A stretch of DNA of 64,000 nucleotides from Devosia sp. Root635 (lineage in GTDB: Bacteria; Pseudomonadota; Alphaproteobacteria; Rhizobiales; Devosiaceae), in contig NZ_LMGZ01000019.1 of assembly GCF_001427605.1 (NCBI RefSeq), forward strand, positions 186,001-250,000, given 5' to 3'. The notes below the pieces were generated by a model. That model saw only the letters and a list, made by a program, of their open reading frames with translations. It did not search any database and was not told the origin of the DNA. A program made the translations under genes and the position numbers. Positions 1-64,000 of this stretch are shown one piece after another; the first letter of the stretch is position 1, and each line of letters starts with the position of its first letter.

Positions 1-348
1 ATCGACCATCGACACTTCATCGATAACGATGAGATCGGCATCGGCGGCCGGGCTTTCATCGTCGAGCACGAAGCGCGGCTCGCCCTCCTTTTCGCTGACC
101 AGGGTATAGATCAGGCTATGGATGGTCTGCGCGCCCTTGCAGCCGCGCTTGCGCATGACCAGAGCCGCCTTGCCAGTAAAGGCGGCATATTTGACGCTGC
201 GGACATCCTGCGCCAGATGCACGGCCAGGGTCGACTTGCCGGTGCCGGCCCAGCCGAACAGGCGGAACACCTGGGGCCCGTTCTTGTCCTTGAGCCAGGC
301 GGACACCGCCTTGAGCGCGCCATCCTGCTGGGGCGACCAGACCGGCAT
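1..348 (-). CDS. RecD-like ATP-dependent helicase, N-terminal part (cut by window edge)
   Basis: Only the first 116 codons are in the window and the gene runs off the left edge. The reverse-strand protein shows a Walker A motif GWAGTGKST at about residues 32-40 and a Walker B-like DEVSMVD at 110-116. This is the arrangement of superfamily 1 helicases of the RecD/UvrD type, which unwind DNA using ATP. The ATG overlaps the stop of the upstream FAH-family gene by four bases (ATGA), so the two are translationally coupled. The family is clear; which RecD-like subfamily it belongs to cannot be said without the C-terminal part. Confidence 0.8.
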   Translation of the reverse strand, partial: MPVWSPQQDGALKAVSAWLKDKNGPQVFRLFGWAGTGKSTLAVHLAQDVRSVKYAAFTGKAALVMRKRGCKGAQTIHSLIYTLVSEKEGEPRFVLDDESPAADADLIVIDEVSMVD

Positions 349-1031
349 CAGGCGATCCGCGTCCGGACCATGCCGACACCGGCAATGGCGCCTTCCAGCA
401 CATCGCCGCGCACCACGGCACCAACGCCGGCCGGGGTGCCGGTCATGATGATATCGCCGGCCTTGAGGGCAACGAAGCGGCTCAGATAGGCGATGGTGTC
501 GGCGACGTTCCAGATCTGGTCGGCGAGATCGCCGCGCTGGCGTTCGACGCCGTTGACCGAGAGCGTGATCGTGCCCTTGTCGGGGTGGCCGATCGCGCTC
601 ACCGGTTCGATCGTGCCGATGGGGGCAGAATGATCGAAGCCCTTGGCCATGTCCCAGGGGCGCCCGGCTTTCTTGGCCTGCGTCTGCACATCCCGCCGCG
701 TCATGTCGAGGCCAACGGCATAGCCATAGACATGGTTGAGCGCATCGGCCGAGGCGATATCGGACCCGTCCTTGCCGATGGCGACGACCAGTTCGATCTC
801 GTGGTGGAAATCACTGGTCTGGCTCGGATAGGGGATATCGGCGCCACCGACGACGATGGCATCGGCCGGCTTGCCGAAGAAGAATGGCGGATCGCGCGTG
901 TCATTGCCCATTTCCACCACATGCTCGGCATAGTTGCGGCCCACGCAATAGACCCGGCGCACGGCGAACAGCCCGCCACGGGCGATCGGGATGGTCGTGG
1001 GCGCGTAAGGTTCGAACAGAAAATCAGCCAC
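348..1031 (-). CDS. Fumarylacetoacetate hydrolase (FAH) family protein
   Basis: About 227 residues, the size of the short FAH-fold hydrolases/isomerases such as fumarylpyruvate hydrolase. The family core is visible: VGRNYAEHVVEMG, PFFFGKP, the metal-site stretch HHEIELVVAIG, and the C-terminal GDIIMTGTPAGVG. These enzymes cleave or isomerise beta-diketo acids in aromatic degradation; the exact substrate is not evident. I chose the GTG start that overlaps the end of the aldo/keto reductase gene because GAGGAG lies seven bases upstream. An ATG six codons earlier (ending at 1049) has no comparable ribosome site. It forms an operon with the reductase and the helicase. Confidence 0.85.
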   Translation of the reverse strand: MADFLFEPYAPTTIPIARGGLFAVRRVYCVGRNYAEHVVEMGNDTRDPPFFFGKPADAIVVGGADIPYPSQTSDFHHEIELVVAIGKDGSDIASADALNHVYGYAVGLDMTRRDVQTQAKKAGRPWDMAKGFDHSAPIGTIEPVSAIGHPDKGTITLSVNGVERQRGDLADQIWNVADTIAYLSRFVALKAGDIIMTGTPAGVGAVVRGDVLEGAIAGVGMVRTRIA

Positions 1032-2085
1032 GCTTGAACTCCTCGGCATAGGGCCCGATCAGGTCGAGGTCGATCTTGCCCAGCCGGTCCTGTGCGGTGA
1101 AGGACTGGTGCCAATAGGGATAGAGCAAAGGCGGCCTGCTGGCCGCATCGAGCCGGGCGCGTTCGTCGTCACTCAGCTTGAAGTCGGCCGCGCCCAGATT
1201 GTCCTGGAACTGCGCATCGCTGCGCCCGCCGATAATGACCGAGGTCACCCCCGGCCGCCCCAGCAGCCAGGCCAGCGCCACCTGCGCGCCCGAGACGCCG
1301 CGTTCCTCGGCCACACCAACCAGCACGTCGATGATGTCGTAGAATTTCTCCCAGTCATAGACCGGCGGTTCGCGGAAGCCGCCCACATGCCGGCCCGATT
1401 TCGGTCCGCCATCGCGCCGATACTTGCCCGAGAGCAGCCCGCCCGCCAGCGGCGACCAGATGAGCACGCCCAGCCCCTGGTCCTGACCGACCGGGATCAG
1501 CTCATATTCGGCTTCGCGCGAATGCAGCGTGTAGTGGATTTGCTGGGAGATGAAGCGTTCGCCCTGTCGCGCCCCGGCAGCAGCGAGGGCCTTGCTGATT
1601 TGCCAGCCGGCATAATTGGAACAGCCGATATAGCGGACCAAGCCCCTTTTCACGAGCGTATCGAGCGCCTCCATCGTCTCCTCGATGGGCGTCTGCCCGT
1701 CCCATTCATGCACCTGGTAGAGATCAATGACATCGGTCTGCAGTCGGCGCAGGCTGGCTTCGGCCTGGGCGACGATGTGGTGGCGGGAAAGGCCGATATC
1801 GTTGGGTCCGTCGCCCATCTTGAAGCGGACTTTTGTCGCGACCAGCGTTTTCTGCCGGCGGCCATTCTCGGCCAAAGCCACCCCGACCATCTCCTCGGAG
1901 ACGCCGGCATTGTAGACATTGGCCGTGTCGATCAGGTTGATGCCGGCATCGAGGCACATGTCGATCTGCCGTGTCGCGTCACCCTGTTCGGTATGGCCGA
2001 CCTTTTCGGAACCGCCAAAGGTCATGGTGCCCATGGTCAGCGTGGAGACCTTGAGGCCTGAACGCCCCAGATAACGGTATTCCAT
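1024..2085 (-). CDS. Aldo/keto reductase
   Basis: About 353 residues with the aldo/keto reductase TIM-barrel signature. The N-terminus MEYRYLGRSGLKVS is typical. DTANVYNAG carries the catalytic Asp and Tyr, VATKVRF the Lys and LYQVHEWD the His. IGCSNYAGWQ is the family motif and the C-terminal SVIIGGRS binds NADP(H). It reduces aldehydes or ketones in the cytoplasm; the substrate is unknown. An ATG two codons upstream (2091) sits directly against the GAGGA ribosome site, whereas the chosen ATG has normal spacing. The 3' end overlaps the FAH-family gene. Confidence 0.9.
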   Translation of the reverse strand: MEYRYLGRSGLKVSTLTMGTMTFGGSEKVGHTEQGDATRQIDMCLDAGINLIDTANVYNAGVSEEMVGVALAENGRRQKTLVATKVRFKMGDGPNDIGLSRHHIVAQAEASLRRLQTDVIDLYQVHEWDGQTPIEETMEALDTLVKRGLVRYIGCSNYAGWQISKALAAAGARQGERFISQQIHYTLHSREAEYELIPVGQDQGLGVLIWSPLAGGLLSGKYRRDGGPKSGRHVGGFREPPVYDWEKFYDIIDVLVGVAEERGVSGAQVALAWLLGRPGVTSVIIGGRSDAQFQDNLGAADFKLSDDERARLDAASRPPLLYPYWHQSFTAQDRLGKIDLDLIGPYAEEFKRG

Positions 2086-2152
2086 CGACATTCCTCGTTT
2101 GTTCTGCCGCGATAGGGCTAAAGGGCAAACGGAGTCGGGTCAATCGCACTCT

Positions 2153-2286
2153 GTGCCACGCCCTCGTGGTTCGAGGGTCGCTTCACTCCCGCCTCACCAT
2201 GAGGGCTACTTTTAGCTCAATGTCCTTGTAGCCCTCATGGTGAGGTGCGAGTTCTTCACGAGCCTCGAACCACGAGGGCGTGGCAC
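2153..2286. repeat. Palindromic intergenic element, type 1 (copy 1)
   Basis: The outer arms GTGCCACGCCCTCGTGGTTC and GAACCACGAGGGCGTGGCAC are exact inverted repeats. An inner pair, CCTCACCATGAGGGCTAC and its complement, sits around a short A/T-rich centre. The whole can fold into a long cruciform or hairpin. A second copy with the same arms but a different centre lies at 10067-10196. The architecture fits a small non-coding dispersed palindrome rather than a gene. Confidence 0.9.
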
Positions 2287-2336
2287 GATGGTTCGATCCC
2301 TGCTAAACCGCCGCCATCCTTCCGAAAGCCCTCCCC

Positions 2337-3203
2337 GTGCGGCCGCAATCCGTCGTCTTTTCCGTCCTGCTCGTCACGCTGGGCATGGTGTTCACCCAGA
2401 CCGGCGCGAGCTTTGCCAAGGGGCTGTTTCCGCTGGTGGGTGCAGCGGGCGCGACGACATTGCGGCTGGTGCTGGCGGCCGTCGTGCTGGTCGCCGTGTT
2501 CCGGCCGTGGCGGCAGAAGCTCGACAGCAGGCAATGGCGCGCCGTTCTGGCCTATGGCGCCGTCATGGGCGCAATGAACCTGTTCTTCTATGCGGCGCTG
2601 GCAACCATTCCGCTCGGCGTCGCCGTGGCGCTCGAATTCACCGGCCCGCTGGCGGTGGCCCTGGCCGGCGCGCGCAAGCCGCTCGATTTCGCCTGGATCG
2701 CCCTGGCCCTGGCCGGGCTCGCCATGCTGCTGCCGCTGGGCCAGTCGACCGGCGCGATCGGCATAATGGGCGTGCTGCTGGCCCTGGCGGCCGGCGCCTG
2801 CTGGGCCGGCTATATCATTTTCGGCCAGCGCGCCGGCACCGGCGGCGGCCCGCATATCACGGCGCTCGGTGTGTCCGTCGCGGCCGTCATCGCGCTGCCC
2901 TTCGGCGTCGCGACATCAGGCACGGCCCTGCTCGATCCGGCCATCCTGCCCATCGGGCTGGGCGTGGCCCTGCTGTCGAGCGCCATTCCCTATGCGCTGG
3001 ACATGGTGGCCCTGCCCCATATGCCATCGCGCCTGTTCGGGATTCTGATGAGTGGCCAGCCGGCCCTCGGCGCGCTGTCGGGTTTCCTCATTCTCGGCGA
3101 AACGCTGAGCCCCTGGCAGTTGGGCGGCATCGTCGCCATCATCGTGGCCTCGCTGGGCGCCACGGTGACGATAGCGCGGAATACGCCGCCACCCGTGGCG
3201 TAA
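2337..3203 (+). CDS. EamA/DMT-family transporter (RhtA-like exporter)
   Basis: A 288-residue, very hydrophobic protein with about ten predicted membrane segments in two EamA repeats (roughly residues 8-130 and 140-280). This is the size and layout of RhtA-type inner-membrane exporters for amino acids or other metabolites. FSVLLVTLGMVFTQTGASFAK near the start and GQPALGALSGFLILGE near the end are family-like. The GTG start follows the palindromic element by about 50 bases and has no strong ribosome site, so the start is uncertain. The substrate cannot be inferred. Confidence 0.85.
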   Translation: MRPQSVVFSVLLVTLGMVFTQTGASFAKGLFPLVGAAGATTLRLVLAAVVLVAVFRPWRQKLDSRQWRAVLAYGAVMGAMNLFFYAALATIPLGVAVALEFTGPLAVALAGARKPLDFAWIALALAGLAMLLPLGQSTGAIGIMGVLLALAAGACWAGYIIFGQRAGTGGGPHITALGVSVAAVIALPFGVATSGTALLDPAILPIGLGVALLSSAIPYALDMVALPHMPSRLFGILMSGQPALGALSGFLILGETLSPWQLGGIVAIIVASLGATVTIARNTPPPVA

Positions 3204-3270
3204 AAATCGCTTCACCCGCTGTCTGAATTGGGCATAGTCGCTCGTCATGTTCACGACGAGGGATGTCTAA

Positions 3271-3642
3271 ATGCTGTATGCTGTCCTCTGCTACAATGAT
3301 GAAAACGCCGTCGCCACCTGGTCCAAGGAGGAGGATGACGCCTGCATGGCGCGCCTCGGCCAGGTCGAGGACGGCATGAAGGCCAAGGGCAAGATGGGCC
3401 CGGTGGCGCGGCTGCTGCCGACTACTTCGGCAACCACCCTGCGCAAGACCTCGGGCGAACCCCTGATCATCGACGGGCCCTTCGCCGAAACCAAGGAACA
3501 GTTCCTCGGCTTCTATCTCGCCGATTGCGACTCGCTGGACGAGGCCATCGCCTTTGCCAAGGAGCTGATCAAGGCCAATCCCAGCGGCGGCGGCTATGAA
3601 ATCCGTCCTGTCGGCATCTTTCACCCCAGCGAGCTTGGATAA
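3271..3642 (+). CDS. YCII-related domain protein
   Basis: 123 residues with the hallmark DGPFAETKE of YCII/DGPF-domain proteins, preceded by the usual MLYAVLCYNDENAV strand. These small dimeric alpha/beta-barrel proteins have no settled biochemical role. They are typically encoded next to ECF sigma factors that have a C-terminal extension, as here. Its TAA stop overlaps the ATG of the sigma gene by one base (TAATG), so the two are co-translated. Confidence 0.88.
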   Translation: MLYAVLCYNDENAVATWSKEEDDACMARLGQVEDGMKAKGKMGPVARLLPTTSATTLRKTSGEPLIIDGPFAETKEQFLGFYLADCDSLDEAIAFAKELIKANPSGGGYEIRPVGIFHPSELG

Positions 3643-4910
3643 TGGTCGACAACGCCTGGATAGCAGCGGCCCTGATAGCGGCCCGACCCCAGGCGTTGAG
3701 CGCCCTGCTGCGCTATTTCCGCAATCTTGATGCCGCCGAGGAGGCTTTCCAGGAAGCGAGCCTCCGCGCCGTCAGAACCTGGCCCGTCAAGGGGCCGCCG
3801 CGCGACACCGTGGCCTGGCTGATCTTCGTCGGGCGCAATAGCGGCATCGATGCGGTGCGCAAGACGCGCAGGAACGTCGCCCTGCCGTCCGAAGAGCACC
3901 TGTCGGACCTCGACGATGCCGAAGTGGATATCGCCGAGCGGCTGGATGGCGCGCATTACCGCGACGACATCCTGCGCCTGCTTTTCGTGTGCTGCCACCC
4001 CGACCTGCCCGCCAACCAGCAGATCGCGCTGGCTCTGCGCGTGGTGGCCGGCCTGCCGCTACGGCAGATCGCCAGGGCGTTCCTGGTCAGCGAAGTGGCG
4101 ATGGAGCAGCGCATTACCCGCGCCAAGGCGCGCATCGCCGCCAATAATGTGCCTTTCGATCCGCCTGATGAAGAAGGAAGGTTGGAGCGGCTGGGCGTGG
4201 TGGCCATGATGATCTACCTCGTCTTCAACGAGGGCTATTCGCGCGGCCATTCCGACCCCGATGCGGCCCTGCTCTGCGACGAGGCGATAAGGCTCGGCCG
4301 GCTGTTGCAGCACCTGTTTCCCAGCGAGCCGGAAGTCATGGGGCTGGTGGCGCTGATGCTGCTGCAGCATGCGCGGCACCGCGCCCGCACCGATGCCGAG
4401 GGCCAGATCGTGCTGCTGGAGGACCAGGACCGGACCCTGTGGGACGGACCCATGCTGGCCGAGGGGCGGGCGCTGGTGGAAAAGGCCCTGCGCCATCAGG
4501 AGCCGGGCACCTACCAGGTGCAGGCCGCCATTGCCGCCCAGCATGCGCGGGCCAAGCGCGCCGAGGACACCGATTGGGGCGCCATCGACCGGCTCTACCA
4601 GACGCTCGAAGTCATCCAGCCTTCACCCGTGGTGACGCTCAACCGCGCCGTGGCTGTCAGCAAGGCATATGGGCCGGAAGCGGCCCTGGCGCTGATCGCG
4701 CCTTTGGGCGACAGGCTCGACTCCTATTTCCACTATCACGGGGTGCGCGGCGGGCTGCTGCTGCAACTGGGCAATACATCGGGGGCGCGCGAAGCCTTCA
4801 ACCGCGCCATAGCGCTGGCCGGCTCGCCGGCCGAGGCGGCGCATATTCGCCTCCATCTCGACCGGTTGGCGGCGCAGCCAGCTTTGCCGCCGGCCAGCGC
4901 GATCAATTGA
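3642..4910 (+). CDS. ECF RNA polymerase sigma factor with long C-terminal extension (ECF42-type)
   Basis: 422 residues, more than twice the size of a minimal ECF sigma factor. The N-terminal 170 residues hold region 2 (LLRYFRNLDAAEEAFQEASLRA) and region 4 (LPLRQIARAFLVSEVAMEQRITRAK). The C-terminal half (VYLVFNEGYS-like motif, then TPR-like helices) matches the SnoaL-free, DUF6596-bearing ECF42 group. No anti-sigma gene is adjacent. In this group the C-terminal extension is thought to control activity, and the partner gene encodes a YCII/DGPF protein, as it does here. The signal and target promoters are unknown. Confidence 0.88.
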   Translation: MVDNAWIAAALIAARPQALSALLRYFRNLDAAEEAFQEASLRAVRTWPVKGPPRDTVAWLIFVGRNSGIDAVRKTRRNVALPSEEHLSDLDDAEVDIAERLDGAHYRDDILRLLFVCCHPDLPANQQIALALRVVAGLPLRQIARAFLVSEVAMEQRITRAKARIAANNVPFDPPDEEGRLERLGVVAMMIYLVFNEGYSRGHSDPDAALLCDEAIRLGRLLQHLFPSEPEVMGLVALMLLQHARHRARTDAEGQIVLLEDQDRTLWDGPMLAEGRALVEKALRHQEPGTYQVQAAIAAQHARAKRAEDTDWGAIDRLYQTLEVIQPSPVVTLNRAVAVSKAYGPEAALALIAPLGDRLDSYFHYHGVRGGLLLQLGNTSGAREAFNRAIALAGSPAEAAHIRLHLDRLAAQPALPPASAIN

Positions 4911-4975
4911 TAGATGACTGAACTGGCGCCTGACCGCGCGCCATGCTTGCATAGGCCCAACCGAGGAGAACAGAC

Positions 4976-5377
4976 ATGACCGCACCCCGCCCCACCACCG
5001 GCGTTACGCCCTATCTCAATGTCGACGGCGCCCGAAAGGCACTCGACTTCTACAAGACCGCCTTTGCCGCCATCGAGCACGAGGCCATGACGGCCGAGAA
5101 CAGCGACAAGCTGATCCACAGCACCATCGAGATCAATGGCAGCGTGCTCTTCGTCTGCGACTTCTTCCCCGACTACGGCTTCCCGCCGGTCAAGCCGCAG
5201 GGCTTCAACATGCATATCCATGTCGACGACGCCCAGAAATGGTGGGACCGCGCCGTGGCTGCCGGCTGCAAGGTGACGTCGCCGCTCAAGACGGAGTTCT
5301 GGGGCGATATCTATGGCCAGCTGGAAGACCCGTTCGGGGTGACCTGGGCGATCGGGCAGAGCGTGAAGCCGGTGTGA
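4976..5377 (+). CDS. VOC-family protein, PhnB-like
   Basis: 133 residues with a glyoxalase/bleomycin-resistance fold of the PhnB-like kind. The N-terminus TPYLNVDGARKALDFYKTAF and the C-terminal EDPFGVTWAIG are characteristic. A GGAGAACAG ribosome site precedes the ATG. Many such proteins are metal-binding homodimers with unknown substrates. It lies 65 bases after the sigma factor gene, so it may be part of the same stress-type unit; that is inference. Confidence 0.85.
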   Translation: MTAPRPTTGVTPYLNVDGARKALDFYKTAFAAIEHEAMTAENSDKLIHSTIEINGSVLFVCDFFPDYGFPPVKPQGFNMHIHVDDAQKWWDRAVAAGCKVTSPLKTEFWGDIYGQLEDPFGVTWAIGQSVKPV

Positions 5378-5429
5378 GCCACCATTCTCCTGCCCCATCG
5401 TTTCATTTTCACGGAACCGGTGGTTATCG

Positions 5430-5520
5430 CCCCCTCCCCCTTGAGGGGAGGGTTGGGAGGGGGTGGTTTCGGGTTCACTGATGGACCCCCTCCCTCGATC
5501 CCTCCCCTCAAGGGGGAGGG
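5430..5520. repeat. GC-rich palindromic element, type 2 (copy 1)
   Basis: CCCCCTCCCCCTTGAGGGGAGGG is followed, after a short spacer with GTTCACTGATGGA, by the near-complement CCTCCCTCGATCCCTCCCCTCAAGGGGGAGGG. The element can form one large or two small hairpins. A related copy lies at 52780-52892. It sits between the VOC gene and ligD and could also act as a transcription barrier. Confidence 0.85.
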
Positions 5521-5599
5521 AGGCGCAAGAGCCTACGACGCCATCGAAAGGATGAACCGCCCTAAGCAAGCCTTCACCCCGCCCTGCTAAAGTCCCGCC

Positions 5600-8035
5600 A
5601 TGCCCACCGACAAGCTCCAGACCTACCGTGACAAGCGTGACTTCCAGCGCACCAGCGAGCCTGCCGGCTCCGTGGGCAGCGCCGGCAACCGCTTCGTCAT
5701 CCACAAGCACCATGCCACGGCGGACCATTATGACCTGCGGCTCGAACTCGATGGCGTGCTGAAAAGCTGGGCCGTGCCCAAGGGACCTTCGCTCAACCCG
5801 GCCGACAAGCGCTTCGCCGCCGCCACCGAGGACCACCCGATCGACTATATCGACTTCGAGGGCGTCATCCCCGAGGGCGAATATGGCGGCGGACCGATGA
5901 TCGTCTGGGATACCGGCACCTGGGCGCCGATGGGCGACCCGCATGAAGATTTGCAGAAGGGCGCCTTCAAGTTCCGCCTGGTCGGCGAAAAGCTGCGCGG
6001 CGGCTGGATGCTGGCGCGGCTCAAAGGCAAGCCGGAGGACAAGGGTAAGGAAGGCTGGATCCTGTTCAAGGAACGGGACACATCAATGAGTACCGAGGAG
6101 GATATTCTCGAAACCCGCCCCGAAAGCGTCAAGACCGGACGGCGGATCGAGGAACTGGTGGCGCCCCCCCCTGCTCCGATCAAAAAGGCCGGCAAGCCGC
6201 AGCCGGGCAAGCTGACCGGCGCCGTGAAGGCGCCCCTGCCCGCTACGATGGCGCTGCAACTGGCCTCGTCGGCCGAGAAAGTGCCGGACCCCAAGGGGAA
6301 ATATCTGCATGAGATCAAGTTCGACGGCTATCGCACGCTGGCCTTCCTCCAAGCCGGCAAGGCCCGGCTGATCACCCGCGGCGGGCTGGACTGGACCAAA
6401 CGCTATGGCGACTTGCCCAAGGCCTTCGGCGAGCTCAATTGCCGCGAGGCCATCGTCGATGGCGAGATCGTGGTGCTGGACAAGCAGGGGATCAGCCGCT
6501 TCTCCATGTTGCAGGATGCGTTGTCGGAAGGGGCGGGCAACAAGCTGGTGTTTTATGCCTTCGACCTGCTGCATCTCGACGGCTGGGATCTGCGCAATGT
6601 GCCCTTGGTCAAGCGCAAGGGCCTGCTGGCGCAACTGCTCTCCGGCCATGTGACACCGCGCTCGGCCATCCAATATTCCGACCATGTCGAGGGCGACGGA
6701 CAGGTGCTGCTCGACCATGCTTCCGAACTGGGGCTGGAAGGCGTGGTTTCCAAGCGCGCGGACAGCAAGCATACGGCCGGGCGATCATCGAGCTGGCTCA
6801 AGATCAAGGCGCTCAAAACCGGCGACTATGTCATTGCGGGCTACAGCGACAGCGCCGCCAATGGCGGCATCGGCGCGCTGGCTGTGGGTGAATGGGTCGA
6901 GGGAGAACTGGTCTATCGCGGCAAGGTGGGCACCGGCTTCGACGCCGCCACGATGAAGTCGCTGGTGGCGCGGCTGGCGCCGCTGCGGATCGATGAGAAG
7001 CTGGAGCGCGCGCCAAAAGAGATCATCCCGGTGCGGCCCATTCTGACCGCCCGCATTCAATATGCCAACCAGACCAATGACGGCATGCTGCGCCACGCCG
7101 TGTTCAGGGGGTTGCGTCAGGCCGAGCTGACGACGCCGGTGAGCGCGCCGGTCAAGCGCATCATCTCCGACGCGGACCTCGCCGGCATATGGGTGACCAA
7201 TCCGACACGGCGGCTGTTCGGCAAGACCGGGCCGACCAAGCTCGATATCGCGGTCTATTATGCCGGTGTAGGCGACTATATGCTGCCGCACCTGTTCAAC
7301 CGGCCAGTCTCGCTGTTCCGCTGCCCGACCGGCAAGCCGCATGACTGCTTCTTCCAGCGCCATCCCTTTACCGGCATGCCTGATGGTCTCAAGAGCTTCG
7401 AGACGCAGAATTCGGAAGGCGAGAAACAGACCTATATCTCGGTGGAGGATGCCAGGGGCTATCTGGCTTTGGCCCAGTTCGGCGTCATCGAGTTCCACGC
7501 CTGGGGCACCCATGCCAGCCATATCGACAAGCCCGACCGGGTGATCTTCGACCTCGACCCCGGCGAGGGCGTGCAATGGCGCGACGTGGTCAATGCCGCC
7601 GTGCATCTGCGCGGGGGGCTGGAGGCCATGGGGCTCAGGCCCTTCGTCAAGACCTCGGGCGGCAAGGGCGTGCATATCGTGGTGCCGACCACGAAAAAGC
7701 TGACCTGGAAACAGGCCCATGCCGCCTGCGCCGCCATTGCGGTGGTGCTGGCCAAGACCGGGCCCGACACGTTTACCACCACAATGGGCGAGCAGAACCG
7801 CAAGAACCGCATCTTCATCGACTATCACCGCAATGCGCGCAGCGCGACGGCGGTAGCGGCCTATTCGCTGCGCGCCCGCCCGCATCTGCCGGCCTCTACG
7901 CCGATAGACTGGCGGGACCTGGAATCCATCGACTCTCCCGAAGACCTGAATTATTCTACGCTTCCGGGTTTGTTAACCACGGCTGGCGACCCCTGGGCCG
8001 ACATTAACGAGTCCGCACGGGATCTAACGTCATGA
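5600..8035 (+). CDS. ligD: ATP-dependent DNA ligase D (NHEJ)
   Basis: 811 residues with the three LigD modules in the order phosphoesterase, ligase, polymerase (the Pseudomonas-type order). The 3'-phosphoesterase module covers about 30-170 (FVIHKHHATADHYDLRLE). The ligase module starts near 235, with the adenylated lysine K240 in EIKFDGYR. The primase-like polymerase module is about 520-800, with the metal-binding pair D651/D653 in IFDLDPG. LigD trims, fills and seals double-strand breaks together with Ku. The gene is followed 42 bases later by ku, as is usual. Confidence 0.97.
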   Translation: MPTDKLQTYRDKRDFQRTSEPAGSVGSAGNRFVIHKHHATADHYDLRLELDGVLKSWAVPKGPSLNPADKRFAAATEDHPIDYIDFEGVIPEGEYGGGPMIVWDTGTWAPMGDPHEDLQKGAFKFRLVGEKLRGGWMLARLKGKPEDKGKEGWILFKERDTSMSTEEDILETRPESVKTGRRIEELVAPPPAPIKKAGKPQPGKLTGAVKAPLPATMALQLASSAEKVPDPKGKYLHEIKFDGYRTLAFLQAGKARLITRGGLDWTKRYGDLPKAFGELNCREAIVDGEIVVLDKQGISRFSMLQDALSEGAGNKLVFYAFDLLHLDGWDLRNVPLVKRKGLLAQLLSGHVTPRSAIQYSDHVEGDGQVLLDHASELGLEGVVSKRADSKHTAGRSSSWLKIKALKTGDYVIAGYSDSAANGGIGALAVGEWVEGELVYRGKVGTGFDAATMKSLVARLAPLRIDEKLERAPKEIIPVRPILTARIQYANQTNDGMLRHAVFRGLRQAELTTPVSAPVKRIISDADLAGIWVTNPTRRLFGKTGPTKLDIAVYYAGVGDYMLPHLFNRPVSLFRCPTGKPHDCFFQRHPFTGMPDGLKSFETQNSEGEKQTYISVEDARGYLALAQFGVIEFHAWGTHASHIDKPDRVIFDLDPGEGVQWRDVVNAAVHLRGGLEAMGLRPFVKTSGGKGVHIVVPTTKKLTWKQAHAACAAIAVVLAKTGPDTFTTTMGEQNRKNRIFIDYHRNARSATAVAAYSLRARPHLPASTPIDWRDLESIDSPEDLNYSTLPGLLTTAGDPWADINESARDLTS

Positions 8036-8077
8036 TTTACGTGTTGTTTGCGTAGTGTTCGCGCGTAGGAGACGAAA

Positions 8078-8983
8078 ATGGCACCCAGAGCCAGTTGGAA
8101 GGGCCATATCAGACTGAGCCTGGTGAGCTGCGCGGTGAAGATGTTCCCGGCGACATCGACGTCGGAGCGCATCAGCTTCAACCAGCTCCACAAGGATACG
8201 CATAACCGCATCAACATGAAGCCGGTCGACCCCGAACTGGGTCTGGTCGAACGATCAGACCTGGTGCGCGGCTACGAATACGAAGCCAAGCAATATATCA
8301 TCATCGAGGACGAAGACCTCGAAGCCGTCCGCATCGAATCCAACCACACGCTCAATATCGAAGCCTTTGTCGATGAGAACGAAGTGGACGAGATCTACCA
8401 GGACGCCCCCTATTACCTCGCCCCCGACGGGGCCATGGCCGAGGAAACCTTCGTCGTTTTGCGCGAGGCCCTGCGCAAGAGCGGCAAGGTGGCCATTGCC
8501 CGGCTGGTGCTGTCGAGCCGCGAGCGCGTGGTGACCATCGGCGCGCGCGACAAGGGCATGTTCGTCACCACTTTGCGCAACCCCAACGAAGTGCGCGGCA
8601 CGGCCGAATATTTCGATACTATCCCGCAGGGCAAGCCCGATGCGGAAATGCTCGACCTGGCGCAGAAGCTGATCGACCAGAAGGTCACCCATTTCGACCC
8701 CAAGGCCTATGAGGATCGCTATGAGGTCGCCCTGATGTCGATGATCAAGGAAAAGCTCAAGGGCCACAAACCAATCATTGCAGCGGCGCCCGAACGCGGC
8801 AATGTTATCAACCTGATGGACGCGCTGAAGGCGAGCCTGGGGGAAGCCAAGCCGGCCGCGAAAAGCAAGGCCAAGGCACCTGCTGCCGCGCCCAAGGAAT
8901 CCGCCGCCAAGGCATCGCTCAAGGCCGCATTGGAAGCATCCAAGGCCGCAGCACCAAAGGCGGCCGCAAAAAAGAAGGCCTGA
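8078..8983 (+). CDS. ku: Ku homodimer protein (NHEJ)
   Basis: 301 residues. The Ku core is recognisable from the N-terminus (SWKGHIRLSLVSCAVKMFPA) through INMKPVDPELG, VRGYEYEAKQYIIIEDEDLEA and MLDLAQKLIDQK. From about residue 255 the protein becomes a low-complexity Lys/Ala-rich tail, typical of bacterial Ku and likely to bind DNA. A TAGGAGACGAAA ribosome site precedes the ATG. Ku threads onto broken DNA ends and recruits LigD. Confidence 0.97.
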   Translation: MAPRASWKGHIRLSLVSCAVKMFPATSTSERISFNQLHKDTHNRINMKPVDPELGLVERSDLVRGYEYEAKQYIIIEDEDLEAVRIESNHTLNIEAFVDENEVDEIYQDAPYYLAPDGAMAEETFVVLREALRKSGKVAIARLVLSSRERVVTIGARDKGMFVTTLRNPNEVRGTAEYFDTIPQGKPDAEMLDLAQKLIDQKVTHFDPKAYEDRYEVALMSMIKEKLKGHKPIIAAAPERGNVINLMDALKASLGEAKPAAKSKAKAPAAAPKESAAKASLKAALEASKAAAPKAAAKKKA

Positions 8984-8988
8984 CCTGA

Positions 8989-10065
8989 ATGAGAGCAAGC
9001 GGGGAGAGCTATGGGGTGATCGGCGCCCTGCAGGCCTTCCCGCTGCGCCTCGCTACGCGCCGCGTCCAGAGCCTCGGCGGACGCCTGCACCGCAATATTA
9101 CCCGCGGCACCACCGCCGCCGTGCTGGGCCGCACGCTGCTGGCAAGAAAATCGCAGGAATATATCGAGCAAGCCGCCGGCAAGGCGCGGGCAAACAACGT
9201 CCCTTTGCTGAGCGAAAACGGCTTCCTGCGCCTGCTGCGCAGTCTGCCCCCAGTGCCATCGGCCAATATCACCCGCCAGGCCATGCTCGACCAGTCGCGG
9301 CTCGATGGCGACGTGCTGGACCTGCTGGCGCTGTTCGACGCCTTCGAGCACCATGTGGAGCCCTTCTCGTTCCGCGACGTCATCCTGGCGAAGAAATATG
9401 CCGGACTGGTCGCATCGGGCGCGAGCTGGAGCGCCATTGCGCGCTCGGTGCACCAGATCGGCCCGGTGGGCTCGCTGACCGCGCTGACGCTGCAGGCCGA
9501 TGGCCCGGCGCGCATCGTGGCCAGGGACGCCCATTCGCTGGCCGAACTGAACGGGCAACGCCTGCTGTCCCTGCCCGAATTGGATGAGGATGCCGAAGAC
9601 TATTTCGGCCTGGCCGAAACGGCGGAGGCGGCCGAACTCTTCGCCGAGGCGGCGACGCTCTACCAGCATTGCTCATCGATCGACTCTACCGATGCAGTGG
9701 CCGCCTTCAACTTCGGCAATTGCCTGCGCAAACTGGAGCGGCTGGACGAAGCCGCGACGGCCTATATCACCGCCATCAAGCGCGACCCCGATTTCGTCGA
9801 GGCCTGGTTCAACCATGGCGGCGTGCTGCGTGACATGGGCCGCGTGGCGGCGGCGCGCGAGCACCTGGCCAAGGCGGTGGCGCTGGACCCCGATTATGCC
9901 GACGCGGTGTATAATCTGGCGGCGCTGGAATATGACGCGCATGACCTGGCAGCGGCGCGGCAATGGTGGCTGCGCTATCTGGAGCTGGACAGTGACTCGG
10001 ACTGGGCAAGACGGGCCCGGGCCGGGATTGGGCTGGCCAATCGGACGCTGAACAAGGCGGGGTAG
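8989..10065 (+). CDS. BRCT / MerR-type HTH / TPR protein in the NHEJ operon
   Basis: 358 residues, starting five bases after the ku stop, so almost certainly co-transcribed with ligD-ku. Three regions can be seen. Residues about 22-83 (SLGGRLHRNITRGTTAAVLG ... NNVPLLSENGFLRLL) look like a BRCT domain. About 126-165 (FSFRDVILAKKYAGLVASG, then SWSAIARSVHQI) looks like a MerR-type helix-turn-helix. About 205-350 contains at least three TPR units. BRCT domains bind phosphopeptides or DNA ends and TPRs bind proteins, so an adaptor for break repair is a reasonable inference, but no function is proven. An in-frame GTG at 9016 is an alternative start. Confidence 0.75.
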   Translation: MRASGESYGVIGALQAFPLRLATRRVQSLGGRLHRNITRGTTAAVLGRTLLARKSQEYIEQAAGKARANNVPLLSENGFLRLLRSLPPVPSANITRQAMLDQSRLDGDVLDLLALFDAFEHHVEPFSFRDVILAKKYAGLVASGASWSAIARSVHQIGPVGSLTALTLQADGPARIVARDAHSLAELNGQRLLSLPELDEDAEDYFGLAETAEAAELFAEAATLYQHCSSIDSTDAVAAFNFGNCLRKLERLDEAATAYITAIKRDPDFVEAWFNHGGVLRDMGRVAAAREHLAKAVALDPDYADAVYNLAALEYDAHDLAAARQWWLRYLELDSDSDWARRARAGIGLANRTLNKAG

Positions 10066-10066
10066 C

Positions 10067-10196
10067 GCCACGCCCTCGTGGTTCGAGGCTCGCGAAGGGC
10101 TCGCACCTCACCATGAGGGCTACTCTTGGTCCGGCGTATCAGCAGCCCTCATGGTGAGGCGGGAGCGTAGCGACCCTCGAACCACGAGGGCGTGGC
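10067..10196. repeat. Palindromic intergenic element, type 1 (copy 2)
   Basis: Same arms as the copy at 2153: GCCACGCCCTCGTGGTTCGAGG on the left, CCTCGAACCACGAGGGCGTGGC on the right, and the inner CCTCACCATGAGGGCT pair. The centre differs (ACTCTTGGTCCGGCGTATCAGC). It follows the TPR-protein stop codon immediately and could serve as its terminator. Confidence 0.9.
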
Positions 10197-10247
10197 ACGG
10201 AGCGTCTTCACCAGTTACAGTGCGCCCAAACCACGGGACCCCACGCC

Positions 10248-10892
10248 ATGCCCACCAGCTTCCTCTTCGACGGCCCCGAAGATGCCCGCGTCACCATCCT
10301 CCTCGCCCATGGCGCCGGGGCGCCGATGGACTCCGCCTCGATGAATGCGACGGCCAAGGCGCTGGCGGCCGAGGGCTTTCGCGTGGCGCGGTTCGAGTTC
10401 GGCTATATGGCAAGCCGCCGCACCGAGGCGGGGAAAAAGCCACCGCCGCGGGCCGACAAGGTGATGCCCGAATTCGTCGCCGCGGTGGACGATCTGGGGC
10501 CGACCAATGGGCCGCTCATCATCGGCGGCAAATCCATGGGTGGTCGGGTGGCCAGCATGGTGGCCGATAGCCTGTTCGAGGCGGGGCGCATCGCCGGGCT
10601 GGTGTGCCTGGGCTATCCATTCCATCCACCGGGCAAGCCGGAGACGCTACGCACCGCGCATCTGGCCGAGCTCAAGACGCCGACCATGATCTTCCACGGT
10701 ACGCGGGACGAATTCGGCTCGCCGGAGGAGATTGCCGGCTATGCGTTGTCGCCTGATATCACGGTGCAGTTTCTCGAAGACGGCGACCATGATCTCAAGC
10801 CGCGCAAGACACTATCCGGCTTTTCGACTGCCGATCATCTCAAGACGATAGCGACGAGTATCGACGCCTGGGCCAAGCGCATCGCGACGTGA
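10248..10892 (+). CDS. Alpha/beta hydrolase, KANL3/Tex30-like family
   Basis: 214 residues. The fold is shown by TILLAHGAGAPMDSASM near the N-terminus and the nucleophile elbow GGKSMGGRVASMVAD (catalytic Ser). The acidic residue lies in FHGTRDEFGSPEE and the His in LEDGDHDLKP. Such proteins are small cytoplasmic hydrolases of unknown substrate. The TGA overlaps the GTG start of the exonuclease III gene, so the two are coupled. Confidence 0.85.
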   Translation: MPTSFLFDGPEDARVTILLAHGAGAPMDSASMNATAKALAAEGFRVARFEFGYMASRRTEAGKKPPPRADKVMPEFVAAVDDLGPTNGPLIIGGKSMGGRVASMVADSLFEAGRIAGLVCLGYPFHPPGKPETLRTAHLAELKTPTMIFHGTRDEFGSPEEIAGYALSPDITVQFLEDGDHDLKPRKTLSGFSTADHLKTIATSIDAWAKRIAT

Positions 10893-11662
10893 AGATTGCC
10901 ACCTACAATATCAATGGCATCAACAGGCGCCTGCCCAACCTGATGGCGTGGCTGGCCGACGCGGCGCCTGACGTCGTGTGCCTGCAGGAGCTCAAGGCCA
11001 GCGACCGGCAGTTCCCCGCCACCGCTTTGGCCGATGCCGGCTATGGCGCGGTGTGGCGCGGGGAATCGAGCTGGAACGGCGTGGCCATATTGGCGCGCGG
11101 AACCGAGCCGGTGCTGACGCAGGCCGAGCTGCCCGGCAATCCTGATGACAGCCAGGCGCGCTATATCGAGGCGGCGGTGAACGGCGTGCTGGTCGCCTGC
11201 CTCTATGCGCCCAATGGCAATCCGCAGCCGGGGCCGAAATTTGCCTACAAGCTGGAGTGGATGCAGCGGTTTCTGGCCCATGCGCAGGGCCTGTGGGACA
11301 CCGGGCTCCCGGTGGCTTTGGTGGGGGATTACAATATCGTGCCCGAGCCGCGCGATATTTACGAAACCAAGTCCTATCGCGACAATGCTCTGGTGCAGCC
11401 CGAAAGCAGGGCCTTATTCGCCGCACTGCTGGCGCAGGGCTGGACCGACGCTATCCGCAAGACCCATCCCGACGAAACGATCTATACGTTCTGGGACTAT
11501 ATGCGGAACCGCTGGCCGCGTGATGCGGGCCTGCGGCTGGACCACCTGCTGCTGAGCAAGACGCTGGCGCGTCGGCTGACCGCTGCGGGCGTGGACCGCG
11601 ACATACGCGGCGAGGAGGGTGCCAGCGATCATGCACCGGCCTGGATCGAACTACAGGACTAG
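10889..11662 (+). CDS. xthA: Exodeoxyribonuclease III
   Basis: 257 residues, the usual length. The AP endonuclease family 1 motifs are all present: MKIATYNINGINRRLPNL at the start, CLQELKASDRQFP (metal-binding Glu), LYAPNGNPQPGPKFAYKL, GDYNIVPEPRDIY (Asp/Asn), LRLDHLLLS and the final GASDHAPAWIEL (catalytic Asp-His). It removes 3' blocks and cleaves abasic sites in DNA. The GTG start overlaps the hydrolase stop by four bases. The next gene is convergent. Confidence 0.95.
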   Translation: MKIATYNINGINRRLPNLMAWLADAAPDVVCLQELKASDRQFPATALADAGYGAVWRGESSWNGVAILARGTEPVLTQAELPGNPDDSQARYIEAAVNGVLVACLYAPNGNPQPGPKFAYKLEWMQRFLAHAQGLWDTGLPVALVGDYNIVPEPRDIYETKSYRDNALVQPESRALFAALLAQGWTDAIRKTHPDETIYTFWDYMRNRWPRDAGLRLDHLLLSKTLARRLTAAGVDRDIRGEEGASDHAPAWIELQD

Positions 11663-11778
11663 AGTCACGTTTGGCCGCGTTTCCAAACCCGCAAAGCCGC
11701 TGCCATTTCTGCGGCAAAGCGCCAGCGACCAGCCGTTGGCGCCGAGCAGCGATCCGAGTTCGGTGCGATCTCCCTATG

Positions 11779-12711
11779 TCAACTGCGCTCAAGGATATAC
11801 GCGCACGAAATTGTCAATTTCTTGCGGACTGACTGATCAAGTTTCTGGTTGGTGGCGGGAGCAAGGTGTTCTTCTAGCACGCTGAAGCCAGCATCTTCCA
11901 AAAAAGACCTCAGTTCGCTTGGTGTTTCCACATTGAACAGATGATCGGGAGCGGGACTGTTGATGGGCATGTTGAGGAAAAGCCGACCGCCCGGAGATAG
12001 CAGTGGGCGGATAGCATCAAGTGCCGCGCGGGGATTTTCCATGTGTTCCAGAACTTCGCTGAATACCAGGCTATCAAACTGCGCTGTGGGCGAAGCGAAG
12101 AGGTCCTGTAGCACAAGGTCGGGCATGCGGCCTGGGTCCAGGGACTCCAACGCGTGGCGCGTCCTCTCGATGGATGCCGCGGAAATGTCCCAACCCGTAG
12201 CTGTTCTGCAGCGTTGGTCTTCAGCGGCCAGAGCGAGAAACAACCCATGGCCAGGACCGATTTCAAGATGTGAATAATCGGCTCCGAGGCTCGGCAAGTA
12301 CCCATTGCGAAAGAAGGCCATGACGCTCGTATGGTTAGACCACCACAATTGCGTCATTAGCAGTCCGTTCATATAGCGCGTCATGTACGCCGCGTCGGAG
12401 TAAACCTGCTCATAGGCTTGGGAAAAGGTGTCCAGCCGGTATCGGCCAGTCCGCCGGAAGTAGAGTTCTTCCTCTACCTGCCTGTCGCAGAGCCACCGAT
12501 AATCCTGCAGGAAGGTCTGCTCTGCGCCCGCCGTTAGCTTGGCAACCTTGCGGGCCAGCCACTCCAGGTGAGCCAATGCCTCCGGCGATTCGCCGCCAAA
12601 CCGGCGATCGAACAGCTTTGCGTGCTCGGGATAGACTGCCAATTGCTGTGAGACGAGCCGAGAGAGGTGGGGAAATAGAGATGGGTCTATCTGCATAGCG
12701 GGCTGTGGCAT
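11779..12711 (-). CDS. Class I SAM-dependent methyltransferase
   Basis: 310 residues. The SAM-binding motif I, LEIGPGHG, is at about 149-156. It is followed by TGWDISAASIERTR, SLVFSEVLEHMENP and LLSPGGRLFLNMPINS, as in the Methyltransf_11/23 group. The first 140 residues are helical and not recognised. It is transcribed away from the ACP/FkbH operon, with 76 bases between start codons, so the two probably share a promoter region. Base composition is lower in GC than in the flanks. It may methylate the acyl or sugar product of that operon (inference). An in-frame ATG at 12696 is possible as start. Confidence 0.85.
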   Translation of the reverse strand: MPQPAMQIDPSLFPHLSRLVSQQLAVYPEHAKLFDRRFGGESPEALAHLEWLARKVAKLTAGAEQTFLQDYRWLCDRQVEEELYFRRTGRYRLDTFSQAYEQVYSDAAYMTRYMNGLLMTQLWWSNHTSVMAFFRNGYLPSLGADYSHLEIGPGHGLFLALAAEDQRCRTATGWDISAASIERTRHALESLDPGRMPDLVLQDLFASPTAQFDSLVFSEVLEHMENPRAALDAIRPLLSPGGRLFLNMPINSPAPDHLFNVETPSELRSFLEDAGFSVLEEHLAPATNQKLDQSVRKKLTISCAYILERS

Positions 12712-12787
12712 TGCTCCATTGGTTCCTGCGTCGTATACGGCAACAGCGAGTTACCATCAATAAACGATCCCAAAGGCCCTGCCGCTC

Positions 12788-13021
12788 ATGCACGACAAAC
12801 TGGTTTTGCTGTTCGCCGACGAACTCGACGTCGACCCGGCCACGCTTAACGACGCCAGTTCGCCCGACACGGTCGACTCCTGGGATAGCTTGGCGGCGAT
12901 GCGGCTGGTTGCGGCCATAGAGACGGTATTTTCCGTCTCGCTGTCCGCACGCGACGTCATGCGCATGCGAACCATCGGAATTGCTCGCGAAGTGCTTCAG
13001 GCAAAGGGCGCGGATATTTAA
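12788..13021 (+). CDS. Acyl carrier protein
   Basis: 77 residues, four-helix ACP size. The phosphopantetheine attachment site is the Ser at position 34 in TVDSWDSLAAMRL. The acidic DELDVDPATLNDASS precedes it, as in other carrier proteins. It heads a five-gene operon and its TAA is six bases before the FkbH-like gene, so it is the likely carrier on which that enzyme loads its acyl group. It is too far from any fatty-acid synthesis gene to be the housekeeping AcpP. Confidence 0.88.
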   Translation: MHDKLVLLFADELDVDPATLNDASSPDTVDSWDSLAAMRLVAAIETVFSVSLSARDVMRMRTIGIAREVLQAKGADI

Positions 13022-13027
13022 TTCGAT

Positions 13028-14770
13028 ATGAACGCGCCGCCCGACACTCGCCAGTTACAACAGCTCTGGCGTAGGCACCTAACCTCCGCGGGCAGGGGCG
13101 ATCCAGACATTAGCATCGGCATGGCCGCAAGCTTCACTGCTGAAACCGCCATTCCCTTGCTTGGCGGCTTGTTGCTGGCTGCCGGGTATACCGGCCCTGA
13201 CCTGCGCCTGGCCGGCTATAACCAGCTTGCCCAAACATGTTTAGCGCCGGAAGGCAGCTTTGACGGGCATATTCCCCAGATTTTCGTCCTGCTGTTCCGG
13301 CTGGAGGATTTGGCCGATTCGGCTGACAAGGCATCCGAGGCCTACGACACGATCAGCGCCGCGATGAGCCGGCTTCGCCAAACTGTTGAGAGCGAGATCG
13401 TCATTTCCCTGCCGCCCAGACCGCGGCAGCCGGCCGGAAGGGTGACCGAGTTCCCGCGGGGCAACGACTGGCTGGGCCTTTGGCACCGGGTCTCCTCTGA
13501 CCTCCTCGCCTTCGCCGGGAATCATGCGTCGGTTTACCTGCTGGATCTCGAGCAGATCATTGGTGCGTTGGGCGAGGCTTCGGCACTTAGCCCCCAGGGA
13601 GAATATCTCTACCGCCAGCCTTTTACGGGAACAATGCAACTGCACATGTCTCGAGCACTTGCCCGCATCATTGACGCGCGTATGAAGCCCGCCCGGAAGT
13701 GCATCGTGATCGACTGCGACAACACCCTATGGGGCGGGATCATCGGTGAAGATGGCATCGGTGGCGTCGAACTCGGACCCGATTTTCCTGGTCGTGCCTA
13801 TGTGGAGTTCCAGAGCCAGCTCAAGGCATTGCGTATGGCCGGAACGTTGCTGGCCATCAGCAGCAAGAATAACCCGCAGGACGTATTGGAAATGTTCGAC
13901 TCGCACCCGGCCATGGTTCTGCGGCGTGATGACATATCGGTTTTTCAAGTGAACTGGGAAGCCAAGTCACGCGCTATCGAAAATATTGCCGCGGAACTCA
14001 ACATCGGCATAGATTCACTGGTCTTCGTCGACGACAGCAGCTTCGAGATCGAGGAGGTACGTGTGCGCTTCCCCGAGGTTGCGTGCCTACAAGTCCCCAA
14101 TGACGTCGAGCAGCTTCCCGATCTTCTGGTGGACAATGGCTTTCTGTTCGACAAGCTGACCATCACGTCGGAAGACAGAACCCGAACGGAGATGATGCGG
14201 TCTGACCGGCAGCGTCGCGACCAGGGCAAGACCCTTACCGCCGAAGAGTTTTTGCGTACTGTCGAGCTCCGGGTGGATTTTAATCCGTACCGCGATGAAG
14301 ACTTGGCGCGGTTCGTCCAACTCATCAATAAATCCAACCAGTTCAACCTGACGACCAGGCGTTATTCGGCAGACGACATACGGGCTATGCGATCGGATCG
14401 CCAGACCGACCTTTTCAGCGTTACGGTCGGCGACAAGTTCGGTGACTATGGTCTGGTCGGCATTTGCATCTTGAAGGCCGAGGGCAAGGTGGCACGGGTC
14501 GACAGCCTGCTGATGTCCTGTCGCGTGCTGGGAAGGGGCGTCGAGACCGCCATGCTTGCCCAGGCGGTGGCCCTGGCCCGTGCCCGCGGATGCGACGCTA
14601 TCGTCGGGGAGTATCGTCCCACAAAAAAGAACGCCATGGTGTCCGACCTCTATCCTCAGCATGGCTTCGTTCCGGCGGACGAGGACGGGCTTTTCATTCG
14701 CAACACCGAAAGTCTGCCCTCGCCTGAGCATCTCGCCGTGACTCTGCCGGCGACGGGCTTCATGCAATGA
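13028..14770 (+). CDS. FkbH-like HAD-IIIC enzyme (glyceryl-ACP forming type)
   Basis: 580 residues. An N-terminal SGNH-like half is followed by a HAD domain with the motif VIDCDNTLWGG (D229, D231) and the characteristic GIIGEDGIGGVELG. The C-terminal half (KSNQFNLTTRRYSADDI, then SCRVLGRGVETAML) is the acetyltransferase-like region usual in this family. FkbH-type enzymes dephosphorylate 1,3-bisphosphoglycerate and load the glyceryl group on an ACP in polyketide pathways. Related proteins sit in surface-glycan clusters. The adjacent ACP supports the same chemistry here, although the acyl unit is inferred. Confidence 0.88.
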   Translation: MNAPPDTRQLQQLWRRHLTSAGRGDPDISIGMAASFTAETAIPLLGGLLLAAGYTGPDLRLAGYNQLAQTCLAPEGSFDGHIPQIFVLLFRLEDLADSADKASEAYDTISAAMSRLRQTVESEIVISLPPRPRQPAGRVTEFPRGNDWLGLWHRVSSDLLAFAGNHASVYLLDLEQIIGALGEASALSPQGEYLYRQPFTGTMQLHMSRALARIIDARMKPARKCIVIDCDNTLWGGIIGEDGIGGVELGPDFPGRAYVEFQSQLKALRMAGTLLAISSKNNPQDVLEMFDSHPAMVLRRDDISVFQVNWEAKSRAIENIAAELNIGIDSLVFVDDSSFEIEEVRVRFPEVACLQVPNDVEQLPDLLVDNGFLFDKLTITSEDRTRTEMMRSDRQRRDQGKTLTAEEFLRTVELRVDFNPYRDEDLARFVQLINKSNQFNLTTRRYSADDIRAMRSDRQTDLFSVTVGDKFGDYGLVGICILKAEGKVARVDSLLMSCRVLGRGVETAMLAQAVALARARGCDAIVGEYRPTKKNAMVSDLYPQHGFVPADEDGLFIRNTESLPSPEHLAVTLPATGFMQ

Positions 14771-15246
14771 TCGCGCCGCTCCCGGAAGGTTTCGATCCCA
14801 AGCGACTGTTCCATATCGGCTATGTCGTCGCGAATATGGATCGAGCCCTCAAGATTTGGACAGCCATGGGTGCGGAGCTACTGGTGCCGCCGGCACCCGA
14901 TCCAATCCAGAAAGTCAGTTGCGCCCTTCTGACATTATCCGGGGCCGTGCACATCGAGTTGATTGCGCCGCTGGAAGACGACAGTCCGGTTCGCACCCGC
15001 CTGGCAAAGGGAGGCGGTCTCGACCACGTGTGTCTGTTCAGCGACGATTTGGCGGCCGACCTGTCCGCCTTGGAGGATCGGGGTGGCTTGATTGTCGTCC
15101 AGCCCTGCTATGGCGCTGTCTTTGATCGCCAGCTTGCCTTTGTAATGACGCGCGGCGGCCTTGTCGTAGAGCTGATGTCGCGGCCACCGGTGGGCCGTCT
15201 ACAGCCCGATCCGCTAGCCGCCATGCTTTTGGCCAAGCTGGAGTAA
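14767..15246 (+). CDS. VOC-family protein (glyoxalase/epimerase-like)
   Basis: 159 residues whose ATG overlaps the FkbH-like stop by four bases. The fold is indicated by FHIGYVVANMDRALKIWTAMG, LDHVCLFSDDLAADL and the C-terminal VVELMSRP. The metal-binding positions His/His/Glu appear present (FHIGY, LDHVC, VVELM). Members include methylmalonyl-CoA epimerase-like enzymes, so epimerisation or isomerisation of the ACP-bound acyl group is possible, but not shown. Confidence 0.8.
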   Translation: MIAPLPEGFDPKRLFHIGYVVANMDRALKIWTAMGAELLVPPAPDPIQKVSCALLTLSGAVHIELIAPLEDDSPVRTRLAKGGGLDHVCLFSDDLAADLSALEDRGGLIVVQPCYGAVFDRQLAFVMTRGGLVVELMSRPPVGRLQPDPLAAMLLAKLE

Positions 15247-15252
15247 GCTTAC

Positions 15253-16647
15253 TTGGCGTTGAGCGACCCCAACTACCTGTTTTTTCTGGCGACCATGGTC
15301 GCCGCCCTCGTTTTTGTTCCTCACCAGGCGAGACTTGCTGTTCTGGTAGCGGGGTCGATTGCCTTTTACCTGGGCTTCAATGGCACCATATTGCCGCTGG
15401 CATGGGTCGTCGCTCTGGCCTTTGGCTTTGGTATTCTACTGGATCGCGTTAAGCATGGCCGTGCCCGGACCGGTTTGTTCTGTCTGGGGTTGTTGCTGGT
15501 GCTGCTTCCCCTGGTCCTTTACAAGTTCGGCCCTTCCGTCCTCCCAAACGCCAGCCACGCCCTCGGGCTTCTGTCCTTTCCTGTCGGTATTTCCTTTTTC
15601 TCATTTGCGGCCTGCGGCTATCTGATCGACGTGTATGTCGGCACGACTCGCGCAGAAACCAATGCACTGCGCGTCTCGGCATTCCTTACGTTCTTCCCCA
15701 CCGTGTCCGCAGGTCCGATCGAACGAAAGGAGCGGTTCCTTTCCCAGCTCGGACGCTTGGGCCGACCTTCGCCGGAGCAGCTAAGAGACGGCCTGCGTGC
15801 TATTCTGGTGGGCGCATTTCTCAAGTTGGTAGTGGCCGACAGTCTTGCCCCATACGTCAACGCCGTCTTTTCTTCGCCATTGGAAAAGTCGGGGGCAGAT
15901 CTTGCCCTGGGCACCTTTTACTTTGCCTTCCAAGTCTATGCCGACTTTGCCGGCTACTCCCTGATTGCATTGGGCAGCGCTGCCTTGGTCGGGATCAGGA
16001 TCGTAGCCAACTTCAATCAGCCCTATCTCGCCCAGACCGTGCCGGATTTTTGGCGCCGCTGGCATATCAGCATGTCATCCTGGTTTCGCGACTACGTCTT
16101 TGTGCCGCTACAGTTCAGGTTGCGCAAAATGGGGATGGTTGGATTCTCCATCGCAATGGTGGCCACCTTTGCGGCTGTCGGCATATGGCACGGGACCGGC
16201 TGGCAATTCCTCGCCTTCGGAATATTGCATGGCCTCGCCTCCGTGCTGTCAAGCCTGACGCTGCCTGCGCGCAACCGTCTGGTTGGAAGGCTCTCGCTGC
16301 CGGTTCCACTTTTGGTCAGCTTTCGCACAATAATGACCTTCGTTTTCGTCTGCGCTACCTTGGTGCTGTTCAGGGCCACCTCCATCGAGGAGGCGCTCGC
16401 CATATACGGACGAATAGCTGGCGCATGGGGCACGCGGTCCCTTCCCATTGTCATCCCGATACTGTTGGTCGGCATTGTCGTTGTCGGCGACCTTCTGGCC
16501 GAACATACGAAACCGCTGGATGCCGTCCCTCGCTATGTGCGGTGGGCCGGCTACTACCTGGCCACTATCCTCATGATCGTCGTTTACGTCCGGCATCTTG
16601 GAGAGATTGGAAACTATGGACAGCAGTTCATATACTTCAGATTCTAG
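15253..16647 (+). CDS. MBOAT-family membrane O-acyltransferase
   Basis: 464 residues with about ten to twelve membrane segments. The MBOAT core is visible: LLSFPVGISFFSFAACGYLID, FPTVSAGPIERKERFL, VPDFWRRWHISMSSWFRDYVFVP, and the catalytic His in GIWHGTGWQF. AlgI and DltB are family relatives; they transfer acyl groups across the membrane to exported polymers. The TTG start is used because GGAG lies nine bases upstream and no ATG precedes the first membrane segment. It is co-transcribed with the ACP and FkbH-like genes, which may supply its donor. Confidence 0.9.
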   Translation: MALSDPNYLFFLATMVAALVFVPHQARLAVLVAGSIAFYLGFNGTILPLAWVVALAFGFGILLDRVKHGRARTGLFCLGLLLVLLPLVLYKFGPSVLPNASHALGLLSFPVGISFFSFAACGYLIDVYVGTTRAETNALRVSAFLTFFPTVSAGPIERKERFLSQLGRLGRPSPEQLRDGLRAILVGAFLKLVVADSLAPYVNAVFSSPLEKSGADLALGTFYFAFQVYADFAGYSLIALGSAALVGIRIVANFNQPYLAQTVPDFWRRWHISMSSWFRDYVFVPLQFRLRKMGMVGFSIAMVATFAAVGIWHGTGWQFLAFGILHGLASVLSSLTLPARNRLVGRLSLPVPLLVSFRTIMTFVFVCATLVLFRATSIEEALAIYGRIAGAWGTRSLPIVIPILLVGIVVVGDLLAEHTKPLDAVPRYVRWAGYYLATILMIVVYVRHLGEIGNYGQQFIYFRF

Positions 16648-17818
16648 CGAAGACTTCGCCAGCGGCGGCCACAAGGCATTGGTGCGCCGCTTGGCGCTGT
16701 TCCTTGCTCCAATTCTGATTGTGCTCGTTTCACTTCAAGGGCTTGGCTATTTGAGTGGTGAAACCTTGCCGGCCTGGCTTGCCGCGCGACTCCAGCATGC
16801 CAGCCAAACACCGATACTGTACCTGCCCTCGCTCAGTGATCACAACTTTGCCTTCAAGCTGGAAGCAACCCGCCTTCGGCAGCCAGATGTGTTGGTGGTG
16901 GGTCAATCCCGCTCCAACCAGTGGCGGGCAGAGATGTTTGGGGCTTCGTTCTACAATGCATCTCAGGGCACCTATAGTATTGCCGACGAGATTGCGTTTT
17001 TGAGGGCCTTGGAGCCGTATGCTCCCAAGGTACTTATTGTGCCGGTCGACTTCTACCAGTTCGATCCGAATTGGGAGGCGGTGTATGACCGCATAGCCAG
17101 GAACGATATGGAGTTGCTGGACGCCGACAGCTTCCTGTTTGGCGCATCGCTCATGGTTCGGCCGATGATATCGGCGCCCATGAGGCTGCTGCGCCTTCAA
17201 ACTGACCCAACAGACGGTCTGCCGGCAATAGGTTTGGCCGCGGGGACGTCGGGGATCGGCTTTAGGCCAGACGGGTCTTTCACCTATGCGCTGGAACTTC
17301 CGGCGAACCGGTCGGTCGGGGCGAGCGTGGGGGATATCGAACAGCGAATTCAATTTGGCAGGGCCCCCTTCTTGTTCAGCTCAGGGTTGGATGCCAGCAG
17401 AATGCGTCAGTTCGAGGAGCTGGTGAGCATGATGGCGGACAAGGGCACGAAGGTCATCGGCGTCACAATGCCCTTCCATCCCGACGTTGCAGCGATACTC
17501 GGAGCGTCGCCCAATCATGGAGGATGGGCCGCCTTCCGAAGCCCCGCGTTCCGGCAGTGGATCGATGGCCTGGACATGACATACTTCGATTTCACGGACC
17601 TTTCCTCATTTGGCGGCGATGAGCGGGAGTTCGTGGATGCAATGCACCCCAGCGAGGCGGCCTATTTGAGAATGTTGATTTCCATGCTCGATAGAGAGGA
17701 TTCGAAAGCGCTGCTCGCAACGGACATTGCCAGTCTTCGAGAGATGCTCAGCAACCTCGATGCGCTTCATCTAAATGATGGCGTGCCTTGGTTCGCACGT
17801 ACTGGGCCAGCGACTTGA
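16616..17818 (+). CDS. Membrane-anchored SGNH-like protein, partner of MBOAT acyltransferase
   Basis: About 400 residues. One membrane segment near residues 24-46 (ALFLAPILIVLVSLQGLGYL) would place the rest outside the cytoplasm. Residues after it resemble SGNH/GDSL acyl-esterase folds: VLVVGQSRSNQW (block I Ser) and VDAMHPSEAAYL (DxxH pair). AlgJ/AlgX- or DltD-like partners of MBOAT proteins have this design and transfer the acyl group to the final acceptor. The gene overlaps the MBOAT 3' end; the ATG is preferred to a TTG at 16598. The C-terminal 35 residues after the DxxH region look unrelated to the fold. Confidence 0.7.
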   Translation: MDSSSYTSDSSEDFASGGHKALVRRLALFLAPILIVLVSLQGLGYLSGETLPAWLAARLQHASQTPILYLPSLSDHNFAFKLEATRLRQPDVLVVGQSRSNQWRAEMFGASFYNASQGTYSIADEIAFLRALEPYAPKVLIVPVDFYQFDPNWEAVYDRIARNDMELLDADSFLFGASLMVRPMISAPMRLLRLQTDPTDGLPAIGLAAGTSGIGFRPDGSFTYALELPANRSVGASVGDIEQRIQFGRAPFLFSSGLDASRMRQFEELVSMMADKGTKVIGVTMPFHPDVAAILGASPNHGGWAAFRSPAFRQWIDGLDMTYFDFTDLSSFGGDEREFVDAMHPSEAAYLRMLISMLDREDSKALLATDIASLREMLSNLDALHLNDGVPWFARTGPAT

Positions 17819-17982
17819 TGTCGTCTCCGCCCTTGATGCGCAGATCGGAACATGCCGCCCACACCTGGCGCCGTCCACCCACCATCGAACAGCAGGGTGC
17901 CTGCAATCAACGGCACAAGACGATAAGGCCACCAGAGAAAACCCGGCTTGCCGTCGAAGTGTGGCTGAGAACCTGACGAAGC

Positions 17983-18720
17983 TCAGTGGGGCCGCGGGCC
18001 GAGCTCGTGAAGCGGAAGGCCGGCTTCGATCTGCGCGGAGCGTTCCTCTTCGAAGGCGGCCTGCTTTTCGGCTGCTTCCAGCACCTGCATGATCGCGGCG
18101 CGCGGGATGAAGCATATGCCGGTGTCGTCGGCCACCACGAGATCGCCGGGCATCACCCGGGCATTGCCCATCGTCACCGGACCGTTGATCTCCATGGTCT
18201 CGATGCGCCACTTGCCGGTGACCGGCGTATAGTCGCTGGCCCAGATGGGAAAGCCGATCGAGCGCGAATAGGCGACGTCGCGCACGCCGCCCATGATGAT
18301 GGCGCCGGCCTCGCCCTGGCGCTGCGCCAGCCGCGAGGAGATGCCGCCCATATTGGAGACATCGGCAACGCCCTCGCAGACCAGGACGTCGCCCGGCATG
18401 GCCAGGTTATGCGCCTCGAATTCGCCCATGCGGTTGACGTGTTTCTGGGCTCCGGCCAAGGCGTCTATGCCCTGGATGGCGTTGCGCACGGTCAGGGCCG
18501 GGCCGACCACGACCTGGCCGGCAATGGTGGGGCGCAGGACCGAAGCGCCTATGGCGCCACTCGGCAGGCCCAGTTCGTCCATCACGTCCGAAACGGTGGA
18601 GGACGGGTCGGACAGGCGCATGAAGCGCTCCACCACGCCTTCGGGCGGGCGCGGCACGTCCAGCATGGCGATCCGGCCTGGATCGACCCTTCCGGTGAGT
18701 TTCTTTGTGCCAGCGCCCAT
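17983..18720 (-). CDS. RraA-family aldolase-like protein
   Basis: About 245 residues, the long form of the RraA/HMG-aldolase fold. Motifs are SDPSSTVSDVMDELGLPSG, the substrate/metal loop MPGDVLVCEGVADVSNMGG, GAIIMGGVRDVAYSRSIGFP and the closing MPGDLVVADDTGICFIP. Relatives cleave 4-hydroxy-4-methyl-2-oxoglutarate or 4-carboxy-4-hydroxy-2-oxoadipate to pyruvate and a second acid; others have no known activity. The ATG with GGGAGG five bases upstream is chosen over one eight codons earlier (18744). It is downstream of a substrate-binding protein gene with a terminator-like hairpin between them. It fits as a C-C lyase of the island. Confidence 0.85.
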   Translation of the reverse strand: MGAGTKKLTGRVDPGRIAMLDVPRPPEGVVERFMRLSDPSSTVSDVMDELGLPSGAIGASVLRPTIAGQVVVGPALTVRNAIQGIDALAGAQKHVNRMGEFEAHNLAMPGDVLVCEGVADVSNMGGISSRLAQRQGEAGAIIMGGVRDVAYSRSIGFPIWASDYTPVTGKWRIETMEINGPVTMGNARVMPGDLVVADDTGICFIPRAAIMQVLEAAEKQAAFEEERSAQIEAGLPLHELGPRPH

Positions 18721-18740
18721 CACTGCCTCCCTGTTTCCGG

Positions 18741-18774
18741 GCAAAAAAGAGGCCGGGCGTGGGGACGCCCGGCC
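18741..18774 (-). terminator. Rho-independent terminator/attenuator after substrate-binding protein gene
   Basis: On the minus strand a perfect 10-bp stem (GGCCGGGCGT / ACGCCCGGCC, loop of four) is followed directly by TCTTTTTT. It lies between the binding-protein stop and the RraA start, so transcription into rraA is probably reduced or needs its own promoter. Confidence 0.85.
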
Positions 18775-18792
18775 GGGTAACGTATGCGGGCG

Positions 18793-19773
18793 CTAGAGCA
18801 CCGGTTCCTGGCCGATAAGGGTCAGCGCATCGCGGTTGAGCTGCTCTTCGGTATGCAGTTCCTCGACCATGCCGGCAGCATCGAGTTCGGCCGGCTTCAC
18901 GTAGCCGTTATTGGTGAGGAAGGCCTGGAAGTCGTCCTGCGCGGTGACTTCGAGCGTGGCGGCACGCAGCTTTTCGGCAATATCCTCCGGCAGATCCTTG
19001 GGCGCGATCAGATAGAACTTGGTGCCCAGGTCCATGTTGTAGCCGGCATCCTGCGCCAGGCCGGTATCCGCAAAGAAAGGATAGGGCGTGGTGCTGAATA
19101 CCGCGACCGGCTTGAGCTCACCGGCATCGACCTGCCCCTTGATGGCCGGTCCATAGCTGAACAGCGCATCCACATGGCCGCCCAGCAGCTGGGTCAGGGA
19201 TTCCGCGCCGCCCGACATGGGGATGGCGACGACATCGAGACCGGCCTGGGCATTGAGCATTTCGACCCCCAGACCCGACGGGGTCAGCTGGCCGGAGGTT
19301 GCCGCATGCACATTGCCGGGGCGGGATTTGGCAAAGGCGATATAGTCTTCCAGCGTCGACCATTCGGCATCGCTGCGCGCCGCCAGAACCACGGGCTGAT
19401 CGCCGATCTTGCCCAGAACCTTGTAGTCATCGATGCCGTCCCAGGGGAGGCCGGGAATAGTCAGCGGGCTCATGGTCAAATTGCCATTGGACACCATGGC
19501 CACCGTGTAGCCATCTGCCGGCGCACGCACGGCAATACCCGTGCCCACCGAGCCCGAACCACCGGGGCGATAGTCGATGATCACAGTCGCGCCGATGACT
19601 TCACTCAGCTTACGGGTAAACTCCTGGGCCAGCATGTCGGTGCCGCCGCCCGGAGAATAGGGAATGATGAACGTAATGTCGCGCGATGGCCAATCCTGGG
19701 CCAAAGCGGTAGTGGCGCCCAATGCGGCCATGGTGACGGCGAGACCGGCCGCTCGAATTCTGGACCAACCCAT
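18793..19773 (-). CDS. TctC/Bug-family periplasmic substrate-binding protein (1)
   Basis: 326 residues with a signal peptide (cut after about residue 25, ...TTALA-Q). The mature start QDWPSRDITFIIPYSPGGGTD is the Bug-family signature, and AATSGQLTPSG is the second ligand-binding loop. These proteins deliver carboxylic acids to TctAB permeases. The gene stands apart from the permease genes about 28 kb away, and a second paralogue lies at 34561. A LysR-type dyad lies about 170 bases upstream. Confidence 0.93.
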   Translation of the reverse strand: MGWSRIRAAGLAVTMAALGATTALAQDWPSRDITFIIPYSPGGGTDMLAQEFTRKLSEVIGATVIIDYRPGGSGSVGTGIAVRAPADGYTVAMVSNGNLTMSPLTIPGLPWDGIDDYKVLGKIGDQPVVLAARSDAEWSTLEDYIAFAKSRPGNVHAATSGQLTPSGLGVEMLNAQAGLDVVAIPMSGGAESLTQLLGGHVDALFSYGPAIKGQVDAGELKPVAVFSTTPYPFFADTGLAQDAGYNMDLGTKFYLIAPKDLPEDIAEKLRAATLEVTAQDDFQAFLTNNGYVKPAELDAAGMVEELHTEEQLNRDALTLIGQEPVL

Positions 19774-19943
19774 AAAGCAACTCCTCCTGTTTATATCCCC
19801 GGCCGCCCGAAATGCCTATTTCGTGGCATTTTCGCACGGCCAGCCGGCTCGCCATTCTCCTGCTGGATGGCCGTCAGCCTTGTGATGCGACCATTATCGG
19901 AAAGGTTGGCAGATCGAACAAACGATGTTCCGAAGGGCCTTGT

Positions 19944-19958
19944 ATGACAATTGCTCAT
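19944..19958. promoter_or_regulatory. Putative LysR operator, ATGAC-N5-CTCAT
   Basis: ATGACAATTGCTCAT, followed by GCG, lies between a PrpD-family gene and the downstream binding-protein gene. It matches the dyad found upstream of the other transport and catabolic operons in the island (one mismatch between arms) and has the T-N11-A form of LysR boxes. Confidence 0.55.
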
Positions 19959-19968
19959 GCGAACGGCA

Positions 19969-21318
19969 TCAAGCAACCGTGAAGCGCGCCGCGATCATGC
20001 TCACCGGCAGGCCAGAATCGATCTGCCCCAGATCGGCGATCAGGCCGGCGACACCCTGGGCGCCGATGGACGGCTCGGCCAGCAGATGCACCTTCTGATT
20101 GAGGTCGGCTTCCGACATAGGATTTTCGATCGAACCGCGCGGGTGATCGACCTGCGAACGATAGACCTTGCCCGAAGCGGTGGTGAGTTCCAGCAGGCAG
20201 GACACGCCGCGCGGCAGGCCATCGTCCGGCAGCACCTCGAGCATATTGGAAAGACGAACGATCTGCGGATCGGCCAATCGCTCATTCTGGTATTGCGGGA
20301 ACAGGGCTGCGCCGTCGATCAGTGCCACGGCGACCGAGTAGGGCAAGCTCACCTGTGCCTCATGGTAGGTCTTGGGAGCGGTGTTGAGATGGTAGTGGGC
20401 CCAGGCGGGGTGGCGCCACATCTTCATGCTGGCGATCGCTTCGGCGGGCTCATCCATTTCCGCCCGCACATTCAGCGCGCAATCGATGGCGTTGTGAATG
20501 GGCCGGGCGCAGGAATACGGCTTGTATTCTATATAGATCGGGAAGTCCGAGCCCAGGTCGCGGGTCAGTGCGCCGATATCGCTTTCGTCGGAAAAGGCGC
20601 GACAGAAGCCACGCTCGCCTTCGAAAATGGAGGCCGTGCCAGTGAAGCCCAGTTGGGCCATGAGTGCGGACGTTACGCCGTTTCGTGCGGCCGGGCCGGG
20701 ATTGAAGCGCTTCTGCATGGAGGGGCCATACATTTCCATGAGCCCCGACGCCTGGGCGCCAGCCATGCCGAGGGCGGACACGACCTGCTCCTCATTAAGG
20801 CGCAGAAGGCGCGCAGCGGCTATGGTGGCCCCGAAGACACCACAAGTTGGCGTGGTGTGATAGCCACGATTGCGCAGCGAGAAATTGGTGGCATTGCTGG
20901 CGCGGGCCATCATGTCGCAACCGGCCACTACGGCGGTGATGAACTCGCTGCCGCTGGCGCCGACACGCTCGGCCACGGCCAGTGCCGCCGAGACCACGGG
21001 CGGGCTGAAATGGAACAGCGCCAGCACATCCACATCGTCCAGCTCGATGGAATGGGAAGCGATGGCATTGGCGAAGGCGGCATGGACCGCCGGCACTTTG
21101 GCCGAGCCGCCCCCGATCAGGCTGGCTTCGGCCTTGCCGCCGGTTTCGACGGCAAACTGGCGGGCGATGCGGCCGCTGCCGGTACGGCTGCCGCCCAGGG
21201 CAACGCCCAGATAGTCACGCACCAGCGTAGCCGCATCCTTGCGGACCTTGGCGGGAACGGCGTCATCGGCGAGATTGACGAAATGATGGGCAAGCTGTTC
21301 GGAAGCGGTCTTTGTCAT
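19969..21318 (-). CDS. MmgE/PrpD family protein (1)
   Basis: About 449 residues, normal for the 2-methylcitrate dehydratase/aconitate decarboxylase (MmgE/PrpD) superfamily. Family features include RDYLGVALGGSRTG, ASHSIELDDVDVLALFH, FVTAVVAGCDM-like FITAVVAGCDM, GYHTTPTCGVFGATIAAARLL and MQKRFNPGPAARNGV. Such enzymes dehydrate or decarboxylate branched tricarboxylates. The ATG is the first compatible with the family N-terminus; upstream codons belong to another frame. It is one of three paralogues in the window and sits last in the run that starts with the thiolase-like gene. Confidence 0.9.
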   Translation of the reverse strand: MTKTASEQLAHHFVNLADDAVPAKVRKDAATLVRDYLGVALGGSRTGSGRIARQFAVETGGKAEASLIGGGSAKVPAVHAAFANAIASHSIELDDVDVLALFHFSPPVVSAALAVAERVGASGSEFITAVVAGCDMMARASNATNFSLRNRGYHTTPTCGVFGATIAAARLLRLNEEQVVSALGMAGAQASGLMEMYGPSMQKRFNPGPAARNGVTSALMAQLGFTGTASIFEGERGFCRAFSDESDIGALTRDLGSDFPIYIEYKPYSCARPIHNAIDCALNVRAEMDEPAEAIASMKMWRHPAWAHYHLNTAPKTYHEAQVSLPYSVAVALIDGAALFPQYQNERLADPQIVRLSNMLEVLPDDGLPRGVSCLLELTTASGKVYRSQVDHPRGSIENPMSEADLNQKVHLLAEPSIGAQGVAGLIADLGQIDSGLPVSMIAARFTVA

Positions 21319-21370
21319 TGCATAGGTCCAGTTGCGGGAACGGGCCCGGCCGCGCCGGGACCGGGTCGGA

Positions 21371-22174
21371 TTAGTGCGGATCGGCGTCGAGGCGCACGAT
21401 GATGCCTTCGCAGGCCGGGTTGGGCGCGGGATAGCGCTGCATGACCAGGGGGTCATGGCCGGGAATGATGTGATCGGGCGAAGGCGCGGCGGCCTGGAGC
21501 TTGTCGAAACCCTCCAGCATCTCCCCGATATGGAAGGCCGTCGTGAAGGGCCGGTAACTCGCCATGTTCTCATAGAAATGGGACACATCCGATGCCAGCA
21601 CCACCACGCCGCGCCGGGTGTTGACGGTCACGAATTGCAGGCCCGCCGAATGACCGCCCGCCGCGTGCAGGTGAATACCCGGCGCCAGCTCGGCCGAGCC
21701 GCCATAGAAGCGGACGCGGCTCTCGTAGTTGAGCCGCACCATGCCGCAGACATCCTCGACCTCGAAGGCATGCGAGAGACGCGGGTAGCGCATGTAACGC
21801 CCGGTGGCGTAATGCATCTCGGCTTCCTGCAGGTGGAACTGGGCGGCGGGGAAGCGGTGGAAATTTCCGACATGGTCGTAATGGAGATGGGTCAGAATGA
21901 CGTCGGCAACCTGGTCCGGATCGACATCCAGCAGCGCCAGCGTGTCGACGGGACAGCGCAGGAAGGTTCGCTCACGCTTGCGGGCGACGTCTTCGGTGAA
22001 GCCGGCATCCACCACGATGGCGCGACCATCGCCCTTGATGACCCACATATAGTAATCCATGGGCATGGGTCCGTCATGCGGATCGCCGCCGATGAAGTGG
22101 CTGGAGCGCCGGGCCTCGCGGGTGGCGTAGCGGATGGCGTAGATTTCGTAGACGGGTGGTTGCTTGTCGGTCAT
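21371..22174 (-). CDS. MBL-fold hydrolase, N-acyl-homoserine-lactonase-like
   Basis: 267 residues with the metallo-beta-lactamase zinc motif THLHYDHVGN, the later ligand His in AAGGHSAGLQ, the bridging Asp in VVLASDVSHF and the C-terminal IIPGHDPLV. The layout matches AiiA-type lactonases. In this setting a role in opening a lactone intermediate of the organic-acid pathway is as likely as quorum quenching. It starts within two bases of the PrpF-like stop. Confidence 0.88.
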   Translation of the reverse strand: MTDKQPPVYEIYAIRYATREARRSSHFIGGDPHDGPMPMDYYMWVIKGDGRAIVVDAGFTEDVARKRERTFLRCPVDTLALLDVDPDQVADVILTHLHYDHVGNFHRFPAAQFHLQEAEMHYATGRYMRYPRLSHAFEVEDVCGMVRLNYESRVRFYGGSAELAPGIHLHAAGGHSAGLQFVTVNTRRGVVVLASDVSHFYENMASYRPFTTAFHIGEMLEGFDKLQAAAPSPDHIIPGHDPLVMQRYPAPNPACEGIIVRLDADPH

Positions 22175-22175
22175 G

Positions 22176-23345
22176 TCACGCTCCCGCCGCTGCCGGATCT
22201 GGGATGAAGACCCGGCCTTCGAGAATACGCCTTGCGGTGCGACCCAATGTGGCGCGCCGCACGACCGGGCCGTCCGGCCCGGCTTCGACCAGGGTTTCGG
22301 TCTCGATCACCCCTCCGGGATGGCCGATGCGGATTTCGGCACCGCCGCGTTGGCGAGCCGCTGCATGAACCAGGGTGCCGGGAATGCGTGCCGCGACGCC
22401 GGTGCAGACCGTGCTGGTGCCGGCATAGGTCTTGTGGGTCTGCTGCATGAATTGCAGCCGGGCCAACAGATCGATGGCATCGGCAGGGACGGTCTCCCCG
22501 GTCAGGTGGTTGAGATAGTCGGCCGGCGGGGCGACCAGGCCGAGGATAGGAGTTGCCGGGCTGTCCTGGCGCGAGCGTGACGCGTCGGCAATCATCCTCA
22601 TGCGGGCCGCAGCCGCGCCGCGGATCAGCTCAAGCCGCTGGCGCAGCTCGGTCTGCGCATCGATCTCGGCAGCACTTTCCGTGCCGGTCAGGCCCATATC
22701 GGCGGCGCGAATGAAGACATGGGCATTGCCGATATCCACCAGCGATACGTCGACCGCGCCGACGCCCGGCACGTCCAGCCTGTCCACGACATTGCCGGTG
22801 GGCAGCAGGGCGCCGGTGGCGCCGCCCGCCGTATCGGCAAAATCGACGAGGATGCGGGCACCGGTACCGGGAACGCCGGCAACTTCATAATCGCCGTGTT
22901 CGGCGGGACGCCCCTCAAGCACCGGCACCTCGATGGTGAGGACGCGGTTGAGGTTGGTGTTGAAGACACGCACAATGGTCAGCGGCTCGTCGGCGGCGAC
23001 CATGCCCTCCTCGATGGCGAAGGCGCCCACGGCGGAGGAGATGTTGCCGCAGAGGCTCAGCCAGTCGACCTGCGGATGATCGATCTCCACCTGGCCGAAT
23101 GTGTAGGTCAGGTGCGTACCGGCGGCACGCAAGTCATCTTCCCGTGGCGGCCCGATAATGGCCAGCTTGCTGGTTAGCGGATCTGCCCCGCCCAGCCCGT
23201 CGATCTGCCGCCGGTCGGGCGAGCCGAAGATGGACAGGATGGTGCGCAGCCGCCCGCCCGGATCGGCCGGGATGTCGTTTTCACGCAGAAACACCGCCTT
23301 GCTGGTGCCGCCGCGCATCAGCACGCATCGAATGGCTTGCGGCAT
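22176..23345 (-). CDS. PrpF-family isomerase (1), 4-oxalomesaconate tautomerase-like
   Basis: 389 residues. The PrpF signature CVLMRGGTSKAVFLRE opens the protein, followed by SPDRRQIDGLGGADPLTSKLAI, WLSLCGNISSAVG (active-site Cys region) and the C-terminal RIGHPGGVIETE. The fold is that of diaminopimelate epimerase. Known members isomerise aconitate, methylaconitate or 4-oxalomesaconate. It is co-transcribed with the CoA-transferase pair upstream and the MBL hydrolase and PrpD-like genes downstream. A paralogue is at 35612. Confidence 0.9.
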   Translation of the reverse strand: MPQAIRCVLMRGGTSKAVFLRENDIPADPGGRLRTILSIFGSPDRRQIDGLGGADPLTSKLAIIGPPREDDLRAAGTHLTYTFGQVEIDHPQVDWLSLCGNISSAVGAFAIEEGMVAADEPLTIVRVFNTNLNRVLTIEVPVLEGRPAEHGDYEVAGVPGTGARILVDFADTAGGATGALLPTGNVVDRLDVPGVGAVDVSLVDIGNAHVFIRAADMGLTGTESAAEIDAQTELRQRLELIRGAAAARMRMIADASRSRQDSPATPILGLVAPPADYLNHLTGETVPADAIDLLARLQFMQQTHKTYAGTSTVCTGVAARIPGTLVHAAARQRGGAEIRIGHPGGVIETETLVEAGPDGPVVRRATLGRTARRILEGRVFIPDPAAAGA

Positions 23346-23387
23346 GGTCCGCCTCCCCTGCTTGCCGGCAATGGCGTTGCCTTGCCG

Positions 23388-24548
23388 CTATTGCGCTGCC
23401 GCCGTCCGCGGTCTCGTGGCAAAGATGCCCTCGGCCAGCAGCGCTTCGTATTGCATGTCGCTCAGGCCCAGCAGGGTCGAGGCGACATATCGGTTGTCGC
23501 GTCCCAGCGGAGCGACGGCCGCGGCCTTGCCGGCATCGCACCCGTCGAGGCGGATGGGCTGGCCCTTGACCTGGTGGCCGGCATCGTCCAGCGCCAGCGC
23601 ATTGCCCGGCGCGGGGCTGTAAGGGTCGGCATAATCCCTGGCAGCGACCACGACCTCGGCGGCGACCCCAGCCTGGCGCAGGGCGCGAGCGCCCTCCGCT
23701 GCCGGGCGGGCTGCCAGGAACTGTCCGAGGGCTTCGCTGGTGACGGCGCCGATAACCTGGCGCGCGCCCTCGCTTGCGGCGGCGGAAATCGTTACGGCCA
23801 CCCACTGGCCGTCCTGGCCACGCAGCAGGGCTTGCAACGCCGCAGGCGGGCCATCCGGATAGTCCTCTGGCAGCGTGCCTTCGAGGGCGGCGATGAAAGC
23901 CTCGCCCACGAAGAAAGACGACAACTCGCGCTGCGCCAGATCGATATGAACGCCCTGCCCCGTGCGTTGTCGCTCGACCAAAGCCGCCATCACGGCGCCG
24001 GCGGCGAACATCGACACGATCTGGTCGGGATAGTTCAGCGCCCGGCCGGTGATCTGCGGCTTGCCGCCGGGATAGTGCATCAGATGCGCCAACCCGCTGG
24101 AGGCTTCCAGCGTAGATCCGAACGAGACGTTGCCGGCGCTCGGCCCGGTTGCGCCCTGACTGGAGAGCGATGCCAGCACGATATGCGGATTGGCCTGGCG
24201 CAGGGTTTCAAAACCGATGCCGAGCTTGTCCAGCACACCGACGCGGAAATTCTCGACCACGACATCGCTCATCGCGACCAATTGCAGAAACAGTTCCCGC
24301 CCGCGGGATGACTTCAAATCGAGGCAGGTGCTTTTCTTGTTGCGGTTGGTGGCGCGATAGGGCGGGCTCTGTTCCCACCAGTCCCCCTCTCCCATGCCCT
24401 GCCAATCGCGGAAGGGATCGATATAGGTCGGGCCCTCGATCTTGATGACTTCGGCGCCCAGATCGGCCAGCACGCCCGAGGTTGCGGCGCCGGCCGTGAC
24501 GATGCCGAGATCCAGTACGCGGATACCTTTCAGTGCCTTCAGGGTCAT
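23388..24548 (-). CDS. Family III (CaiB/BaiF) CoA-transferase, subunit of split pair
   Basis: About 386 residues. Typical motifs are GIRVLDLGIVTAGAATSGVL, ADLGAEVIKIEGP, NRNKKSTCLDLKS and VENFRVGVLDKLG. At the position of the catalytic Asp of formyl-CoA transferase the motif reads HIDLAQREL, with Glu. These enzymes move CoA between carboxylic acids and activate substrates such as itaconate or mesaconate. The ATG overlaps the stop of a second, shorter CoA-transferase gene by four bases, so the two probably form a heteromer. Confidence 0.9.
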   Translation of the reverse strand: MTLKALKGIRVLDLGIVTAGAATSGVLADLGAEVIKIEGPTYIDPFRDWQGMGEGDWWEQSPPYRATNRNKKSTCLDLKSSRGRELFLQLVAMSDVVVENFRVGVLDKLGIGFETLRQANPHIVLASLSSQGATGPSAGNVSFGSTLEASSGLAHLMHYPGGKPQITGRALNYPDQIVSMFAAGAVMAALVERQRTGQGVHIDLAQRELSSFFVGEAFIAALEGTLPEDYPDGPPAALQALLRGQDGQWVAVTISAAASEGARQVIGAVTSEALGQFLAARPAAEGARALRQAGVAAEVVVAARDYADPYSPAPGNALALDDAGHQVKGQPIRLDGCDAGKAAAVAPLGRDNRYVASTLLGLSDMQYEALLAEGIFATRPRTAAAQ

Positions 24549-25555
24549 GCGTCCCTCCCCGATTGCCGGGACTCGACACTCTGCCCGTTCCAGAGCAGCG
24601 GCAGGCGCGGCATGGGGCCCTGGGGACCTTCGATGATGAACCGGCGATGCCGCATCTGCGGATCGGCAGCGACCTGCGCGGGCGACTGCACCTGGGCAAA
24701 GGGCAGCTTGAGCTCGGCGGCTTCCACCAGAATGTCCGCGGCCGTTCTTTCGGCCAAAGCCGCTTCGATCAGCCGGTACATGTCGGCCAGATTGCGCCGC
24801 CGCCCGGCGGCAGTGGCAAAGCGCTCTTCCAGCAAAGCCGGCACGCGCATGAGCCTGGCCAGGTTGGGCATGTCGCGATCCCGGAAGACCGGGGCGATAT
24901 AACCATCCCTGCAGCGGGTGATCTGCCACTCCTCGGCGCGGCCGACGCCGGCGGCGCGTTGGCCGCTGACTTCGGAAAGCAGATTCTTCCAGTTGAGCCA
25001 GCGCGCTGCTTCGAGCACGGCAACTTCGCCGGCAAGCGGTGTGCCGCCCAGGATGGAAGAGAGGTGGCTGGCCAGCAGGGCGTTGAAGGCGACCATGCCG
25101 GCGACATAACCCATCTGGTAGCCGGGCAGGGCCAGTGGTGCGCGCCCGACTTCACCGACGATATCCAGCAGGCCGCTGGCGGCCATGACGGTAAGGTCCG
25201 ACTGCGGCCTGGAATCGTCCAGGGTGGGCAGGATCAAAACCTTGCGATCATCGCGCCAGGCCGCGGCGGTGGCCGGATCGTCGGTGACGAGATAGTCGCC
25301 CGGCTGCACAGTGCCGAAGCCCTTGCCGGCAGTCAGGAAGCGGTGAAGAGCGCTGCTGCCATCGGCCAGCAAGGGCGGCCAATGCTCGGTAGGATCCGGG
25401 GCGCCATTGGCGAGCCGAAGCACCGTGGCGCCAAAGCGCTGCGCCAGCAGGCCGGCAAAGGCCACCGCCACCCGTCCCATATCGGTGGACCCGGCGCCCA
25501 CCTGCTCGATGATCCGCAATCCGGAAAGCGGGCCATCGCCCGAGGGGGTCGTCAC
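24545..25555 (-). CDS. Family III CoA-transferase, second subunit of split pair
   Basis: 336 residues, shorter than usual. The N-terminus LSGLRIIEQVGAGSTDMGRVAVAFAGLLAQRFGA fits the CaiB fold, but the substrate-binding insert is reduced and the catalytic region reads EVAVLEAARWLNW, with Glu instead of Asp. The C-terminal ADPQMRHRRFIIEGPQGPM is family-like. It is coupled to the 386-residue CoA-transferase. The layout resembles the two halves of the tandem fusion encoded at 39938. Confidence 0.82.
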   Translation of the reverse strand: MTTPSGDGPLSGLRIIEQVGAGSTDMGRVAVAFAGLLAQRFGATVLRLANGAPDPTEHWPPLLADGSSALHRFLTAGKGFGTVQPGDYLVTDDPATAAAWRDDRKVLILPTLDDSRPQSDLTVMAASGLLDIVGEVGRAPLALPGYQMGYVAGMVAFNALLASHLSSILGGTPLAGEVAVLEAARWLNWKNLLSEVSGQRAAGVGRAEEWQITRCRDGYIAPVFRDRDMPNLARLMRVPALLEERFATAAGRRRNLADMYRLIEAALAERTAADILVEAAELKLPFAQVQSPAQVAADPQMRHRRFIIEGPQGPMPRLPLLWNGQSVESRQSGRDA

Positions 25556-25575
25556 GGACTATATCCTTATCTGCG

Positions 25576-26352
25576 TCATCGCCTGGCCCGCGACTGCCCG
25601 AGCGGGTCGGCCGGCACTGCGGTACGGCTGCGAATGACGGCATTCATGGAGTCGCCGAAGGCGAAGGCCTGGGTCCAGTCCGTGACGACGGCAGGCACGG
25701 TATCGAGCGCCTTCTTGCAGGCCGCCAGCGCATAAGGATCGAAACCGGCAATGCGCCGGGCGATCGCTTCGGCCCGTTCCAGCAATTGCGCGGCGGGAAC
25801 GCATTCATTGATCAGCCCCCATTCCATGGCCGTCTGCGCACCGACCCGTTCGCCGCTGAGCACCATCCAGGCGGCGCGCTTGCGGACCAGCGAGAGCTGG
25901 GTGGAAACCCCGGCCAGGCTCGGATAGGTGGCAAAGGTGATTTCCGGCATGCCCAGTTCGGCAGTGTCGGCGGCTATGGCGAGATCGCAGACATTGATCA
26001 GCGTCAGGCCCCCGCCCAGGGCCGTGCCGTTGACGGCGGCAATGAAGATGGCGGGATGCTCGCGAATGGCCACGTTGACGGCCGCCCATTCCTGGCTGCG
26101 CGTGCGGGTGCCGCTATCGGCCAGCACCACGTTTTCCTTGATATCGACGCCGGCGCAGAAGGACGTGCCCCGCCCGGTCAGCACGATGGCGCGATATTTC
26201 CCGCGGGCATGTCCCATGGCCGCCAGCATGCCGGCGCGTGCGCTGGCATTCATGGCGTTGCGCTTGGCCTCACGATCGATGACGAGGAGGGCGTAGTCGC
26301 CCCGGCCTTCGAGCCGAATTTCCTCGGATGCCTGAAAGACCTGCTCGCTCAT
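25576..26352 (-). CDS. Enoyl-CoA hydratase/isomerase family protein
   Basis: 258 residues with the crotonase fold: SFCAGVDIKEN (oxyanion loop), AAVNGTALGGGLTLINVCDLA and MPEITFATYPSLAGVSTQL. In true hydratases two Glu residues act. Here the first (in GGGCEL of the rat enzyme) is Thr, while the second (PEI) is kept. It may therefore be an isomerase or a hydratase with altered chemistry. Its start overlaps the OB-fold gene by four bases. Confidence 0.88.
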   Translation of the reverse strand: MSEQVFQASEEIRLEGRGDYALLVIDREAKRNAMNASARAGMLAAMGHARGKYRAIVLTGRGTSFCAGVDIKENVVLADSGTRTRSQEWAAVNVAIREHPAIFIAAVNGTALGGGLTLINVCDLAIAADTAELGMPEITFATYPSLAGVSTQLSLVRKRAAWMVLSGERVGAQTAMEWGLINECVPAAQLLERAEAIARRIAGFDPYALAACKKALDTVPAVVTDWTQAFAFGDSMNAVIRSRTAVPADPLGQSRARR

Positions 26353-26753
26353 GACCGGCCTGCCGCCGTGAAGATCGGCACATTGACGTCGCCGCGCCGC
26401 TCGAACAGCACCCGCACCTTCTGGCCAATGCTGATGGCGTCGTTCGACCCATCGATATTGCTGACGAGGAGCGGGCCCTCATCAAGCTTGATGAGAGCAC
26501 AGTTATAGGGAAGGCGCTCGGCGAAGCCGGCGAAATATTTCTGATGGAAGACCACCCAGGAGAGCACTTCGCCCTCGCCCGAGCATTCCATCCAGTCCCA
26601 TTCGGCGGCCGGTGCATAGGGGCTGACCGGCGATGGCGGGAACCATGCCTTGCCGGTTTCCCCACAGCGCTGGACGACCAGCTTTTCCTGTTCGCATGCG
26701 TCCCAGAACGGCTTGTTCCAGGGATCGATGGCTGGCTGCGGCATATCGGCCAT
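26349..26753 (-). CDS. OB-fold (DUF35) partner protein of the thiolase-like enzyme
   Basis: 134 residues. The start PAIDPWNKPFWDACEQEKLVVQRC and the OB part GEGEVLSWVVFHQKYFAGF match the acyl-CoA-binding DUF35 family that partners thiolase-like proteins. The zinc-ribbon cysteines are mostly lost: only RCGETG remains, and the second knuckle reads SPYAPA. It overlaps both neighbours by four bases (thiolase-like upstream, crotonase downstream), pointing to a fixed complex. In the steroid pathway such a pair (Ltp2/ChsH2) acts as a retro-aldolase. Confidence 0.85.
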   Translation of the reverse strand: MADMPQPAIDPWNKPFWDACEQEKLVVQRCGETGKAWFPPSPVSPYAPAAEWDWMECSGEGEVLSWVVFHQKYFAGFAERLPYNCALIKLDEGPLLVSNIDGSNDAISIGQKVRVLFERRGDVNVPIFTAAGRS

Positions 26754-27871
26754 CAGTCCCTCCTGAAGATAATCGAAGAGGCGATATTGGCGGCGCAGGC
26801 ATACTGGATGGCCCGCGCGCCCTCGATCTGGCGATCGCCGCATTCCCCACGCGCCTGGCGCACGGCTTCGGCGATGAGGGCCCAGCCCTGCATGTAGCTT
26901 TCCGACAGATGCCCGCCATTGGTATTGGCCGGCAGCCGGCCCTTGCCCAGTTCGAGAATGCCGTCCTTGATGAAATTGCCGCTTTCGCCCTGCGGGCAGA
27001 AGCCGAGACCTTCGAGCGTGAACAGCACGGTGGGCGTGAAATTGTCGTAGATCATCAACCCGTCGATCTCGTCGCGGCCGATGCCGGCGCGGTCGTAAAC
27101 TTCGCCCGCCACCTCCTGCAAAGCGGGATACCAGAAGTCGTCGCGCGGGGTTGCCTGGTCGAAAACGTCCCGCTGAGCATAGCCGGAGACATAGACCGGG
27201 GGCTTGCGCAGGTCCTTGGCGCGTTCCGGCGTGGTGACGATCCAGGCCACACCGCCATCGTTGATGAGGCAATAGTCGAGCAGGCGCAGCGGCTCACAGA
27301 TCGGCCGGGCCTGGCGATAGTCTTCCAGCGTGAAGGGCGTGCGCATCACCGCGTCGGCATTCATGCTGGCATGCTGGCGGAACGTGCTGGCCACGCGACC
27401 AAGATCGTCGGTTGTGGTGCCGAAACGGTCCATGTGCATGCGCCACATCATGGCGTGGGTGGCGCCAGGCGACGTCATGCCCCAGGGGTTCCACTGGCCG
27501 CCTTCCGCGCCACCGTAAAGCATGCGCTTGGAACGGCCGTTATTGCCGTAGACCAGGGCCACGGTTTCGGCGGCGCCCGACGCGACCGCCTGGGCGGCGA
27601 TGGTCAGGGAGACCGAGGCAAAGCGGCCCGCCATATCCGTGGGCAGGCAGAATTGGGGATTGATGCCCACCATCTGGGCGAAGCGTTCATACGAGGGAAT
27701 ACGATTGACGATCAGGCCGTCGATATCCTTGAAGGACAGCCCCGCATCTTCAACTGCCGCAACCAGGGCCTGTGCCCCGAGACCATAGGAGTCGGTTTCG
27801 GGAAAATTGCCATATCGCGTATTGCCGACACCGACCACGCAGACCTTGTCTCGCATGTTCCAGGAACTCAT
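26753..27871 (-). CDS. Thiolase-like protein (SCP-x/Ltp type)
   Basis: 372 residues of the thiolase superfamily: VCVVGVGNTRYG, DIDGLIVNRIPSYE, LLDYCLINDGGVAWIVT and the C-terminal NTNGGHLSESYMQG. The usual nucleophile region (CASG-like) reads AGRFASVSLTIA, so the canonical Cys appears absent. This is as in the Ltp2-type aldolases, which use tyrosines and need an OB-fold partner. It is the first gene of a minus-strand operon of about 8 kb. A LysR-type half dyad lies about 125 bases upstream. Confidence 0.85.
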   Translation of the reverse strand: MSSWNMRDKVCVVGVGNTRYGNFPETDSYGLGAQALVAAVEDAGLSFKDIDGLIVNRIPSYERFAQMVGINPQFCLPTDMAGRFASVSLTIAAQAVASGAAETVALVYGNNGRSKRMLYGGAEGGQWNPWGMTSPGATHAMMWRMHMDRFGTTTDDLGRVASTFRQHASMNADAVMRTPFTLEDYRQARPICEPLRLLDYCLINDGGVAWIVTTPERAKDLRKPPVYVSGYAQRDVFDQATPRDDFWYPALQEVAGEVYDRAGIGRDEIDGLMIYDNFTPTVLFTLEGLGFCPQGESGNFIKDGILELGKGRLPANTNGGHLSESYMQGWALIAEAVRQARGECGDRQIEGARAIQYACAANIASSIIFRRD

Positions 27872-27994
27872 GGAAATAGTGTGTCCTCATCCCCAATTTG
27901 TTTGATTTCGCGCCCACATGGCAGAGGCCGAAGACGCATCGGGAATGTTGCAGGCGGGTCTTTTGGGGTAAAGAAATGAAATGGAGCCCGTGCC

Positions 27995-28012
27995 CCAACA
28001 AAAACTCATGCG
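27995..28012. promoter_or_regulatory. Putative LysR operator, degenerate left arm
   Basis: CCAACAAAAACTCATGCG lies in the 296-base gap between the LysR gene and the thiolase-like operon. The right part AAAACTCATGCG is identical to that of the site at 34372; the left arm is weaker (CCAAC in place of ATGAC). The rest of the gap holds a short GC hairpin at 28065-28082 and no coding potential. Confidence 0.45.
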
Positions 28013-28167
28013 ATCAAAAATAGCTTTTATCTTCAGCCGGTTATTTTGGGCGGCGAGGGCAATACCGGCCCTGGAGGGCCGGCGGGAGATGCGTTGAACT
28101 GGGGTGCGAAGCCGGGCCGATTTGCCTGCGGCGTGGCGAAGAAAGCCGGTCTCCGCGCGGCTGCGCG

Positions 28168-29088
28168 CTAGACGCGGATCAGGAAGGAATCGTCAAGGCC
28201 CTGGCGCTGCGCCTCGACCTCGCTGGCAAGCCATTCGCGGAAGCGGACCAAAGGCTCGAGTCGTGAATAGCGGTGCGGCCAGGTGAGGCAATAGACGCGC
28301 TCGCTCTGCCAGCCATAGGGGAACGGGACAACCAACGCCTTGCGCCTGAGTTCGTCGTCGATGAAATAGTATTGCGCAAGGGCTACACCCAACCCTCGCT
28401 CGGCCGCCGTATAGGCCATGGCCGAAGCCTCGAACCAGAAGCCGCGATCCGGCTCCACGCTATAGGCTCCGGTTCGGCGCAGCCAGGATGGCCAATTGCC
28501 CTTTACCGCCAGCGAATGCAGCAACGTCACCCGCGACAACTGCGACAGGTCGTTCGGATCGGAGAGGTAGGTATCGCGCAATTCGGGCGTGCAGATCGGC
28601 ACCATGCAGACCGGAAAGATCGGCTGGGCATTCTCGAACTGTCCCGGCCCGACCCGCAAAATGGCATGCGCCTGCTGCTGCTCGGCATTGGCCTCGCTGG
28701 TAGCGGCGGTCAATTGTATCTCGATATCGGGGTGCGCCTCCCGGAAGCGCTTGAGGCGCGGCACCAGCCAGTACATGGCGAAGGTGGTGTAGGCGTGGAT
28801 CAGCAACTGCTGTTCGTTGGACGAACGGGCGGCCCGATCGGTCGCCCAGCCGAGCTGGCGGAACACGCCCGCCAGCTCTCCGGCATATTTCTCGCCCGCC
28901 GGGGTCAGCAGTAAGGTGCGGTGGCCCCGGATGAACAATTGCCGCCCCAACCGATCCTCGAGATGGCGGATATGGCGGCTGACCGCCGACTGGGTCACGC
29001 ACAATTCGTCGGCCGCCTTGGTGAAGCTCAGGTGGCGCGCCGCCACTTCGAAAGCGCGAATAGAGGCAAGCGGGGGCAGATTGGTCAT
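28168..29088 (-). CDS. LysR-family transcriptional regulator, GcvA-like
   Basis: 306 residues. The winged HTH is at about 5-64 (LASIRAFEVAARHLSFTKAADELCVTQSAVSRHIRHLE, described here in parts), with the usual effector-binding domain behind it. GcvA-type regulators bind T-N11-A dyads and respond to a pathway metabolite. It is the last gene of a minus-strand run that begins at the alpha/beta hydrolase (34219) and lies next to the thiolase-like operon. It is the best candidate for the regulator that reads the ATGAC-N5-GTCAT sites of the island. Confidence 0.92.
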   Translation of the reverse strand: MTNLPPLASIRAFEVAARHLSFTKAADELCVTQSAVSRHIRHLEDRLGRQLFIRGHRTLLLTPAGEKYAGELAGVFRQLGWATDRAARSSNEQQLLIHAYTTFAMYWLVPRLKRFREAHPDIEIQLTAATSEANAEQQQAHAILRVGPGQFENAQPIFPVCMVPICTPELRDTYLSDPNDLSQLSRVTLLHSLAVKGNWPSWLRRTGAYSVEPDRGFWFEASAMAYTAAERGLGVALAQYYFIDDELRRKALVVPFPYGWQSERVYCLTWPHRYSRLEPLVRFREWLASEVEAQRQGLDDSFLIRV

Positions 29089-29120
29089 GCGGGCATCTCG
29101 TTTCTACGCCTCGCGGCGGA

Positions 29121-29519
29121 TCACGCCGCGTCGATTTCCTTGAAAGTCTCGACCGCAATCCGCATGCCGTCGAGCGCTGCCGGCGCGCCGCAATAGATGG
29201 CGGCCTGCAGGATCACTTCCTTCACTTCCTCGCGGGTCAGCCCATTGTTGAGGGCGCCGCGAATATGCAGCCGCAATTCGTGCGGCCGATTGAGTGCCAG
29301 CAGCATGCCCAGATTGAGCAGGCTGCGCGACCGGCGGTCCAGACCCGGACGGCTCCAGACCTCGCCCCAGCACCATTCCGTCACCAGCTTCTGCAAGGGA
29401 GCCGTCATATCATCGGCCGCCGCCACCGATCGGTCAACGTAGGCGCCACCAAGCACCTCCCGGCGGACCTTGAGACCCTTCTGAAACTGTTCGGTGGAGA
29501 ATTCGGGGCGGAGACTCAT
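29121..29519 (-). CDS. Carboxymuconolactone decarboxylase family protein
   Basis: 132 residues of the CMD/AhpD fold, PcaC-like: RREVLGGAYVDRSV, WGEVWSRPGLDRRSRSLLNLGML, and EVKEVILQAAIYCGAPAALDGM. It lacks the CxxC of AhpD peroxidase-type members, so a lactone decarboxylase or unknown role is likelier. The ATG has GAGAGG eight bases upstream; an ATG seven codons earlier is less well placed. It lies between the PrpD-like and LysR genes in the same operon. Confidence 0.88.
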   Translation of the reverse strand: MSLRPEFSTEQFQKGLKVRREVLGGAYVDRSVAAADDMTAPLQKLVTEWCWGEVWSRPGLDRRSRSLLNLGMLLALNRPHELRLHIRGALNNGLTREEVKEVILQAAIYCGAPAALDGMRIAVETFKEIDAA

Positions 29520-29550
29520 GCTGTTGTCCTCTCGTGGCATGGCAGGAAAA

Positions 29551-30888
29551 TTATCGGGGCCGTGCGAGACGCATCAACGCTCCCGCATCGGCTGCGTCAT
29601 CGAGCGACCAGACGGCGTCGATCAGGGGCGAAGGGTCGAGACCGGGGCAACCATGCTGGCAGAGCTGGCGCAGCTTCTCTTCGATCTCGGCATCGGATAG
29701 CGGACGCGAACGGCTGCCGCGCGCCTCGGCAATCTCGACCCGGAATACGCGACCGTCATTCGTCCGGGCGAAGAGGCGCGCCGTTCCGACCGGCAGGGCC
29801 GCATCGTCCGCAAGATGGACCCTGCCGCGCAGGGCGATGACATCTTCGCGGTCCACCCAGGCATCGCTGAACTGGTCGAGTCCCGGCAGGCCATGCAGCA
29901 AGGTGACAGCCACGGCGTGATGGGCGCTGACCTGAGCTTCGCGGCCGGAAAGGGGGACCGGTCGATCGGTGCGCTGCCGCAGCAGCGGATGGGCCACGAC
30001 TTCGATATAGGCCAGGTCCGGCACCGAGGCCCCCAGGCGATCGCGCAATGCCATGGCGGCATCGATCACCGCGTTCAATACGACACCGCAGGGATAGGGC
30101 TTGACCATATTGGCCAGGATTTCCCAGCTTTCACCCAGTCCCTGCATGATGCGGCTGAAGTCGGGAGAAGAGGCGGACACACGGGCAAAGCCGCGCATGC
30201 CGGCGATCGGTTCGTCCGGCCCGGCCAGTCCCTGTTCCGCCAGCAGGGCCGCGAAAAGCCCGCCACGGGCCGCACCCCCCACCCCCACGCTCTTGGCCAT
30301 GGTACCAAGCGTTTCCACGAGGCCCGAAGCCTGTGACGAGGCGCTGCCGAGGGCCCAGACCAGATGCCGCGCATCGAGGTCGAGCAGTTTCCCTGCCGCC
30401 ATGGCGGCGCCGAAAACGCCGCAGGTGGAGGTGATATGCCAGCCGCGCGCATAGTGTTCCGGCGAGATGGCATTGCCGATCCGGCATTCGATTTCGACGC
30501 CGAGGATGAAAGCGTGCAGCAGATCGCGGCCGGAAACCGGCCTCTGTTCCGCCAGCGCGAACAGCACCGGGGCTATCGGCGCCGTGGGATGGATGATCGT
30601 GGGATCATGCGTATCGTCGAAATCGAAGACGTTGCTGGCCGCCGCATTGAGGAAGGCGGCATTGAGCATGTCGAGGCGAAGCTGATGGCCGATGACGCCC
30701 GCTTCCGCCGGCCCCGAGAACCGCGACAGCACCTGCTGCAGATGCTGTATGGCGATGTCGCGGCTGCCGCCCAGCGCCGTACCGAAATAGCTGAGCAGAG
30801 CGCGCTTCGCCTCGTGCCGCACAGGCGCGGGGATATCCTCCCAGCGCGAGGCGGCGACGAAGTCGGTCAGGGCGGCGCTGACCGTCAC
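29551..30888 (-). CDS. MmgE/PrpD family protein (2)
   Basis: About 445 residues with the family pattern: LSYFGTALGGSRD, AAASNVFDFDDTHDPTIIHP (the conserved Asp pair), GWHITSTCGVFGAAMAAGKLL and MVKPYPCGVVLNAVID. It starts at a GTG overlapping the stop of the dehydrogenase gene upstream by four bases, which also agrees with the family N-terminus. Members dehydrate or decarboxylate citrate-like acids. It is more distant from the other two copies than they would be if recently duplicated, judged only by eye. Confidence 0.9.
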   Translation of the reverse strand: MTVSAALTDFVAASRWEDIPAPVRHEAKRALLSYFGTALGGSRDIAIQHLQQVLSRFSGPAEAGVIGHQLRLDMLNAAFLNAAASNVFDFDDTHDPTIIHPTAPIAPVLFALAEQRPVSGRDLLHAFILGVEIECRIGNAISPEHYARGWHITSTCGVFGAAMAAGKLLDLDARHLVWALGSASSQASGLVETLGTMAKSVGVGGAARGGLFAALLAEQGLAGPDEPIAGMRGFARVSASSPDFSRIMQGLGESWEILANMVKPYPCGVVLNAVIDAAMALRDRLGASVPDLAYIEVVAHPLLRQRTDRPVPLSGREAQVSAHHAVAVTLLHGLPGLDQFSDAWVDREDVIALRGRVHLADDAALPVGTARLFARTNDGRVFRVEIAEARGSRSRPLSDAEIEEKLRQLCQHGCPGLDPSPLIDAVWSLDDAADAGALMRLARPR

Positions 30889-31805
30889 TGCTTCGATCTC
30901 GCGCCAGCCACTTCGACATCGGCCCATTCTTCCAGCGGCTTGATGATCGTGGTCATATCGGCTTCGGCGCCATTCCTGGCCTTGGCCAGGGTCAGTAGCT
31001 GGTTGACCGCGCTGCCGATCATCATCGGCACGCCGAGCGATTGGGCCGCATCGAGGCACAGCTTGGTATCCTTGGCCGAAAGCCCCAGGGCAAAGCCGAA
31101 ATCGAAACTGCGCGACAGGACGAAGTTGGGCAGCTTGTCCACGGTGGCACTGTTGCGGGCGCTGCCCATGTTGAAGACTTCGATCATCACATCGGGGTCG
31201 AGACCCGCCCGCCGCCCCAGGACCAGCGCCTCCGAGGAAATTGCCAGGGCGGTCAGCGAGACGAGATTGTTGATGACTTTCATCATCTGCGCCTCGCCCG
31301 GCTTGGAACCGATATAGACGGGACGGCCGATGACCTGCAGCAGCGGCAGCAGAAGGTCGAAATCCTGCCTCTTGCCGGCAACCATCAGCGCCAAGGTGCC
31401 CTTGTTCGCCCCGGCGACCCCGCCGCTGACTGGGCAGTCGATGGTCGCGATGCCCGCTGCGGCGAGTTTTTCAGCCAGATTGGCCTCGGATTCCGGCCCC
31501 ACAGTGGAGAGGTCCACCACGCGCCGGAGCGTGTTGCCCTGTACAAGACCGGATTCGCCCAGGGCTACGGCGAGCACGATCTGCGGCGTGGGCAGCGACA
31601 GCAGCACTGTCTCGGCCCTGTTGGCGACATCAAGCGGGGACGAGGCGATCTCCGCGCCGTGCCCGGCGAGCTTTTGCAGCGCTTCAGTGTTGGGATCATA
31701 GGCGATGATCGGATAGCCGGCTTCGAGCAGGCGCCGGGCCATGGGAAAGCCCATATTGCCGATGCCGACGAAACCGATCACCGGATGTTGTGCCGGCCCG
31801 CTCAT
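30885..31805 (-). CDS. NAD(P)-dependent beta-hydroxyacid dehydrogenase (3-hydroxyisobutyrate dehydrogenase family)
   Basis: 306 residues. The Rossmann motif GFVGIGNMGFPMARRLLEAG opens the protein. The substrate loop DCPVSGGVAGANKGTLALMV and the catalytic Lys in GEAQMMKVINNLVS are present. Enzymes of this family oxidise 3-hydroxyisobutyrate, tartronate semialdehyde or similar acids. It overlaps the aldehyde dehydrogenase gene upstream and the PrpD-like gene downstream, so alcohol-to-aldehyde-to-acid steps may be linked. Confidence 0.92.
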   Translation of the reverse strand: MSGPAQHPVIGFVGIGNMGFPMARRLLEAGYPIIAYDPNTEALQKLAGHGAEIASSPLDVANRAETVLLSLPTPQIVLAVALGESGLVQGNTLRRVVDLSTVGPESEANLAEKLAAAGIATIDCPVSGGVAGANKGTLALMVAGKRQDFDLLLPLLQVIGRPVYIGSKPGEAQMMKVINNLVSLTALAISSEALVLGRRAGLDPDVMIEVFNMGSARNSATVDKLPNFVLSRSFDFGFALGLSAKDTKLCLDAAQSLGVPMMIGSAVNQLLTLAKARNGAEADMTTIIKPLEEWADVEVAGARSKQ

Positions 31806-33280
31806 TCTGCGAATTCCATCAGCACGGTTTTCAGGCGCATATTGGCTTCGACGGCCTGGCGGCCCAGATCCTTGCCGAAGCCGGACTGCTTGTAGCCGCC
31901 GGTCGGCAGGATGAAGTCCTTGGTGCGCCCGTAGCGGTTGATCCAGACCGTGCCCGTTTCCAGCGCCCGCATGGCGCGCATGGCGCGGCCGAGATCGGCC
32001 GTGTAGATGCCGGCGGCCAGGCCGTAGATGGAGTCATCGGCCATGGCGATGCCCTCCTCCTCGTCATCGAAGTGCTGGACGGTGACCACCGGTCCGAAGA
32101 TTTCCTCACGCACCGCTGGCATGTCCGATTTCACATTCACCAGAATGGTCGGCTCGTAGAAATTGCCGTCCTGAATATGCTCGATGCGATGGCCGCCTAT
32201 GGCCGCCTCGGCGCCGGCATCGAGCGCCGAACGCACCTTGGCGTCGATCTGGTCGAGCTGCCGCGCCGAGATGATGGGCGAGAAGGTCGTATCGCCCTTC
32301 CAGGTTGCACCGGGGCGGATGGCCTTGGCGATCGTGCCGACGCGATCGATCAGTTCGGCTTCGATATTGCGCTGGACGATCAGGCGTGTGCCGGTGACGC
32401 AGATTTGCCCGGCATTGCCCAGCATGGAGCGGGCGATGGACTGCGCGACCTTGTCGAGATTGGCGGCATCGCCGAAGACCAGTTGCGGGCTCTTGCCGCC
32501 CAATTCCAGTGTCACCGGCTTGGTGCCGCTTTCTGCCGACGCCGTCATCACGGCGGCGCCCGAGCGGCCAGAGCCGGTGAAGGTGATCTTGCCGACCAGC
32601 GGGTGCCGGCATAGGGCATCGCCGGTCACCGGGCCATTGCCCTGCACGATATTGAAGATGCCGGGCGGCATGCCGGCTTCGATGGCAAGCTCGGCCATGC
32701 GCATGACCGAAAATGGCGTCATTTCCGAGGGCTTGAGCACGACGGCATTGCCGGCCGCAAGGGCGGGGCCAACCTTCCAGGACACCGTCACCAGCGGCAC
32801 GTTCCACGGCGCAATCGCGGCGATGACGCCATAGGGCTCGGCGATGATGAGGCCGAGATGGTCGGGGCGGGTCGCTACCACATCACCGCCCAGCTTGTCG
32901 GCGAATTCGGCGAAGAAGCGGATAGCTTCGGCCGTAAACGGAACGTCCCAGCCGATGGCTTCGGAAATTGGCCGCGTCGAACCGACCGCTTCCAGCCGGG
33001 CGAGTTCCTCCTTGTTCGCTTCGATGAGATCGGCCCATCGGTACATGACCTTGGCGCGATCGCGCGGCGCGATCCGCGCCCATGCGGCCGTGCGGTAGGC
33101 GCGGTGGGCGCTGGTGACCGCGCGATCGACATCCTCGGCGCTGCCCAGGGGGATATCGGCATAGGGCTCGCTGTCGGAGGGCCGAATGACCTGCATGCGG
33201 TCGGCGCCCGCGCCAACGACCTTGCCGTCGATGAAATGGCCTGACTTGGGGACAATCAGGTTGGGGTCAAAATCATGCAT
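31802..33280 (-). CDS. Aldehyde dehydrogenase family protein
   Basis: About 492 residues. APWNVPLVTVSWKVGPALAAGNAVVLKPSE, FTGSGRSGAAV, VTLELGGKSPQLVF (catalytic Glu) and GNAGQICVTGTRL (catalytic Cys) are all intact. It oxidises an aldehyde to an acid with NAD(P)+; the substrate is unknown. The ATG at 33280 has GGAAG at good spacing; a GTG two codons earlier is less likely. It is coupled to the beta-hydroxyacid dehydrogenase gene by an ATGA overlap. Confidence 0.93.
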   Translation of the reverse strand: MHDFDPNLIVPKSGHFIDGKVVGAGADRMQVIRPSDSEPYADIPLGSAEDVDRAVTSAHRAYRTAAWARIAPRDRAKVMYRWADLIEANKEELARLEAVGSTRPISEAIGWDVPFTAEAIRFFAEFADKLGGDVVATRPDHLGLIIAEPYGVIAAIAPWNVPLVTVSWKVGPALAAGNAVVLKPSEMTPFSVMRMAELAIEAGMPPGIFNIVQGNGPVTGDALCRHPLVGKITFTGSGRSGAAVMTASAESGTKPVTLELGGKSPQLVFGDAANLDKVAQSIARSMLGNAGQICVTGTRLIVQRNIEAELIDRVGTIAKAIRPGATWKGDTTFSPIISARQLDQIDAKVRSALDAGAEAAIGGHRIEHIQDGNFYEPTILVNVKSDMPAVREEIFGPVVTVQHFDDEEEGIAMADDSIYGLAAGIYTADLGRAMRAMRALETGTVWINRYGRTKDFILPTGGYKQSGFGKDLGRQAVEANMRLKTVLMEFAE

Positions 33281-33328
33281 GATCACGCTTCCATGAAATG
33301 AGCGGCCGACGCTTGCGCCAAGCCGGTG

Positions 33329-34219
33329 TTACGAGAGCGGCGCCGCGGCATGCTGCCGCCCGTCGGGTTGGGACCAGGTTGGCGCCAGCATATGCGCCAG
33401 TGTCTCGTTGAATTCCTCGGCCGCCTCATACTGAACCCAGTGGGCCGCATGCTCGATGACAGCGAAACGGCAATCGGGGTCGCGCGCCCGCAGGATGTCC
33501 ATGCGCTCCTCCAGCACGCCCGGCCAGTTCACGTCGCCGCGCCCCCAGATGGCGCCGAGAGGCACATTGATTTCGGCCAGCGCAGCGGCAGCGGCGCCCC
33601 TGGCGGTGATTTGCCGACTGCGGAGCCGTGTTCGTTCGGCATTGCGCGCCTGGATGGCAACCGTGTCATCGCCAACGTGGCCGGCATCGGCCAGCATGAA
33701 GGCGATCAGATTGTGCCGATGCGCCGCATCCCTGTCGGCAGGCTCGGGCAGACCGCGCCACTTGCGCAGGAGCGGACGAGGCGTCGGAACGCCACCCAGT
33801 GCGGCGCCGGCACCGACCAGCACAAGGCGGTCGAGACGATGCGCCTGCAGCCCCGCCACCAGGCTGCCCACGGTGCTACCGAAGGAAAAGCCGGCCATCT
33901 GCAGCCGTTGTCCAGGCAGGATTTCGTCGAGCCCGCAGCTAAGGGCCGCCGCTATGCCGGCGATTGTGTGCGGTTCGGCCAAATCCGCGGAATCGCCATA
34001 GCCGGGCATGTCGGGCACGATGACCCTGTGGGTGCGGGCGAGCGCTTCGATATTGCGCAGCCAGTGAGTCCAGGAGCCGTGGCCACCATGCAGCAGGACG
34101 AGTGGCGGGCCCCCGCCCCAGGCCCGCCAGGTCATGGTTCCGGCGTCCAGCCTGCTGAGCAGTCGGGAACTGGAGCGATCCAGACGCTCGGCAAGCTGGA
34201 GGGAATTGGCCGCTTGCAT
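33329..34219 (-). CDS. Alpha/beta-fold hydrolase (MhpC-like)
   Basis: 296 residues. The fold is shown by LVLLHGGHGSWTHWLRNIE, VIVPDMPGYGDS, the nucleophile elbow MAGFSFGSTVGS (Ser), and the late Asp/His (IWGRGDVNW, VIEHAAHWVQYE). MhpC-type enzymes hydrolyse C-C bonds of ring-fission products, and others cut esters or lactones. It is the first gene of the minus-strand run leading to the aldehyde dehydrogenase and LysR genes and faces the second binding-protein operon across a 341-base region. Confidence 0.88.
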   Translation of the reverse strand: MQAANSLQLAERLDRSSSRLLSRLDAGTMTWRAWGGGPPLVLLHGGHGSWTHWLRNIEALARTHRVIVPDMPGYGDSADLAEPHTIAGIAAALSCGLDEILPGQRLQMAGFSFGSTVGSLVAGLQAHRLDRLVLVGAGAALGGVPTPRPLLRKWRGLPEPADRDAAHRHNLIAFMLADAGHVGDDTVAIQARNAERTRLRSRQITARGAAAAALAEINVPLGAIWGRGDVNWPGVLEERMDILRARDPDCRFAVIEHAAHWVQYEAAEEFNETLAHMLAPTWSQPDGRQHAAAPLS

Positions 34220-34371
34220 AACGATGTCGAACTCCTCTCCTCACGGCGAGCAATGGCCCACGTTAACCATCTGAATTTATTAGATAAATAAATCCAGGTT
34301 TACCGTTTTACCGCGACAAAGAAGGCACGTGTAGGGACCGGAATGTCAATAAAACTTACCTGGGTCGTGGC

Positions 34372-34386
34372 ATGACTAAAACTCAT
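34372..34386. promoter_or_regulatory. Putative LysR operator, ATGACTAAAACTCAT
   Basis: Dyad with one mismatch between arms, followed by GCGG. The extended form GCATGA-N7-TCATGC is a perfect inverted repeat. T-N11-A spacing as in LysR boxes. It is the distal of two sites in the divergent region. Confidence 0.65.
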
Positions 34387-34427
34387 GCGGTGATGGACAG
34401 CCATTTGCCACGTCGACCAGTCTTGCC

Positions 34428-34442
34428 ATGACTGGAGGTCAT
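34428..34442. promoter_or_regulatory. Putative LysR operator, ATGACTGGAGGTCAT
   Basis: Perfect dyad ATGAC-N5-GTCAT followed by GCG, lying about 120 bases before the binding-protein ATG. With the site at 34372 it would allow cooperative binding of a LysR tetramer. Confidence 0.65.
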
Positions 34443-34560
34443 GCGGGGCCCTCCGCATCATCGCTTGTCGCCCTTCTTTCCCCTTTTGATAGTGCTCGCC
34501 AGTTGGCCGAGGCCACAAGGCAGGCCAACCGACGCATCGAGACCAGGAGGAGGAATTTCG

Positions 34561-35556
34561 ATGACGATAGGCAAGACAGGCAAAATGAGCCTTGCCGGGC
34601 TCCTTATGACAACGGCGCTTTCATTTGGCACGGTGAGTGCCATGGCCCAGGATGACTGGCCCTCACGCGATATCACCGTCATCATGCCCTATGCCGCCGG
34701 CGGCGGCACGGAACCGCTGACCCAGGCCTATATACGCGAGTTGAGCGAAATTCTCGGTGCCAACCTGATCATCGACTATCGCCCCGGCGGGTCGGGATCG
34801 ATCGGCACCGGCATGGCCATTCGCGCCGACGCCGACGGCTATACGCTGGGTGTCATCTCCAACGGTACCGTAGCGATGAGCCCGCTGACCATTCCGGACC
34901 TGCCCTGGGACGGCAACGACGACTACACGGCCATCGTCAAGCTGGCTGAAATGCCGGGCATCCTGGCGGTGCAGGGAAAATCCGATTTTCAGACGCTGGA
35001 AGATTTCGTCGACTATGCCCGTGCCAATGCCGGCAACGTCCATGCGACCACCTCCGGCCAGTTGACCCCATCCGGGCTGACGGTCGAAACGCTCAACGAG
35101 ATGGCAGGCCTCGATATCGTGGCCATTCCCACCTCGGGCGGCGGCGAAGCCATTACCCAGCTCATGGGGGGGCACGTCGATGCCAATTTCGCCTTCGGCC
35201 CGTCGATCCGCGGCCAGGTGGCGTCGGGCGACGTGCGGCCCATCGTGTCCTTCAGCGATACGCCCTATGAATTCTTCCCCGGCGTGCCGATGGCTTCGGA
35301 ATATGGCTACGACATCGATATTGGCGTGAAGTACTACATCATCGCGCCGAAGGATTTGCCGCAGGACATTACCGACAAGCTGGTGGCTGCCTCACAGCAG
35401 GCAGTGGCGAGCGAACGCTTCCAGACGTTCCTGGCGGACGGTGGCTATGTTCCCCCCGAGCCGCTGACCCCCGAAGAGATCATCACCGAGCTGGAAGGCG
35501 AAACCACCTTCTATCGGCAGATGCTCGAGGTTATCGGCCAGGAACCGCTGATCTAG
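34561..35556 (+). CDS. TctC/Bug-family periplasmic substrate-binding protein (2)
   Basis: 331 residues. A signal peptide (cut after about residue 30, ...VSAMA-Q) precedes the mature DDWPSRDITVIMPYAAGGGTEP, and TTSGQLTPSGLTVETLN is the second ligand loop. The ATG is preceded by AGGAGGAGG at good spacing. It is a clear paralogue of the protein encoded at 18793, with very similar ends (VIGQEPLI versus LIGQEPVL). It heads the plus-strand operon with PrpF, PrpD, ETF and CoA-transferase genes. Confidence 0.94.
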   Translation: MTIGKTGKMSLAGLLMTTALSFGTVSAMAQDDWPSRDITVIMPYAAGGGTEPLTQAYIRELSEILGANLIIDYRPGGSGSIGTGMAIRADADGYTLGVISNGTVAMSPLTIPDLPWDGNDDYTAIVKLAEMPGILAVQGKSDFQTLEDFVDYARANAGNVHATTSGQLTPSGLTVETLNEMAGLDIVAIPTSGGGEAITQLMGGHVDANFAFGPSIRGQVASGDVRPIVSFSDTPYEFFPGVPMASEYGYDIDIGVKYYIIAPKDLPQDITDKLVAASQQAVASERFQTFLADGGYVPPEPLTPEEIITELEGETTFYRQMLEVIGQEPLI

Positions 35557-35566
35557 GCCCTCCCTG

Positions 35567-35591
35567 CCGGGCGGTGTGCAGCATCGCCCGG
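35567..35591 (+). terminator. Hairpin after binding-protein gene (attenuator/processing site)
   Basis: CCGGGCG and CGCCCGG form a 7-bp stem with an 11-base loop, 11 bases after the stop codon. There is no T-run, so partial termination or mRNA protection is likelier than full termination. Such hairpins often make binding proteins more abundant than downstream products. Confidence 0.5.
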
Positions 35592-35611
35592 TTCTCAGTC
35601 CCGAGAGATAG

Positions 35612-36763
35612 ATGATGAGACAGCTCGATTTCGTTCTGATGCGCGGCGGCACCAGCAAGGGGGTCTTCCTGCGCGCCAGTGACGTGCCTGACGATCGCGA
35701 GGATTTGGCGAAACTGCTGCTCGCGGTCATGGGCAGCCCCGACCGGCGGCAGATCGACGGGCTGGGCGGTGCCGACAAGCTGACGAGCAAGGCTGCCATC
35801 ATGGGCCCGCCCACGCGCGCCGACAGCGACGTGTCCTATCTGTTCGGGCAGGTCGGCATCACGGTTCCGCAGGTGGAATTCAACGTCAATTGCGGCAATC
35901 TCACTGCGGCGGCAGCCGTCTATGCCATCGAAGAAGGGCTGGTGGCGCCGCGCGAAGGCACGACACGGGTTCGCATCCATAACGTCAATACCGACAAGAT
36001 CATCACCGCGGACGTGCCGGTCGCCAATAGCAAGCCGCTGGTCGCCGGAGACCTGGCGATCGATGGTGTGCCCGGAACAGGCGCGCCGATCGCGCTCAAT
36101 TTCGGCGATGCCGCGGGCGCCATAACCGGGCAACTGCTGCCGCTGGGCGCCCCGCAATCCCTGCTTTCCGTGCCCGAACTGGGCGAAATACCCGTTTCCG
36201 TGGTGGATTGCGCCAATCTGGTGATCTTCGTCACGGCCGAGACGCTCGGTATGCGCGGGGCGGAGGCTCCCGATGAGGTGGATGGCAATGCCGCGTTGAT
36301 CGGACGGATCAATGCCATCCGCCGGGCTGTCGCCCATCGTCTCGGCTTTGGGGAATATTTCGACAGCCGCCCCGCCGCCGCTACGCCATTCTGCGTGATT
36401 GTCAGCCCGCCGGCCGAGTATACCAGCTTCAGCACCGGCCGGCCGGTGCCCGCCGACAGCATGGATATCGTCTGCCGGCAATTTGCTGCCGGCTCGGTGA
36501 GCCGAGCCTATGCCGCCACGGTGACCGCCTGCACGGGCGTCGCCGCCAGGCTGAAAGGTAGCGTGCTGCATACTGTGCTCGCATCGTCGGCCCATGACCG
36601 GCCGAAGCTCCGCATCGGCCACCCATCGGGCACTATCGCGGTGGAAAGCAGCATTTCAGGCAGCGCCGACAACCCCAAGGTCGACAAAGCTCTCATCCTG
36701 CGCACCGCACGGCGGCTGGCCGAGGGCCGCACCTTTCTGCTCGACGGCACCTCCGAACCATGA
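35612..36763 (+). CDS. PrpF-family isomerase (2), 4-oxalomesaconate tautomerase-like
   Basis: 383 residues with the PrpF signature FVLMRGGTSKGVFLRAS, SPDRRQIDGLGGADKLTSKA, FNVNCGNLTAAAAVYAIEEG (active-site Cys region) and RIGHPSGTIAVE. It is an isomerase of unsaturated tricarboxylic acids by family. An ATGA overlap couples it to the PrpD-like gene that follows, recalling the PrpF/AcnD partnership in 2-methylcitrate metabolism, although no AcnD is present. Confidence 0.9.
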   Translation: MMRQLDFVLMRGGTSKGVFLRASDVPDDREDLAKLLLAVMGSPDRRQIDGLGGADKLTSKAAIMGPPTRADSDVSYLFGQVGITVPQVEFNVNCGNLTAAAAVYAIEEGLVAPREGTTRVRIHNVNTDKIITADVPVANSKPLVAGDLAIDGVPGTGAPIALNFGDAAGAITGQLLPLGAPQSLLSVPELGEIPVSVVDCANLVIFVTAETLGMRGAEAPDEVDGNAALIGRINAIRRAVAHRLGFGEYFDSRPAAATPFCVIVSPPAEYTSFSTGRPVPADSMDIVCRQFAAGSVSRAYAATVTACTGVAARLKGSVLHTVLASSAHDRPKLRIGHPSGTIAVESSISGSADNPKVDKALILRTARRLAEGRTFLLDGTSEP

Positions 36764-38145
36764 CCGCGCCCACGGCCAGCCAGCAAATCGCGTGCTTCAG
36801 CACCGGCTTCCGGCCGCAATCGCTCAGCGACCAGGCCCTGGATACCGTTCGCCGGGTCTGTCTCGATACGATCGGGGTGGCCGTTGGCGGCATGAACGAG
36901 CCCGCCACGATCCTCGCGCGGGACTATGCCTTCGGCCATAGCGGCCCGCTGAACGGCACCCTGTGGACAACCGGCCAGGCAATGCCGGTGGAACTGGCGG
37001 CCTTCGTCAATGCCATTGCCGGCCATGTGCTGGATTATGACGATGTGGTCGTGACCATGCGCGGCCATCCCAGCGTAGCGCTGCTACCGCCGATCCTGGC
37101 CCTTGCCGAGGCGCGCAATGTCAGTTTCGAAGTGCTGGCGGCCGCTTACAGCGTGGGTCTCGAAGTTGCCTGCAAGCTCGGTCGCGCCTTTGCCATCGAC
37201 CACTACAAACGAGGCTGGCATGCCACCTCATCCATCGGCGTGATTGCCGCCACCGCGGGCTGCAGCACACTTCTTGGCCTCGATGAGGAACAGACCGTCC
37301 ACGCCGTCGGCCTGGCCGTAGCCCAGGCCAGCGGGTTGCACGAGAATTTCGGCACCATGGCCAAATCCTTCCAGCCCGGCCATTGCGCCGCCGCCGCTGT
37401 TCGCTCCGTCCTTCTGGCTCAACGCGGCTTCACTGCGGCTGCCACGGCGCTCGACGGGCGCGCCGGCTATGCCAAGCTCTATGCCGAGGGCGCCGACCTG
37501 TCGGAGCAATTGTCCCGCCTGGGGGATTTTCCGCTCGAAATCGAGGCCGGCGGCGTCGATATCAAGCAATACCCCATGTGCGGCGGCGCCCACCGGGCCC
37601 TTGACGGCATATTGGACCTGCGCGTCGAGCACGGATTGGTCCTCGATCAGGTCGCCGACATTGTCGTTTCTGGCAGCAATGGCGGCTTCACCCCGTTGAT
37701 CCACGACCGTCCGGTCACCGGGCTCACCGCCAAGTTCAGCATGCAATATGGCATGGCTGCCGCGCTGGCGGATGGGCAGATCGCGCTGTCCAGCTTCACG
37801 GACGACATGGTGATGCGGCCGGAAATCCAGGCCTTCTTCCCCCATGTCAGCAAGGTCGAGGCGGAAGGCACGCTGTTTCCGCGCTGGGTCAATCTGGACC
37901 TCCGCCTCAAGGACGGAAGGCGGTTGGAGAAGCGCGTGACCAGTCTGCGCGGCAGCGCGCAAATGCCGCTGACCGATGCTGCGCTCACCGCCAAGATCAT
38001 CGACTGCTGCGCCTTTTCCGGCGCCGGCATCGATGGCGCATGCCTGGCTGAAACCCTGTTGTCGGCACAGCGGACGGAGGCCGTTGGCCCCCTTCTGGCG
38101 CGGGCGCTCGGGTGGCCGGCAGCCACAAACGGAGCTGAACCATGA
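36760..38145 (+). CDS. MmgE/PrpD family protein (3)
   Basis: 461 residues. VCLDTIGVAVGGMNEPATI, AIAGHVLDYDDVVVTMRGHPSVALLP (the conserved Asp pair and His), GWHATSSIGVIAATAGCSTLLG and MAKSFQPGHCAAAAV are family features. By relation it dehydrates or decarboxylates a branched tricarboxylate; the PrpF isomerase upstream may supply or use the same acid. Both ends overlap the neighbouring genes by four bases. Confidence 0.92.
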   Translation: MTAPTASQQIACFSTGFRPQSLSDQALDTVRRVCLDTIGVAVGGMNEPATILARDYAFGHSGPLNGTLWTTGQAMPVELAAFVNAIAGHVLDYDDVVVTMRGHPSVALLPPILALAEARNVSFEVLAAAYSVGLEVACKLGRAFAIDHYKRGWHATSSIGVIAATAGCSTLLGLDEEQTVHAVGLAVAQASGLHENFGTMAKSFQPGHCAAAAVRSVLLAQRGFTAAATALDGRAGYAKLYAEGADLSEQLSRLGDFPLEIEAGGVDIKQYPMCGGAHRALDGILDLRVEHGLVLDQVADIVVSGSNGGFTPLIHDRPVTGLTAKFSMQYGMAAALADGQIALSSFTDDMVMRPEIQAFFPHVSKVEAEGTLFPRWVNLDLRLKDGRRLEKRVTSLRGSAQMPLTDAALTAKIIDCCAFSGAGIDGACLAETLLSAQRTEAVGPLLARALGWPAATNGAEP

Positions 38146-38915
38146 GTCTCAAGATCATCGTGCCCGTCAAAAGGGTGGTCGAAGCCAGTGTCCGTATCCG
38201 CCTTCGTTCGGATGGCGGCGGCCCTGACATTGCCAATGCCAAGATGGCAATGAACCCGTTTGACGAGATCGCTCTCGAAGAGGCCGTGCGCCTGCGTGAA
38301 CAAGGCCTTGCCGACGAGGTGCTGGCGGTCAGCATCGGGCCGCAGGCCGCGCAGGAGACCTTGCGGACGGCATTGGCGCTGGGCGCAGACCGGGCCGTGC
38401 TGGTGGAAACCGGCGCGGCGATCGAACCGCTGGCGATTGCCAGGATACTTGCCGCGATCGTCGCCGAAGAAGGGGCACACCTCGTCCTCATGGGCAAGCT
38501 CTCCATCGACGAGGACAACAACCAGACCGGCCCGATGCTGGCCGGATTGCTGGGCTGGGGACAGGCCAATTGCGCCTCCAACATCGCGCTTTCCCAAAAC
38601 ACCGCCCGCGTGACCTGCGAAACCGATGCTGGGCTGGAGACGCGCGATGTCCCCCTGCCCGCCGTCATCACCGCCGATCTGCGCCTCAACGAGCCGCGCT
38701 ACCCATCCCTTCCCAACATCATGAAGGCCAAGAAGAAGCCGCTCGAAACGCGCCCGCTCGATGCTTTTGGCATCGACACCTCGCCCCGTCTCAGGCGCAT
38801 GGAAATCCGTGAACCGCCCGAGCGGCAGGCGGGGCTGGTGGTGGAGTCGGTCGATGACCTGATCGCCCGGCTGCGGGAAGCCGATCTGATACCGTCCGGG
38901 AGGGCCGTACAATGA
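38142..38915 (+). CDS. etfB: Electron transfer flavoprotein, beta subunit
   Basis: 257 residues with the ETF-beta fold: KIIVPVKRVVEASVRIR, NPFDEIALEEAVRLRE, the AMP/nucleotide loop MGKLSIDEDNNQTGPMLAGLL and the recognition-loop region RYPSLPNIMKAKKKP, which docks acyl-CoA dehydrogenases. ETF carries electrons from flavin dehydrogenases to ETF:quinone oxidoreductase. It overlaps etfA by four bases. Its place in a catabolic operon suggests a dedicated copy. Confidence 0.95.
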   Translation: MSLKIIVPVKRVVEASVRIRLRSDGGGPDIANAKMAMNPFDEIALEEAVRLREQGLADEVLAVSIGPQAAQETLRTALALGADRAVLVETGAAIEPLAIARILAAIVAEEGAHLVLMGKLSIDEDNNQTGPMLAGLLGWGQANCASNIALSQNTARVTCETDAGLETRDVPLPAVITADLRLNEPRYPSLPNIMKAKKKPLETRPLDAFGIDTSPRLRRMEIREPPERQAGLVVESVDDLIARLREADLIPSGRAVQ

Positions 38916-39841
38916 CCATTCTTGTTCTGGCCGATCATCATGACGGCATGCTTGCGGGCACGGTGTCGCGCGTGGTGACGGCGGCGCGGGAAATCGGAGG
39001 CACCATCGACATTCTGGTTGCCGGCCACGATTGCGGGGCAATCGCCGCGGCGGCGGCCGAAATTGCGGGGGTGAACCGCGTGTTCTGCGCCGACGATCCA
39101 CGCTACGAGCATGGGCCGGCCGAGCGGATTGCCGACCTGCTGGTCAGCCTGGCGCCCGGCTATGACGTGCTGATGGCTCCGGCCAGTTCCGCAGCCAAGG
39201 CGATCATGCCGCGCGTTGCCGCGATGCTGGACGTGATGCAGGTTTCCGAAATCGTGGCGGTGCGGGGGCCGGACAGGTTCGACCGGCGCATCTATGCCGG
39301 CAATGCCATCCTGACCGTCGAGGCGCAGGATTCATGCAAGGTGCTGACGGTGCGGGCATCGGCCTTTGCCGATGCCGGGCGCGGCGCGGCAGCGCCTATC
39401 GAACCCATTGCCCCGATCGAGGGCCCGGCGCTTTCGAGCTTCGTTTCGCTCGAAGCATCCCGCAGCGACCGTCCTGACCTGGCCACGGCGCGCGTCGTGG
39501 TGTCCGGTGGCCGGGCCTTGCGCAGCAAGGAGAGCTTTGCCGAGTTGATCCTGCCCCTGGCCGACAGACTGGAGGCCGCGGTCGGCGCATCCCGCGCGGC
39601 GGTGGATGCCAGCTTCGTCGGCAACGACGTTCAGGTCGGCCAGACCGGCAGGATCGTGGCGCCGGACCTCTATATCGCCTGTGGCATTTCCGGCGCCATC
39701 CAGCATCTGGCGGGGATGAAGGACAGCCGCGTCATCGTTGCCATCAACACTGACGCACAGGCACCGATCATGCGGCTGGCCGACTTTGCCCTCGTTGCCG
39801 ATATTTTCGAGGCTCTGCCGGAGCTGACGCGAAAGCTGTAG
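38912..39841 (+). CDS. etfA: Electron transfer flavoprotein, alpha subunit
   Basis: 309 residues. The C-terminal FAD-binding part is well kept: VVSGGRALRSKESFAEL, VGQTGRIVAPDLYIACGISGAIQHLAGM and VIVAINTDAQAPIMRLADF. It forms a heterodimer with the product of the overlapping etfB. The likely electron donor in this island is the acyl-CoA dehydrogenase encoded at 49696-50886. Confidence 0.95.
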   Translation: MTILVLADHHDGMLAGTVSRVVTAAREIGGTIDILVAGHDCGAIAAAAAEIAGVNRVFCADDPRYEHGPAERIADLLVSLAPGYDVLMAPASSAAKAIMPRVAAMLDVMQVSEIVAVRGPDRFDRRIYAGNAILTVEAQDSCKVLTVRASAFADAGRGAAAPIEPIAPIEGPALSSFVSLEASRSDRPDLATARVVVSGGRALRSKESFAELILPLADRLEAAVGASRAAVDASFVGNDVQVGQTGRIVAPDLYIACGISGAIQHLAGMKDSRVIVAINTDAQAPIMRLADFALVADIFEALPELTRKL

Positions 39842-39937
39842 CAGCCTGCCTGCCCCCGGACATGAGTGGCGCTCGCACAGGTGGCAACCCTATGGGCCCT
39901 TCCTATCCCAAGAATTTCTACAAGCGTGAGGACGACG

Positions 39938-42568
39938 ATGAACAAGGCGGTGGCGGCGGCAGAAGCAACAGGCGCGAAAAGCGCCGCGGCGGCCAGCAAG
40001 GGCATGCTGGACGGCGTCCGTGTCATCGAGATCGCCGACGAAAGTGCCGAATATTGCGGCCTGCTGCTCGCTGGCCTTGGCGCGGACGTGATCAAGATCG
40101 AACCGCCTGGTGGCAGCGCCACACGGCGCATCGGCCCGTTTTTTGACGATGAGGCCCATCCCGACCGGTCCCTGCATTTCTGGAACTACAATCGCGGCAA
40201 GAAGTCCGTCATCCTCGACCTGGCTGCCGGGGCGGACCGGAACCGGCTGCTCCTGCTGCTCGAAGGCGCCGACGTGCTGCTCGATTCCACCAGAGGCGGC
40301 ATTGCCGGCGCGCTGGGCATGACACGCGCCGAGCTGCTGGCCCGGTTTCCGGGCCTCGTCCTGTCGCGCATGACGCCCTTTGGCGATGCCGGGCCGTGGA
40401 AGGACTATGCCGGCTCTGACCTGGTGCATCTGGCGCTTGGCGGGGTGATGATGAATTGCGGCTACGACCCCGACCCCGATGGCCGCTACGAGCTGGCGCC
40501 GATCGCGCCGCAGGCCTGGCAGGCCTATCACATTGCCGGCGAACAACTGGCGATTGCCATCGTGGCGGCATTGCTGGCGCGCCGGCGCGACGGCAAGGGC
40601 CAGGATGTGTCCTGCGCTATCCACGACGCGGTGGCCAAGAATACCGAGCTGGATCTGATGTATTGGGTCATGCGGCGGGTGCCGCTCTATCGCCAGACCG
40701 GGCGCCATGCGCGCGAAAAGATCGATCCGGTGCCCACGATCAGCCAGACCAGTGACGGCCGGTGGTTCCTGACCTGGATCGCCGCGCGGCAGAACCAGGA
40801 TGAAATCGTCGACTTCTTCGCCCGTCATGGCTTCACCGAAGGCGTGCGCGAGGCCCTGCCCCGGCCGCCGTCGAATGCGCGGCCAGTGGTGGGCGGGCGC
40901 GACATTCCCGGCACCGGCGAGACCGATGAACGCGCCGTGGCGCTGGACGCCATCATACGCGATTTCACGCGCAGCTTCACCGCCGAGGACATGCCCTGGC
41001 GGGAGGCGCAGGATGTGGGCCTGCTCTGGTCTCCCTTGCGTAAGCCACATGAGGCCGCCGACGACCCGCACTGGCTGGAGCGCCAGACCCTGGCGGAGGT
41101 GGACCATCCCGAACTGGGCCGCAGCTTCCGCTATGTCACCAGCAAATGGCTGAGCAATGCCACTGCCTGGCAGGTCGGCCGCCGGGCGCCGCTGCTGGGC
41201 GAGGATACGACCGCCGTCCTCGGCGCGCCGATCGTTCCGGCGCGCGTGGAGCCCGCGTTGCGCAAGACGGAGCCGCTGCGCCTGGCTGCAAATGGCAAGC
41301 CCTTTGCGCTGCAGAATATCCGTATCCTGGATTTCTCCTGGTTCCTGGCTTCGGCAGGCGGCACGCGGTTCATGGCCGGGCTGGGCGCGGAATGCCTCAA
41401 GGTGGAGTGGAAGGGCAATCCGGACACGCGCTTTGCAGCCATGGCGCCGGTGGGTGGCCGCGCCGCCCGCGCCGTCGCTACCGGTCCGTTGCCAGGCGAG
41501 ACCGACCCCAGCATGGGCGGGCAGTTCAACAACAAGAATTCCGGCAAGCGTGGCTTTTCGCTCAATATCAAGCATCCCAGGGGACTGGATATCGCCAAGC
41601 GGCTGGTGGCCATGTCCGACGTGGTGGCGGAGGGCTTTTCCCCCGGCGTTCTCGAGCGGCTTGGCCTGGGCTATGACGTGATGCGCCAGATCAAGCCGGA
41701 TATCATCTATGTGCAGCAATCCGGCATGGGCACGCGCGGCAGCTATGGGCGCATGCGCACGGTGGGCCCGGTAGCGGCTGCCTTTGCGGGCGTTTCGGAA
41801 ATGTCGGGCATGCCCGAGCCAGCCATGCCCACCGGCTGGGGCTATTCTTTCCTCGACTGGATGGGCGCCTATGGCTTCGCCTTGGCAACATTGGGCGCGC
41901 TCTATCATCGAGAGCGCACCGGGGAGGGCCAATGGATCGATTCCTCGCAATGCGAAAGCGGCATCTTCCTCAATGGCACGGCCATTCTGGACTGGTCGGT
42001 CAATGGGCGCGTTACCAGGCGCACCGGCAATCGTTCGCTTCACAAACCGGCGGCACCGCACGGCGCTTTCCGCTGTGCGGGCACTGACCGCTGGCTGGCC
42101 ATCGCCTGTTTTACCGAGACCGAATGGATGGCGTTGGCCAATGTAGCCGGGCGGCCGCAATGGCTGGCCGATCCCCGTTTTGCCACGCTCGATGCGCGAC
42201 TGGCCAACCAGGATGCGCTGGAGACCGAAGTCACGGCCTGGACCAGCGGCGAGGACGCCTTTGCCCTCATGCACCGGCTGCAGGCGGCGGGCGTGCCGGC
42301 CGGCGTCTGCCAGACGGCGCAGGACAAGATCGAGCGCGATCCGCAACTGGCGGCGCTGGACTGGCTGACCGAGGTCACCGGCACCAGGATAGGCCGCTGG
42401 CCGGTGGCGGAACTGCCGATGAAATTCAGCCGAAGCACCGCCCATATCGGCGGCGTTACCGAGCGCGGGGCGCCCATGTATGGCGAGGACAATGTCTATG
42501 TCCTGCGCGACCTGCTGGGGTTCGACGAGGCCGATATCCGCAAGCTGGCCGAAGAAGACGTGATCTAG
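39938..42568 (+). CDS. Tandem-fused family III CoA-transferase
   Basis: 876 residues, twice the normal CaiB/BaiF length. Domain 1 spans about 25-440 (GVRVIEIADESAEYCGLLLAGLGADVIKIEPPGG, quoted in part). Domain 2 spans about 460-870 (IRILDFSWFLASAGGTRFMAGLGAE). Domain 1 keeps Asp at the catalytic position (IHDAV, D230), while domain 2 has Glu (QCESG, E673). It is followed in domain 2 by the typical VEWKGNPDT and NNKNSGKRGFSLNIKHP loops. The ATG is chosen for GAGG six bases upstream. It is the last gene of the plus operon. The split pair at 23388-25555 is its functional counterpart by layout. Confidence 0.88.
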   Translation: MNKAVAAAEATGAKSAAAASKGMLDGVRVIEIADESAEYCGLLLAGLGADVIKIEPPGGSATRRIGPFFDDEAHPDRSLHFWNYNRGKKSVILDLAAGADRNRLLLLLEGADVLLDSTRGGIAGALGMTRAELLARFPGLVLSRMTPFGDAGPWKDYAGSDLVHLALGGVMMNCGYDPDPDGRYELAPIAPQAWQAYHIAGEQLAIAIVAALLARRRDGKGQDVSCAIHDAVAKNTELDLMYWVMRRVPLYRQTGRHAREKIDPVPTISQTSDGRWFLTWIAARQNQDEIVDFFARHGFTEGVREALPRPPSNARPVVGGRDIPGTGETDERAVALDAIIRDFTRSFTAEDMPWREAQDVGLLWSPLRKPHEAADDPHWLERQTLAEVDHPELGRSFRYVTSKWLSNATAWQVGRRAPLLGEDTTAVLGAPIVPARVEPALRKTEPLRLAANGKPFALQNIRILDFSWFLASAGGTRFMAGLGAECLKVEWKGNPDTRFAAMAPVGGRAARAVATGPLPGETDPSMGGQFNNKNSGKRGFSLNIKHPRGLDIAKRLVAMSDVVAEGFSPGVLERLGLGYDVMRQIKPDIIYVQQSGMGTRGSYGRMRTVGPVAAAFAGVSEMSGMPEPAMPTGWGYSFLDWMGAYGFALATLGALYHRERTGEGQWIDSSQCESGIFLNGTAILDWSVNGRVTRRTGNRSLHKPAAPHGAFRCAGTDRWLAIACFTETEWMALANVAGRPQWLADPRFATLDARLANQDALETEVTAWTSGEDAFALMHRLQAAGVPAGVCQTAQDKIERDPQLAALDWLTEVTGTRIGRWPVAELPMKFSRSTAHIGGVTERGAPMYGEDNVYVLRDLLGFDEADIRKLAEEDVI

Positions 42569-42605
42569 GCCGTGGCGGGCGATCGGGTCGATCGCCCGCC
42601 ACGGC
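42569..42605. terminator. Bidirectional terminator between convergent operons
   Basis: A perfect 16-bp stem (GCCGTGGCGGGCGATC and its complement) with a five-base loop begins at the base after the CoA-transferase stop and ends four bases before the stop of the convergent FAD-dependent oxidoreductase gene. There is no long T-run, but the stem is unusually stable. Confidence 0.85.
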
Positions 42606-42608
42606 TGA

Positions 42609-44234
42609 CTAAAGCGCGGATTCGGCGGCGGCGTTGCGGCCGGCGACCCGGCCGAAGGTGATGCATTCGGCCAGGTTGCCACCCCCCTGATAGACGAACT
42701 GGAAAACCGAGGCGATTTCGCCGGCGGTATAGAGCCGTGCAATTGGCTCGTCCTGCCAATCGAGCACCTGCCGCCTGGCATTGGCCCGCAGGCCGCCCTT
42801 GGTGTTGGGGCCACCCATATAGAGCGGGATGGCATAGAATGGCGCCTTGGCGACCGGCCCCAACGTGTCGGACTGGCGCTGGAAATCGGGATCGGCGCCG
42901 GCAGCGCAATAGCTGTTATAGGCGGTGACCGTCGTGGCGAGGCGCTCGGTCTCCATCCGGCCGTGATTGTCCGGATGCTCCCGGATGCGGGCGGCCAGGT
43001 CTTCGATGGTTTCGGCCTGCAATATCCAGCCCTTTTCGAGTGCCAGCCGATTGTCGCTTCCCCATTCGACGGCATTGTAGGAGGCGACCACGAGATTGAC
43101 GACCGGCCCTGCCTCCATCAGCGTCGCATCGAAGATCATCCATGAGGGAATGCGCGGATAGGTCAGGTTGACCGTGTCGAACTGCAGGGCTTCCTTGTAG
43201 AAGAAATAGCGGCTCGGATCCTTGGTGATGCGCCGCTCCGCGGCATAGCGGCTGCCGTAATTGTCGACGACGATTTCGTTCGGCTTGCCGATGCCCGTGG
43301 TATTGAGGCCGACCTTGAGCCCATTGCGCCGCTCCGGCACGGCGGCAATGACACGGGCGGCGACGCTGCTGGCCTTGGTGAGGCCCGCCCCGGCGCGCAG
43401 CGCCATTTCGATGCCGTCGCCGGTATTGGCCGAGGTGCCGTAAAAGGCCCAGGCTTCTGCACCCGGCCCGTCGAGAAAGGCCTGCCGCATGCGGCGATTA
43501 TATTCATAGCCACCGCAGGTCAGCACCACGCCGCGGCGAGCACGGTAAATCACCGTGTTTCCGTCGCGTTCCGCCTTCACCCCGACGACTGCGCCGGCCT
43601 CATCGAGGATCAGCGAGCGCGCACGAATGCCATAATGGACCGGGATATTGCGGGTCGCCAGGCCAGTGACCATGCAGGCATGGAATGCCTCGCCATTCTC
43701 CTGTTCGGACCGCGTATGGGACAGAGCCGGCGTATTCTTGTCGCCCCAGCCAGGGCCGACCCAACCGTCATTGTTTCCCGAATAGGTGCTCCGCATCACC
43801 GAATATCCGGATTCGGCGGCACCGGGAAAATGCCTGAAGGCGGCCGCGCCGACTTCCACCGAATTGAATTGCGGGTCCAGCCGGCGCATGAAGGCGTCAT
43901 TGTCCGGCGCAAGGTCCGCCCAGAGCTGGGCATGGTCATCGGCAAAATCATGGATCTCTCCGTCCAGGTGATTGCCGATGTTTTCGCCGCTGAACATGGC
44001 CCTGGCGTAAGCCTTGAGCGCTTTGCGGTCGCCGTCGGGGCGCGGGCTGTGATAGCCGCCGCCGCTCATGCGTGAATTGGAATAGTGGGCGTCCTGCGGC
44101 TGCTTTTCGATGATCAGCACCTCGGCGCCGGCATCGTGCGCCTCGATGGCGGAGCAGCCCCCGGCGGCACCGAATCCCACCACGATCACATCGGCTTCAT
44201 AAATGGTTTGCGTGCCCAATATCCCCTCCATCAT
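42609..44234 (-). CDS. FAD-binding oxidoreductase (fumarate reductase/ketosteroid dehydrogenase family)
   Basis: 541 residues. The N-terminal dinucleotide motif DVIVVGFGAAGGCSAIEAHDAGAEVLIIEK (quoted in part) and the C-terminal LYTAGEIASVFQFVYQGGGNLAECITFGRVAGRNAA define the FAD_binding_2 family. The family covers fumarate reductases and 3-ketosteroid dehydrogenases. It would add or remove a C=C bond next to a carbonyl. GGAGGGG lies inside the reading frame, ahead of a TTG at about 44219, so that start is also possible. It is the last gene of the tctB-tctA operon. Confidence 0.88.
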   Translation of the reverse strand: MMEGILGTQTIYEADVIVVGFGAAGGCSAIEAHDAGAEVLIIEKQPQDAHYSNSRMSGGGYHSPRPDGDRKALKAYARAMFSGENIGNHLDGEIHDFADDHAQLWADLAPDNDAFMRRLDPQFNSVEVGAAAFRHFPGAAESGYSVMRSTYSGNNDGWVGPGWGDKNTPALSHTRSEQENGEAFHACMVTGLATRNIPVHYGIRARSLILDEAGAVVGVKAERDGNTVIYRARRGVVLTCGGYEYNRRMRQAFLDGPGAEAWAFYGTSANTGDGIEMALRAGAGLTKASSVAARVIAAVPERRNGLKVGLNTTGIGKPNEIVVDNYGSRYAAERRITKDPSRYFFYKEALQFDTVNLTYPRIPSWMIFDATLMEAGPVVNLVVASYNAVEWGSDNRLALEKGWILQAETIEDLAARIREHPDNHGRMETERLATTVTAYNSYCAAGADPDFQRQSDTLGPVAKAPFYAIPLYMGGPNTKGGLRANARRQVLDWQDEPIARLYTAGEIASVFQFVYQGGGNLAECITFGRVAGRNAAAESAL

Positions 44235-44263
44235 TCATCTTAACCATCTGATAGTTCTAGCTT

Positions 44264-45619
44264 TTAGGTGACGTTGATATTGCCGCGCCGCATGATGCTC
44301 AGCGTGGCGCCAGTGAGCGAGACGCCGACCCCGATCATCAGAGCCACGGCCGGGCCGATGCCCGAGGCCAGGACCATGGTGGCCAGCGCCGTGCCGATGG
44401 ATTGCCCCAGCAATCTGGCCGTGCCCTGCATGCCGCTGGCCGCGGCGCTGCGGGAGCGGGGCGCCGAGCCGATCAGCAGGCGATTGTTCGGAGATTGAAA
44501 AAGCCCGAACCCCGCCCCGCAGAACATCATGCGCCAGACGACGTCGGCCATGTGGGGATGGGGCGGCAATACGGCCATCGCGGCCAGGCCGAAGGCCAGC
44601 AGCAGCATGCCCGCCAGACCCAGGCGTCCTGGCGGGAAGCGGTCGGCAAGCATGCCGGCGAGAGGCGCCATGCAGACGATGGCCAAAGGCCAGGCGGCAA
44701 AGAGCATTCCCGCTTCGAGCACCGAAAAATCCAGCACCTGCTGCAGATAGAAGGGCAGCGAAACGAAGGTCAGCATCTGGGCACAGAAGACGCAGACCCC
44801 GGCCCCTACCGAAAGCGCGAAAACGGGATTGCCCAGCAGGTCGAGCGGCAGCAGGGGCGAGGTCCGCCCGCGCTGCCGCTTGACCAGCAAAATGCCCGCA
44901 ACGAGCCCGGCCACCAGCAAGGCCAGTACCAGGGTATAGGGCCACGAATGGCCCAGCCCGCTCAGCCCCAGCAGTACGCCGCCGAAAGCGGCGGCGCTGA
45001 AAACGGCGCTGATGCTATCAAAGCGGTCGGCGCCCCGCTCGATATTGGGCAGGGCGAAAAGTCCCACGAGGAAAGCGCAAAGGCCGACAATGACGGTCAA
45101 GCCGAACACGGCCTGCCAGGAAGCGATGGAAATGATCGCTCCGGCGAGGCTTGGCCCCAATGTGGCCGCCAGCGCCACCACGGTCGCATTGAAGCCGAAA
45201 GCGCGCCCCAGTCTGTCCGGCGCTACGATATGCCGGATCAGGGACAAGTTGACGCAAGTGACGCAGGCCGCTCCCAGCCCCTGCACGGCACGCGCCGCGA
45301 TCACCCAGCCGAAGGATGGCGCCAGGGCACTGAGCAGCGCCATGCTGGCCAGCAGGGCCAGTCCGGTCAGGTAGAGCCGTTTCTGCCTCACCACATCCCC
45401 GAGTGCTGCCAAAGGCAGCATGGCGGCGATCACGGTGAGTTGGTAGGCGTTGACCACCCAGGTCGTGGTCGCGTCCGACAGCGCAAATTCCCGCCCGATG
45501 GTGGGCAGGGCCACGGTGATGCCGATGCCGTCGAAAACCGCGGTGGAAATGCCCAGCATGACGGCGAGGAACGCATAGCGACTGACTTTGTGCCCAGGCT
45601 CGAGCGCGTCCGTTTTCAC
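44264..45619 (-). CDS. MFS transporter (DHA2-like)
   Basis: 451 residues with 12-14 hydrophobic segments. AVFDGIGITVALPTIGREFALSDATTTWVVNAYQLT (in parts) is the typical DHA2 start, with motif A-like ALGDVVRQKRLYL after it and motif C-like GPSLAGAIIS. The GTG start overlaps the CitE-like gene stop by four bases. In this operon it may export or import a pathway acid or by-product; the substrate is unknown. Confidence 0.88.
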   Translation of the reverse strand: MKTDALEPGHKVSRYAFLAVMLGISTAVFDGIGITVALPTIGREFALSDATTTWVVNAYQLTVIAAMLPLAALGDVVRQKRLYLTGLALLASMALLSALAPSFGWVIAARAVQGLGAACVTCVNLSLIRHIVAPDRLGRAFGFNATVVALAATLGPSLAGAIISIASWQAVFGLTVIVGLCAFLVGLFALPNIERGADRFDSISAVFSAAAFGGVLLGLSGLGHSWPYTLVLALLVAGLVAGILLVKRQRGRTSPLLPLDLLGNPVFALSVGAGVCVFCAQMLTFVSLPFYLQQVLDFSVLEAGMLFAAWPLAIVCMAPLAGMLADRFPPGRLGLAGMLLLAFGLAAMAVLPPHPHMADVVWRMMFCGAGFGLFQSPNNRLLIGSAPRSRSAAASGMQGTARLLGQSIGTALATMVLASGIGPAVALMIGVGVSLTGATLSIMRRGNINVT

Positions 45620-46485
45620 GCCAGATCATCGGGGAGTGACATAGCCTGCCCCGCCTCCCGCAAAATCGCCTCGGCCATCGGCAGATGCAGCCGTTCCACC
45701 ATGGCGCCATCGATCGACAGGACATTGGATTGCGCTGCATCGGGCGCCGCAAAGGCGGCGACCACCGCCTTGGCCCAGGCAATATCGCTGGCGCCGGGGC
45801 GGAAGGCGTCATTGGCCGGTTGCACCTGTGACGGATGGATCAAGGTCTTGCCGTCAAAGCCCATCTGCGCCGCCTGCGCGCATTCGCGGACGAAGCCGGC
45901 CTCGTCCCGGAAGGCGTTGTAGACGCCGTCCAGCACGGTCAGGCCGAATGCCTTGCCGGCCAGAACAACCTGCATCAGCCAGGGCAGCAGGTATTGACGA
46001 TCCTGTCCCGGCGAGATGCCAGTGGTGCGGATCAGGTCGTTGGGGCCGACGATGAGTGCCGCCAGCGGCAGGTGCCCGGCGGCGGCGGCAATCGAACCGG
46101 CCTGGAGCACCGCACGCGGCGTCTCGAGCATGGCCCAGAGCGGCAGGCCCGCCGGGGCAGCGGCAGCCAGATGCTCGACGCTTTCCACCTTGGGCAGAAC
46201 GATGCCCGCGGCACCCCTTGCCGCTTCCATATCGGCAGCGAAATCCAGGCTGCCCACGGGATTGATGCGCAGCAGCACCTCGCCGGCCGCAAAGGCGCCG
46301 CTGCTTATGGCCTCGACCGCATTGCGCCGCGCCTGGGCCTTTTGCCCGTCGGCCACGGAATCCTCGATATCCAGGATAACCACGTCGGCCGGCAGCCCTC
46401 TCGCCTTCTCGATGGCGCGGAGGTTTGCGCCAGGGACGAACAACACGCTGCGGCGGCGCCGCCTCATCACACCAACTGGGGTCAT
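45616..46485 (-). CDS. HpcH/HpaI (CitE-like) CoA-ester lyase
   Basis: 289 residues with the CitE-family pattern: RRSVLFVPGANLRAIEKAR, VVILDIEDSVADGQK, VLLRINPVGS, GIVLPKVESVEHL, ALIVGPNDLIRTTG and the C-terminal GKTLIHPSQVQPAND. Relatives cleave citramalyl-CoA, malyl-CoA or citryl-CoA into two smaller acids. With CoA-transferases nearby it is a good candidate for the final C-C cleavage. An in-frame ATG at 46467 is an alternative start. Confidence 0.9.
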   Translation of the reverse strand: MTPVGVMRRRRRSVLFVPGANLRAIEKARGLPADVVILDIEDSVADGQKAQARRNAVEAISSGAFAAGEVLLRINPVGSLDFAADMEAARGAAGIVLPKVESVEHLAAAAPAGLPLWAMLETPRAVLQAGSIAAAAGHLPLAALIVGPNDLIRTTGISPGQDRQYLLPWLMQVVLAGKAFGLTVLDGVYNAFRDEAGFVRECAQAAQMGFDGKTLIHPSQVQPANDAFRPGASDIAWAKAVVAAFAAPDAAQSNVLSIDGAMVERLHLPMAEAILREAGQAMSLPDDLA

Positions 46486-46486
46486 T

Positions 46487-47401
46487 TCAGTGCTGCGGGC
46501 CGGGGACGAGTGAGGCGACGATCGAAGCATCGAGCGCTTCATAGGCATTGAGCCCGATAAGATCGTAGAGCTCCTGGCGGGTTTGCATGGCCTGCAGCAT
46601 CGGCTGGGTGCTGCCGAGCTGCGCGATGGTATCGTAGAGCGCCTGCTGCGCCTTGTTGGCGACACGCAGCGACGAGACCGGCCAGATCACCATGCGGTAG
46701 CCCATTGCCTCGAATTCGGCGGCCGTGAAGAACGGCGTGCGGCCGAATTCGGTCATGTTGGCCAGCAACGGGACATTGGGCAACCGGCGGGCAAATTCCC
46801 GGAACATTTCCGCGCTGGTCAGGGCCTCCGGGAAGATCGCGTCGGCGCCCGCTTCCAGATAGAGCCGCGCACGGGCGACGGCCCCGTCCATGCCTTCGCT
46901 TGCCGCGGCGTCAGTTCGGGCAATGAGGTAGAGATGCCGCCGGGCCCGGGCCGCTGCCGCAACCTTTGCCGCCATGTCCCGGGCATCGGCGAGTTTCTTG
47001 TCGTTGAGATGCCCGCATTTCTTGGGCAACAATTGATCTTCGATATGTACGGCGCCGGCGCCCGCGGCTTCGAAGACGCGCACCATATGCATGACGTTAA
47101 GCGCCTCGCCATAGCCCGTATCGCCGTCGACCAGCACCGGCAAGCCGCTGGCTCTTTCCAGCTGCCGGATGAAAAAGCTCACCTCGTCGACCGTGATGAT
47201 CCCCAGATCGGGCAGTCCCATCTGCGCGGTCATCGCCGCGCCGGAGAGGTAGAGCGCCGCAAAACCCGCCGCCTTGGCCTGCAATGCCGCCATGCCGTTA
47301 TGCGCTCCGGGCAGCGGCAGGATGCCTGCGTGCTCCACCAGGGCACGAAAGCGTATGCCGGCCGGCTCCGCCGGCAGGTCCCGGGCGACGAGATAGGGCA
47401 T
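46487..47401 (-). CDS. Isocitrate lyase/PEP mutase family protein, 2-methylisocitrate lyase-like
   Basis: 304 residues, the size of PrpB. The family motifs LVDGDTGYGEALNVMHMV, AVHIEDQLLPKKCGHLNDKKL (with the catalytic KKCGH) and LIARTDAAASEGMDGAVARARLYLEAGAD are all present (each quoted in part). Such enzymes cleave 2-methylisocitrate or 2,3-dimethylmalate to pyruvate or related products. Codons further upstream overlap tctA and are not part of the gene. It lies between tctA and the CitE-like gene. Confidence 0.92.
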   Translation of the reverse strand: MPYLVARDLPAEPAGIRFRALVEHAGILPLPGAHNGMAALQAKAAGFAALYLSGAAMTAQMGLPDLGIITVDEVSFFIRQLERASGLPVLVDGDTGYGEALNVMHMVRVFEAAGAGAVHIEDQLLPKKCGHLNDKKLADARDMAAKVAAAARARRHLYLIARTDAAASEGMDGAVARARLYLEAGADAIFPEALTSAEMFREFARRLPNVPLLANMTEFGRTPFFTAAEFEAMGYRMVIWPVSSLRVANKAQQALYDTIAQLGSTQPMLQAMQTRQELYDLIGLNAYEALDASIVASLVPGPQH

Positions 47402-47436
47402 GGTCAGGCTCCGCTGTTGAAGAAGAGAGGAGGGCA

Positions 47437-47465
47437 AATGGGCGACCCCCGAGGGACCGCCCATT
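47437..47465 (-). terminator. Hairpin downstream of tctA
   Basis: AATGGGCG and CGCCCATT pair with a 13-base loop just after the tctA stop and before the PrpB-like gene. No T-run follows on the minus strand, so it may weaken but not end transcription. Confidence 0.4.
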
Positions 47466-47469
47466 CCCG

Positions 47470-48978
47470 TCAGGCCGTGGCCTGTTCCCGTGACCGGCGA
47501 CGGCGCGCCGTCGACCAGATCGACCAGACCAGGAGAGCCGCCGAGATCACCATGATTGTGCCGCTGATCGGCCGGTCGAAGAAAGTCATCGGATTGCCGT
47601 TGGACAGCAGCAGGGCGCGCCGGAAATTCTCTTCCAGCATCGGGCCGAGCACGAATCCCAGGATCAGCGGTGCCACCGGGAAATCGAGCATGCGCAACAC
47701 ATAGCCCAGGACCGCGAAGACCAGCACGAGCCAGATGTCGGTGGGACTGTAGTTGACGCTGAACACGCCGATGCAGACGAAGACCAGAACCGCAGGATAG
47801 AGCAGCTTGCTGGGGATCTTGAGGATACGAACCCACAGGCTGATCAGCGGGATGTTGAGCAAGAGCAGCATGATATTGCCCACCCAGAAGCTCATGACCA
47901 GGCCCCAGAACAGCTCGGGCTGTTCCTTGATGAGCAATGGTCCGGGCGTGATACCGTTGATCATCAGCACGCCCAGCATGATCGCCATGGTGGCGCTGCC
48001 GGGAATGCCGAGGGTCATGGTAGGGATGAACGCAGCCTGATCGGCGGCATTGTTGGCCGTTTCGGGAGCCACGACGCCTTCGATGGCGCCCTTGCCGAAA
48101 CGTTCCGGCTCCTTGGCAACCCGCTTTTCCACCGCATAGGCCACGAAGGATGCTATCAGCCCGCCAGTGCCGGGCAGCGTGCCGAAAAAGGCGCCGATGC
48201 CCGAGCCGCGCGCCATCGGTCCCCAGGAGCGCCGGATGTCGTCGCGTGTCGGAATCATCGAACGCAGCGAAACGTCCTGCACGGTCTTGCCGGAGTCCTT
48301 GGCGGAGGCGGCAAACACGATTTCGGTGACCCCGAACAGGCCCATGGCCAGGGCAACGAGGCTGATGCCATCCATGAGGTCGAGCACGCCAAAGCCGAAG
48401 CGCCAGATGCCGCTATTGAGGTCGGTACCGACCAGGCCGAAGGAGACGCCCAGCATGACCGAGGCCAGGCCCTTGACGGTCGACCCCTCCGACATGGTGG
48501 AGGCCACCACGAAACCCATGAGCATGAGCGAGAAGAATTCGGCGGCGCCGAACCGCAGCGCGTTTTCGGCAATGACCGGCGAGAACAGCATCATGAGCAG
48601 AATGCCGAAACTTCCCCCCACGAAAGAGCCGGCGGCCGACATGAACAGCGCGACGCCTGCCCTGCCATTGTTCGACATGGGATAGCCATCCAGGCAGGCC
48701 ACCGCATTGGCGGGCGTGCCCGGAAGGTTGAGCAGGATGGAGGCGATGGAGCCGCCATAGGCCGTGCCATAGTAGATGCCGGCCAGCATCACGAGGGCCG
48801 AAGTCGCATCCATATGATAGGTCATGGGAAACAGCAGCGACACGGCCACCAGCGTTCCGATGCCGGGGATCATGCCCAGCAGCGTGCCCAGGAACACGCC
48901 AACAAGGCAGAATGTGAGATTGGTCAGGGTAAGCGCCGTGCTGAGACCAAGGAGCACATTGCCGAAAAGATCAGTCAT
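47470..48978 (-). CDS. tctA: Tripartite tricarboxylate transporter, large permease subunit
   Basis: About 502 residues, twelve hydrophobic segments. LVGVFLGTLLGMIPGIGTLVAVSLLFP and YYGTAYGGSIASILLNLPGTPANAV (in parts) are the TctA signature, repeated in the second half as FGTLPGTGGLIASFVAYAVEK. With TctB and a periplasmic TctC protein it imports carboxylic acids using an ion gradient. The ATG overlapping the tctB stop is chosen; a GTG at 48990 is possible. It is the only TctA in the window. Confidence 0.95.
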   Translation of the reverse strand: MTDLFGNVLLGLSTALTLTNLTFCLVGVFLGTLLGMIPGIGTLVAVSLLFPMTYHMDATSALVMLAGIYYGTAYGGSIASILLNLPGTPANAVACLDGYPMSNNGRAGVALFMSAAGSFVGGSFGILLMMLFSPVIAENALRFGAAEFFSLMLMGFVVASTMSEGSTVKGLASVMLGVSFGLVGTDLNSGIWRFGFGVLDLMDGISLVALAMGLFGVTEIVFAASAKDSGKTVQDVSLRSMIPTRDDIRRSWGPMARGSGIGAFFGTLPGTGGLIASFVAYAVEKRVAKEPERFGKGAIEGVVAPETANNAADQAAFIPTMTLGIPGSATMAIMLGVLMINGITPGPLLIKEQPELFWGLVMSFWVGNIMLLLLNIPLISLWVRILKIPSKLLYPAVLVFVCIGVFSVNYSPTDIWLVLVFAVLGYVLRMLDFPVAPLILGFVLGPMLEENFRRALLLSNGNPMTFFDRPISGTIMVISAALLVWSIWSTARRRRSREQATA

Positions 48979-49439
48979 CAGAAGGGCCACGCAATAATTT
49001 CAAAGCGGAGTTTGAGGCCATAATGGAAGATGCCGACGGTCAGGACGGCAATCGCCACGGCAAGCAGCACAGTCGCCCGCAACCCCAGGCGCTCCGCGGC
49101 AAAGCTCGATATGGCGGTCATCACGATGATGGAGGGAATGAGGCCGAAGGGCTCGATGAGCAGGGCAAAAGCCGCAACCGAGCCGAGCACGGATAACAGG
49201 GGCCGCCAATCGACGTGAAATTCGGTGCCTTCGCTGCCGATGGCGTTGAAAATGACGAAGATGCTGAGCAGCGAGAGAACGCCGCCAATCAATACCGGGA
49301 ACATTCCCGGTCCCATGTAAGACAGCGTGCCGAGCTGGTAATTTCCCAAAGTGTATATAACGAGACTGACACTATAGATCAGCAGGACAGCGCCCCCGAC
49401 AAACGACCGTTTGTCGCCTATTTTTGAAACCCAGCTCAA
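48978..49439 (-). CDS. tctB: Tripartite tricarboxylate transporter, small permease subunit
   Basis: 153 residues with four hydrophobic segments, the size and shape of TctB: VGGAVLLIYSVSLVIYTLG, GPGMFPVLIGGVLSLLS, VLGSVAAFALLIEPFGLIPSIIV. The start is a TTG, supported by AAGGAGG at about six bases and the absence of a usable ATG. It heads the long minus operon tctB-tctA-prpB-like-citE-like-MFS-FAD oxidoreductase. Confidence 0.9.
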   Translation of the reverse strand: MSWVSKIGDKRSFVGGAVLLIYSVSLVIYTLGNYQLGTLSYMGPGMFPVLIGGVLSLLSIFVIFNAIGSEGTEFHVDWRPLLSVLGSVAAFALLIEPFGLIPSIIVMTAISSFAAERLGLRATVLLAVAIAVLTVGIFHYGLKLRFEIIAWPF

Positions 49440-49655
49440 ATGCTCCTCCTTTGAGAAATCGAGCGAAATCCTATCGCGGCGCTTGTCGCGCTCTCTGTCA
49501 AAGCTGACGTCCGGTCGCAGCGGAGTTGCTAATCGCTGCCCGCGACCGCGAACGCTCCGTTGCCGACCTTCTCACGTCGATGCGCCCTTTGCGCATCGGC
49601 AAAAAGGCTAGCACTGCCCAAAAATGCTGGAAAAGGATGATTTGGCGGGAGTCGG

Positions 49656-49670
49656 ATGACATTTAGTCAT
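49656..49670. promoter_or_regulatory. Putative LysR operator, ATGACATTTAGTCAT
   Basis: Perfect dyad ATGAC-N5-GTCAT followed by GC, between the acyl-CoA dehydrogenase stop and the tctB start, about 215 bases before tctB. The rest of this 256-base gap shows no gene. Confidence 0.65.
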
Positions 49671-49695
49671 GCCTGTCGCTGCCCGCCTTGCCCGG

Positions 49696-50886
49696 TCAGA
49701 GCACCGGCTGCCCGTTGCGCAGCAGGTCGCGCGCAATGGTCCAGCGATGAATTTCGCTGGCGCCCTCGACAATGCGCTGCACGCGATAGGCCCGATAGAT
49801 ATATTCGATCGGCGATTCCTTGCTCAGCCCCATGCCACCCAGCAGCTGCACGGCGCGATCGGCCACCCGTCCGATCATCTCGCTTGCCTGGAGCTTGACC
49901 ATGGAGGCCTCGCGGCGCACATCCTTTTCGCCGCTATCGATGCGCCAAGCCAACCTGTAGGCCAGCAGGCGGCACATCTCCATTTCCTGGTGACTGTCGG
50001 CGATCCACCATTGCACGGCCTGCCGTTCGGCCAGTTTCTGGCCGAAGGTCGAGCGGTTGTTGGCATGCTCGAGCATGATATCGAGGCACCGCCGCGCGGC
50101 GCCCAGCGCCTTTGCGGCGATTTCCATGCGGCGGATACCGAGCCGGTTCTGTAGCGGAATGAAGGCGTCGCCGACCTCACCGAGCACCTGCTCATCGCCC
50201 AGTTCAACATTGTCGAAATGAATGCCGAAGGTCAGGTATTCCCCGGCAATGGTCGGATAGGACGACGGGATCGTTACGCCGGGCGTGTTCTTGTCGACCA
50301 GAAATGCCGTCATGCCGCCGCGCTGGCGCTTGTCAGGGTCGGTCACGGCAATGACGATCATGAAATCGGCGCTCATCAGGTGGCTGATGAAGATCTTTTC
50401 GCCATTGAGTATCCACTTGCCGTTGCGCCGCTCGGCCCTTGTGCTCATGCCCCCGATATCGGAGCCGGCGCCCGGTTCGGTGAGGGCCAGGCATGACTTT
50501 TTCTCGCCCTTGCCATAGGGGATCAGATAGCGCTCGATCTGCTCGCCCTTGCAGCAGGACTTGAGGAAATGCAGGTTCGGACTGTCCGGCGCCAGGGTCA
50601 GGGGCACCACCGAATAGCGTAACTGCTCGATCACTGTCAGCTTGGTAAGTGCGCCCAGATCCTGGCCGCCGAATTCTTCGGGCAGGTCGATGCCCCAAAG
50701 GCCCAGCGCCTTGGCCTTTTCCTGCAGGTCCGCTTCCACCTCGGGTGGCACCAACGGCTGCGCCGTTCCGGCAATCGCTGCTTCGCGGCGCAGGATCATC
50801 GGCTCCAGCGGGAGCAATTCGTTCTTCACAAAGCGCTGAACGACATCCCTGATCATCTTGTTGTCGTCGGACAGTTCGAAATCCAT
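49696..50886 (-). CDS. Acyl-CoA dehydrogenase
   Basis: About 396 residues, normal length. CLALTEPGAGSDIGGMSTRAERRNGKWILNGEKIFIS (in parts) is the FAD/substrate region. RSTFGQKLAERQAVQWWIAD and QLLGGMGLSKESPIEYIYRAYR are family motifs, and the catalytic Glu is in RIVEGASEIH. It oxidises an acyl-CoA and passes electrons to ETF. The ATG with GGAGG five bases upstream is chosen. It is a single gene under a LysR-type dyad, so it is probably part of the same regulon. Confidence 0.94.
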   Translation of the reverse strand: MDFELSDDNKMIRDVVQRFVKNELLPLEPMILRREAAIAGTAQPLVPPEVEADLQEKAKALGLWGIDLPEEFGGQDLGALTKLTVIEQLRYSVVPLTLAPDSPNLHFLKSCCKGEQIERYLIPYGKGEKKSCLALTEPGAGSDIGGMSTRAERRNGKWILNGEKIFISHLMSADFMIVIAVTDPDKRQRGGMTAFLVDKNTPGVTIPSSYPTIAGEYLTFGIHFDNVELGDEQVLGEVGDAFIPLQNRLGIRRMEIAAKALGAARRCLDIMLEHANNRSTFGQKLAERQAVQWWIADSHQEMEMCRLLAYRLAWRIDSGEKDVRREASMVKLQASEMIGRVADRAVQLLGGMGLSKESPIEYIYRAYRVQRIVEGASEIHRWTIARDLLRNGQPVL

Positions 50887-50996
50887 CTGCGCCTCCATTC
50901 CCTACGCTTATTGAGACGGCACCAAACTGTGCCGCCGTTCTCGCGGATGGAGGGAGAAAGGACGTGACGGGTCAAACGATAAAACACCGGTGCAGG

Positions 50997-51011
50997 ATGA
51001 CTATAGGTCAC
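50997..51011. promoter_or_regulatory. Putative LysR operator, ATGACTATAGGTCAC
   Basis: Dyad with one mismatch (final T to C), about 110 bases before the acyl-CoA dehydrogenase start. It matches the other sites in spacing and left arm. The surrounding 274-base gap has no coding potential. Confidence 0.55.
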
Positions 51012-51160
51012 GGCCGCCGGCGGCAGATGGCCGAGAATGAACCGGGGCTACCGGGGGCACACGGCTGCCCAGGGGCGAAACGGGCGTCTCCAGCAAGGCC
51101 GCCGCCGGCCATGGGATTGGCCAACCCGGAACGACCTGAAGCCGCGTTGAAAGCGTCGCG

Positions 51161-52582
51161 CTAACTACGCACCTTGGAACCGGCGGGTACGGACCTGCCG
51201 GCGATTTCGTCGCCGGCATCGCGCGGCAGCCGGAACAGCAGGATCGTCGATGCGCAGGCGAAGAGGGCCATCAGACCGACGGCCACCTGAAGGTCGAACA
51301 ATGTCATGGCGTCGCCGCCGCGGAACCATTGCGAGAGCTTGAGGGCCAGCGTGGCGACAGCCACGGCCAGCACCATGGTCATCTGCTGCACTATGCTGAT
51401 CAGCGTACTGGCCACGCCACGGCGAGCGCCGTCGATATCGGCAAAGGCGACGCTGCTCAACGCGGTAAACTCCATCGAGCGGCTGAGCCCGGAAAACGCC
51501 AGGAGCGCCACAATCGCCCAGATGGGGACAAACGGCACCAGCGCGGCGCAGGCGGCGATGAGAAGAGCAGAGATGGCACCGTTGAGGATCAGAACCCCCC
51601 GAAAGCCAAAACGACGCAGGATCGGCGTCGTCACGGACTTCATCGCCATGTTGCCGATAAAGTAAGCGAGCATCAGGGAGCCAGCCTGCAGCGGATCGTA
51701 GCCAAGGCCGACCTGCAGCAACAAGGGCAGGAGGAATGGCATGGCATCGACAGCCATGCGCATGTACGAACCGCCCGAGATCGTCGAGCGGGAAAAGGTG
51801 GGGATGCGGAAGGGTTCGAGGCTGAGGAGCGGCGTCGGTGTCGACATCAGGTGACGTATGGCGGCAACGCTGCCGACCACGCCGAGGACTGCCATGCCAA
51901 GCGGCAGCCATGGATGTGCACTTCCCTGGACGAAGAGTTCGAGGCCAACGAGCAGTGTTCCGAGGCCTGCTGCGGAGAGCAGGAACCCCTGCCAGTCGAA
52001 GGGCCGAGGCTGGCCCCTTCCGTGGTCCGGGACCAGCAGCAAGACCAACGAGAAACCGACCAGTCCCAGTGGCAGGTTGAGCAGGAAATTGTAGCGCCAG
52101 GAGAAATAGGTGGTGATCGCGCCCCCAAGCACCGGCCCCAGGACCGGTGCAGCCAGGGCGGGCCAGATCATGGCGGCCAGGACGTGGATGACCTCGTCCT
52201 TGGATGCCCTGTCGAGAACAATCGCCCGGCCGACCGGAACCATGAAGGCGCCACCAATCCCCTGCACAATCCGAGCCATAACGAACTGAGGCAGGTCCTG
52301 CGCCAGACCGCAGGCCAATGAGGCGACGGTGAAGATGGCGATGGCGCCGAGAAAGACACGGACAGGCCCGAACCTGTCGGCAAGCCAGGACGACATCGGC
52401 ATGAAGATTGCGGCGGACAGGAGATAGGACGTCACGCCGATGCTCATGGAAAGCGTCGGCACCCCTAGCTCCTGCGCCATAACGGGCAAGGAGGTGGTGA
52501 TGATGGCTCCGTCGAGCAGTTGCATGAAGATTACGCCGGCCACAATGAAGGCAACGGTCCGGGCGGAAATGGCTTCTCTCAC
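51161..52582 (-). CDS. MFS drug-efflux-type transporter (DHA2)
   Basis: About 473 residues with fourteen hydrophobic segments. VAFIVAGVIFMQLLDGAIITTSLPVMAQELG (in parts), motif A SSWLADRFGPVRVFLGA and motif C ALAAPVLGPVLGGAITTYFSWRYNFLLNLPLG (in part) define the DHA2 family of EmrB/QacA-type exporters. The GTG start is a choice: the open frame continues upstream through a palindromic repeat and old gene fragments, so longer versions are not credible. Confidence 0.88.
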   Translation of the reverse strand: MREAISARTVAFIVAGVIFMQLLDGAIITTSLPVMAQELGVPTLSMSIGVTSYLLSAAIFMPMSSWLADRFGPVRVFLGAIAIFTVASLACGLAQDLPQFVMARIVQGIGGAFMVPVGRAIVLDRASKDEVIHVLAAMIWPALAAPVLGPVLGGAITTYFSWRYNFLLNLPLGLVGFSLVLLLVPDHGRGQPRPFDWQGFLLSAAGLGTLLVGLELFVQGSAHPWLPLGMAVLGVVGSVAAIRHLMSTPTPLLSLEPFRIPTFSRSTISGGSYMRMAVDAMPFLLPLLLQVGLGYDPLQAGSLMLAYFIGNMAMKSVTTPILRRFGFRGVLILNGAISALLIAACAALVPFVPIWAIVALLAFSGLSRSMEFTALSSVAFADIDGARRGVASTLISIVQQMTMVLAVAVATLALKLSQWFRGGDAMTLFDLQVAVGLMALFACASTILLFRLPRDAGDEIAGRSVPAGSKVRS

Positions 52583-52632
52583 TTTTGTCCGAGCGCTCTC
52601 TCGATTGTGCCGACTGAGGCGTAGATCTGTTT

Positions 52633-52743
52633 CTAGAAGACCCAGCCGTCCATCAGCTTCCTTGCCGTGCGCAGGATGCCGGCACCGACGAGGTCGCCTT
52701 CGTTCCCCAGCCGCGCGACCACCGCGCTGGCGTCGGTCGACAT
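52633..52743 (-). pseudogene. C-terminal fragment resembling a ROK/BadF-type sugar kinase
   Basis: A 36-codon piece ends with RLGNEGDLVGAGILRTARKL. This resembles the closing helix of ROK or N-acetylglucosamine kinase-type proteins, where GN(D/E)xxLVGA is usual. Nothing upstream continues the frame: the palindromic repeat begins 36 bases away. It is probably the remains of a deleted gene, with family assignment by short motif only. Confidence 0.45.
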
Positions 52744-52779
52744 TCAGGCCATCCTCGACGATCGGGAGCCCCGATCTGC

Positions 52780-52892
52780 CTCCCTCCCCCTTGAGGGGAG
52801 GGATTGAGGGTGGGGGTGTCGGAGGTTCCACAAGTGCCGAGTTCGCGGAAGCCACGACACCCCCTCCCTAGCCCTCCCCTCCGGGGAGGGGA
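52780..52892. repeat. GC-rich palindromic element, type 2 (copy 2)
   Basis: CCTCCCTCCCCCTTGAGGGGAGGG on the left and CCCTCCCCTCCGGGGAGGGG on the right frame a short unique centre. The GGTGTCGG and CGACACCC pair also complements. It is related to the copy at 5430 and lies inside the scarred region between an MFS gene and an RraA gene. Confidence 0.85.
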
Positions 52893-52943
52893 CTGCATCG
52901 GGGCTTTCCGGATTCGTTGACGAAAGCTGAAGGCCGGCTGATG

Positions 52944-53105
52944 CTACACATATTTCAGCCCCTTCGCCGCCAGTTTCTCGCGCATCTGGTAGATGTCGAG
53001 GCCCAGTTCCCCGGCAGCCAGCCGCTGGCGCTTGCCTTCCTCGGCGGCCATGCGGGCTTCGGCCTTTTCGGCCACCGCCTCGGCTTCCTCGCGGCGCACC
53101 ACGCA
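52944..53105 (-). pseudogene. C-terminal fragment of an RraA/HMG-aldolase-family gene
   Basis: About 53 codons on the minus strand read VCVVRREEAEAVAEKAEAR and end in LGLDIYQMREKLAAKGLKYV. This is the typical C-terminal helix pair of 4-carboxy-4-hydroxy-2-oxoadipate aldolase-type RraA proteins. The frame cannot be followed into the catalytic part, so the gene has lost its first three quarters. An intact RraA gene lies nearby on the opposite strand. Confidence 0.6.
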
Positions 53106-53391
53106 GACATGGGCAGGATGTCGTGGCAGGGTTCGCCCAATGTTGAAATCCTCGTCCAGGTCGTCATCTGTCGCGTTGCCGCCTCACGGTCCTGCGTAAC
53201 CCGCCGGCGTGTCGCAACGGAAATTCGAAGCGGCGGGAATGTTATAAGATTTAGCTATTGAGGCACATGCGCGGCAGGCGTCGGGCCGTATTCCAGCCTG
53301 CTAGCGCATATTGATATAAGTGATAGCCCACATAGGCATTGGCGCCCTCTCGAGCTCGGCTTTAGGCTGAAGCGAACGATGGGAGGACCAT
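53106..53391. other. Non-coding stretch upstream of the RraA/aldolase pair
   Basis: About 290 bases with no supported gene. It becomes A/T-richer after 53230 (GTTATAAGATTTAGCTATTGAGG and GCATATTGATATAAGTGATAG), which could hold the promoter of the RraA/aldolase pair. No island-type dyad was found here. Confidence 0.4.
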
Positions 53392-53886
53392 TTGAAATCG
53401 ACATGCGAGCTCTATGACGACCATCTCGAAGATGTTGGCACATTGCCGCCGGCGCTTCGCCATTTTGGCGGGCGCCCTCGCTTCCACGGCCGCGTGGAGA
53501 CGGTCAAATGCTTCGAGGACAATTCCAAGGTAAAGGCGCTGGCGGAAGGCCCCGGCGAGGGCCGCGTCATGGTCGTCGATGCCGGCGCATCGACACGCCA
53601 CGCCCTGGTCGGAGACCTCGTCGCGGGCGCCGCGCAACGCAACGGCTGGGCCGGCATCATTGTCATGGGCGCGGTGCGCGACAGCGCCGCCCTCAGGAAA
53701 ATGGATTTCGGCATACTGGCCTTGGCCACCACGCCGCGAAAATCGGTGCGGAACAATGAGGGCCAGGTCGGCTTGCCGGTTCGCATCGGCGACGTGCGGA
53801 TCGACAGTGGCGACTATATCGTCGCCGACGAGGACGGCGCCCTGTGCTTCCCCAGGAGCGGCCCCCTTCCGATGATCGACGCATGA
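53392..53886 (+). CDS. RraA-family protein (short form), HMG-aldolase-like
   Basis: 164 residues, the length of RraA and of the short 4-hydroxy-4-methyl-2-oxoglutarate aldolases. KSTCELYDDHLEDVGTLPP, VVDAGASTRHALVGDLVAG, GIIVMGAVRDSAAL (substrate-binding Arg, Asp) and VDSGDYIVADEDG-like RIDSGDYIVADEDGALCF are family motifs. The start is a TTG with GGGAGG five bases upstream. The ATGA overlap with a class II aldolase gene suggests a catabolic C-C lyase rather than the RNase E regulator. Confidence 0.88.
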   Translation: MKSTCELYDDHLEDVGTLPPALRHFGGRPRFHGRVETVKCFEDNSKVKALAEGPGEGRVMVVDAGASTRHALVGDLVAGAAQRNGWAGIIVMGAVRDSAALRKMDFGILALATTPRKSVRNNEGQVGLPVRIGDVRIDSGDYIVADEDGALCFPRSGPLPMIDA

Positions 53887-54617
53887 TCACCAACGCCGTT
53901 CAGTTGAGGCCCGTCCTTGCCGACCTCGCTGCCGCAAGCCGTATTCTTGCGGCCCGTGGCGTAGTCGATGGTTTCGGGCACGTGTCCATGCGCCATCCCG
54001 ATCGTCCGGATCGCTTCCTGTTGTCGCGATCCCTGGCGCCCGCCATGGTGACGCCTGACGACATCGTCGAATATGGCCTGGACGGGGAGGCGATCGAGAC
54101 CGATGCGCCCAAGGGTTTCCTCGAGCGCTATATTCATTCCAGCATCTATGCCGCGCGCCCGGATATTGCCGGTGTGGTGCATAGCCATTCGCCGTCGATG
54201 ATCCCGTTCGGCCTGGTCGACGTGCCGTTCGACGCCATGTTCCACAACGCCGCCTTCCTGGGCGGCGGCGCACCTTGCTTCGATATCGCAGAGGGGTTCG
54301 GGGCAACCGACATGCTGATCTGCGATTGTGCCAAGGGGGACGCCCTGGCCGGCAGGCTTGGCAGCCACGATGTGTGCCTCATGCGCGGGCATGGCTCCGT
54401 CGCCTGCGGGCCGACCCTGCAGATCGCCGTGTTCCGGGCCGTCTATGCCGAGGTCAATGCCCGCATCAAGACGCAGGCCGTGACTCTGGCCGGCGGTGCG
54501 CCGGTTGTCGGGCTTTCGGTCGGGGAAGCCGCGTTCGCCGATGGTCCCAATCGCACCGCCGGCATGCGGGCATGGGATCTTTGGCGCCACGAGATACGCG
54601 AGGTGACCGGCTGGTGA
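53883..54617 (+). CDS. Class II aldolase/adducin family protein
   Basis: 244 residues. GFGHVSMRHPDRPDRFLLSRSLAPAMVTPDDIVEYGLDG (in parts) and HSSIYAARPDIAGVVHSHSPSMIPFG hold the zinc-binding His-x-His. MRGHGSVACGPTLQIAV has the further His. Members cleave or decarboxylate phosphorylated and free hydroxy acids (fuculose-phosphate aldolase, 3-hydroxy-2-methylpyridine dicarboxylate decarboxylase and others). It is co-translated with the RraA-like protein. Confidence 0.9.
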   Translation: MITNAVQLRPVLADLAAASRILAARGVVDGFGHVSMRHPDRPDRFLLSRSLAPAMVTPDDIVEYGLDGEAIETDAPKGFLERYIHSSIYAARPDIAGVVHSHSPSMIPFGLVDVPFDAMFHNAAFLGGGAPCFDIAEGFGATDMLICDCAKGDALAGRLGSHDVCLMRGHGSVACGPTLQIAVFRAVYAEVNARIKTQAVTLAGGAPVVGLSVGEAAFADGPNRTAGMRAWDLWRHEIREVTGW

Positions 54618-54636
54618 GCCGGTCATACCTTCCGAT

Positions 54637-55380
54637 CTAGATGGACTTCATCCATTCACTTTCCGCCGGGTAGCGCGTCACCAGCACTTCGGCGCCACCG
54701 GGGCCGGCGGTCAACACCGGCGGCGCCTCGTCGGCGCGCACGAAGAGCAGGCTGTATTTGTCCAGCGCGTGGCCGTCATGGATAATGGAGCCATTGAGAA
54801 CGAGCAGGTACTCCCCGCCTGACTCGCCGGTGTCGGGAGCCGGAGCCTGCATGTTCGGGCCCATCCGCACCATCTTGACGGCGATGCCCTCGTCATCGTC
54901 CTGCGCGTCGAGCGCATCCTCGATGACGACTTCGGTTCGGTCGGCCAGAACCGGCTCGTTGGACAGGATGATCTTCCGGGACATCCTGTGCCGACGCTTG
55001 GTGGGCTGCAGCTTTTCGCGGACATGCGGTTCGCGGAGGAAGTTGAGCCCGGCATCGGTCTTTGAGCGCAGCGTGAAATAGGTCATCCCGTAGGGGCTGG
55101 CGACGAGCGGGCCATAGCCGGTGTGGTGATCGGCGTAATGTACGACGATCGGGCCGACCGAGTCGCGCCCGATGGTCCCATCACCTTCGACGAACACCTG
55201 GAACTGGTCGACGATATGGAAATGAGCATCCAGCGTCTGGTTGGCATTGAAATCCAGGCGGAATGCCTGCAATTCGGGGCTGGATACGTTGGAATTGGCG
55301 CCGAACAAGTTGATCTTCCAGGATTGGCCGCGGCGAAAACGCGACCCGGCCTTTTCCGCGTAGTTACTGACCTGCACCAT
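54637..55380 (-). CDS. Cupin-like protein of unknown function
   Basis: 247 residues, not assigned to a known enzyme. The first half has a cupin-like metal motif, LDAHFHIVDQFQVFVEGDG, followed by VHYADHHTGYGPLV. The second half, GGEYLLVLNGSIIHDG, looks like another beta-barrel repeat. No signal peptide. The ATG has GGAGG at good spacing. It is co-transcribed with rubredoxin and a rubredoxin-reductase-like protein, so an iron-dependent oxygenase or sensor is possible (inference). Confidence 0.65.
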   Translation of the reverse strand: MVQVSNYAEKAGSRFRRGQSWKINLFGANSNVSSPELQAFRLDFNANQTLDAHFHIVDQFQVFVEGDGTIGRDSVGPIVVHYADHHTGYGPLVASPYGMTYFTLRSKTDAGLNFLREPHVREKLQPTKRRHRMSRKIILSNEPVLADRTEVVIEDALDAQDDDEGIAVKMVRMGPNMQAPAPDTGESGGEYLLVLNGSIIHDGHALDKYSLLFVRADEAPPVLTAGPGGAEVLVTRYPAESEWMKSI

Positions 55381-55390
55381 GTTGTCCTCC

Positions 55391-56581
55391 TCACATATTC
55401 CTATGCAGCCGTGCTGCGACTTCGGCCAGACGGACCGCTTCAAGCACCTTGAGCGCCGCCCGATAGGCGTTGGGGGCATCAACGGCAAAACAGCCTCGTG
55501 CCACGCCATCCACCTGACCAAGCACGCATAGCCCGCCGTCTTCGGCGGCTTGACCGACGAGAATCATCTCGGGGCCGAGCTGGCCGGCGGTTTGCAGCCG
55601 TACGGGACCTTGATGGGACCAGTAGCGGGGAATGGGCAGGTCACCCGCCCCCTGTCCCAAGATCGCCCTCGCCACCAGGCGAGCCTGTTCCGTGGCCGGC
55701 TGTACGCCCTCGAAGCGTTGCCCGATGCCTGCGAGGGCGCCCCAGTCGGCGCAATCGCCGATGGCCCATACGGCCGGGTCGCTGGTCCGGCCGCTACCGG
55801 TGACCGCAATCCCATTGCCGCAATCCAGCCCGGCCGCCCGGGCCATGGCGGTTCTTGGCAAGGTGCCGATGGCAGCGAGAACCATGTCGAAGCGGTTTGC
55901 GTCACGGCCCTCAACCTCGACCGTATAGCCGGTCTCGTCGCCGGCTATCCTGGTGAGATGGGCCGACATGCTGATTTCGATGCCGGCGGCGCGATGCTTA
56001 TCGAGCAGGAATCGGGACAGGTCCGGCGGAACGACCCGGCCAAGCAGGTTGGGCGCGGCTTCGAATACGGCGACGGCGCGACCCATTCCGCGGGCGAGGG
56101 CGGCGACTTCAAGACCGATCAGCCCGCCGCCGACGACCGCGACCGACCGCGCCATGCCCAACTGCCGGTGCAGCAGATGGGCATCGTCCATCGATCGCAG
56201 GTATAGCGGAGGCACGCCGCTCACCAGTGCCGGCGGCAGGTTCCGAGGCTGGCCACCGATAGCCAGCACGAGATGGTCATAGGCAAGGGTTTCGCCGTCA
56301 GCCAGGCGCACTTCCTTGTTGCCGCGGGCGATGTCGGCGACTTCGGCGCCCAGCCGAAGATCGACAGTGTTGTCGCTGTAGAAGACATCGGCCTTGAGGT
56401 TTTTCCGCTCGCTCGCCAGTTGCAGGTAGTCGGCCGCCTTGGACATCAATGGACGCTGATAGGGCGCGTGCGTCTCGGCCGATAGCAGGACGAGATCACC
56501 GGCAAAGCCCTGCCGCCGCAACGCGTCGGCGGCGGCCACACCGGCATGAGAGGCACCTGCGATGACGATCCGGTCAGCCAT
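55391..56581 (-). CDS. FAD-dependent rubredoxin/ferredoxin reductase
   Basis: 396 residues. The N-terminal FAD motif RIVIAGASHAGVAAADALRRQGF (in part), the central NAD motif SVAVVGGGLIGLEVAALARG and the later VWAIGDCADW match the pyridine-nucleotide-disulfide oxidoreductases that reduce rubredoxin or ferredoxins of oxygenases. It starts three bases after the rubredoxin stop, so the two form a short electron chain NADH-reductase-rubredoxin. Confidence 0.9.
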   Translation of the reverse strand: MADRIVIAGASHAGVAAADALRRQGFAGDLVLLSAETHAPYQRPLMSKAADYLQLASERKNLKADVFYSDNTVDLRLGAEVADIARGNKEVRLADGETLAYDHLVLAIGGQPRNLPPALVSGVPPLYLRSMDDAHLLHRQLGMARSVAVVGGGLIGLEVAALARGMGRAVAVFEAAPNLLGRVVPPDLSRFLLDKHRAAGIEISMSAHLTRIAGDETGYTVEVEGRDANRFDMVLAAIGTLPRTAMARAAGLDCGNGIAVTGSGRTSDPAVWAIGDCADWGALAGIGQRFEGVQPATEQARLVARAILGQGAGDLPIPRYWSHQGPVRLQTAGQLGPEMILVGQAAEDGGLCVLGQVDGVARGCFAVDAPNAYRAALKVLEAVRLAEVAARLHRNM

Positions 56582-56584
56582 GGC

Positions 56585-56779
56585 TTATCCGACGACCCGC
56601 ATGTCGAATTCGCTCTTGGCGGCATTGCATTCCGGGCAGGACCAATCGTCCGGAATATCTTCCCAGCGTGTGCCGGGCGCTATGCCGCTGTCGGGGTCGC
56701 CGTCCGCCTCATTGTACTGGAACCCGCACAAGACGCATTCCCAGATGCGATAGGGCTGGTTGTCGGCAGCATTTTCCAT
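56585..56779 (-). CDS. Rubredoxin
   Basis: 64 residues, a normal rubredoxin. The iron is held by [16 protein letters not shown] and [12 protein letters not shown] (two CxxC pairs). [11 protein letters not shown] is the family loop between them. GGAGG precedes the ATG. It is the first gene of a minus-strand operon with its reductase and the cupin-like gene, and divergent from a LysR gene. Confidence 0.95.
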
Positions 56780-56820
56780 TTTCAACCTCCCTTGCCGGTT
56801 CTGCACTTTGTTAGCAGCCA

Positions 56821-56880
56821 TCGTTCTGCTATAACAATAGTAGCACAAGCGATAACAGCCATATCGTTTTGCTATAGGAA
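56821..56880. promoter_or_regulatory. Direct repeats in the rubredoxin/LysR divergent promoter
   Basis: TCGTTCTGCTATAACAA and TCGTTTTGCTATAGGAA, 43 bases apart start to start, match at 14 of 17 positions. They lie between the rubredoxin start and the LysR start, 11 bases before the latter. Binding sites of the adjacent LysR protein are the simplest reading. Confidence 0.5.
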
Positions 56881-56890
56881 CCGCAGCGCC

Positions 56891-57802
56891 ATGGATATCC
56901 GTCAGCTCAAGTACTTCGTCCGCGTCGCCGAGCTCGGCAGCTTCAGCAAGGCCGCGGCCTTCCTGAAGATCGCCCAACCGGCGCTCAGCCGGCAAATCCG
57001 CAATCTCGAACTGGAACATAAGGAAGCATTGCTCATCCGAAACGGGCGGGGCGTCGAGCCCACCGACGCCGGAAACCGGCTGCTCGAACATGCGCGGGGC
57101 ATGCTCCGGCTGATGGACCGCGCCTATGAGGACATGGAAAATTCCCGCACCGGCAAGCTCGGGCGCGTCACCATCGGCATGCCGGCAACACTGTCGGTGA
57201 TTATCGCCACGCCGCTGGTCCGCAAGTTGCGCGAACACATGCCGGACGCCAAGATCACCCTAGCTCACGGGCGGTCCTCCCAATTGCAGGAATGGCTGCT
57301 TGGCGGAACGCTGGACATGGCCCTGGTTCTCGATGCGCCTGCCACCCCGATGCTGGAAATCCACCCTATCTCGGTGGACAGCCTGGGTTTGATGGGCACC
57401 ATGGAAATGCTGGGCAGCACCGACCCCATCCCCATGCGGGATCTGGCGCATATACCCATGATCATCCAGAGCCGCCCCAACAAGATCCGTGTCATGGTCG
57501 ATACGGTTCTGGCGCAGGTGGGCGAGCAGATGGAGGTGGTGCTGGAAAGCGACTCACATGAAACCAGCTTCCACATGGCGCAGGAAGGCATGGGGGCCAC
57601 GATCCATACGATGCGCTTCCAGCGCAGCATACCGGCTGCGGCCGACTTGGTGTTTCGCCGCATCGTCGAGCCTGAAGTGGTGATGAAAAGCCAGATCATC
57701 CTGCCCGCGCGCCGCCCTATCAGCCGGCTGCAGGATGAAGCCTTCGACATATTCCGCGATATCTGCCGGACGCTGCTGCGCGAGCCCAATGCCGGTTCTT
57801 AA
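56891..57802 (+). CDS. LysR-family transcriptional regulator
   Basis: 303 residues. The HTH is at about 1-60: [20 protein letters not shown] and [15 protein letters not shown] are the recognisable parts, as in the Nac/Cbl branch. The effector domain follows. It is divergent from the rubredoxin operon and is probably its regulator. Its TAA overlaps the stop of the convergent MFS gene. Confidence 0.92.
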
Positions 57803-59067
57803 TCCTGCGGCGTATCGATATGTGGAATACCGCGCAGACTGATCATGACCGCGATGACCGACATGATGACGAGACCGGCCGTGGCCAGGATTGGCGGCAT
57901 CGGGCCGACACGGTCGAAAGCCCAGCCAGTTGCGAGGGCACCCAGTGCGGGGCTGCCACGCGAGATAAGGCCATGGACGCTGAGTACCCGGCCCCGCATC
58001 AGGTCCGGCGCTCGTAGCTGGACAAAGGTTTGCGTGCCGATGACGCCGCTGGTCACCGCATAGCCCACCACCGCTACCAGGGCGACGTCCAGCCACGGAC
58101 TGGTACTCACCGACAGCACGGCGAGTGCCAGCGCTCCGAGACCCCATGACAGCGCCACGCGGCGCGCCATGGGCGCAAGGCTCGCCGACACACCGAAAGT
58201 GATGCCGGCGATGACCGCACCGACAGCCATGCCCGAGGTCAGAAAGGCGAGACCGCTGCTCCCCGCGCCAAAATTGCGCTCGGCGATAGCCGGGAACATG
58301 TCCTGGATGGCCCGCACGCCTGCACCACCCAGGAACAGCAGCCACAGCAGCCGGCTGATCCCGACATCTCGGAAGGCAAAGACCACACCCTCCCATATCT
58401 GGCTCCAGACCGAGCCCGTCCGCGGTCGGGCCGGCTCCAGCGCGACCCGCAACATCTGCAACAGCGTCGCAAAGATCAGTGTCAGGGCGGCATTGACGAG
58501 GAACACCCAGGCGACCGGCATATGCACCATCATGATGCCGGCAATGGCGGGGCCGGTGATGCGGGCGAGGTTGACGTTGACCGAACTCAGCGCAACCGCC
58601 GTCCCGACATCGGCCCGCTGCACCAGGTTTTGCACCAGGGCCATGCGCGCCGGCTGGTTGATGGCGATGAAACAGCCATTGGCGACGGTGAGGGCCAGCA
58701 GGATGCCCAGATGCAATTGCCCCGCGATCAGCAGGACGCCGTAGAGGGCGGCGATCGTGGCCAGCACATACTGGCTGAACCGCGTCTGCTTGAGCCGGTC
58801 CCAGCGGTCGGCGGCGACGCCGGCAAAGGGGCCAACGAAGAGAATGGGCAGCATATCCGCCGTGGCGAAGATGCCCAGCCAGAAGCCGGAGCCGGTCATT
58901 TGCCAGACCAGCCAAAGCAGGGCGACGCGCTGCATCCACGAGCCGGTCAGCGAAATGCCGTTGCCCAGGGTGTAAAGTCCGAAATTGGCCTGGGTCAGAA
59001 CGCGAATCTGCCGGGTCTGGAGCAGACGACCGAGCGGGCCGCGAGGCCCGGCGCCGGGAGTGTTCAT
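57799..59067 (-). CDS. MFS transporter (EntS-like, MFS_3)
   Basis: 422 residues with about twelve hydrophobic segments. NFGLYTLGNGISLTGSWMQRVALLWLVW (in parts), LPILFVGPFAGVAADRWDRLK (motif A) and AINQPARMALVQNLV are characteristic of EntS-type exporters. The ATG overlaps the stop of the dehydrogenase gene upstream by four bases, so it is the last gene of the ABC-transporter operon. The substrate is unknown. Confidence 0.88.
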   Translation of the reverse strand: MNTPGAGPRGPLGRLLQTRQIRVLTQANFGLYTLGNGISLTGSWMQRVALLWLVWQMTGSGFWLGIFATADMLPILFVGPFAGVAADRWDRLKQTRFSQYVLATIAALYGVLLIAGQLHLGILLALTVANGCFIAINQPARMALVQNLVQRADVGTAVALSSVNVNLARITGPAIAGIMMVHMPVAWVFLVNAALTLIFATLLQMLRVALEPARPRTGSVWSQIWEGVVFAFRDVGISRLLWLLFLGGAGVRAIQDMFPAIAERNFGAGSSGLAFLTSGMAVGAVIAGITFGVSASLAPMARRVALSWGLGALALAVLSVSTSPWLDVALVAVVGYAVTSGVIGTQTFVQLRAPDLMRGRVLSVHGLISRGSPALGALATGWAFDRVGPMPPILATAGLVIMSVIAVMISLRGIPHIDTPQD

Positions 59068-60035
59068 CGGCGTTTCACGCCGTTCACCACGTCGATCGGC
59101 TTGCCGTCGAGGAAGGCCTCGATGGCAAGAACCGCATCGCCGTAATAGACCTGCAGCATGTCGCGGGTGAAGTAGCCCAGATGCGGGGTCAGAACCACAT
59201 TGTCGAGGCTCCGCAAAGGGTGGTCGGCGGCCAGGGGCTCCTGCCAATACACATCGAGCGCCGCGCCGGCGATGCTCCTGGCCCGCAGAGTCGCAACGAG
59301 TGCCTGTTCGTCGATGATCGGTCCGCGCGCGGTGTTGATCAGGAAGGCCGAGGGCTTCATCAATGCCAGTTCCGGCGCACCCACCAGCCCCGTCGTTCGT
59401 TCACTCCAGGCCACGTGAATGGTGATGAAATCGCTCTCGGCGAACAGCGCTTCTCTGGACACGTAGCGCGCGCCGCCCGCCTCGGCCTTTTCCGGCGTCA
59501 GGTTCTGGCTCCACGCGACCACGTCCATGCCGAAAAACGCACCGCCCCTGGCGATCTGCTGGCCGAGGCCGCCCAGGCCAAGGATGCCGAGGCGTTTGCC
59601 CTTGAGCGTGGTGCCCATGGCGTGCTGCCACTCGCCATGTCGCATCAGGCGGTCTTCGCGGGGAATGTTGCGGGCCAGGGACAGCATCAGGCCCCAGACC
59701 AGTTCGGCCACCGCGCCGCCGCCACGGCCATCGACCCTGGTATTGGAAACGGCAATGCCACGCTCGGCCGCCGCTTCGGCGTCGATCTGGTCGAAGCGCT
59801 TGCCGGTGACGAGAATGTACTTGAGCCGGGGCAGTTGCCCGATCAGCATCCTTGAAATGGGCATGCGCTCGCGCAAGGTGCAGAGGATATCGAAATCGGC
59901 CAATGCGGCCGCGGCGCGCTCCTGCGTGCCAAGGGGCTCGTCGAAGACGACGATTTCGGCCCTTGCGGCAATGGACGACCAGTCCGCGACCTGCTGCGAA
60001 ACACGCAGATAGTCGTCGAGCACAGCGATACGCAT
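59064..60035 (-). CDS. D-2-hydroxyacid dehydrogenase
   Basis: 323 residues. The NAD motif is KRLGILGLGGLGQQIARGG. The catalytic Arg is in FLINTARGPIIDEQ and the His in VVLTPHLGYFT, with Glu between. The N-terminus ILDDYLRVSQQVADWSSI is like phosphoglycerate dehydrogenase-type members. It reduces 2-keto acids or oxidises D-2-hydroxy acids. It lies between an oligopeptide-type binding protein and an MFS exporter in one operon. Confidence 0.92.
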   Translation of the reverse strand: MRIAVLDDYLRVSQQVADWSSIAARAEIVVFDEPLGTQERAAAALADFDILCTLRERMPISRMLIGQLPRLKYILVTGKRFDQIDAEAAAERGIAVSNTRVDGRGGGAVAELVWGLMLSLARNIPREDRLMRHGEWQHAMGTTLKGKRLGILGLGGLGQQIARGGAFFGMDVVAWSQNLTPEKAEAGGARYVSREALFAESDFITIHVAWSERTTGLVGAPELALMKPSAFLINTARGPIIDEQALVATLRARSIAGAALDVYWQEPLAADHPLRSLDNVVLTPHLGYFTRDMLQVYYGDAVLAIEAFLDGKPIDVVNGVKRR

Positions 60036-60056
60036 GGAAATCTTTCAAGGGGAAGT

Positions 60057-60080
60057 GGGTGGCGGCGCGAACCGCCACCC
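60057..60080 (-). terminator. Hairpin after the ABC substrate-binding protein gene
   Basis: GGGTGGCGG and CCGCCACCC form a perfect 9-bp stem with a six-base loop, ten bases after the stop codon. On the minus strand it is followed by ACTTCCCCTT, not a clean T-run, so it looks like an attenuator or mRNA-stabilising hairpin. Confidence 0.6.
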
Positions 60081-60089
60081 AGGCCGGCG

Positions 60090-61757
60090 TTAGTTGAGCA
60101 CCCACTCTTCGGCCCAGGTCATTTCCGGGTCGAACGAGCTGGCTTCGAGTTGCAGGTTGACCGGCGCCACCCAGGCCGACGTGTAGAAGTAGAGCGGCAG
60201 CATCGGCAGGTCTTCGGCGAAGATGCGCTGGACCTCGGCCCAGCCGGCGATGCGATCGGCACGCTCGAGCGAACCCTCAAGCGTATTGATGGCGGCATCC
60301 ATCGCCTCGCTGGAATAGCCGGAGAAGTTGTTGCCGACCCAGGAGTTTTCTTCCGAGGGAATGGCGGATGTGCCAAGCGCGATGTTCGGTGAAGAGCCTA
60401 GCGAGAACTCGATCGACGACATGATCATGCCGGTAAACTGGCGTCGGCGGGCATAGTCGCCATTGTATTCCTGCAGGCCGGCAAACACGTTGTTGGTCTC
60501 GACGCAGATTTCCCGTAGCTGGCTCTGGATCACGAGCGCAATCTGCTCGCGCGTCGCATTGCCGGCCGTGGTCACGAATTCGAACGACAGGCGATCGCCG
60601 TTGTCATTGACACAGATGCCGTCGGGGCCAGGAGTCCATCCCGCTTCCGCCAGCAGCGTCTTGGCCGCTTCCGGATCATAGGCATAGGTCGCGATACCGG
60701 TTGTGTAGAACGGGCTAGCCTGGCTGTGCAGTCCGTTGGCGACGGGTTGCAGCCCACCGAACAGCGCGCCGGTAATGGCCTGGCGGTCGATGCCATGCAG
60801 CAGGGCCTTGCGAACATTGAGGTCGGCCAGGATCGGGTTGTCCAGGTTGAGCGCGATGCGCTCCAGGTTGTTGCCGTCCTCCACGACGTAGTTGTAGCGA
60901 TCGGGCGCCTGGTTCCGCAGGTCGAGCATCTGCGAGAAGCTGATACCGCCCGGGCTGACCGGGACCAGCTGGATTTCGCCCGAAAGCACGTTCTGCATGA
61001 GCGCGGAATTATTGTCGCGATAGCTCATGATGATCCGCTCGATGTCGGGCACCATGCCCGGCCAATACGGGTTGGGCTCGAACGTAATGCGTGTGCCGAT
61101 CTGGTAGTCGGTCAGGATGTAGGAGCCATTCCACAGGCCGGGATTGGTCGGCTCGCGGTTGTAGAGGGTCTGGCGAACATAGCTCTCGAGATCGCCGTTT
61201 GCCTCATAGATCGGCCGTTCGAGATGGGCCGGCAGTATCTGGTCCCAGGCGTTGAAGTTCTGCAGCACTTCCGGCAGGTGGATGATGACTGTGCGGTCAT
61301 CGACCACTTCGATTTCCGAAGCGCGGGTCCACGGATTGTAGTTGGAGAAGCCGATATTTTCGTCGGTCGCCACCTGGTGGGTGAACACGATGTCGTCCGA
61401 GGTCACCGGCGTACCGTCGCCCCAGGAGGCACCCTCCATGATGGTCAGGCTAACACGCATCCCCTCGGTGCCGTCGCCATTGTCCACGATTTCGGCCAGG
61501 CCGTTTTCGATGGTCGGCACCTCCTCGCAGAGAACACAAACGACTTCGCCGCTGCTGTCGAAGGCCGTGATCGGCCGCAACGACAGGGTGATGAGATTGC
61601 GCTTGGTATTGTTGACCTGGATCAGCGGATGGAAATTGGTCAGGAACTGCAGCGCACCGACGACAAGCTGTTCGTCGTCGGCCTGTGCCATGACGGCCGG
61701 GGTCGTCAGCAAAGACGATGCCAGCAGGGCTGCCATCAGGGTCTTGGTCTTCATCAT
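60090..61757 (-). CDS. ABC transporter substrate-binding protein, family 5 (peptide type)
   Basis: 555 residues with a signal peptide (cut after about residue 25, ...AVMAQA). SBP_bac_5 features include FLTNFHPLIQVNNTKRN, GASWGDGTPVTSDDIVFTHQVATD, LNLDNPILADLNVRKALLHGIDR and KTLLAEAGWTPGPDG. A CVLC pair near residue 65 is unusual and could form a disulfide. The ATG pair is preceded by GGGAGG. These proteins bind peptides, opines or other solutes and deliver them to DppBC-type permeases. Confidence 0.92.
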   Translation of the reverse strand: MMKTKTLMAALLASSLLTTPAVMAQADDEQLVVGALQFLTNFHPLIQVNNTKRNLITLSLRPITAFDSSGEVVCVLCEEVPTIENGLAEIVDNGDGTEGMRVSLTIMEGASWGDGTPVTSDDIVFTHQVATDENIGFSNYNPWTRASEIEVVDDRTVIIHLPEVLQNFNAWDQILPAHLERPIYEANGDLESYVRQTLYNREPTNPGLWNGSYILTDYQIGTRITFEPNPYWPGMVPDIERIIMSYRDNNSALMQNVLSGEIQLVPVSPGGISFSQMLDLRNQAPDRYNYVVEDGNNLERIALNLDNPILADLNVRKALLHGIDRQAITGALFGGLQPVANGLHSQASPFYTTGIATYAYDPEAAKTLLAEAGWTPGPDGICVNDNGDRLSFEFVTTAGNATREQIALVIQSQLREICVETNNVFAGLQEYNGDYARRRQFTGMIMSSIEFSLGSSPNIALGTSAIPSEENSWVGNNFSGYSSEAMDAAINTLEGSLERADRIAGWAEVQRIFAEDLPMLPLYFYTSAWVAPVNLQLEASSFDPEMTWAEEWVLN

Positions 61758-61795
61758 CTCGGTTTCCTCCCTTGAGATATCGTTGTCGGCTTCGG

Positions 61796-62734
61796 CTAGG
61801 ATTTCGAGCGCGGATCGAAGGCGATACGGATGCCGTCGCCCACGAAATTGACGCTCATGACGGTCAGGAAAATCAGCAGGCCCGGATACACCGCCAGCGC
61901 CGGGGCGGAGATGATGAGCTGCTGCGCATTGGTGAGCATGTTGCCCCAGGTTGGGGTGGGTGGGACGATGCCGAAGCCCAGAAAGCTCAGCGTCGACTCG
62001 AACAGGATGATGCGGCCGACCGACAGGGTCATGGCGACGGTGATCGGCGTCGTGATGTTGGGCAGCACATGCACCATCATGTTGTAGAAGCGCCGCGCGC
62101 CGCTGACCTGTGCGGCCTTGACATATTCCTTCTGCCGCACGGCGATGGTTTCCGCGCGGGTGAGGCGGGCGATGGTGGTCCAGTCGACCAGCGCGATGAT
62201 GATGACGATGCGCAGGAAAATCACCAGCGGCGAATTGGCCATGGCGGGCGCGAGCCCCAGCTTGCCCAGATCGACGGCGCCCAGCACGATCAGGACGGGC
62301 GTCATGGGCAGGGCAATGACACAGTCGGTGGCGCGCATCAGGAAAGCATCGATCCGCCCGCCCACGAAACCAGCCCAGAGGCCGACCGTGATGCCGATGA
62401 TGGCCGTCAGCAGCGTCCCCAGGATGCCCACCGCCAGCGAGACCTGGCCGCCATACATGAGACGCAGCAGCACGTCGCGGCCCAGTTCGTCCGTTCCCAG
62501 CCAGTGTTCGGTCGATGGCGGCTGGAACCGGTAGAGCAAATTGGTCGTCGCCGGATCGACGCCCAGAAACTGGCCCAGCGGATAAGCCACGCCGCAAAGG
62601 ACAGCGAGCACCACCAGGAAGCCAAGCGCAATGACGGCCGGCTTGTTCTTGAGGAAGCGGCGGCGGCGCAACTGCCAGATGGTCTGGCGCGGGGCCGATG
62701 GCAATCCGGCGATTTCGGCCTGGTTCATGCTCAT
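61796..62734 (-). CDS. ABC transporter permease (DppC-like)
   Basis: 312 residues with six membrane segments. FLKNKPAVIALGFLVVLAVLCG begins the first, GTDELGRDVLLRLMYGGQVSLAVG and the EAA-like loop REKEYVKAAQVSGA (read here as VRQKEYVKAAQVSGARRF) are typical of the OppC/DppC family. Its ATG overlaps the DppB-like stop by four bases. Confidence 0.93.
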   Translation of the reverse strand: MSMNQAEIAGLPSAPRQTIWQLRRRRFLKNKPAVIALGFLVVLAVLCGVAYPLGQFLGVDPATTNLLYRFQPPSTEHWLGTDELGRDVLLRLMYGGQVSLAVGILGTLLTAIIGITVGLWAGFVGGRIDAFLMRATDCVIALPMTPVLIVLGAVDLGKLGLAPAMANSPLVIFLRIVIIIALVDWTTIARLTRAETIAVRQKEYVKAAQVSGARRFYNMMVHVLPNITTPITVAMTLSVGRIILFESTLSFLGFGIVPPTPTWGNMLTNAQQLIISAPALAVYPGLLIFLTVMSVNFVGDGIRIAFDPRSKS

Positions 62735-63684
62735 TTCAACGAAATCCTGGGGTCGAGCCACGCATAGGCGAGGTCGGCGAGAAGGTTGGAGATGAGGGTG
62801 ACAAGGGTCGCCAGCAGCAGGCCGATCAGCGCCAGGTTGAAATCGACGTAGCGGATGGCGTCGAAGATCATTTTCCCCATGCCGAGAACGCCGAAGATCG
62901 TCTCGACGACGAGCGAGCCGGAGAACAGTCCGCCGAAGCCCAGGGCCAGAACGGTCACCATGGGAATGAGGGCGTTGCGCAAAGCATGCCTGATGATGAT
63001 CTGCGGCTCGGAAAGTCCCTTGGACCGCGCCGTGCGGACGAAGTCGGAACTGAGCGTCTCGATCATCGAGGCGCGCACGTAGCGCACCAGCGGCCCGACG
63101 AAAAACATCGTCAGCACCAGCACCGGCAGCACCAGGTGGCGAACCTCGAGCCAGATCGGCGGATTTGTTTCGAGCGGCGTGCCGCTGGCGGGCAGCCAGC
63201 CCAGCTGCACGGCGAACACGATGATCAGGATCAGCGACAGCCAGAAGTTCGGCAGCGAAATGCTGGCGAAGGCAAAAAAGCTGATGAGGTTGTCCATAAG
63301 GCCGCCCGGCCGGAGCGAAGCCAGCGAGCCCAGCAGCAAGGCCAGGGGCACCGACAGGACGAGCGTGGCCACCATGAGCTTGAGCGTCTGCCCCAGCGCC
63401 GGCCCGAGTACCTCGGCCACCGGGCGGAAATAGATGCTGGAATAGCCGAAATCACCCTGGACTGCTGCCGTGATCCAGTTCCAGTAGCGGACGGGAAGCG
63501 GCACGCCGGCACCGTAGAGTTCGCGAATCTGCGCTGCGGACGCAGCCGTCAGCGAGGGATTGCCCTCCAGCATATTGTCTACGGGGTCGCCCGGCATGAG
63601 GTTGATCAGCAGGAACAGCAGCACGGTCATGACCAGCAGCACGAGCACTGCCTGGCCTATCCGCGTGAGTGTGTATCGCAGCAT
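62731..63684 (-). CDS. ABC transporter permease (DppB-like)
   Basis: 317 residues with six membrane segments. MLRYTLTRIGQAVLVLLVMT and LINLMPGDPVDNML form the typical start, and DFVRTARSKGLSEPQIIIRHALRNALIP (in part) is the EAA loop that docks the ATPase. It starts three bases after the stop of the ATP-binding gene. Confidence 0.94.
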   Translation of the reverse strand: MLRYTLTRIGQAVLVLLVMTVLLFLLINLMPGDPVDNMLEGNPSLTAASAAQIRELYGAGVPLPVRYWNWITAAVQGDFGYSSIYFRPVAEVLGPALGQTLKLMVATLVLSVPLALLLGSLASLRPGGLMDNLISFFAFASISLPNFWLSLILIIVFAVQLGWLPASGTPLETNPPIWLEVRHLVLPVLVLTMFFVGPLVRYVRASMIETLSSDFVRTARSKGLSEPQIIIRHALRNALIPMVTVLALGFGGLFSGSLVVETIFGVLGMGKMIFDAIRYVDFNLALIGLLLATLVTLISNLLADLAYAWLDPRISLK

Positions 63685-63687
63685 GGC

Positions 63688-64000
63688 TCAATCCTTGAAA
63701 TGACAGGCTGACATCTGGCCCGGACGTCCCGGAGCCGGCTCGAGCACCGGCACCGCCTCGCGGCAAACATCCTGGGCCTTCGGGCAGCGTGTGTGGAATA
63801 CGCAGCCGGGCGGCGGCGCCAGTGGCGTCGGAATTTCGCCCTTGAGCGACTGTCCAGGCTGCCGGCGTCCCCGGCCGATCCGCGGCACCGACCGCATCAG
63901 GGCCTGGGTATAGGGATGGCTGGGCGTCGCAAACAGGTGTTCACGCGATGCGATCTCCATGATGCGGCCGAGATAGAGCACGATGACGCGGTCGGCGAGA
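63688..64000 (-). CDS. Oligopeptide-type ABC transporter ATP-binding protein, C-terminal part
   Basis: About 103 codons remain; the nucleotide-binding core is beyond the right edge. LADRVIVLYLGRIMEIASRE is the end of the ATPase domain. TPSHPYTQALMRSVPRIG and the Cys-rich GCVFHTRCPKAQDVCRE ... MSACHF tail make up the oligo_HPY domain of OppD/OppF-type subunits. The tail ends in CHFKD just before the permease gene. Confidence 0.92.
   Translation of the reverse strand, partial: LADRVIVLYLGRIMEIASREHLFATPSHPYTQALMRSVPRIGRGRRQPGQSLKGEIPTPLAPPPGCVFHTRCPKAQDVCREAVPVLEPAPGRPGQMSACHFKD

Follow-up and report, generated by a model that had tools for sequence, protein, structure and literature searches.

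Six ATGAC-N5-GTCAT-type dyads in a catabolic island of Devosia sp. Root635 are probably the primary recognition sites of a GcvA-like LysR protein encoded within the island, which would activate all six associated promoters upon binding a substrate or pathway intermediate. In the proposed mechanism, a LysR tetramer would place one dimer on the 15-bp dyad centred near -65 and the second dimer on weaker DNA adjoining the -35 box; the putative inducer, once bound, would allow LysR to activate all six promoters. Because lysR closes one of the units proposed to be controlled, LysR would also stimulate its own production in a positive feedback loop. An earlier note on this DNA had suggested a shared LysR regulon across the island, and that suggestion is now supported by genome-wide rarity of the motif, one site per inferred unit, the predicted -65 geometry, conservation in a second genome and similar dyads before related LysR genes.

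The window, the whole 64,000-nucleotide stretch analysed, belongs to a 3.82-Mb genome (G000, Root635) and was compared by blastn with G046:C11:132001-192000 from Devosia sp. Root436 (G046). The block common to both genomes, at 88.6-91.3% DNA identity, defines the island as 17982-51031 (∼33 kb); the two genomes do not share its flanks in the 60 kb that were compared. The LysR is the sole regulator among the 29 genes of the island that were scanned. The genes fall into six inferred transcription units, and each has one dyad, in keeping with the claim that the sites stand in front of operons.

Dyad 1 (19944-19958, minus strand; ATGACAATTGCTCAT on the plus strand; one mismatch) lies in the candidate promoter of TctC solute-binding protein 1 (TctC1, PF03401; 18793-19773, minus) and RraA (17983-18744, minus), inferred to form one unit. 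Dyad 2 (27995-28009, minus; CCAACAAAAACTCAT, or ATGAGTTTTTGTTGG on the minus strand) is degenerate, with its left arm lost, and would serve an operon of thiolase, OB-fold, enoyl-CoA hydratase, two CaiB-type, PrpF, metallo-beta-lactamase fold and PrpD (PrpD1) genes (27871 to 19969, minus). Dyad 3 (34372-34386, minus; GCATGAGTTTTAGTCATGC on the minus strand; one mismatch) is assigned to the operon from 34219 to 28168, in which alpha/beta-hydrolase, aldehyde dehydrogenase, HIBADH family, PrpD and CMD genes (34219 to 29121, minus) are followed by lysR (28168-29088, minus; 306 aa). On the plus strand, dyad 4 (34428-34442; ATGACTGGAGGTCAT) is the candidate site for TctC2, PrpF, PrpD, ETF beta, ETF alpha and a 900-aa CaiB-CaiB fusion (34561 to 42568, plus). 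The two remaining candidate promoters contain dyad 5 (49656-49670, minus; ATGACATTTAGTCAT), for the TctB, TctA, PrpB, CitE, MFS and FAD_binding_2 operon (49439 to 42609, minus), and dyad 6 (50997-51011, minus; ATGACTATAGGTCAC; one mismatch), for an acyl-CoA dehydrogenase gene (49696-50898, minus).

All six sites named in the earlier note are present where it placed them and are supported, the one at 27995 through a leave-one-out matrix, and those at 34428 and 49656 are perfect dyads, as described. Its statement that all have the T-N11-A form of LysR boxes was overstated: five of the six carry T-N11-A within the inverted repeat and 27995 does not. Likewise, GC follows five of the six sites, as claimed, and GCG only four. 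The half-sites read (G/C)TCAT.

The GcvA-like LysR gene reported in the island is indeed there, closing its own dyad-3 operon. An HTH_1 match over cut-off (G000:C19:214891-215067) places its product among the LysR-type regulators, which combine an N-terminal HTH_1 winged helix with a LysR-type effector domain. The only solved chain matching it at 1e-20 is 8y6u_H, an E. coli GcvA-type protein (glycine cleavage system transcriptional activator), and this match covers nearly the whole protein. The best NCBIfam model, PRK11139 GcvA, matches nearly the full length at 264.4 bits, below the cut-off of 288, and the protein is thus GcvA-like, not GcvA. Among 78 GcvA-like LysR loci, TGAS-N5-STCA precedes the gene in 10 against 1.05 hits expected, while each of the other spacings (N2-N4 and N6-N9) occurs at 0-2 loci. 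The nearest relatives are ∼40% identical to the island LysR. Three of the eight near relatives inspected (L086, L112 and L144) have TGAS-N5-STCA or ATGA-N7-TCAT before lysR; the other five (G002, G123, L071, L084 and L085) have neither within 260 bp before the gene. A seemingly conserved ATGAC-N6-TCAT in L084, L085 and L086, ∼7.3 kb from lysR, was set aside because a conserved reading frame runs across it. A tree built from 49 dyad-bearing LysRs puts the island protein in a seven-row group (96/96) whose six other members all have TCA dyads, a placement made unsure by the long branch of the island protein. In L249, a member of this group, the LysR gene is preceded by TGCATGAGGTTTAGTCATGCAA, which resembles GCATGAGTTTTAGTCATGC at 34372. 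The island LysR is the probable binder of the dyads.

The dyads are kept in the single orthologous island examined, that of G046; their absence from orthologous islands is what the earlier note had held would count against the regulon. Dyad arms are identical at 57 of 60 bases, compared with 678 of 957 in the remaining gap sequence; dyads with two bases per side match at 105/114 and the linker plus -35 at 136/156. Dyad 1 is identical, all 10 arm positions of the degenerate dyad 2 are unchanged, and the counterpart of dyad 6 is TGTGAG-N5-GTCAT. Among 136 family genomes, the island LysR at ≥98% identity and four clustered sites each occur only in G000 and G046. With the island found in two genomes only, the co-occurrence of LysR and motif represents one evolutionary event. 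The pattern plus C is present in 72 of the 136 genomes, with at most three matches per genome outside G000 and G046. Eleven motif places from other family genomes (L161-L171) were inspected, and seven lie under a frame of at least 150 aa. The four without such a frame are L161, before a frame with no Pfam match; L165, near a carbonic anhydrase frame; and L162 and L163, from G012 and G055 of the genus Devosia, which are the same kind of locus, with the dyad downstream of a LysR gene and before a peptide ABC-transporter operon (annotated by a Pfam run on L162).

Island genes were also sought in a draw of 397 genomes of the order. At 1e-90, TctC2 was found in G000 only among the matches listed, G046 not being among them. 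The CaiB fusion occurs in four other genomes; in the surroundings fetched, a thiolase adjoins it in all four, an OB-fold gene is present in two and an alpha/beta-hydrolase in two, with a 37% aldehyde dehydrogenase match in one and a 31% TctA match in one. None of the four stretches has an island-LysR match (E 1e-25) or a dyad. These loci are not orthologous islands and thus form a weak control for absence of the motif.

The dyads could instead be operators of another trans-acting regulator, such as the LysR encoded at 56891-57802 or a non-LysR factor, although we consider this unlikely. G000 has 24 HTH_1 matches, and 5.9 kb separate this second LysR gene from the island. Moreover, the LysR adjoining the similar dyad of G012 and G055 is a different one, 27% identical to the island LysR, so the dyad form is not private to the latter; no -35 is found at 22 bp from that dyad. 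Against another regulator, TGAS-N5-STCA lies upstream of none of the 24 HTH_1 loci of G000 (orientation being uncertain for a few), and a search of the other 135 family genomes with the LysR at 56891 gave no match at E≤1e-90. These genomes include G046, which keeps the sites, and the second LysR was rejected as their regulator on this ground. A non-LysR factor is disfavoured by the 15-bp, odd-centred form near -65, which is that of a LysR box; CRP/FNR sites have TGA-N6-TCA spacing.

Control by the island LysR also accords with promoter geometry. In the direction of the genes, the distance from the 15-mer to the start of a -35-like hexamer is 22 bp in five of the six promoters and 21 bp in the sixth. 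With -35 and -10 matrices built from E. coli frequencies, the summed -35 score of the six promoters peaks at 22 bp, where it reaches 23.8; the mean maximum under the null is -0.7, and 0 of 5000 rotations reach the observed score. Through the predicted -35 and -10 boxes, this spacing would put the dyad centre near -65, the usual LysR recognition and activation position. Predicted boxes separated by N17 are TTGTTC (19916-19921) and GATAAT (19893-19898) for TctC1 (19893-19921, minus); TTTACC (27967-27972) and AACATT (27944-27949), the latter after TGC (27944-27972, minus); TTGTCG (34465-34470) and GATAGT (34488-34493), kept in G046 despite diverged surroundings (34465-34493, plus); and TTTCCA (49628-49633) and TAGCCT (49605-49610), again after TGC (49605-49633, minus). 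The promoters of 34372 and 50997 have poor -10 boxes: no good one was seen with the predicted TTGACA of the LysR operon (34344-34349, minus) or with the predicted TTGACC 21 bp from dyad 6 (50970-50975, minus). In three of the six promoters TCAT occupies bases 16-19 downstream of the dyad (0 of 20000 shuffles), and only there is a second half-site clear.

The same geometry bears on the direction of control. LysR proteins are often repressors in one state, and the stretch between dyad and -35 shows partial conservation, as might be expected if the sites chiefly repress, with LysR blocking the promoters until the inducer arrives. We regard this as improbable: the dyad stands 22 bp upstream of the -35, at ∼-65, the usual position for activation, and several of the -35 and -10 boxes are weak, as in activator-dependent promoters. 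Activation by the island LysR is therefore the reading we prefer.

The motif is rare elsewhere in the genome; an equal frequency in unrelated intergenic regions is the other result that the earlier note had held would count against the regulon. The seven rows for ATGAC-N6-TCATG represent six places, of which the island has four; the reversed control has no match genome-wide. Of the two exact places off the island, L002 is within a VWA-domain frame and L001 overlaps the opening bases of the longest N-acetyltransferase frame; the N-acetyltransferase domain starts only at residue 76, so L001 may be upstream of that gene. Exactly three places in the genome match the composite GCATGA-N6-GTCAT-N22-TT perfectly, and all three belong to the island. 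Among one-mismatch matches off the island, C19:21357 lies inside long frames, the one scanned having no Pfam match, and C23:170673 may be a candidate seventh site; it begins where a glycoside-hydrolase frame has its final bases, close to the end of the stretch examined. In a leave-one-out matrix of the 19-bp dyad plus five -35 bases, trained on the other five sites, only 2 to 6 of ∼128,000 positions outscore each held-out site. With two mismatches allowed, the bare 15-mer shows no enrichment in the window, occurring 13 times against 21.3 expected, and the signal thus comes from the good dyads and from where they are placed. Despite this lack of enrichment, it is hardly credible that the sites arose by chance, as short dyads and half sites at start codons selected by eye, given the genome-wide rarity, composite matches, -35 lock, G046 conservation and leave-one-out ranks.

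Beyond the island, the recognition helix T-(Q/P)-x-A-(V/I)-S may predict the half-site across GcvA-like LysRs, with x=A going with TAA, and x=S or T, and for the most part also G, with TCA; we give this rule an even chance. The island LysR, with the TCA-type residue S and six TCAT dyads, is one instance of it. The rule was noticed on the first 78 loci, and the prediction was written down before fresh loci, the first 129 listed places after the own gene, were viewed. One of these was unreadable, 28 were dropped for ≥70% identity over the first 100 aa to a row of the first set, and 100 were kept, seven of them without a readable helix. Neither the Fisher tests nor the 49-LysR tree included rows that had both dyad types or none. 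In the 28 dropped rows, x=A came with TAA in seven, TCA in one and no dyad in 17; x=S with TAA in one and none in one; and x=G with none in one, for an overall count of seven for the rule and two against.

The island thus offers a testable cis-regulatory map of 33 kb, with one LysR, six promoters and one fixed geometry, and ties a TCAT half-site to an uncharacterised GcvA-like regulator. The proposed switch also provides a route to the island's substrate, by screening for compounds that turn on reporters of the six promoters. A simple residue-to-base rule is possible for a large LysR subfamily and, if true, would make the binding motifs and regulons of many of its uncharacterised members predictable from sequence.

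Among known systems, E. coli GcvA has sites ATTAG-n5-CTAAT centred at -65 and -43 (PMC5002191). At the gcvB and gcvA promoters it shares with the island a 15-bp inverted repeat, a 5-bp spacer and a primary site at -65, the latter predicted in the island. However, the half-site is CTAAT in GcvA and (G/C)TCAT in the island, and the helices are TQAAVSHQI and TQSAVSRHI, respectively. GcvA, the product of a divergent gene, controls glycine cleavage along with a small RNA, whereas the gene of the island LysR stands last in a catabolic operon and its product appears to act on six promoters. MetR belongs to another LysR subfamily and has another function. Its sites at E. coli metE/metR, given in PMC5002191 as ATGAA-n5-TTCAT centred at -63 and -41, are nearly identical to those of the island in half-site letters and position. 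BenM and CatM, at the Acinetobacter ben and cat genes, use a T-N11-A dyad, ATAC-N7-GTAT, with a less conserved second site by the -35 (PMC6628147). Like the proposed role of the island LysR, theirs is to regulate catabolic operons through a T-N11-A dyad, but with another half-site and from another subfamily.

A LysR regulon sharing one dyad across the catabolic island, as the earlier note proposed, is well supported in silico by the rarity of the motif, promoter geometry, conservation and the occurrence of dyads at related lysR genes. The regulon would span the whole island and be of an ordinary kind, unusually complete and regular. Its six putative sites are 15-mers of the ATGAC-N5-GTCAT type at 19944, 27995, 34372, 34428, 49656 and 50997.

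When the window was aligned with 60 kb of Devosia sp. Root436 (G046), positions 17982-51031 matched at 88.6-91.3% DNA identity and the flanks found no alignment in the 60 kb compared; all six sites thus fall in one discrete island, within a 3.82 Mb genome of 99.94% completeness. Synteny breaks off sharply at 17982 and 51031, giving the island the look of a transferable block; site 50997 is 20 bp within its boundary. Two gene pairs are paralogues, TctC (19166-19703 and 34639-35183; proteins 55% identical) and PrpF (23149-23321 and 35625-35811), each with 72-75% DNA identity between the window and the other copy in G046; they are evidently an old internal duplication within the island.

Reading direction and gaps divide the 29 island genes scanned into six predicted transcription units. 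Unit 1 (-) comprises TctC1-RraA; unit 2 (-) thiolase, OB-fold, enoyl-CoA hydratase, two CaiB, PrpF, metallo-beta-lactamase fold and PrpD genes; unit 3 (-) alpha/beta-hydrolase, aldehyde dehydrogenase, HIBADH-like, PrpD, CMD and LysR genes; unit 4 (+) TctC2, PrpF, PrpD, ETF beta, ETF alpha and a CaiB-CaiB fusion; unit 5 (-) TctB, TctA, PrpB (above its curated cut-off), CitE, MFS and FAD_binding_2; and unit 6 (-) an acyl-CoA dehydrogenase. Transporter and enzymes together suggest a branched polycarboxylate substrate degraded via CoA thioesters. The island gaps longer than 60 bp hold one site each (19774-19968, 27872-28167, 49440-49695 and 50899 to the island edge) or, in the divergent gap 34220-34560, two, one per direction, which gives one site per predicted unit. 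All six sites stand ahead of predicted transporter or catabolic operons, where the earlier note had placed them. The fusion in unit 4 (39866-42568 (+), 900 aa) joins two CaiB-type CoA-transferases; fusions 61-64% identical to it, with thiolase neighbours, occur in four other genomes of 397 in the order, and no LysR or dyads were found in the stretches around these four.

The motif is not equally common elsewhere. ATGAC-N6-TCATG occurs at six places genome-wide (seven rows), four of them in the island, and its reversed control at none. All three perfect genomic matches to GCATGA-N6-GTCAT-N22-TT fall in the island; one mismatch adds three more, including 34428, and up to two mismatches yield 41 rows versus five for a reversed control whose dinucleotide content is also different. 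Against this, the window shows no excess of the bare 15-mer at two mismatches (13 copies, 21.3 expected). In leave-one-out scoring over ~128,000 positions, with a matrix built on the 19-bp dyad and five bases of the -35, and with the five training sites left among the competitors, only 5, 6, 2, 5, 2 and 6 positions beat the held-out sites (in order from 19944 to 50997). The degenerate 27995, with six positions above it, therefore belongs to the set too, as the earlier note had it. Outside the island, ATGACAGGCTGACAT at 63700-63714, where an open frame (62698-63711) ends, differs from the dyad by one mismatch and was not counted as a site.

The six promoters were aligned on the dyad and read towards the genes, with offsets counted from the end of the 15-mer and -35/-10 matrices of E. 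coli frequencies. Five carry a -35-like hexamer starting at 22 bp (TTGTTC at 19944, TTTACC at 27995, TTGACA at 34372, TTGTCG at 34428 and TTTCCA at 49656), and 50997 has TTGACC at 21 bp. The summed -35 score was 23.8 at offset 22, 3.5 at the next best offset (21) and -0.7 for the mean null maximum; none of 5000 rotations reached 23.8. This fixed spacing of predicted boxes would put the dyad centre near -65. A -10-like hexamer follows the -35-like one after 17 bp in four of the six (GATAAT, AACATT, GATAGT, TAGCCT), and was absent at 34372 and 50997. TCAT recurs 15 bases past the 15-mer in three of the six, a count at one offset matched by 0 of 20,000 shuffles, and is a candidate half of a second, weaker site.

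Divergence from G046 spares the same elements. Identity is 57/60 in the dyad arms, 105/114 in the dyad with two flanking bases per side and 136/156 across linker and -35, versus 678/957 in the rest of the gaps. The first gap is nearly identical throughout (144/150) and so says little, and in the strongly diverged gap 34220-34560 both dyads and their -35 boxes form islands of identity. The G046 counterpart of 50997 reads TGTGAG-N5-GTCAT, followed by the same TTTTATCGTTTGAC.

The sole regulator among the island genes scanned is the LysR at 28168-29088 (-), which is 98% identical to a protein on NZ_LMEM01000011.1 of Root436. A search at E<=1e-40 matched it in 28 of 136 family genomes, with 98-100% identity in its own genome and G046 only; the other matches listed are at most 41% identical. 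The window's second LysR (56891-57802 (+)), divergent from a Pyr_redox_2 gene, has no matches at 1e-90 in the remaining 135 family genomes. Among 78 loci of GcvA-like relatives (32-40% identical to the island LysR), TGAS-N5-STCA is found at 10, no more than 250 bp from the LysR gene, against an expectation of 1.05 hits computed on these loci; spacings N2, N3, N4, N6, N7, N8 and N9 gave 0, 2, 0, 0, 1, 1 and 1 loci. ATGA-N7-TCAT precedes the LysR gene at nine of the 78 (13 hits versus 0.51 expected); N5 (five loci) and N6 (three) also give some signal. Paired ATGA-N7-TCAT dyads 144-145 bp apart precede it in three related genomes (L115, L128, L130). Checked singly, three of eight near relatives have the dyad ahead of lysR, in TTGAG-N5-CTCA forms (L086, L112, L144), and five lack it (G002, G123, L071, L084, L085). 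TGAS-N5-STCA was found upstream of none of 24 HTH_1 loci in the same genome, a few of them of uncertain orientation; the island lysR is itself internal to an operon.

In two congeners, G012 and G055 (L162 about 8002, L163 about 4700), GGCATGA-N7-GTCATACC lies between another LysR gene and a peptide ABC-transporter operon, so the dyad form is shared beyond the island LysR, and confidence in the latter as the reader falls slightly. That neighbouring LysR is 27% identical to the island protein, the dyad is downstream of its gene, and the 22-bp -35 spacing is absent there.

Within the family, half-site type may follow one residue, x, of the T-(Q/P)-x-A-(V/I)-S recognition helix. In the 78 loci (L068-L145), x=A went with upstream TAA dyads at 26, TCA at three, both at one and none at 26; G with TCA at five and none at six; S with TCA at four and none at one; T with TCA at two; four unreadable loci had none. 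The prediction was fixed before fresh loci (L227-L355; 100 kept) were examined, and there A gave TAA 12, TCA 1, none 38; S gave TCA 9, none 11; T gave TCA 3; G gave TCA 5, TAA 2, none 12; and seven unreadable loci had none (Fisher p 4.8e-6). After thinning at 70% identity, 68 rows remained and the contrast was 6:0 versus 2:12 (p 7e-4). The thinned-set exceptions, L254 and L329 (both x=G), have Q instead of R after S; two more (L236, L287) are among the 28 dropped rows, and many rows hold a strict dyad of neither type. On a tree of 49 dyad-bearing proteins, five of which break the rule, dyad type changes four times (4-6 over bootstraps), and well-supported branches force only two changes; common ancestry therefore accounts for part of the association. 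The island LysR falls in a seven-row TCA group (96/96), its own label coming from the window sites and the six others being independent; one of these, L249, has TGCATGAGGTTTAGTCATGCAA 32 bp ahead of its gene. The branch of the island LysR is long, and a larger tree pairs it with L149 (91/78), which lacks a dyad. The link between residue (A, or S/T/G) and half-site (TAA, or TCA, respectively) is a possible rule that fresh loci reproduced, though not without exceptions. A published counterpart for LysR proteins was not found in a search that took in a minority of subscription papers and the available portions of PMC6628147 and PMC5002191.

The architecture itself is familiar. PMC5002191 describes 15-bp inverted repeats for LysR proteins, for GcvA ATTAG-n5-CTAAT (-65 and -43) and for MetR ATGAA-n5-TTCAT (-63 and -41). 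The window sites share the architecture of both and differ from each in the half-site.
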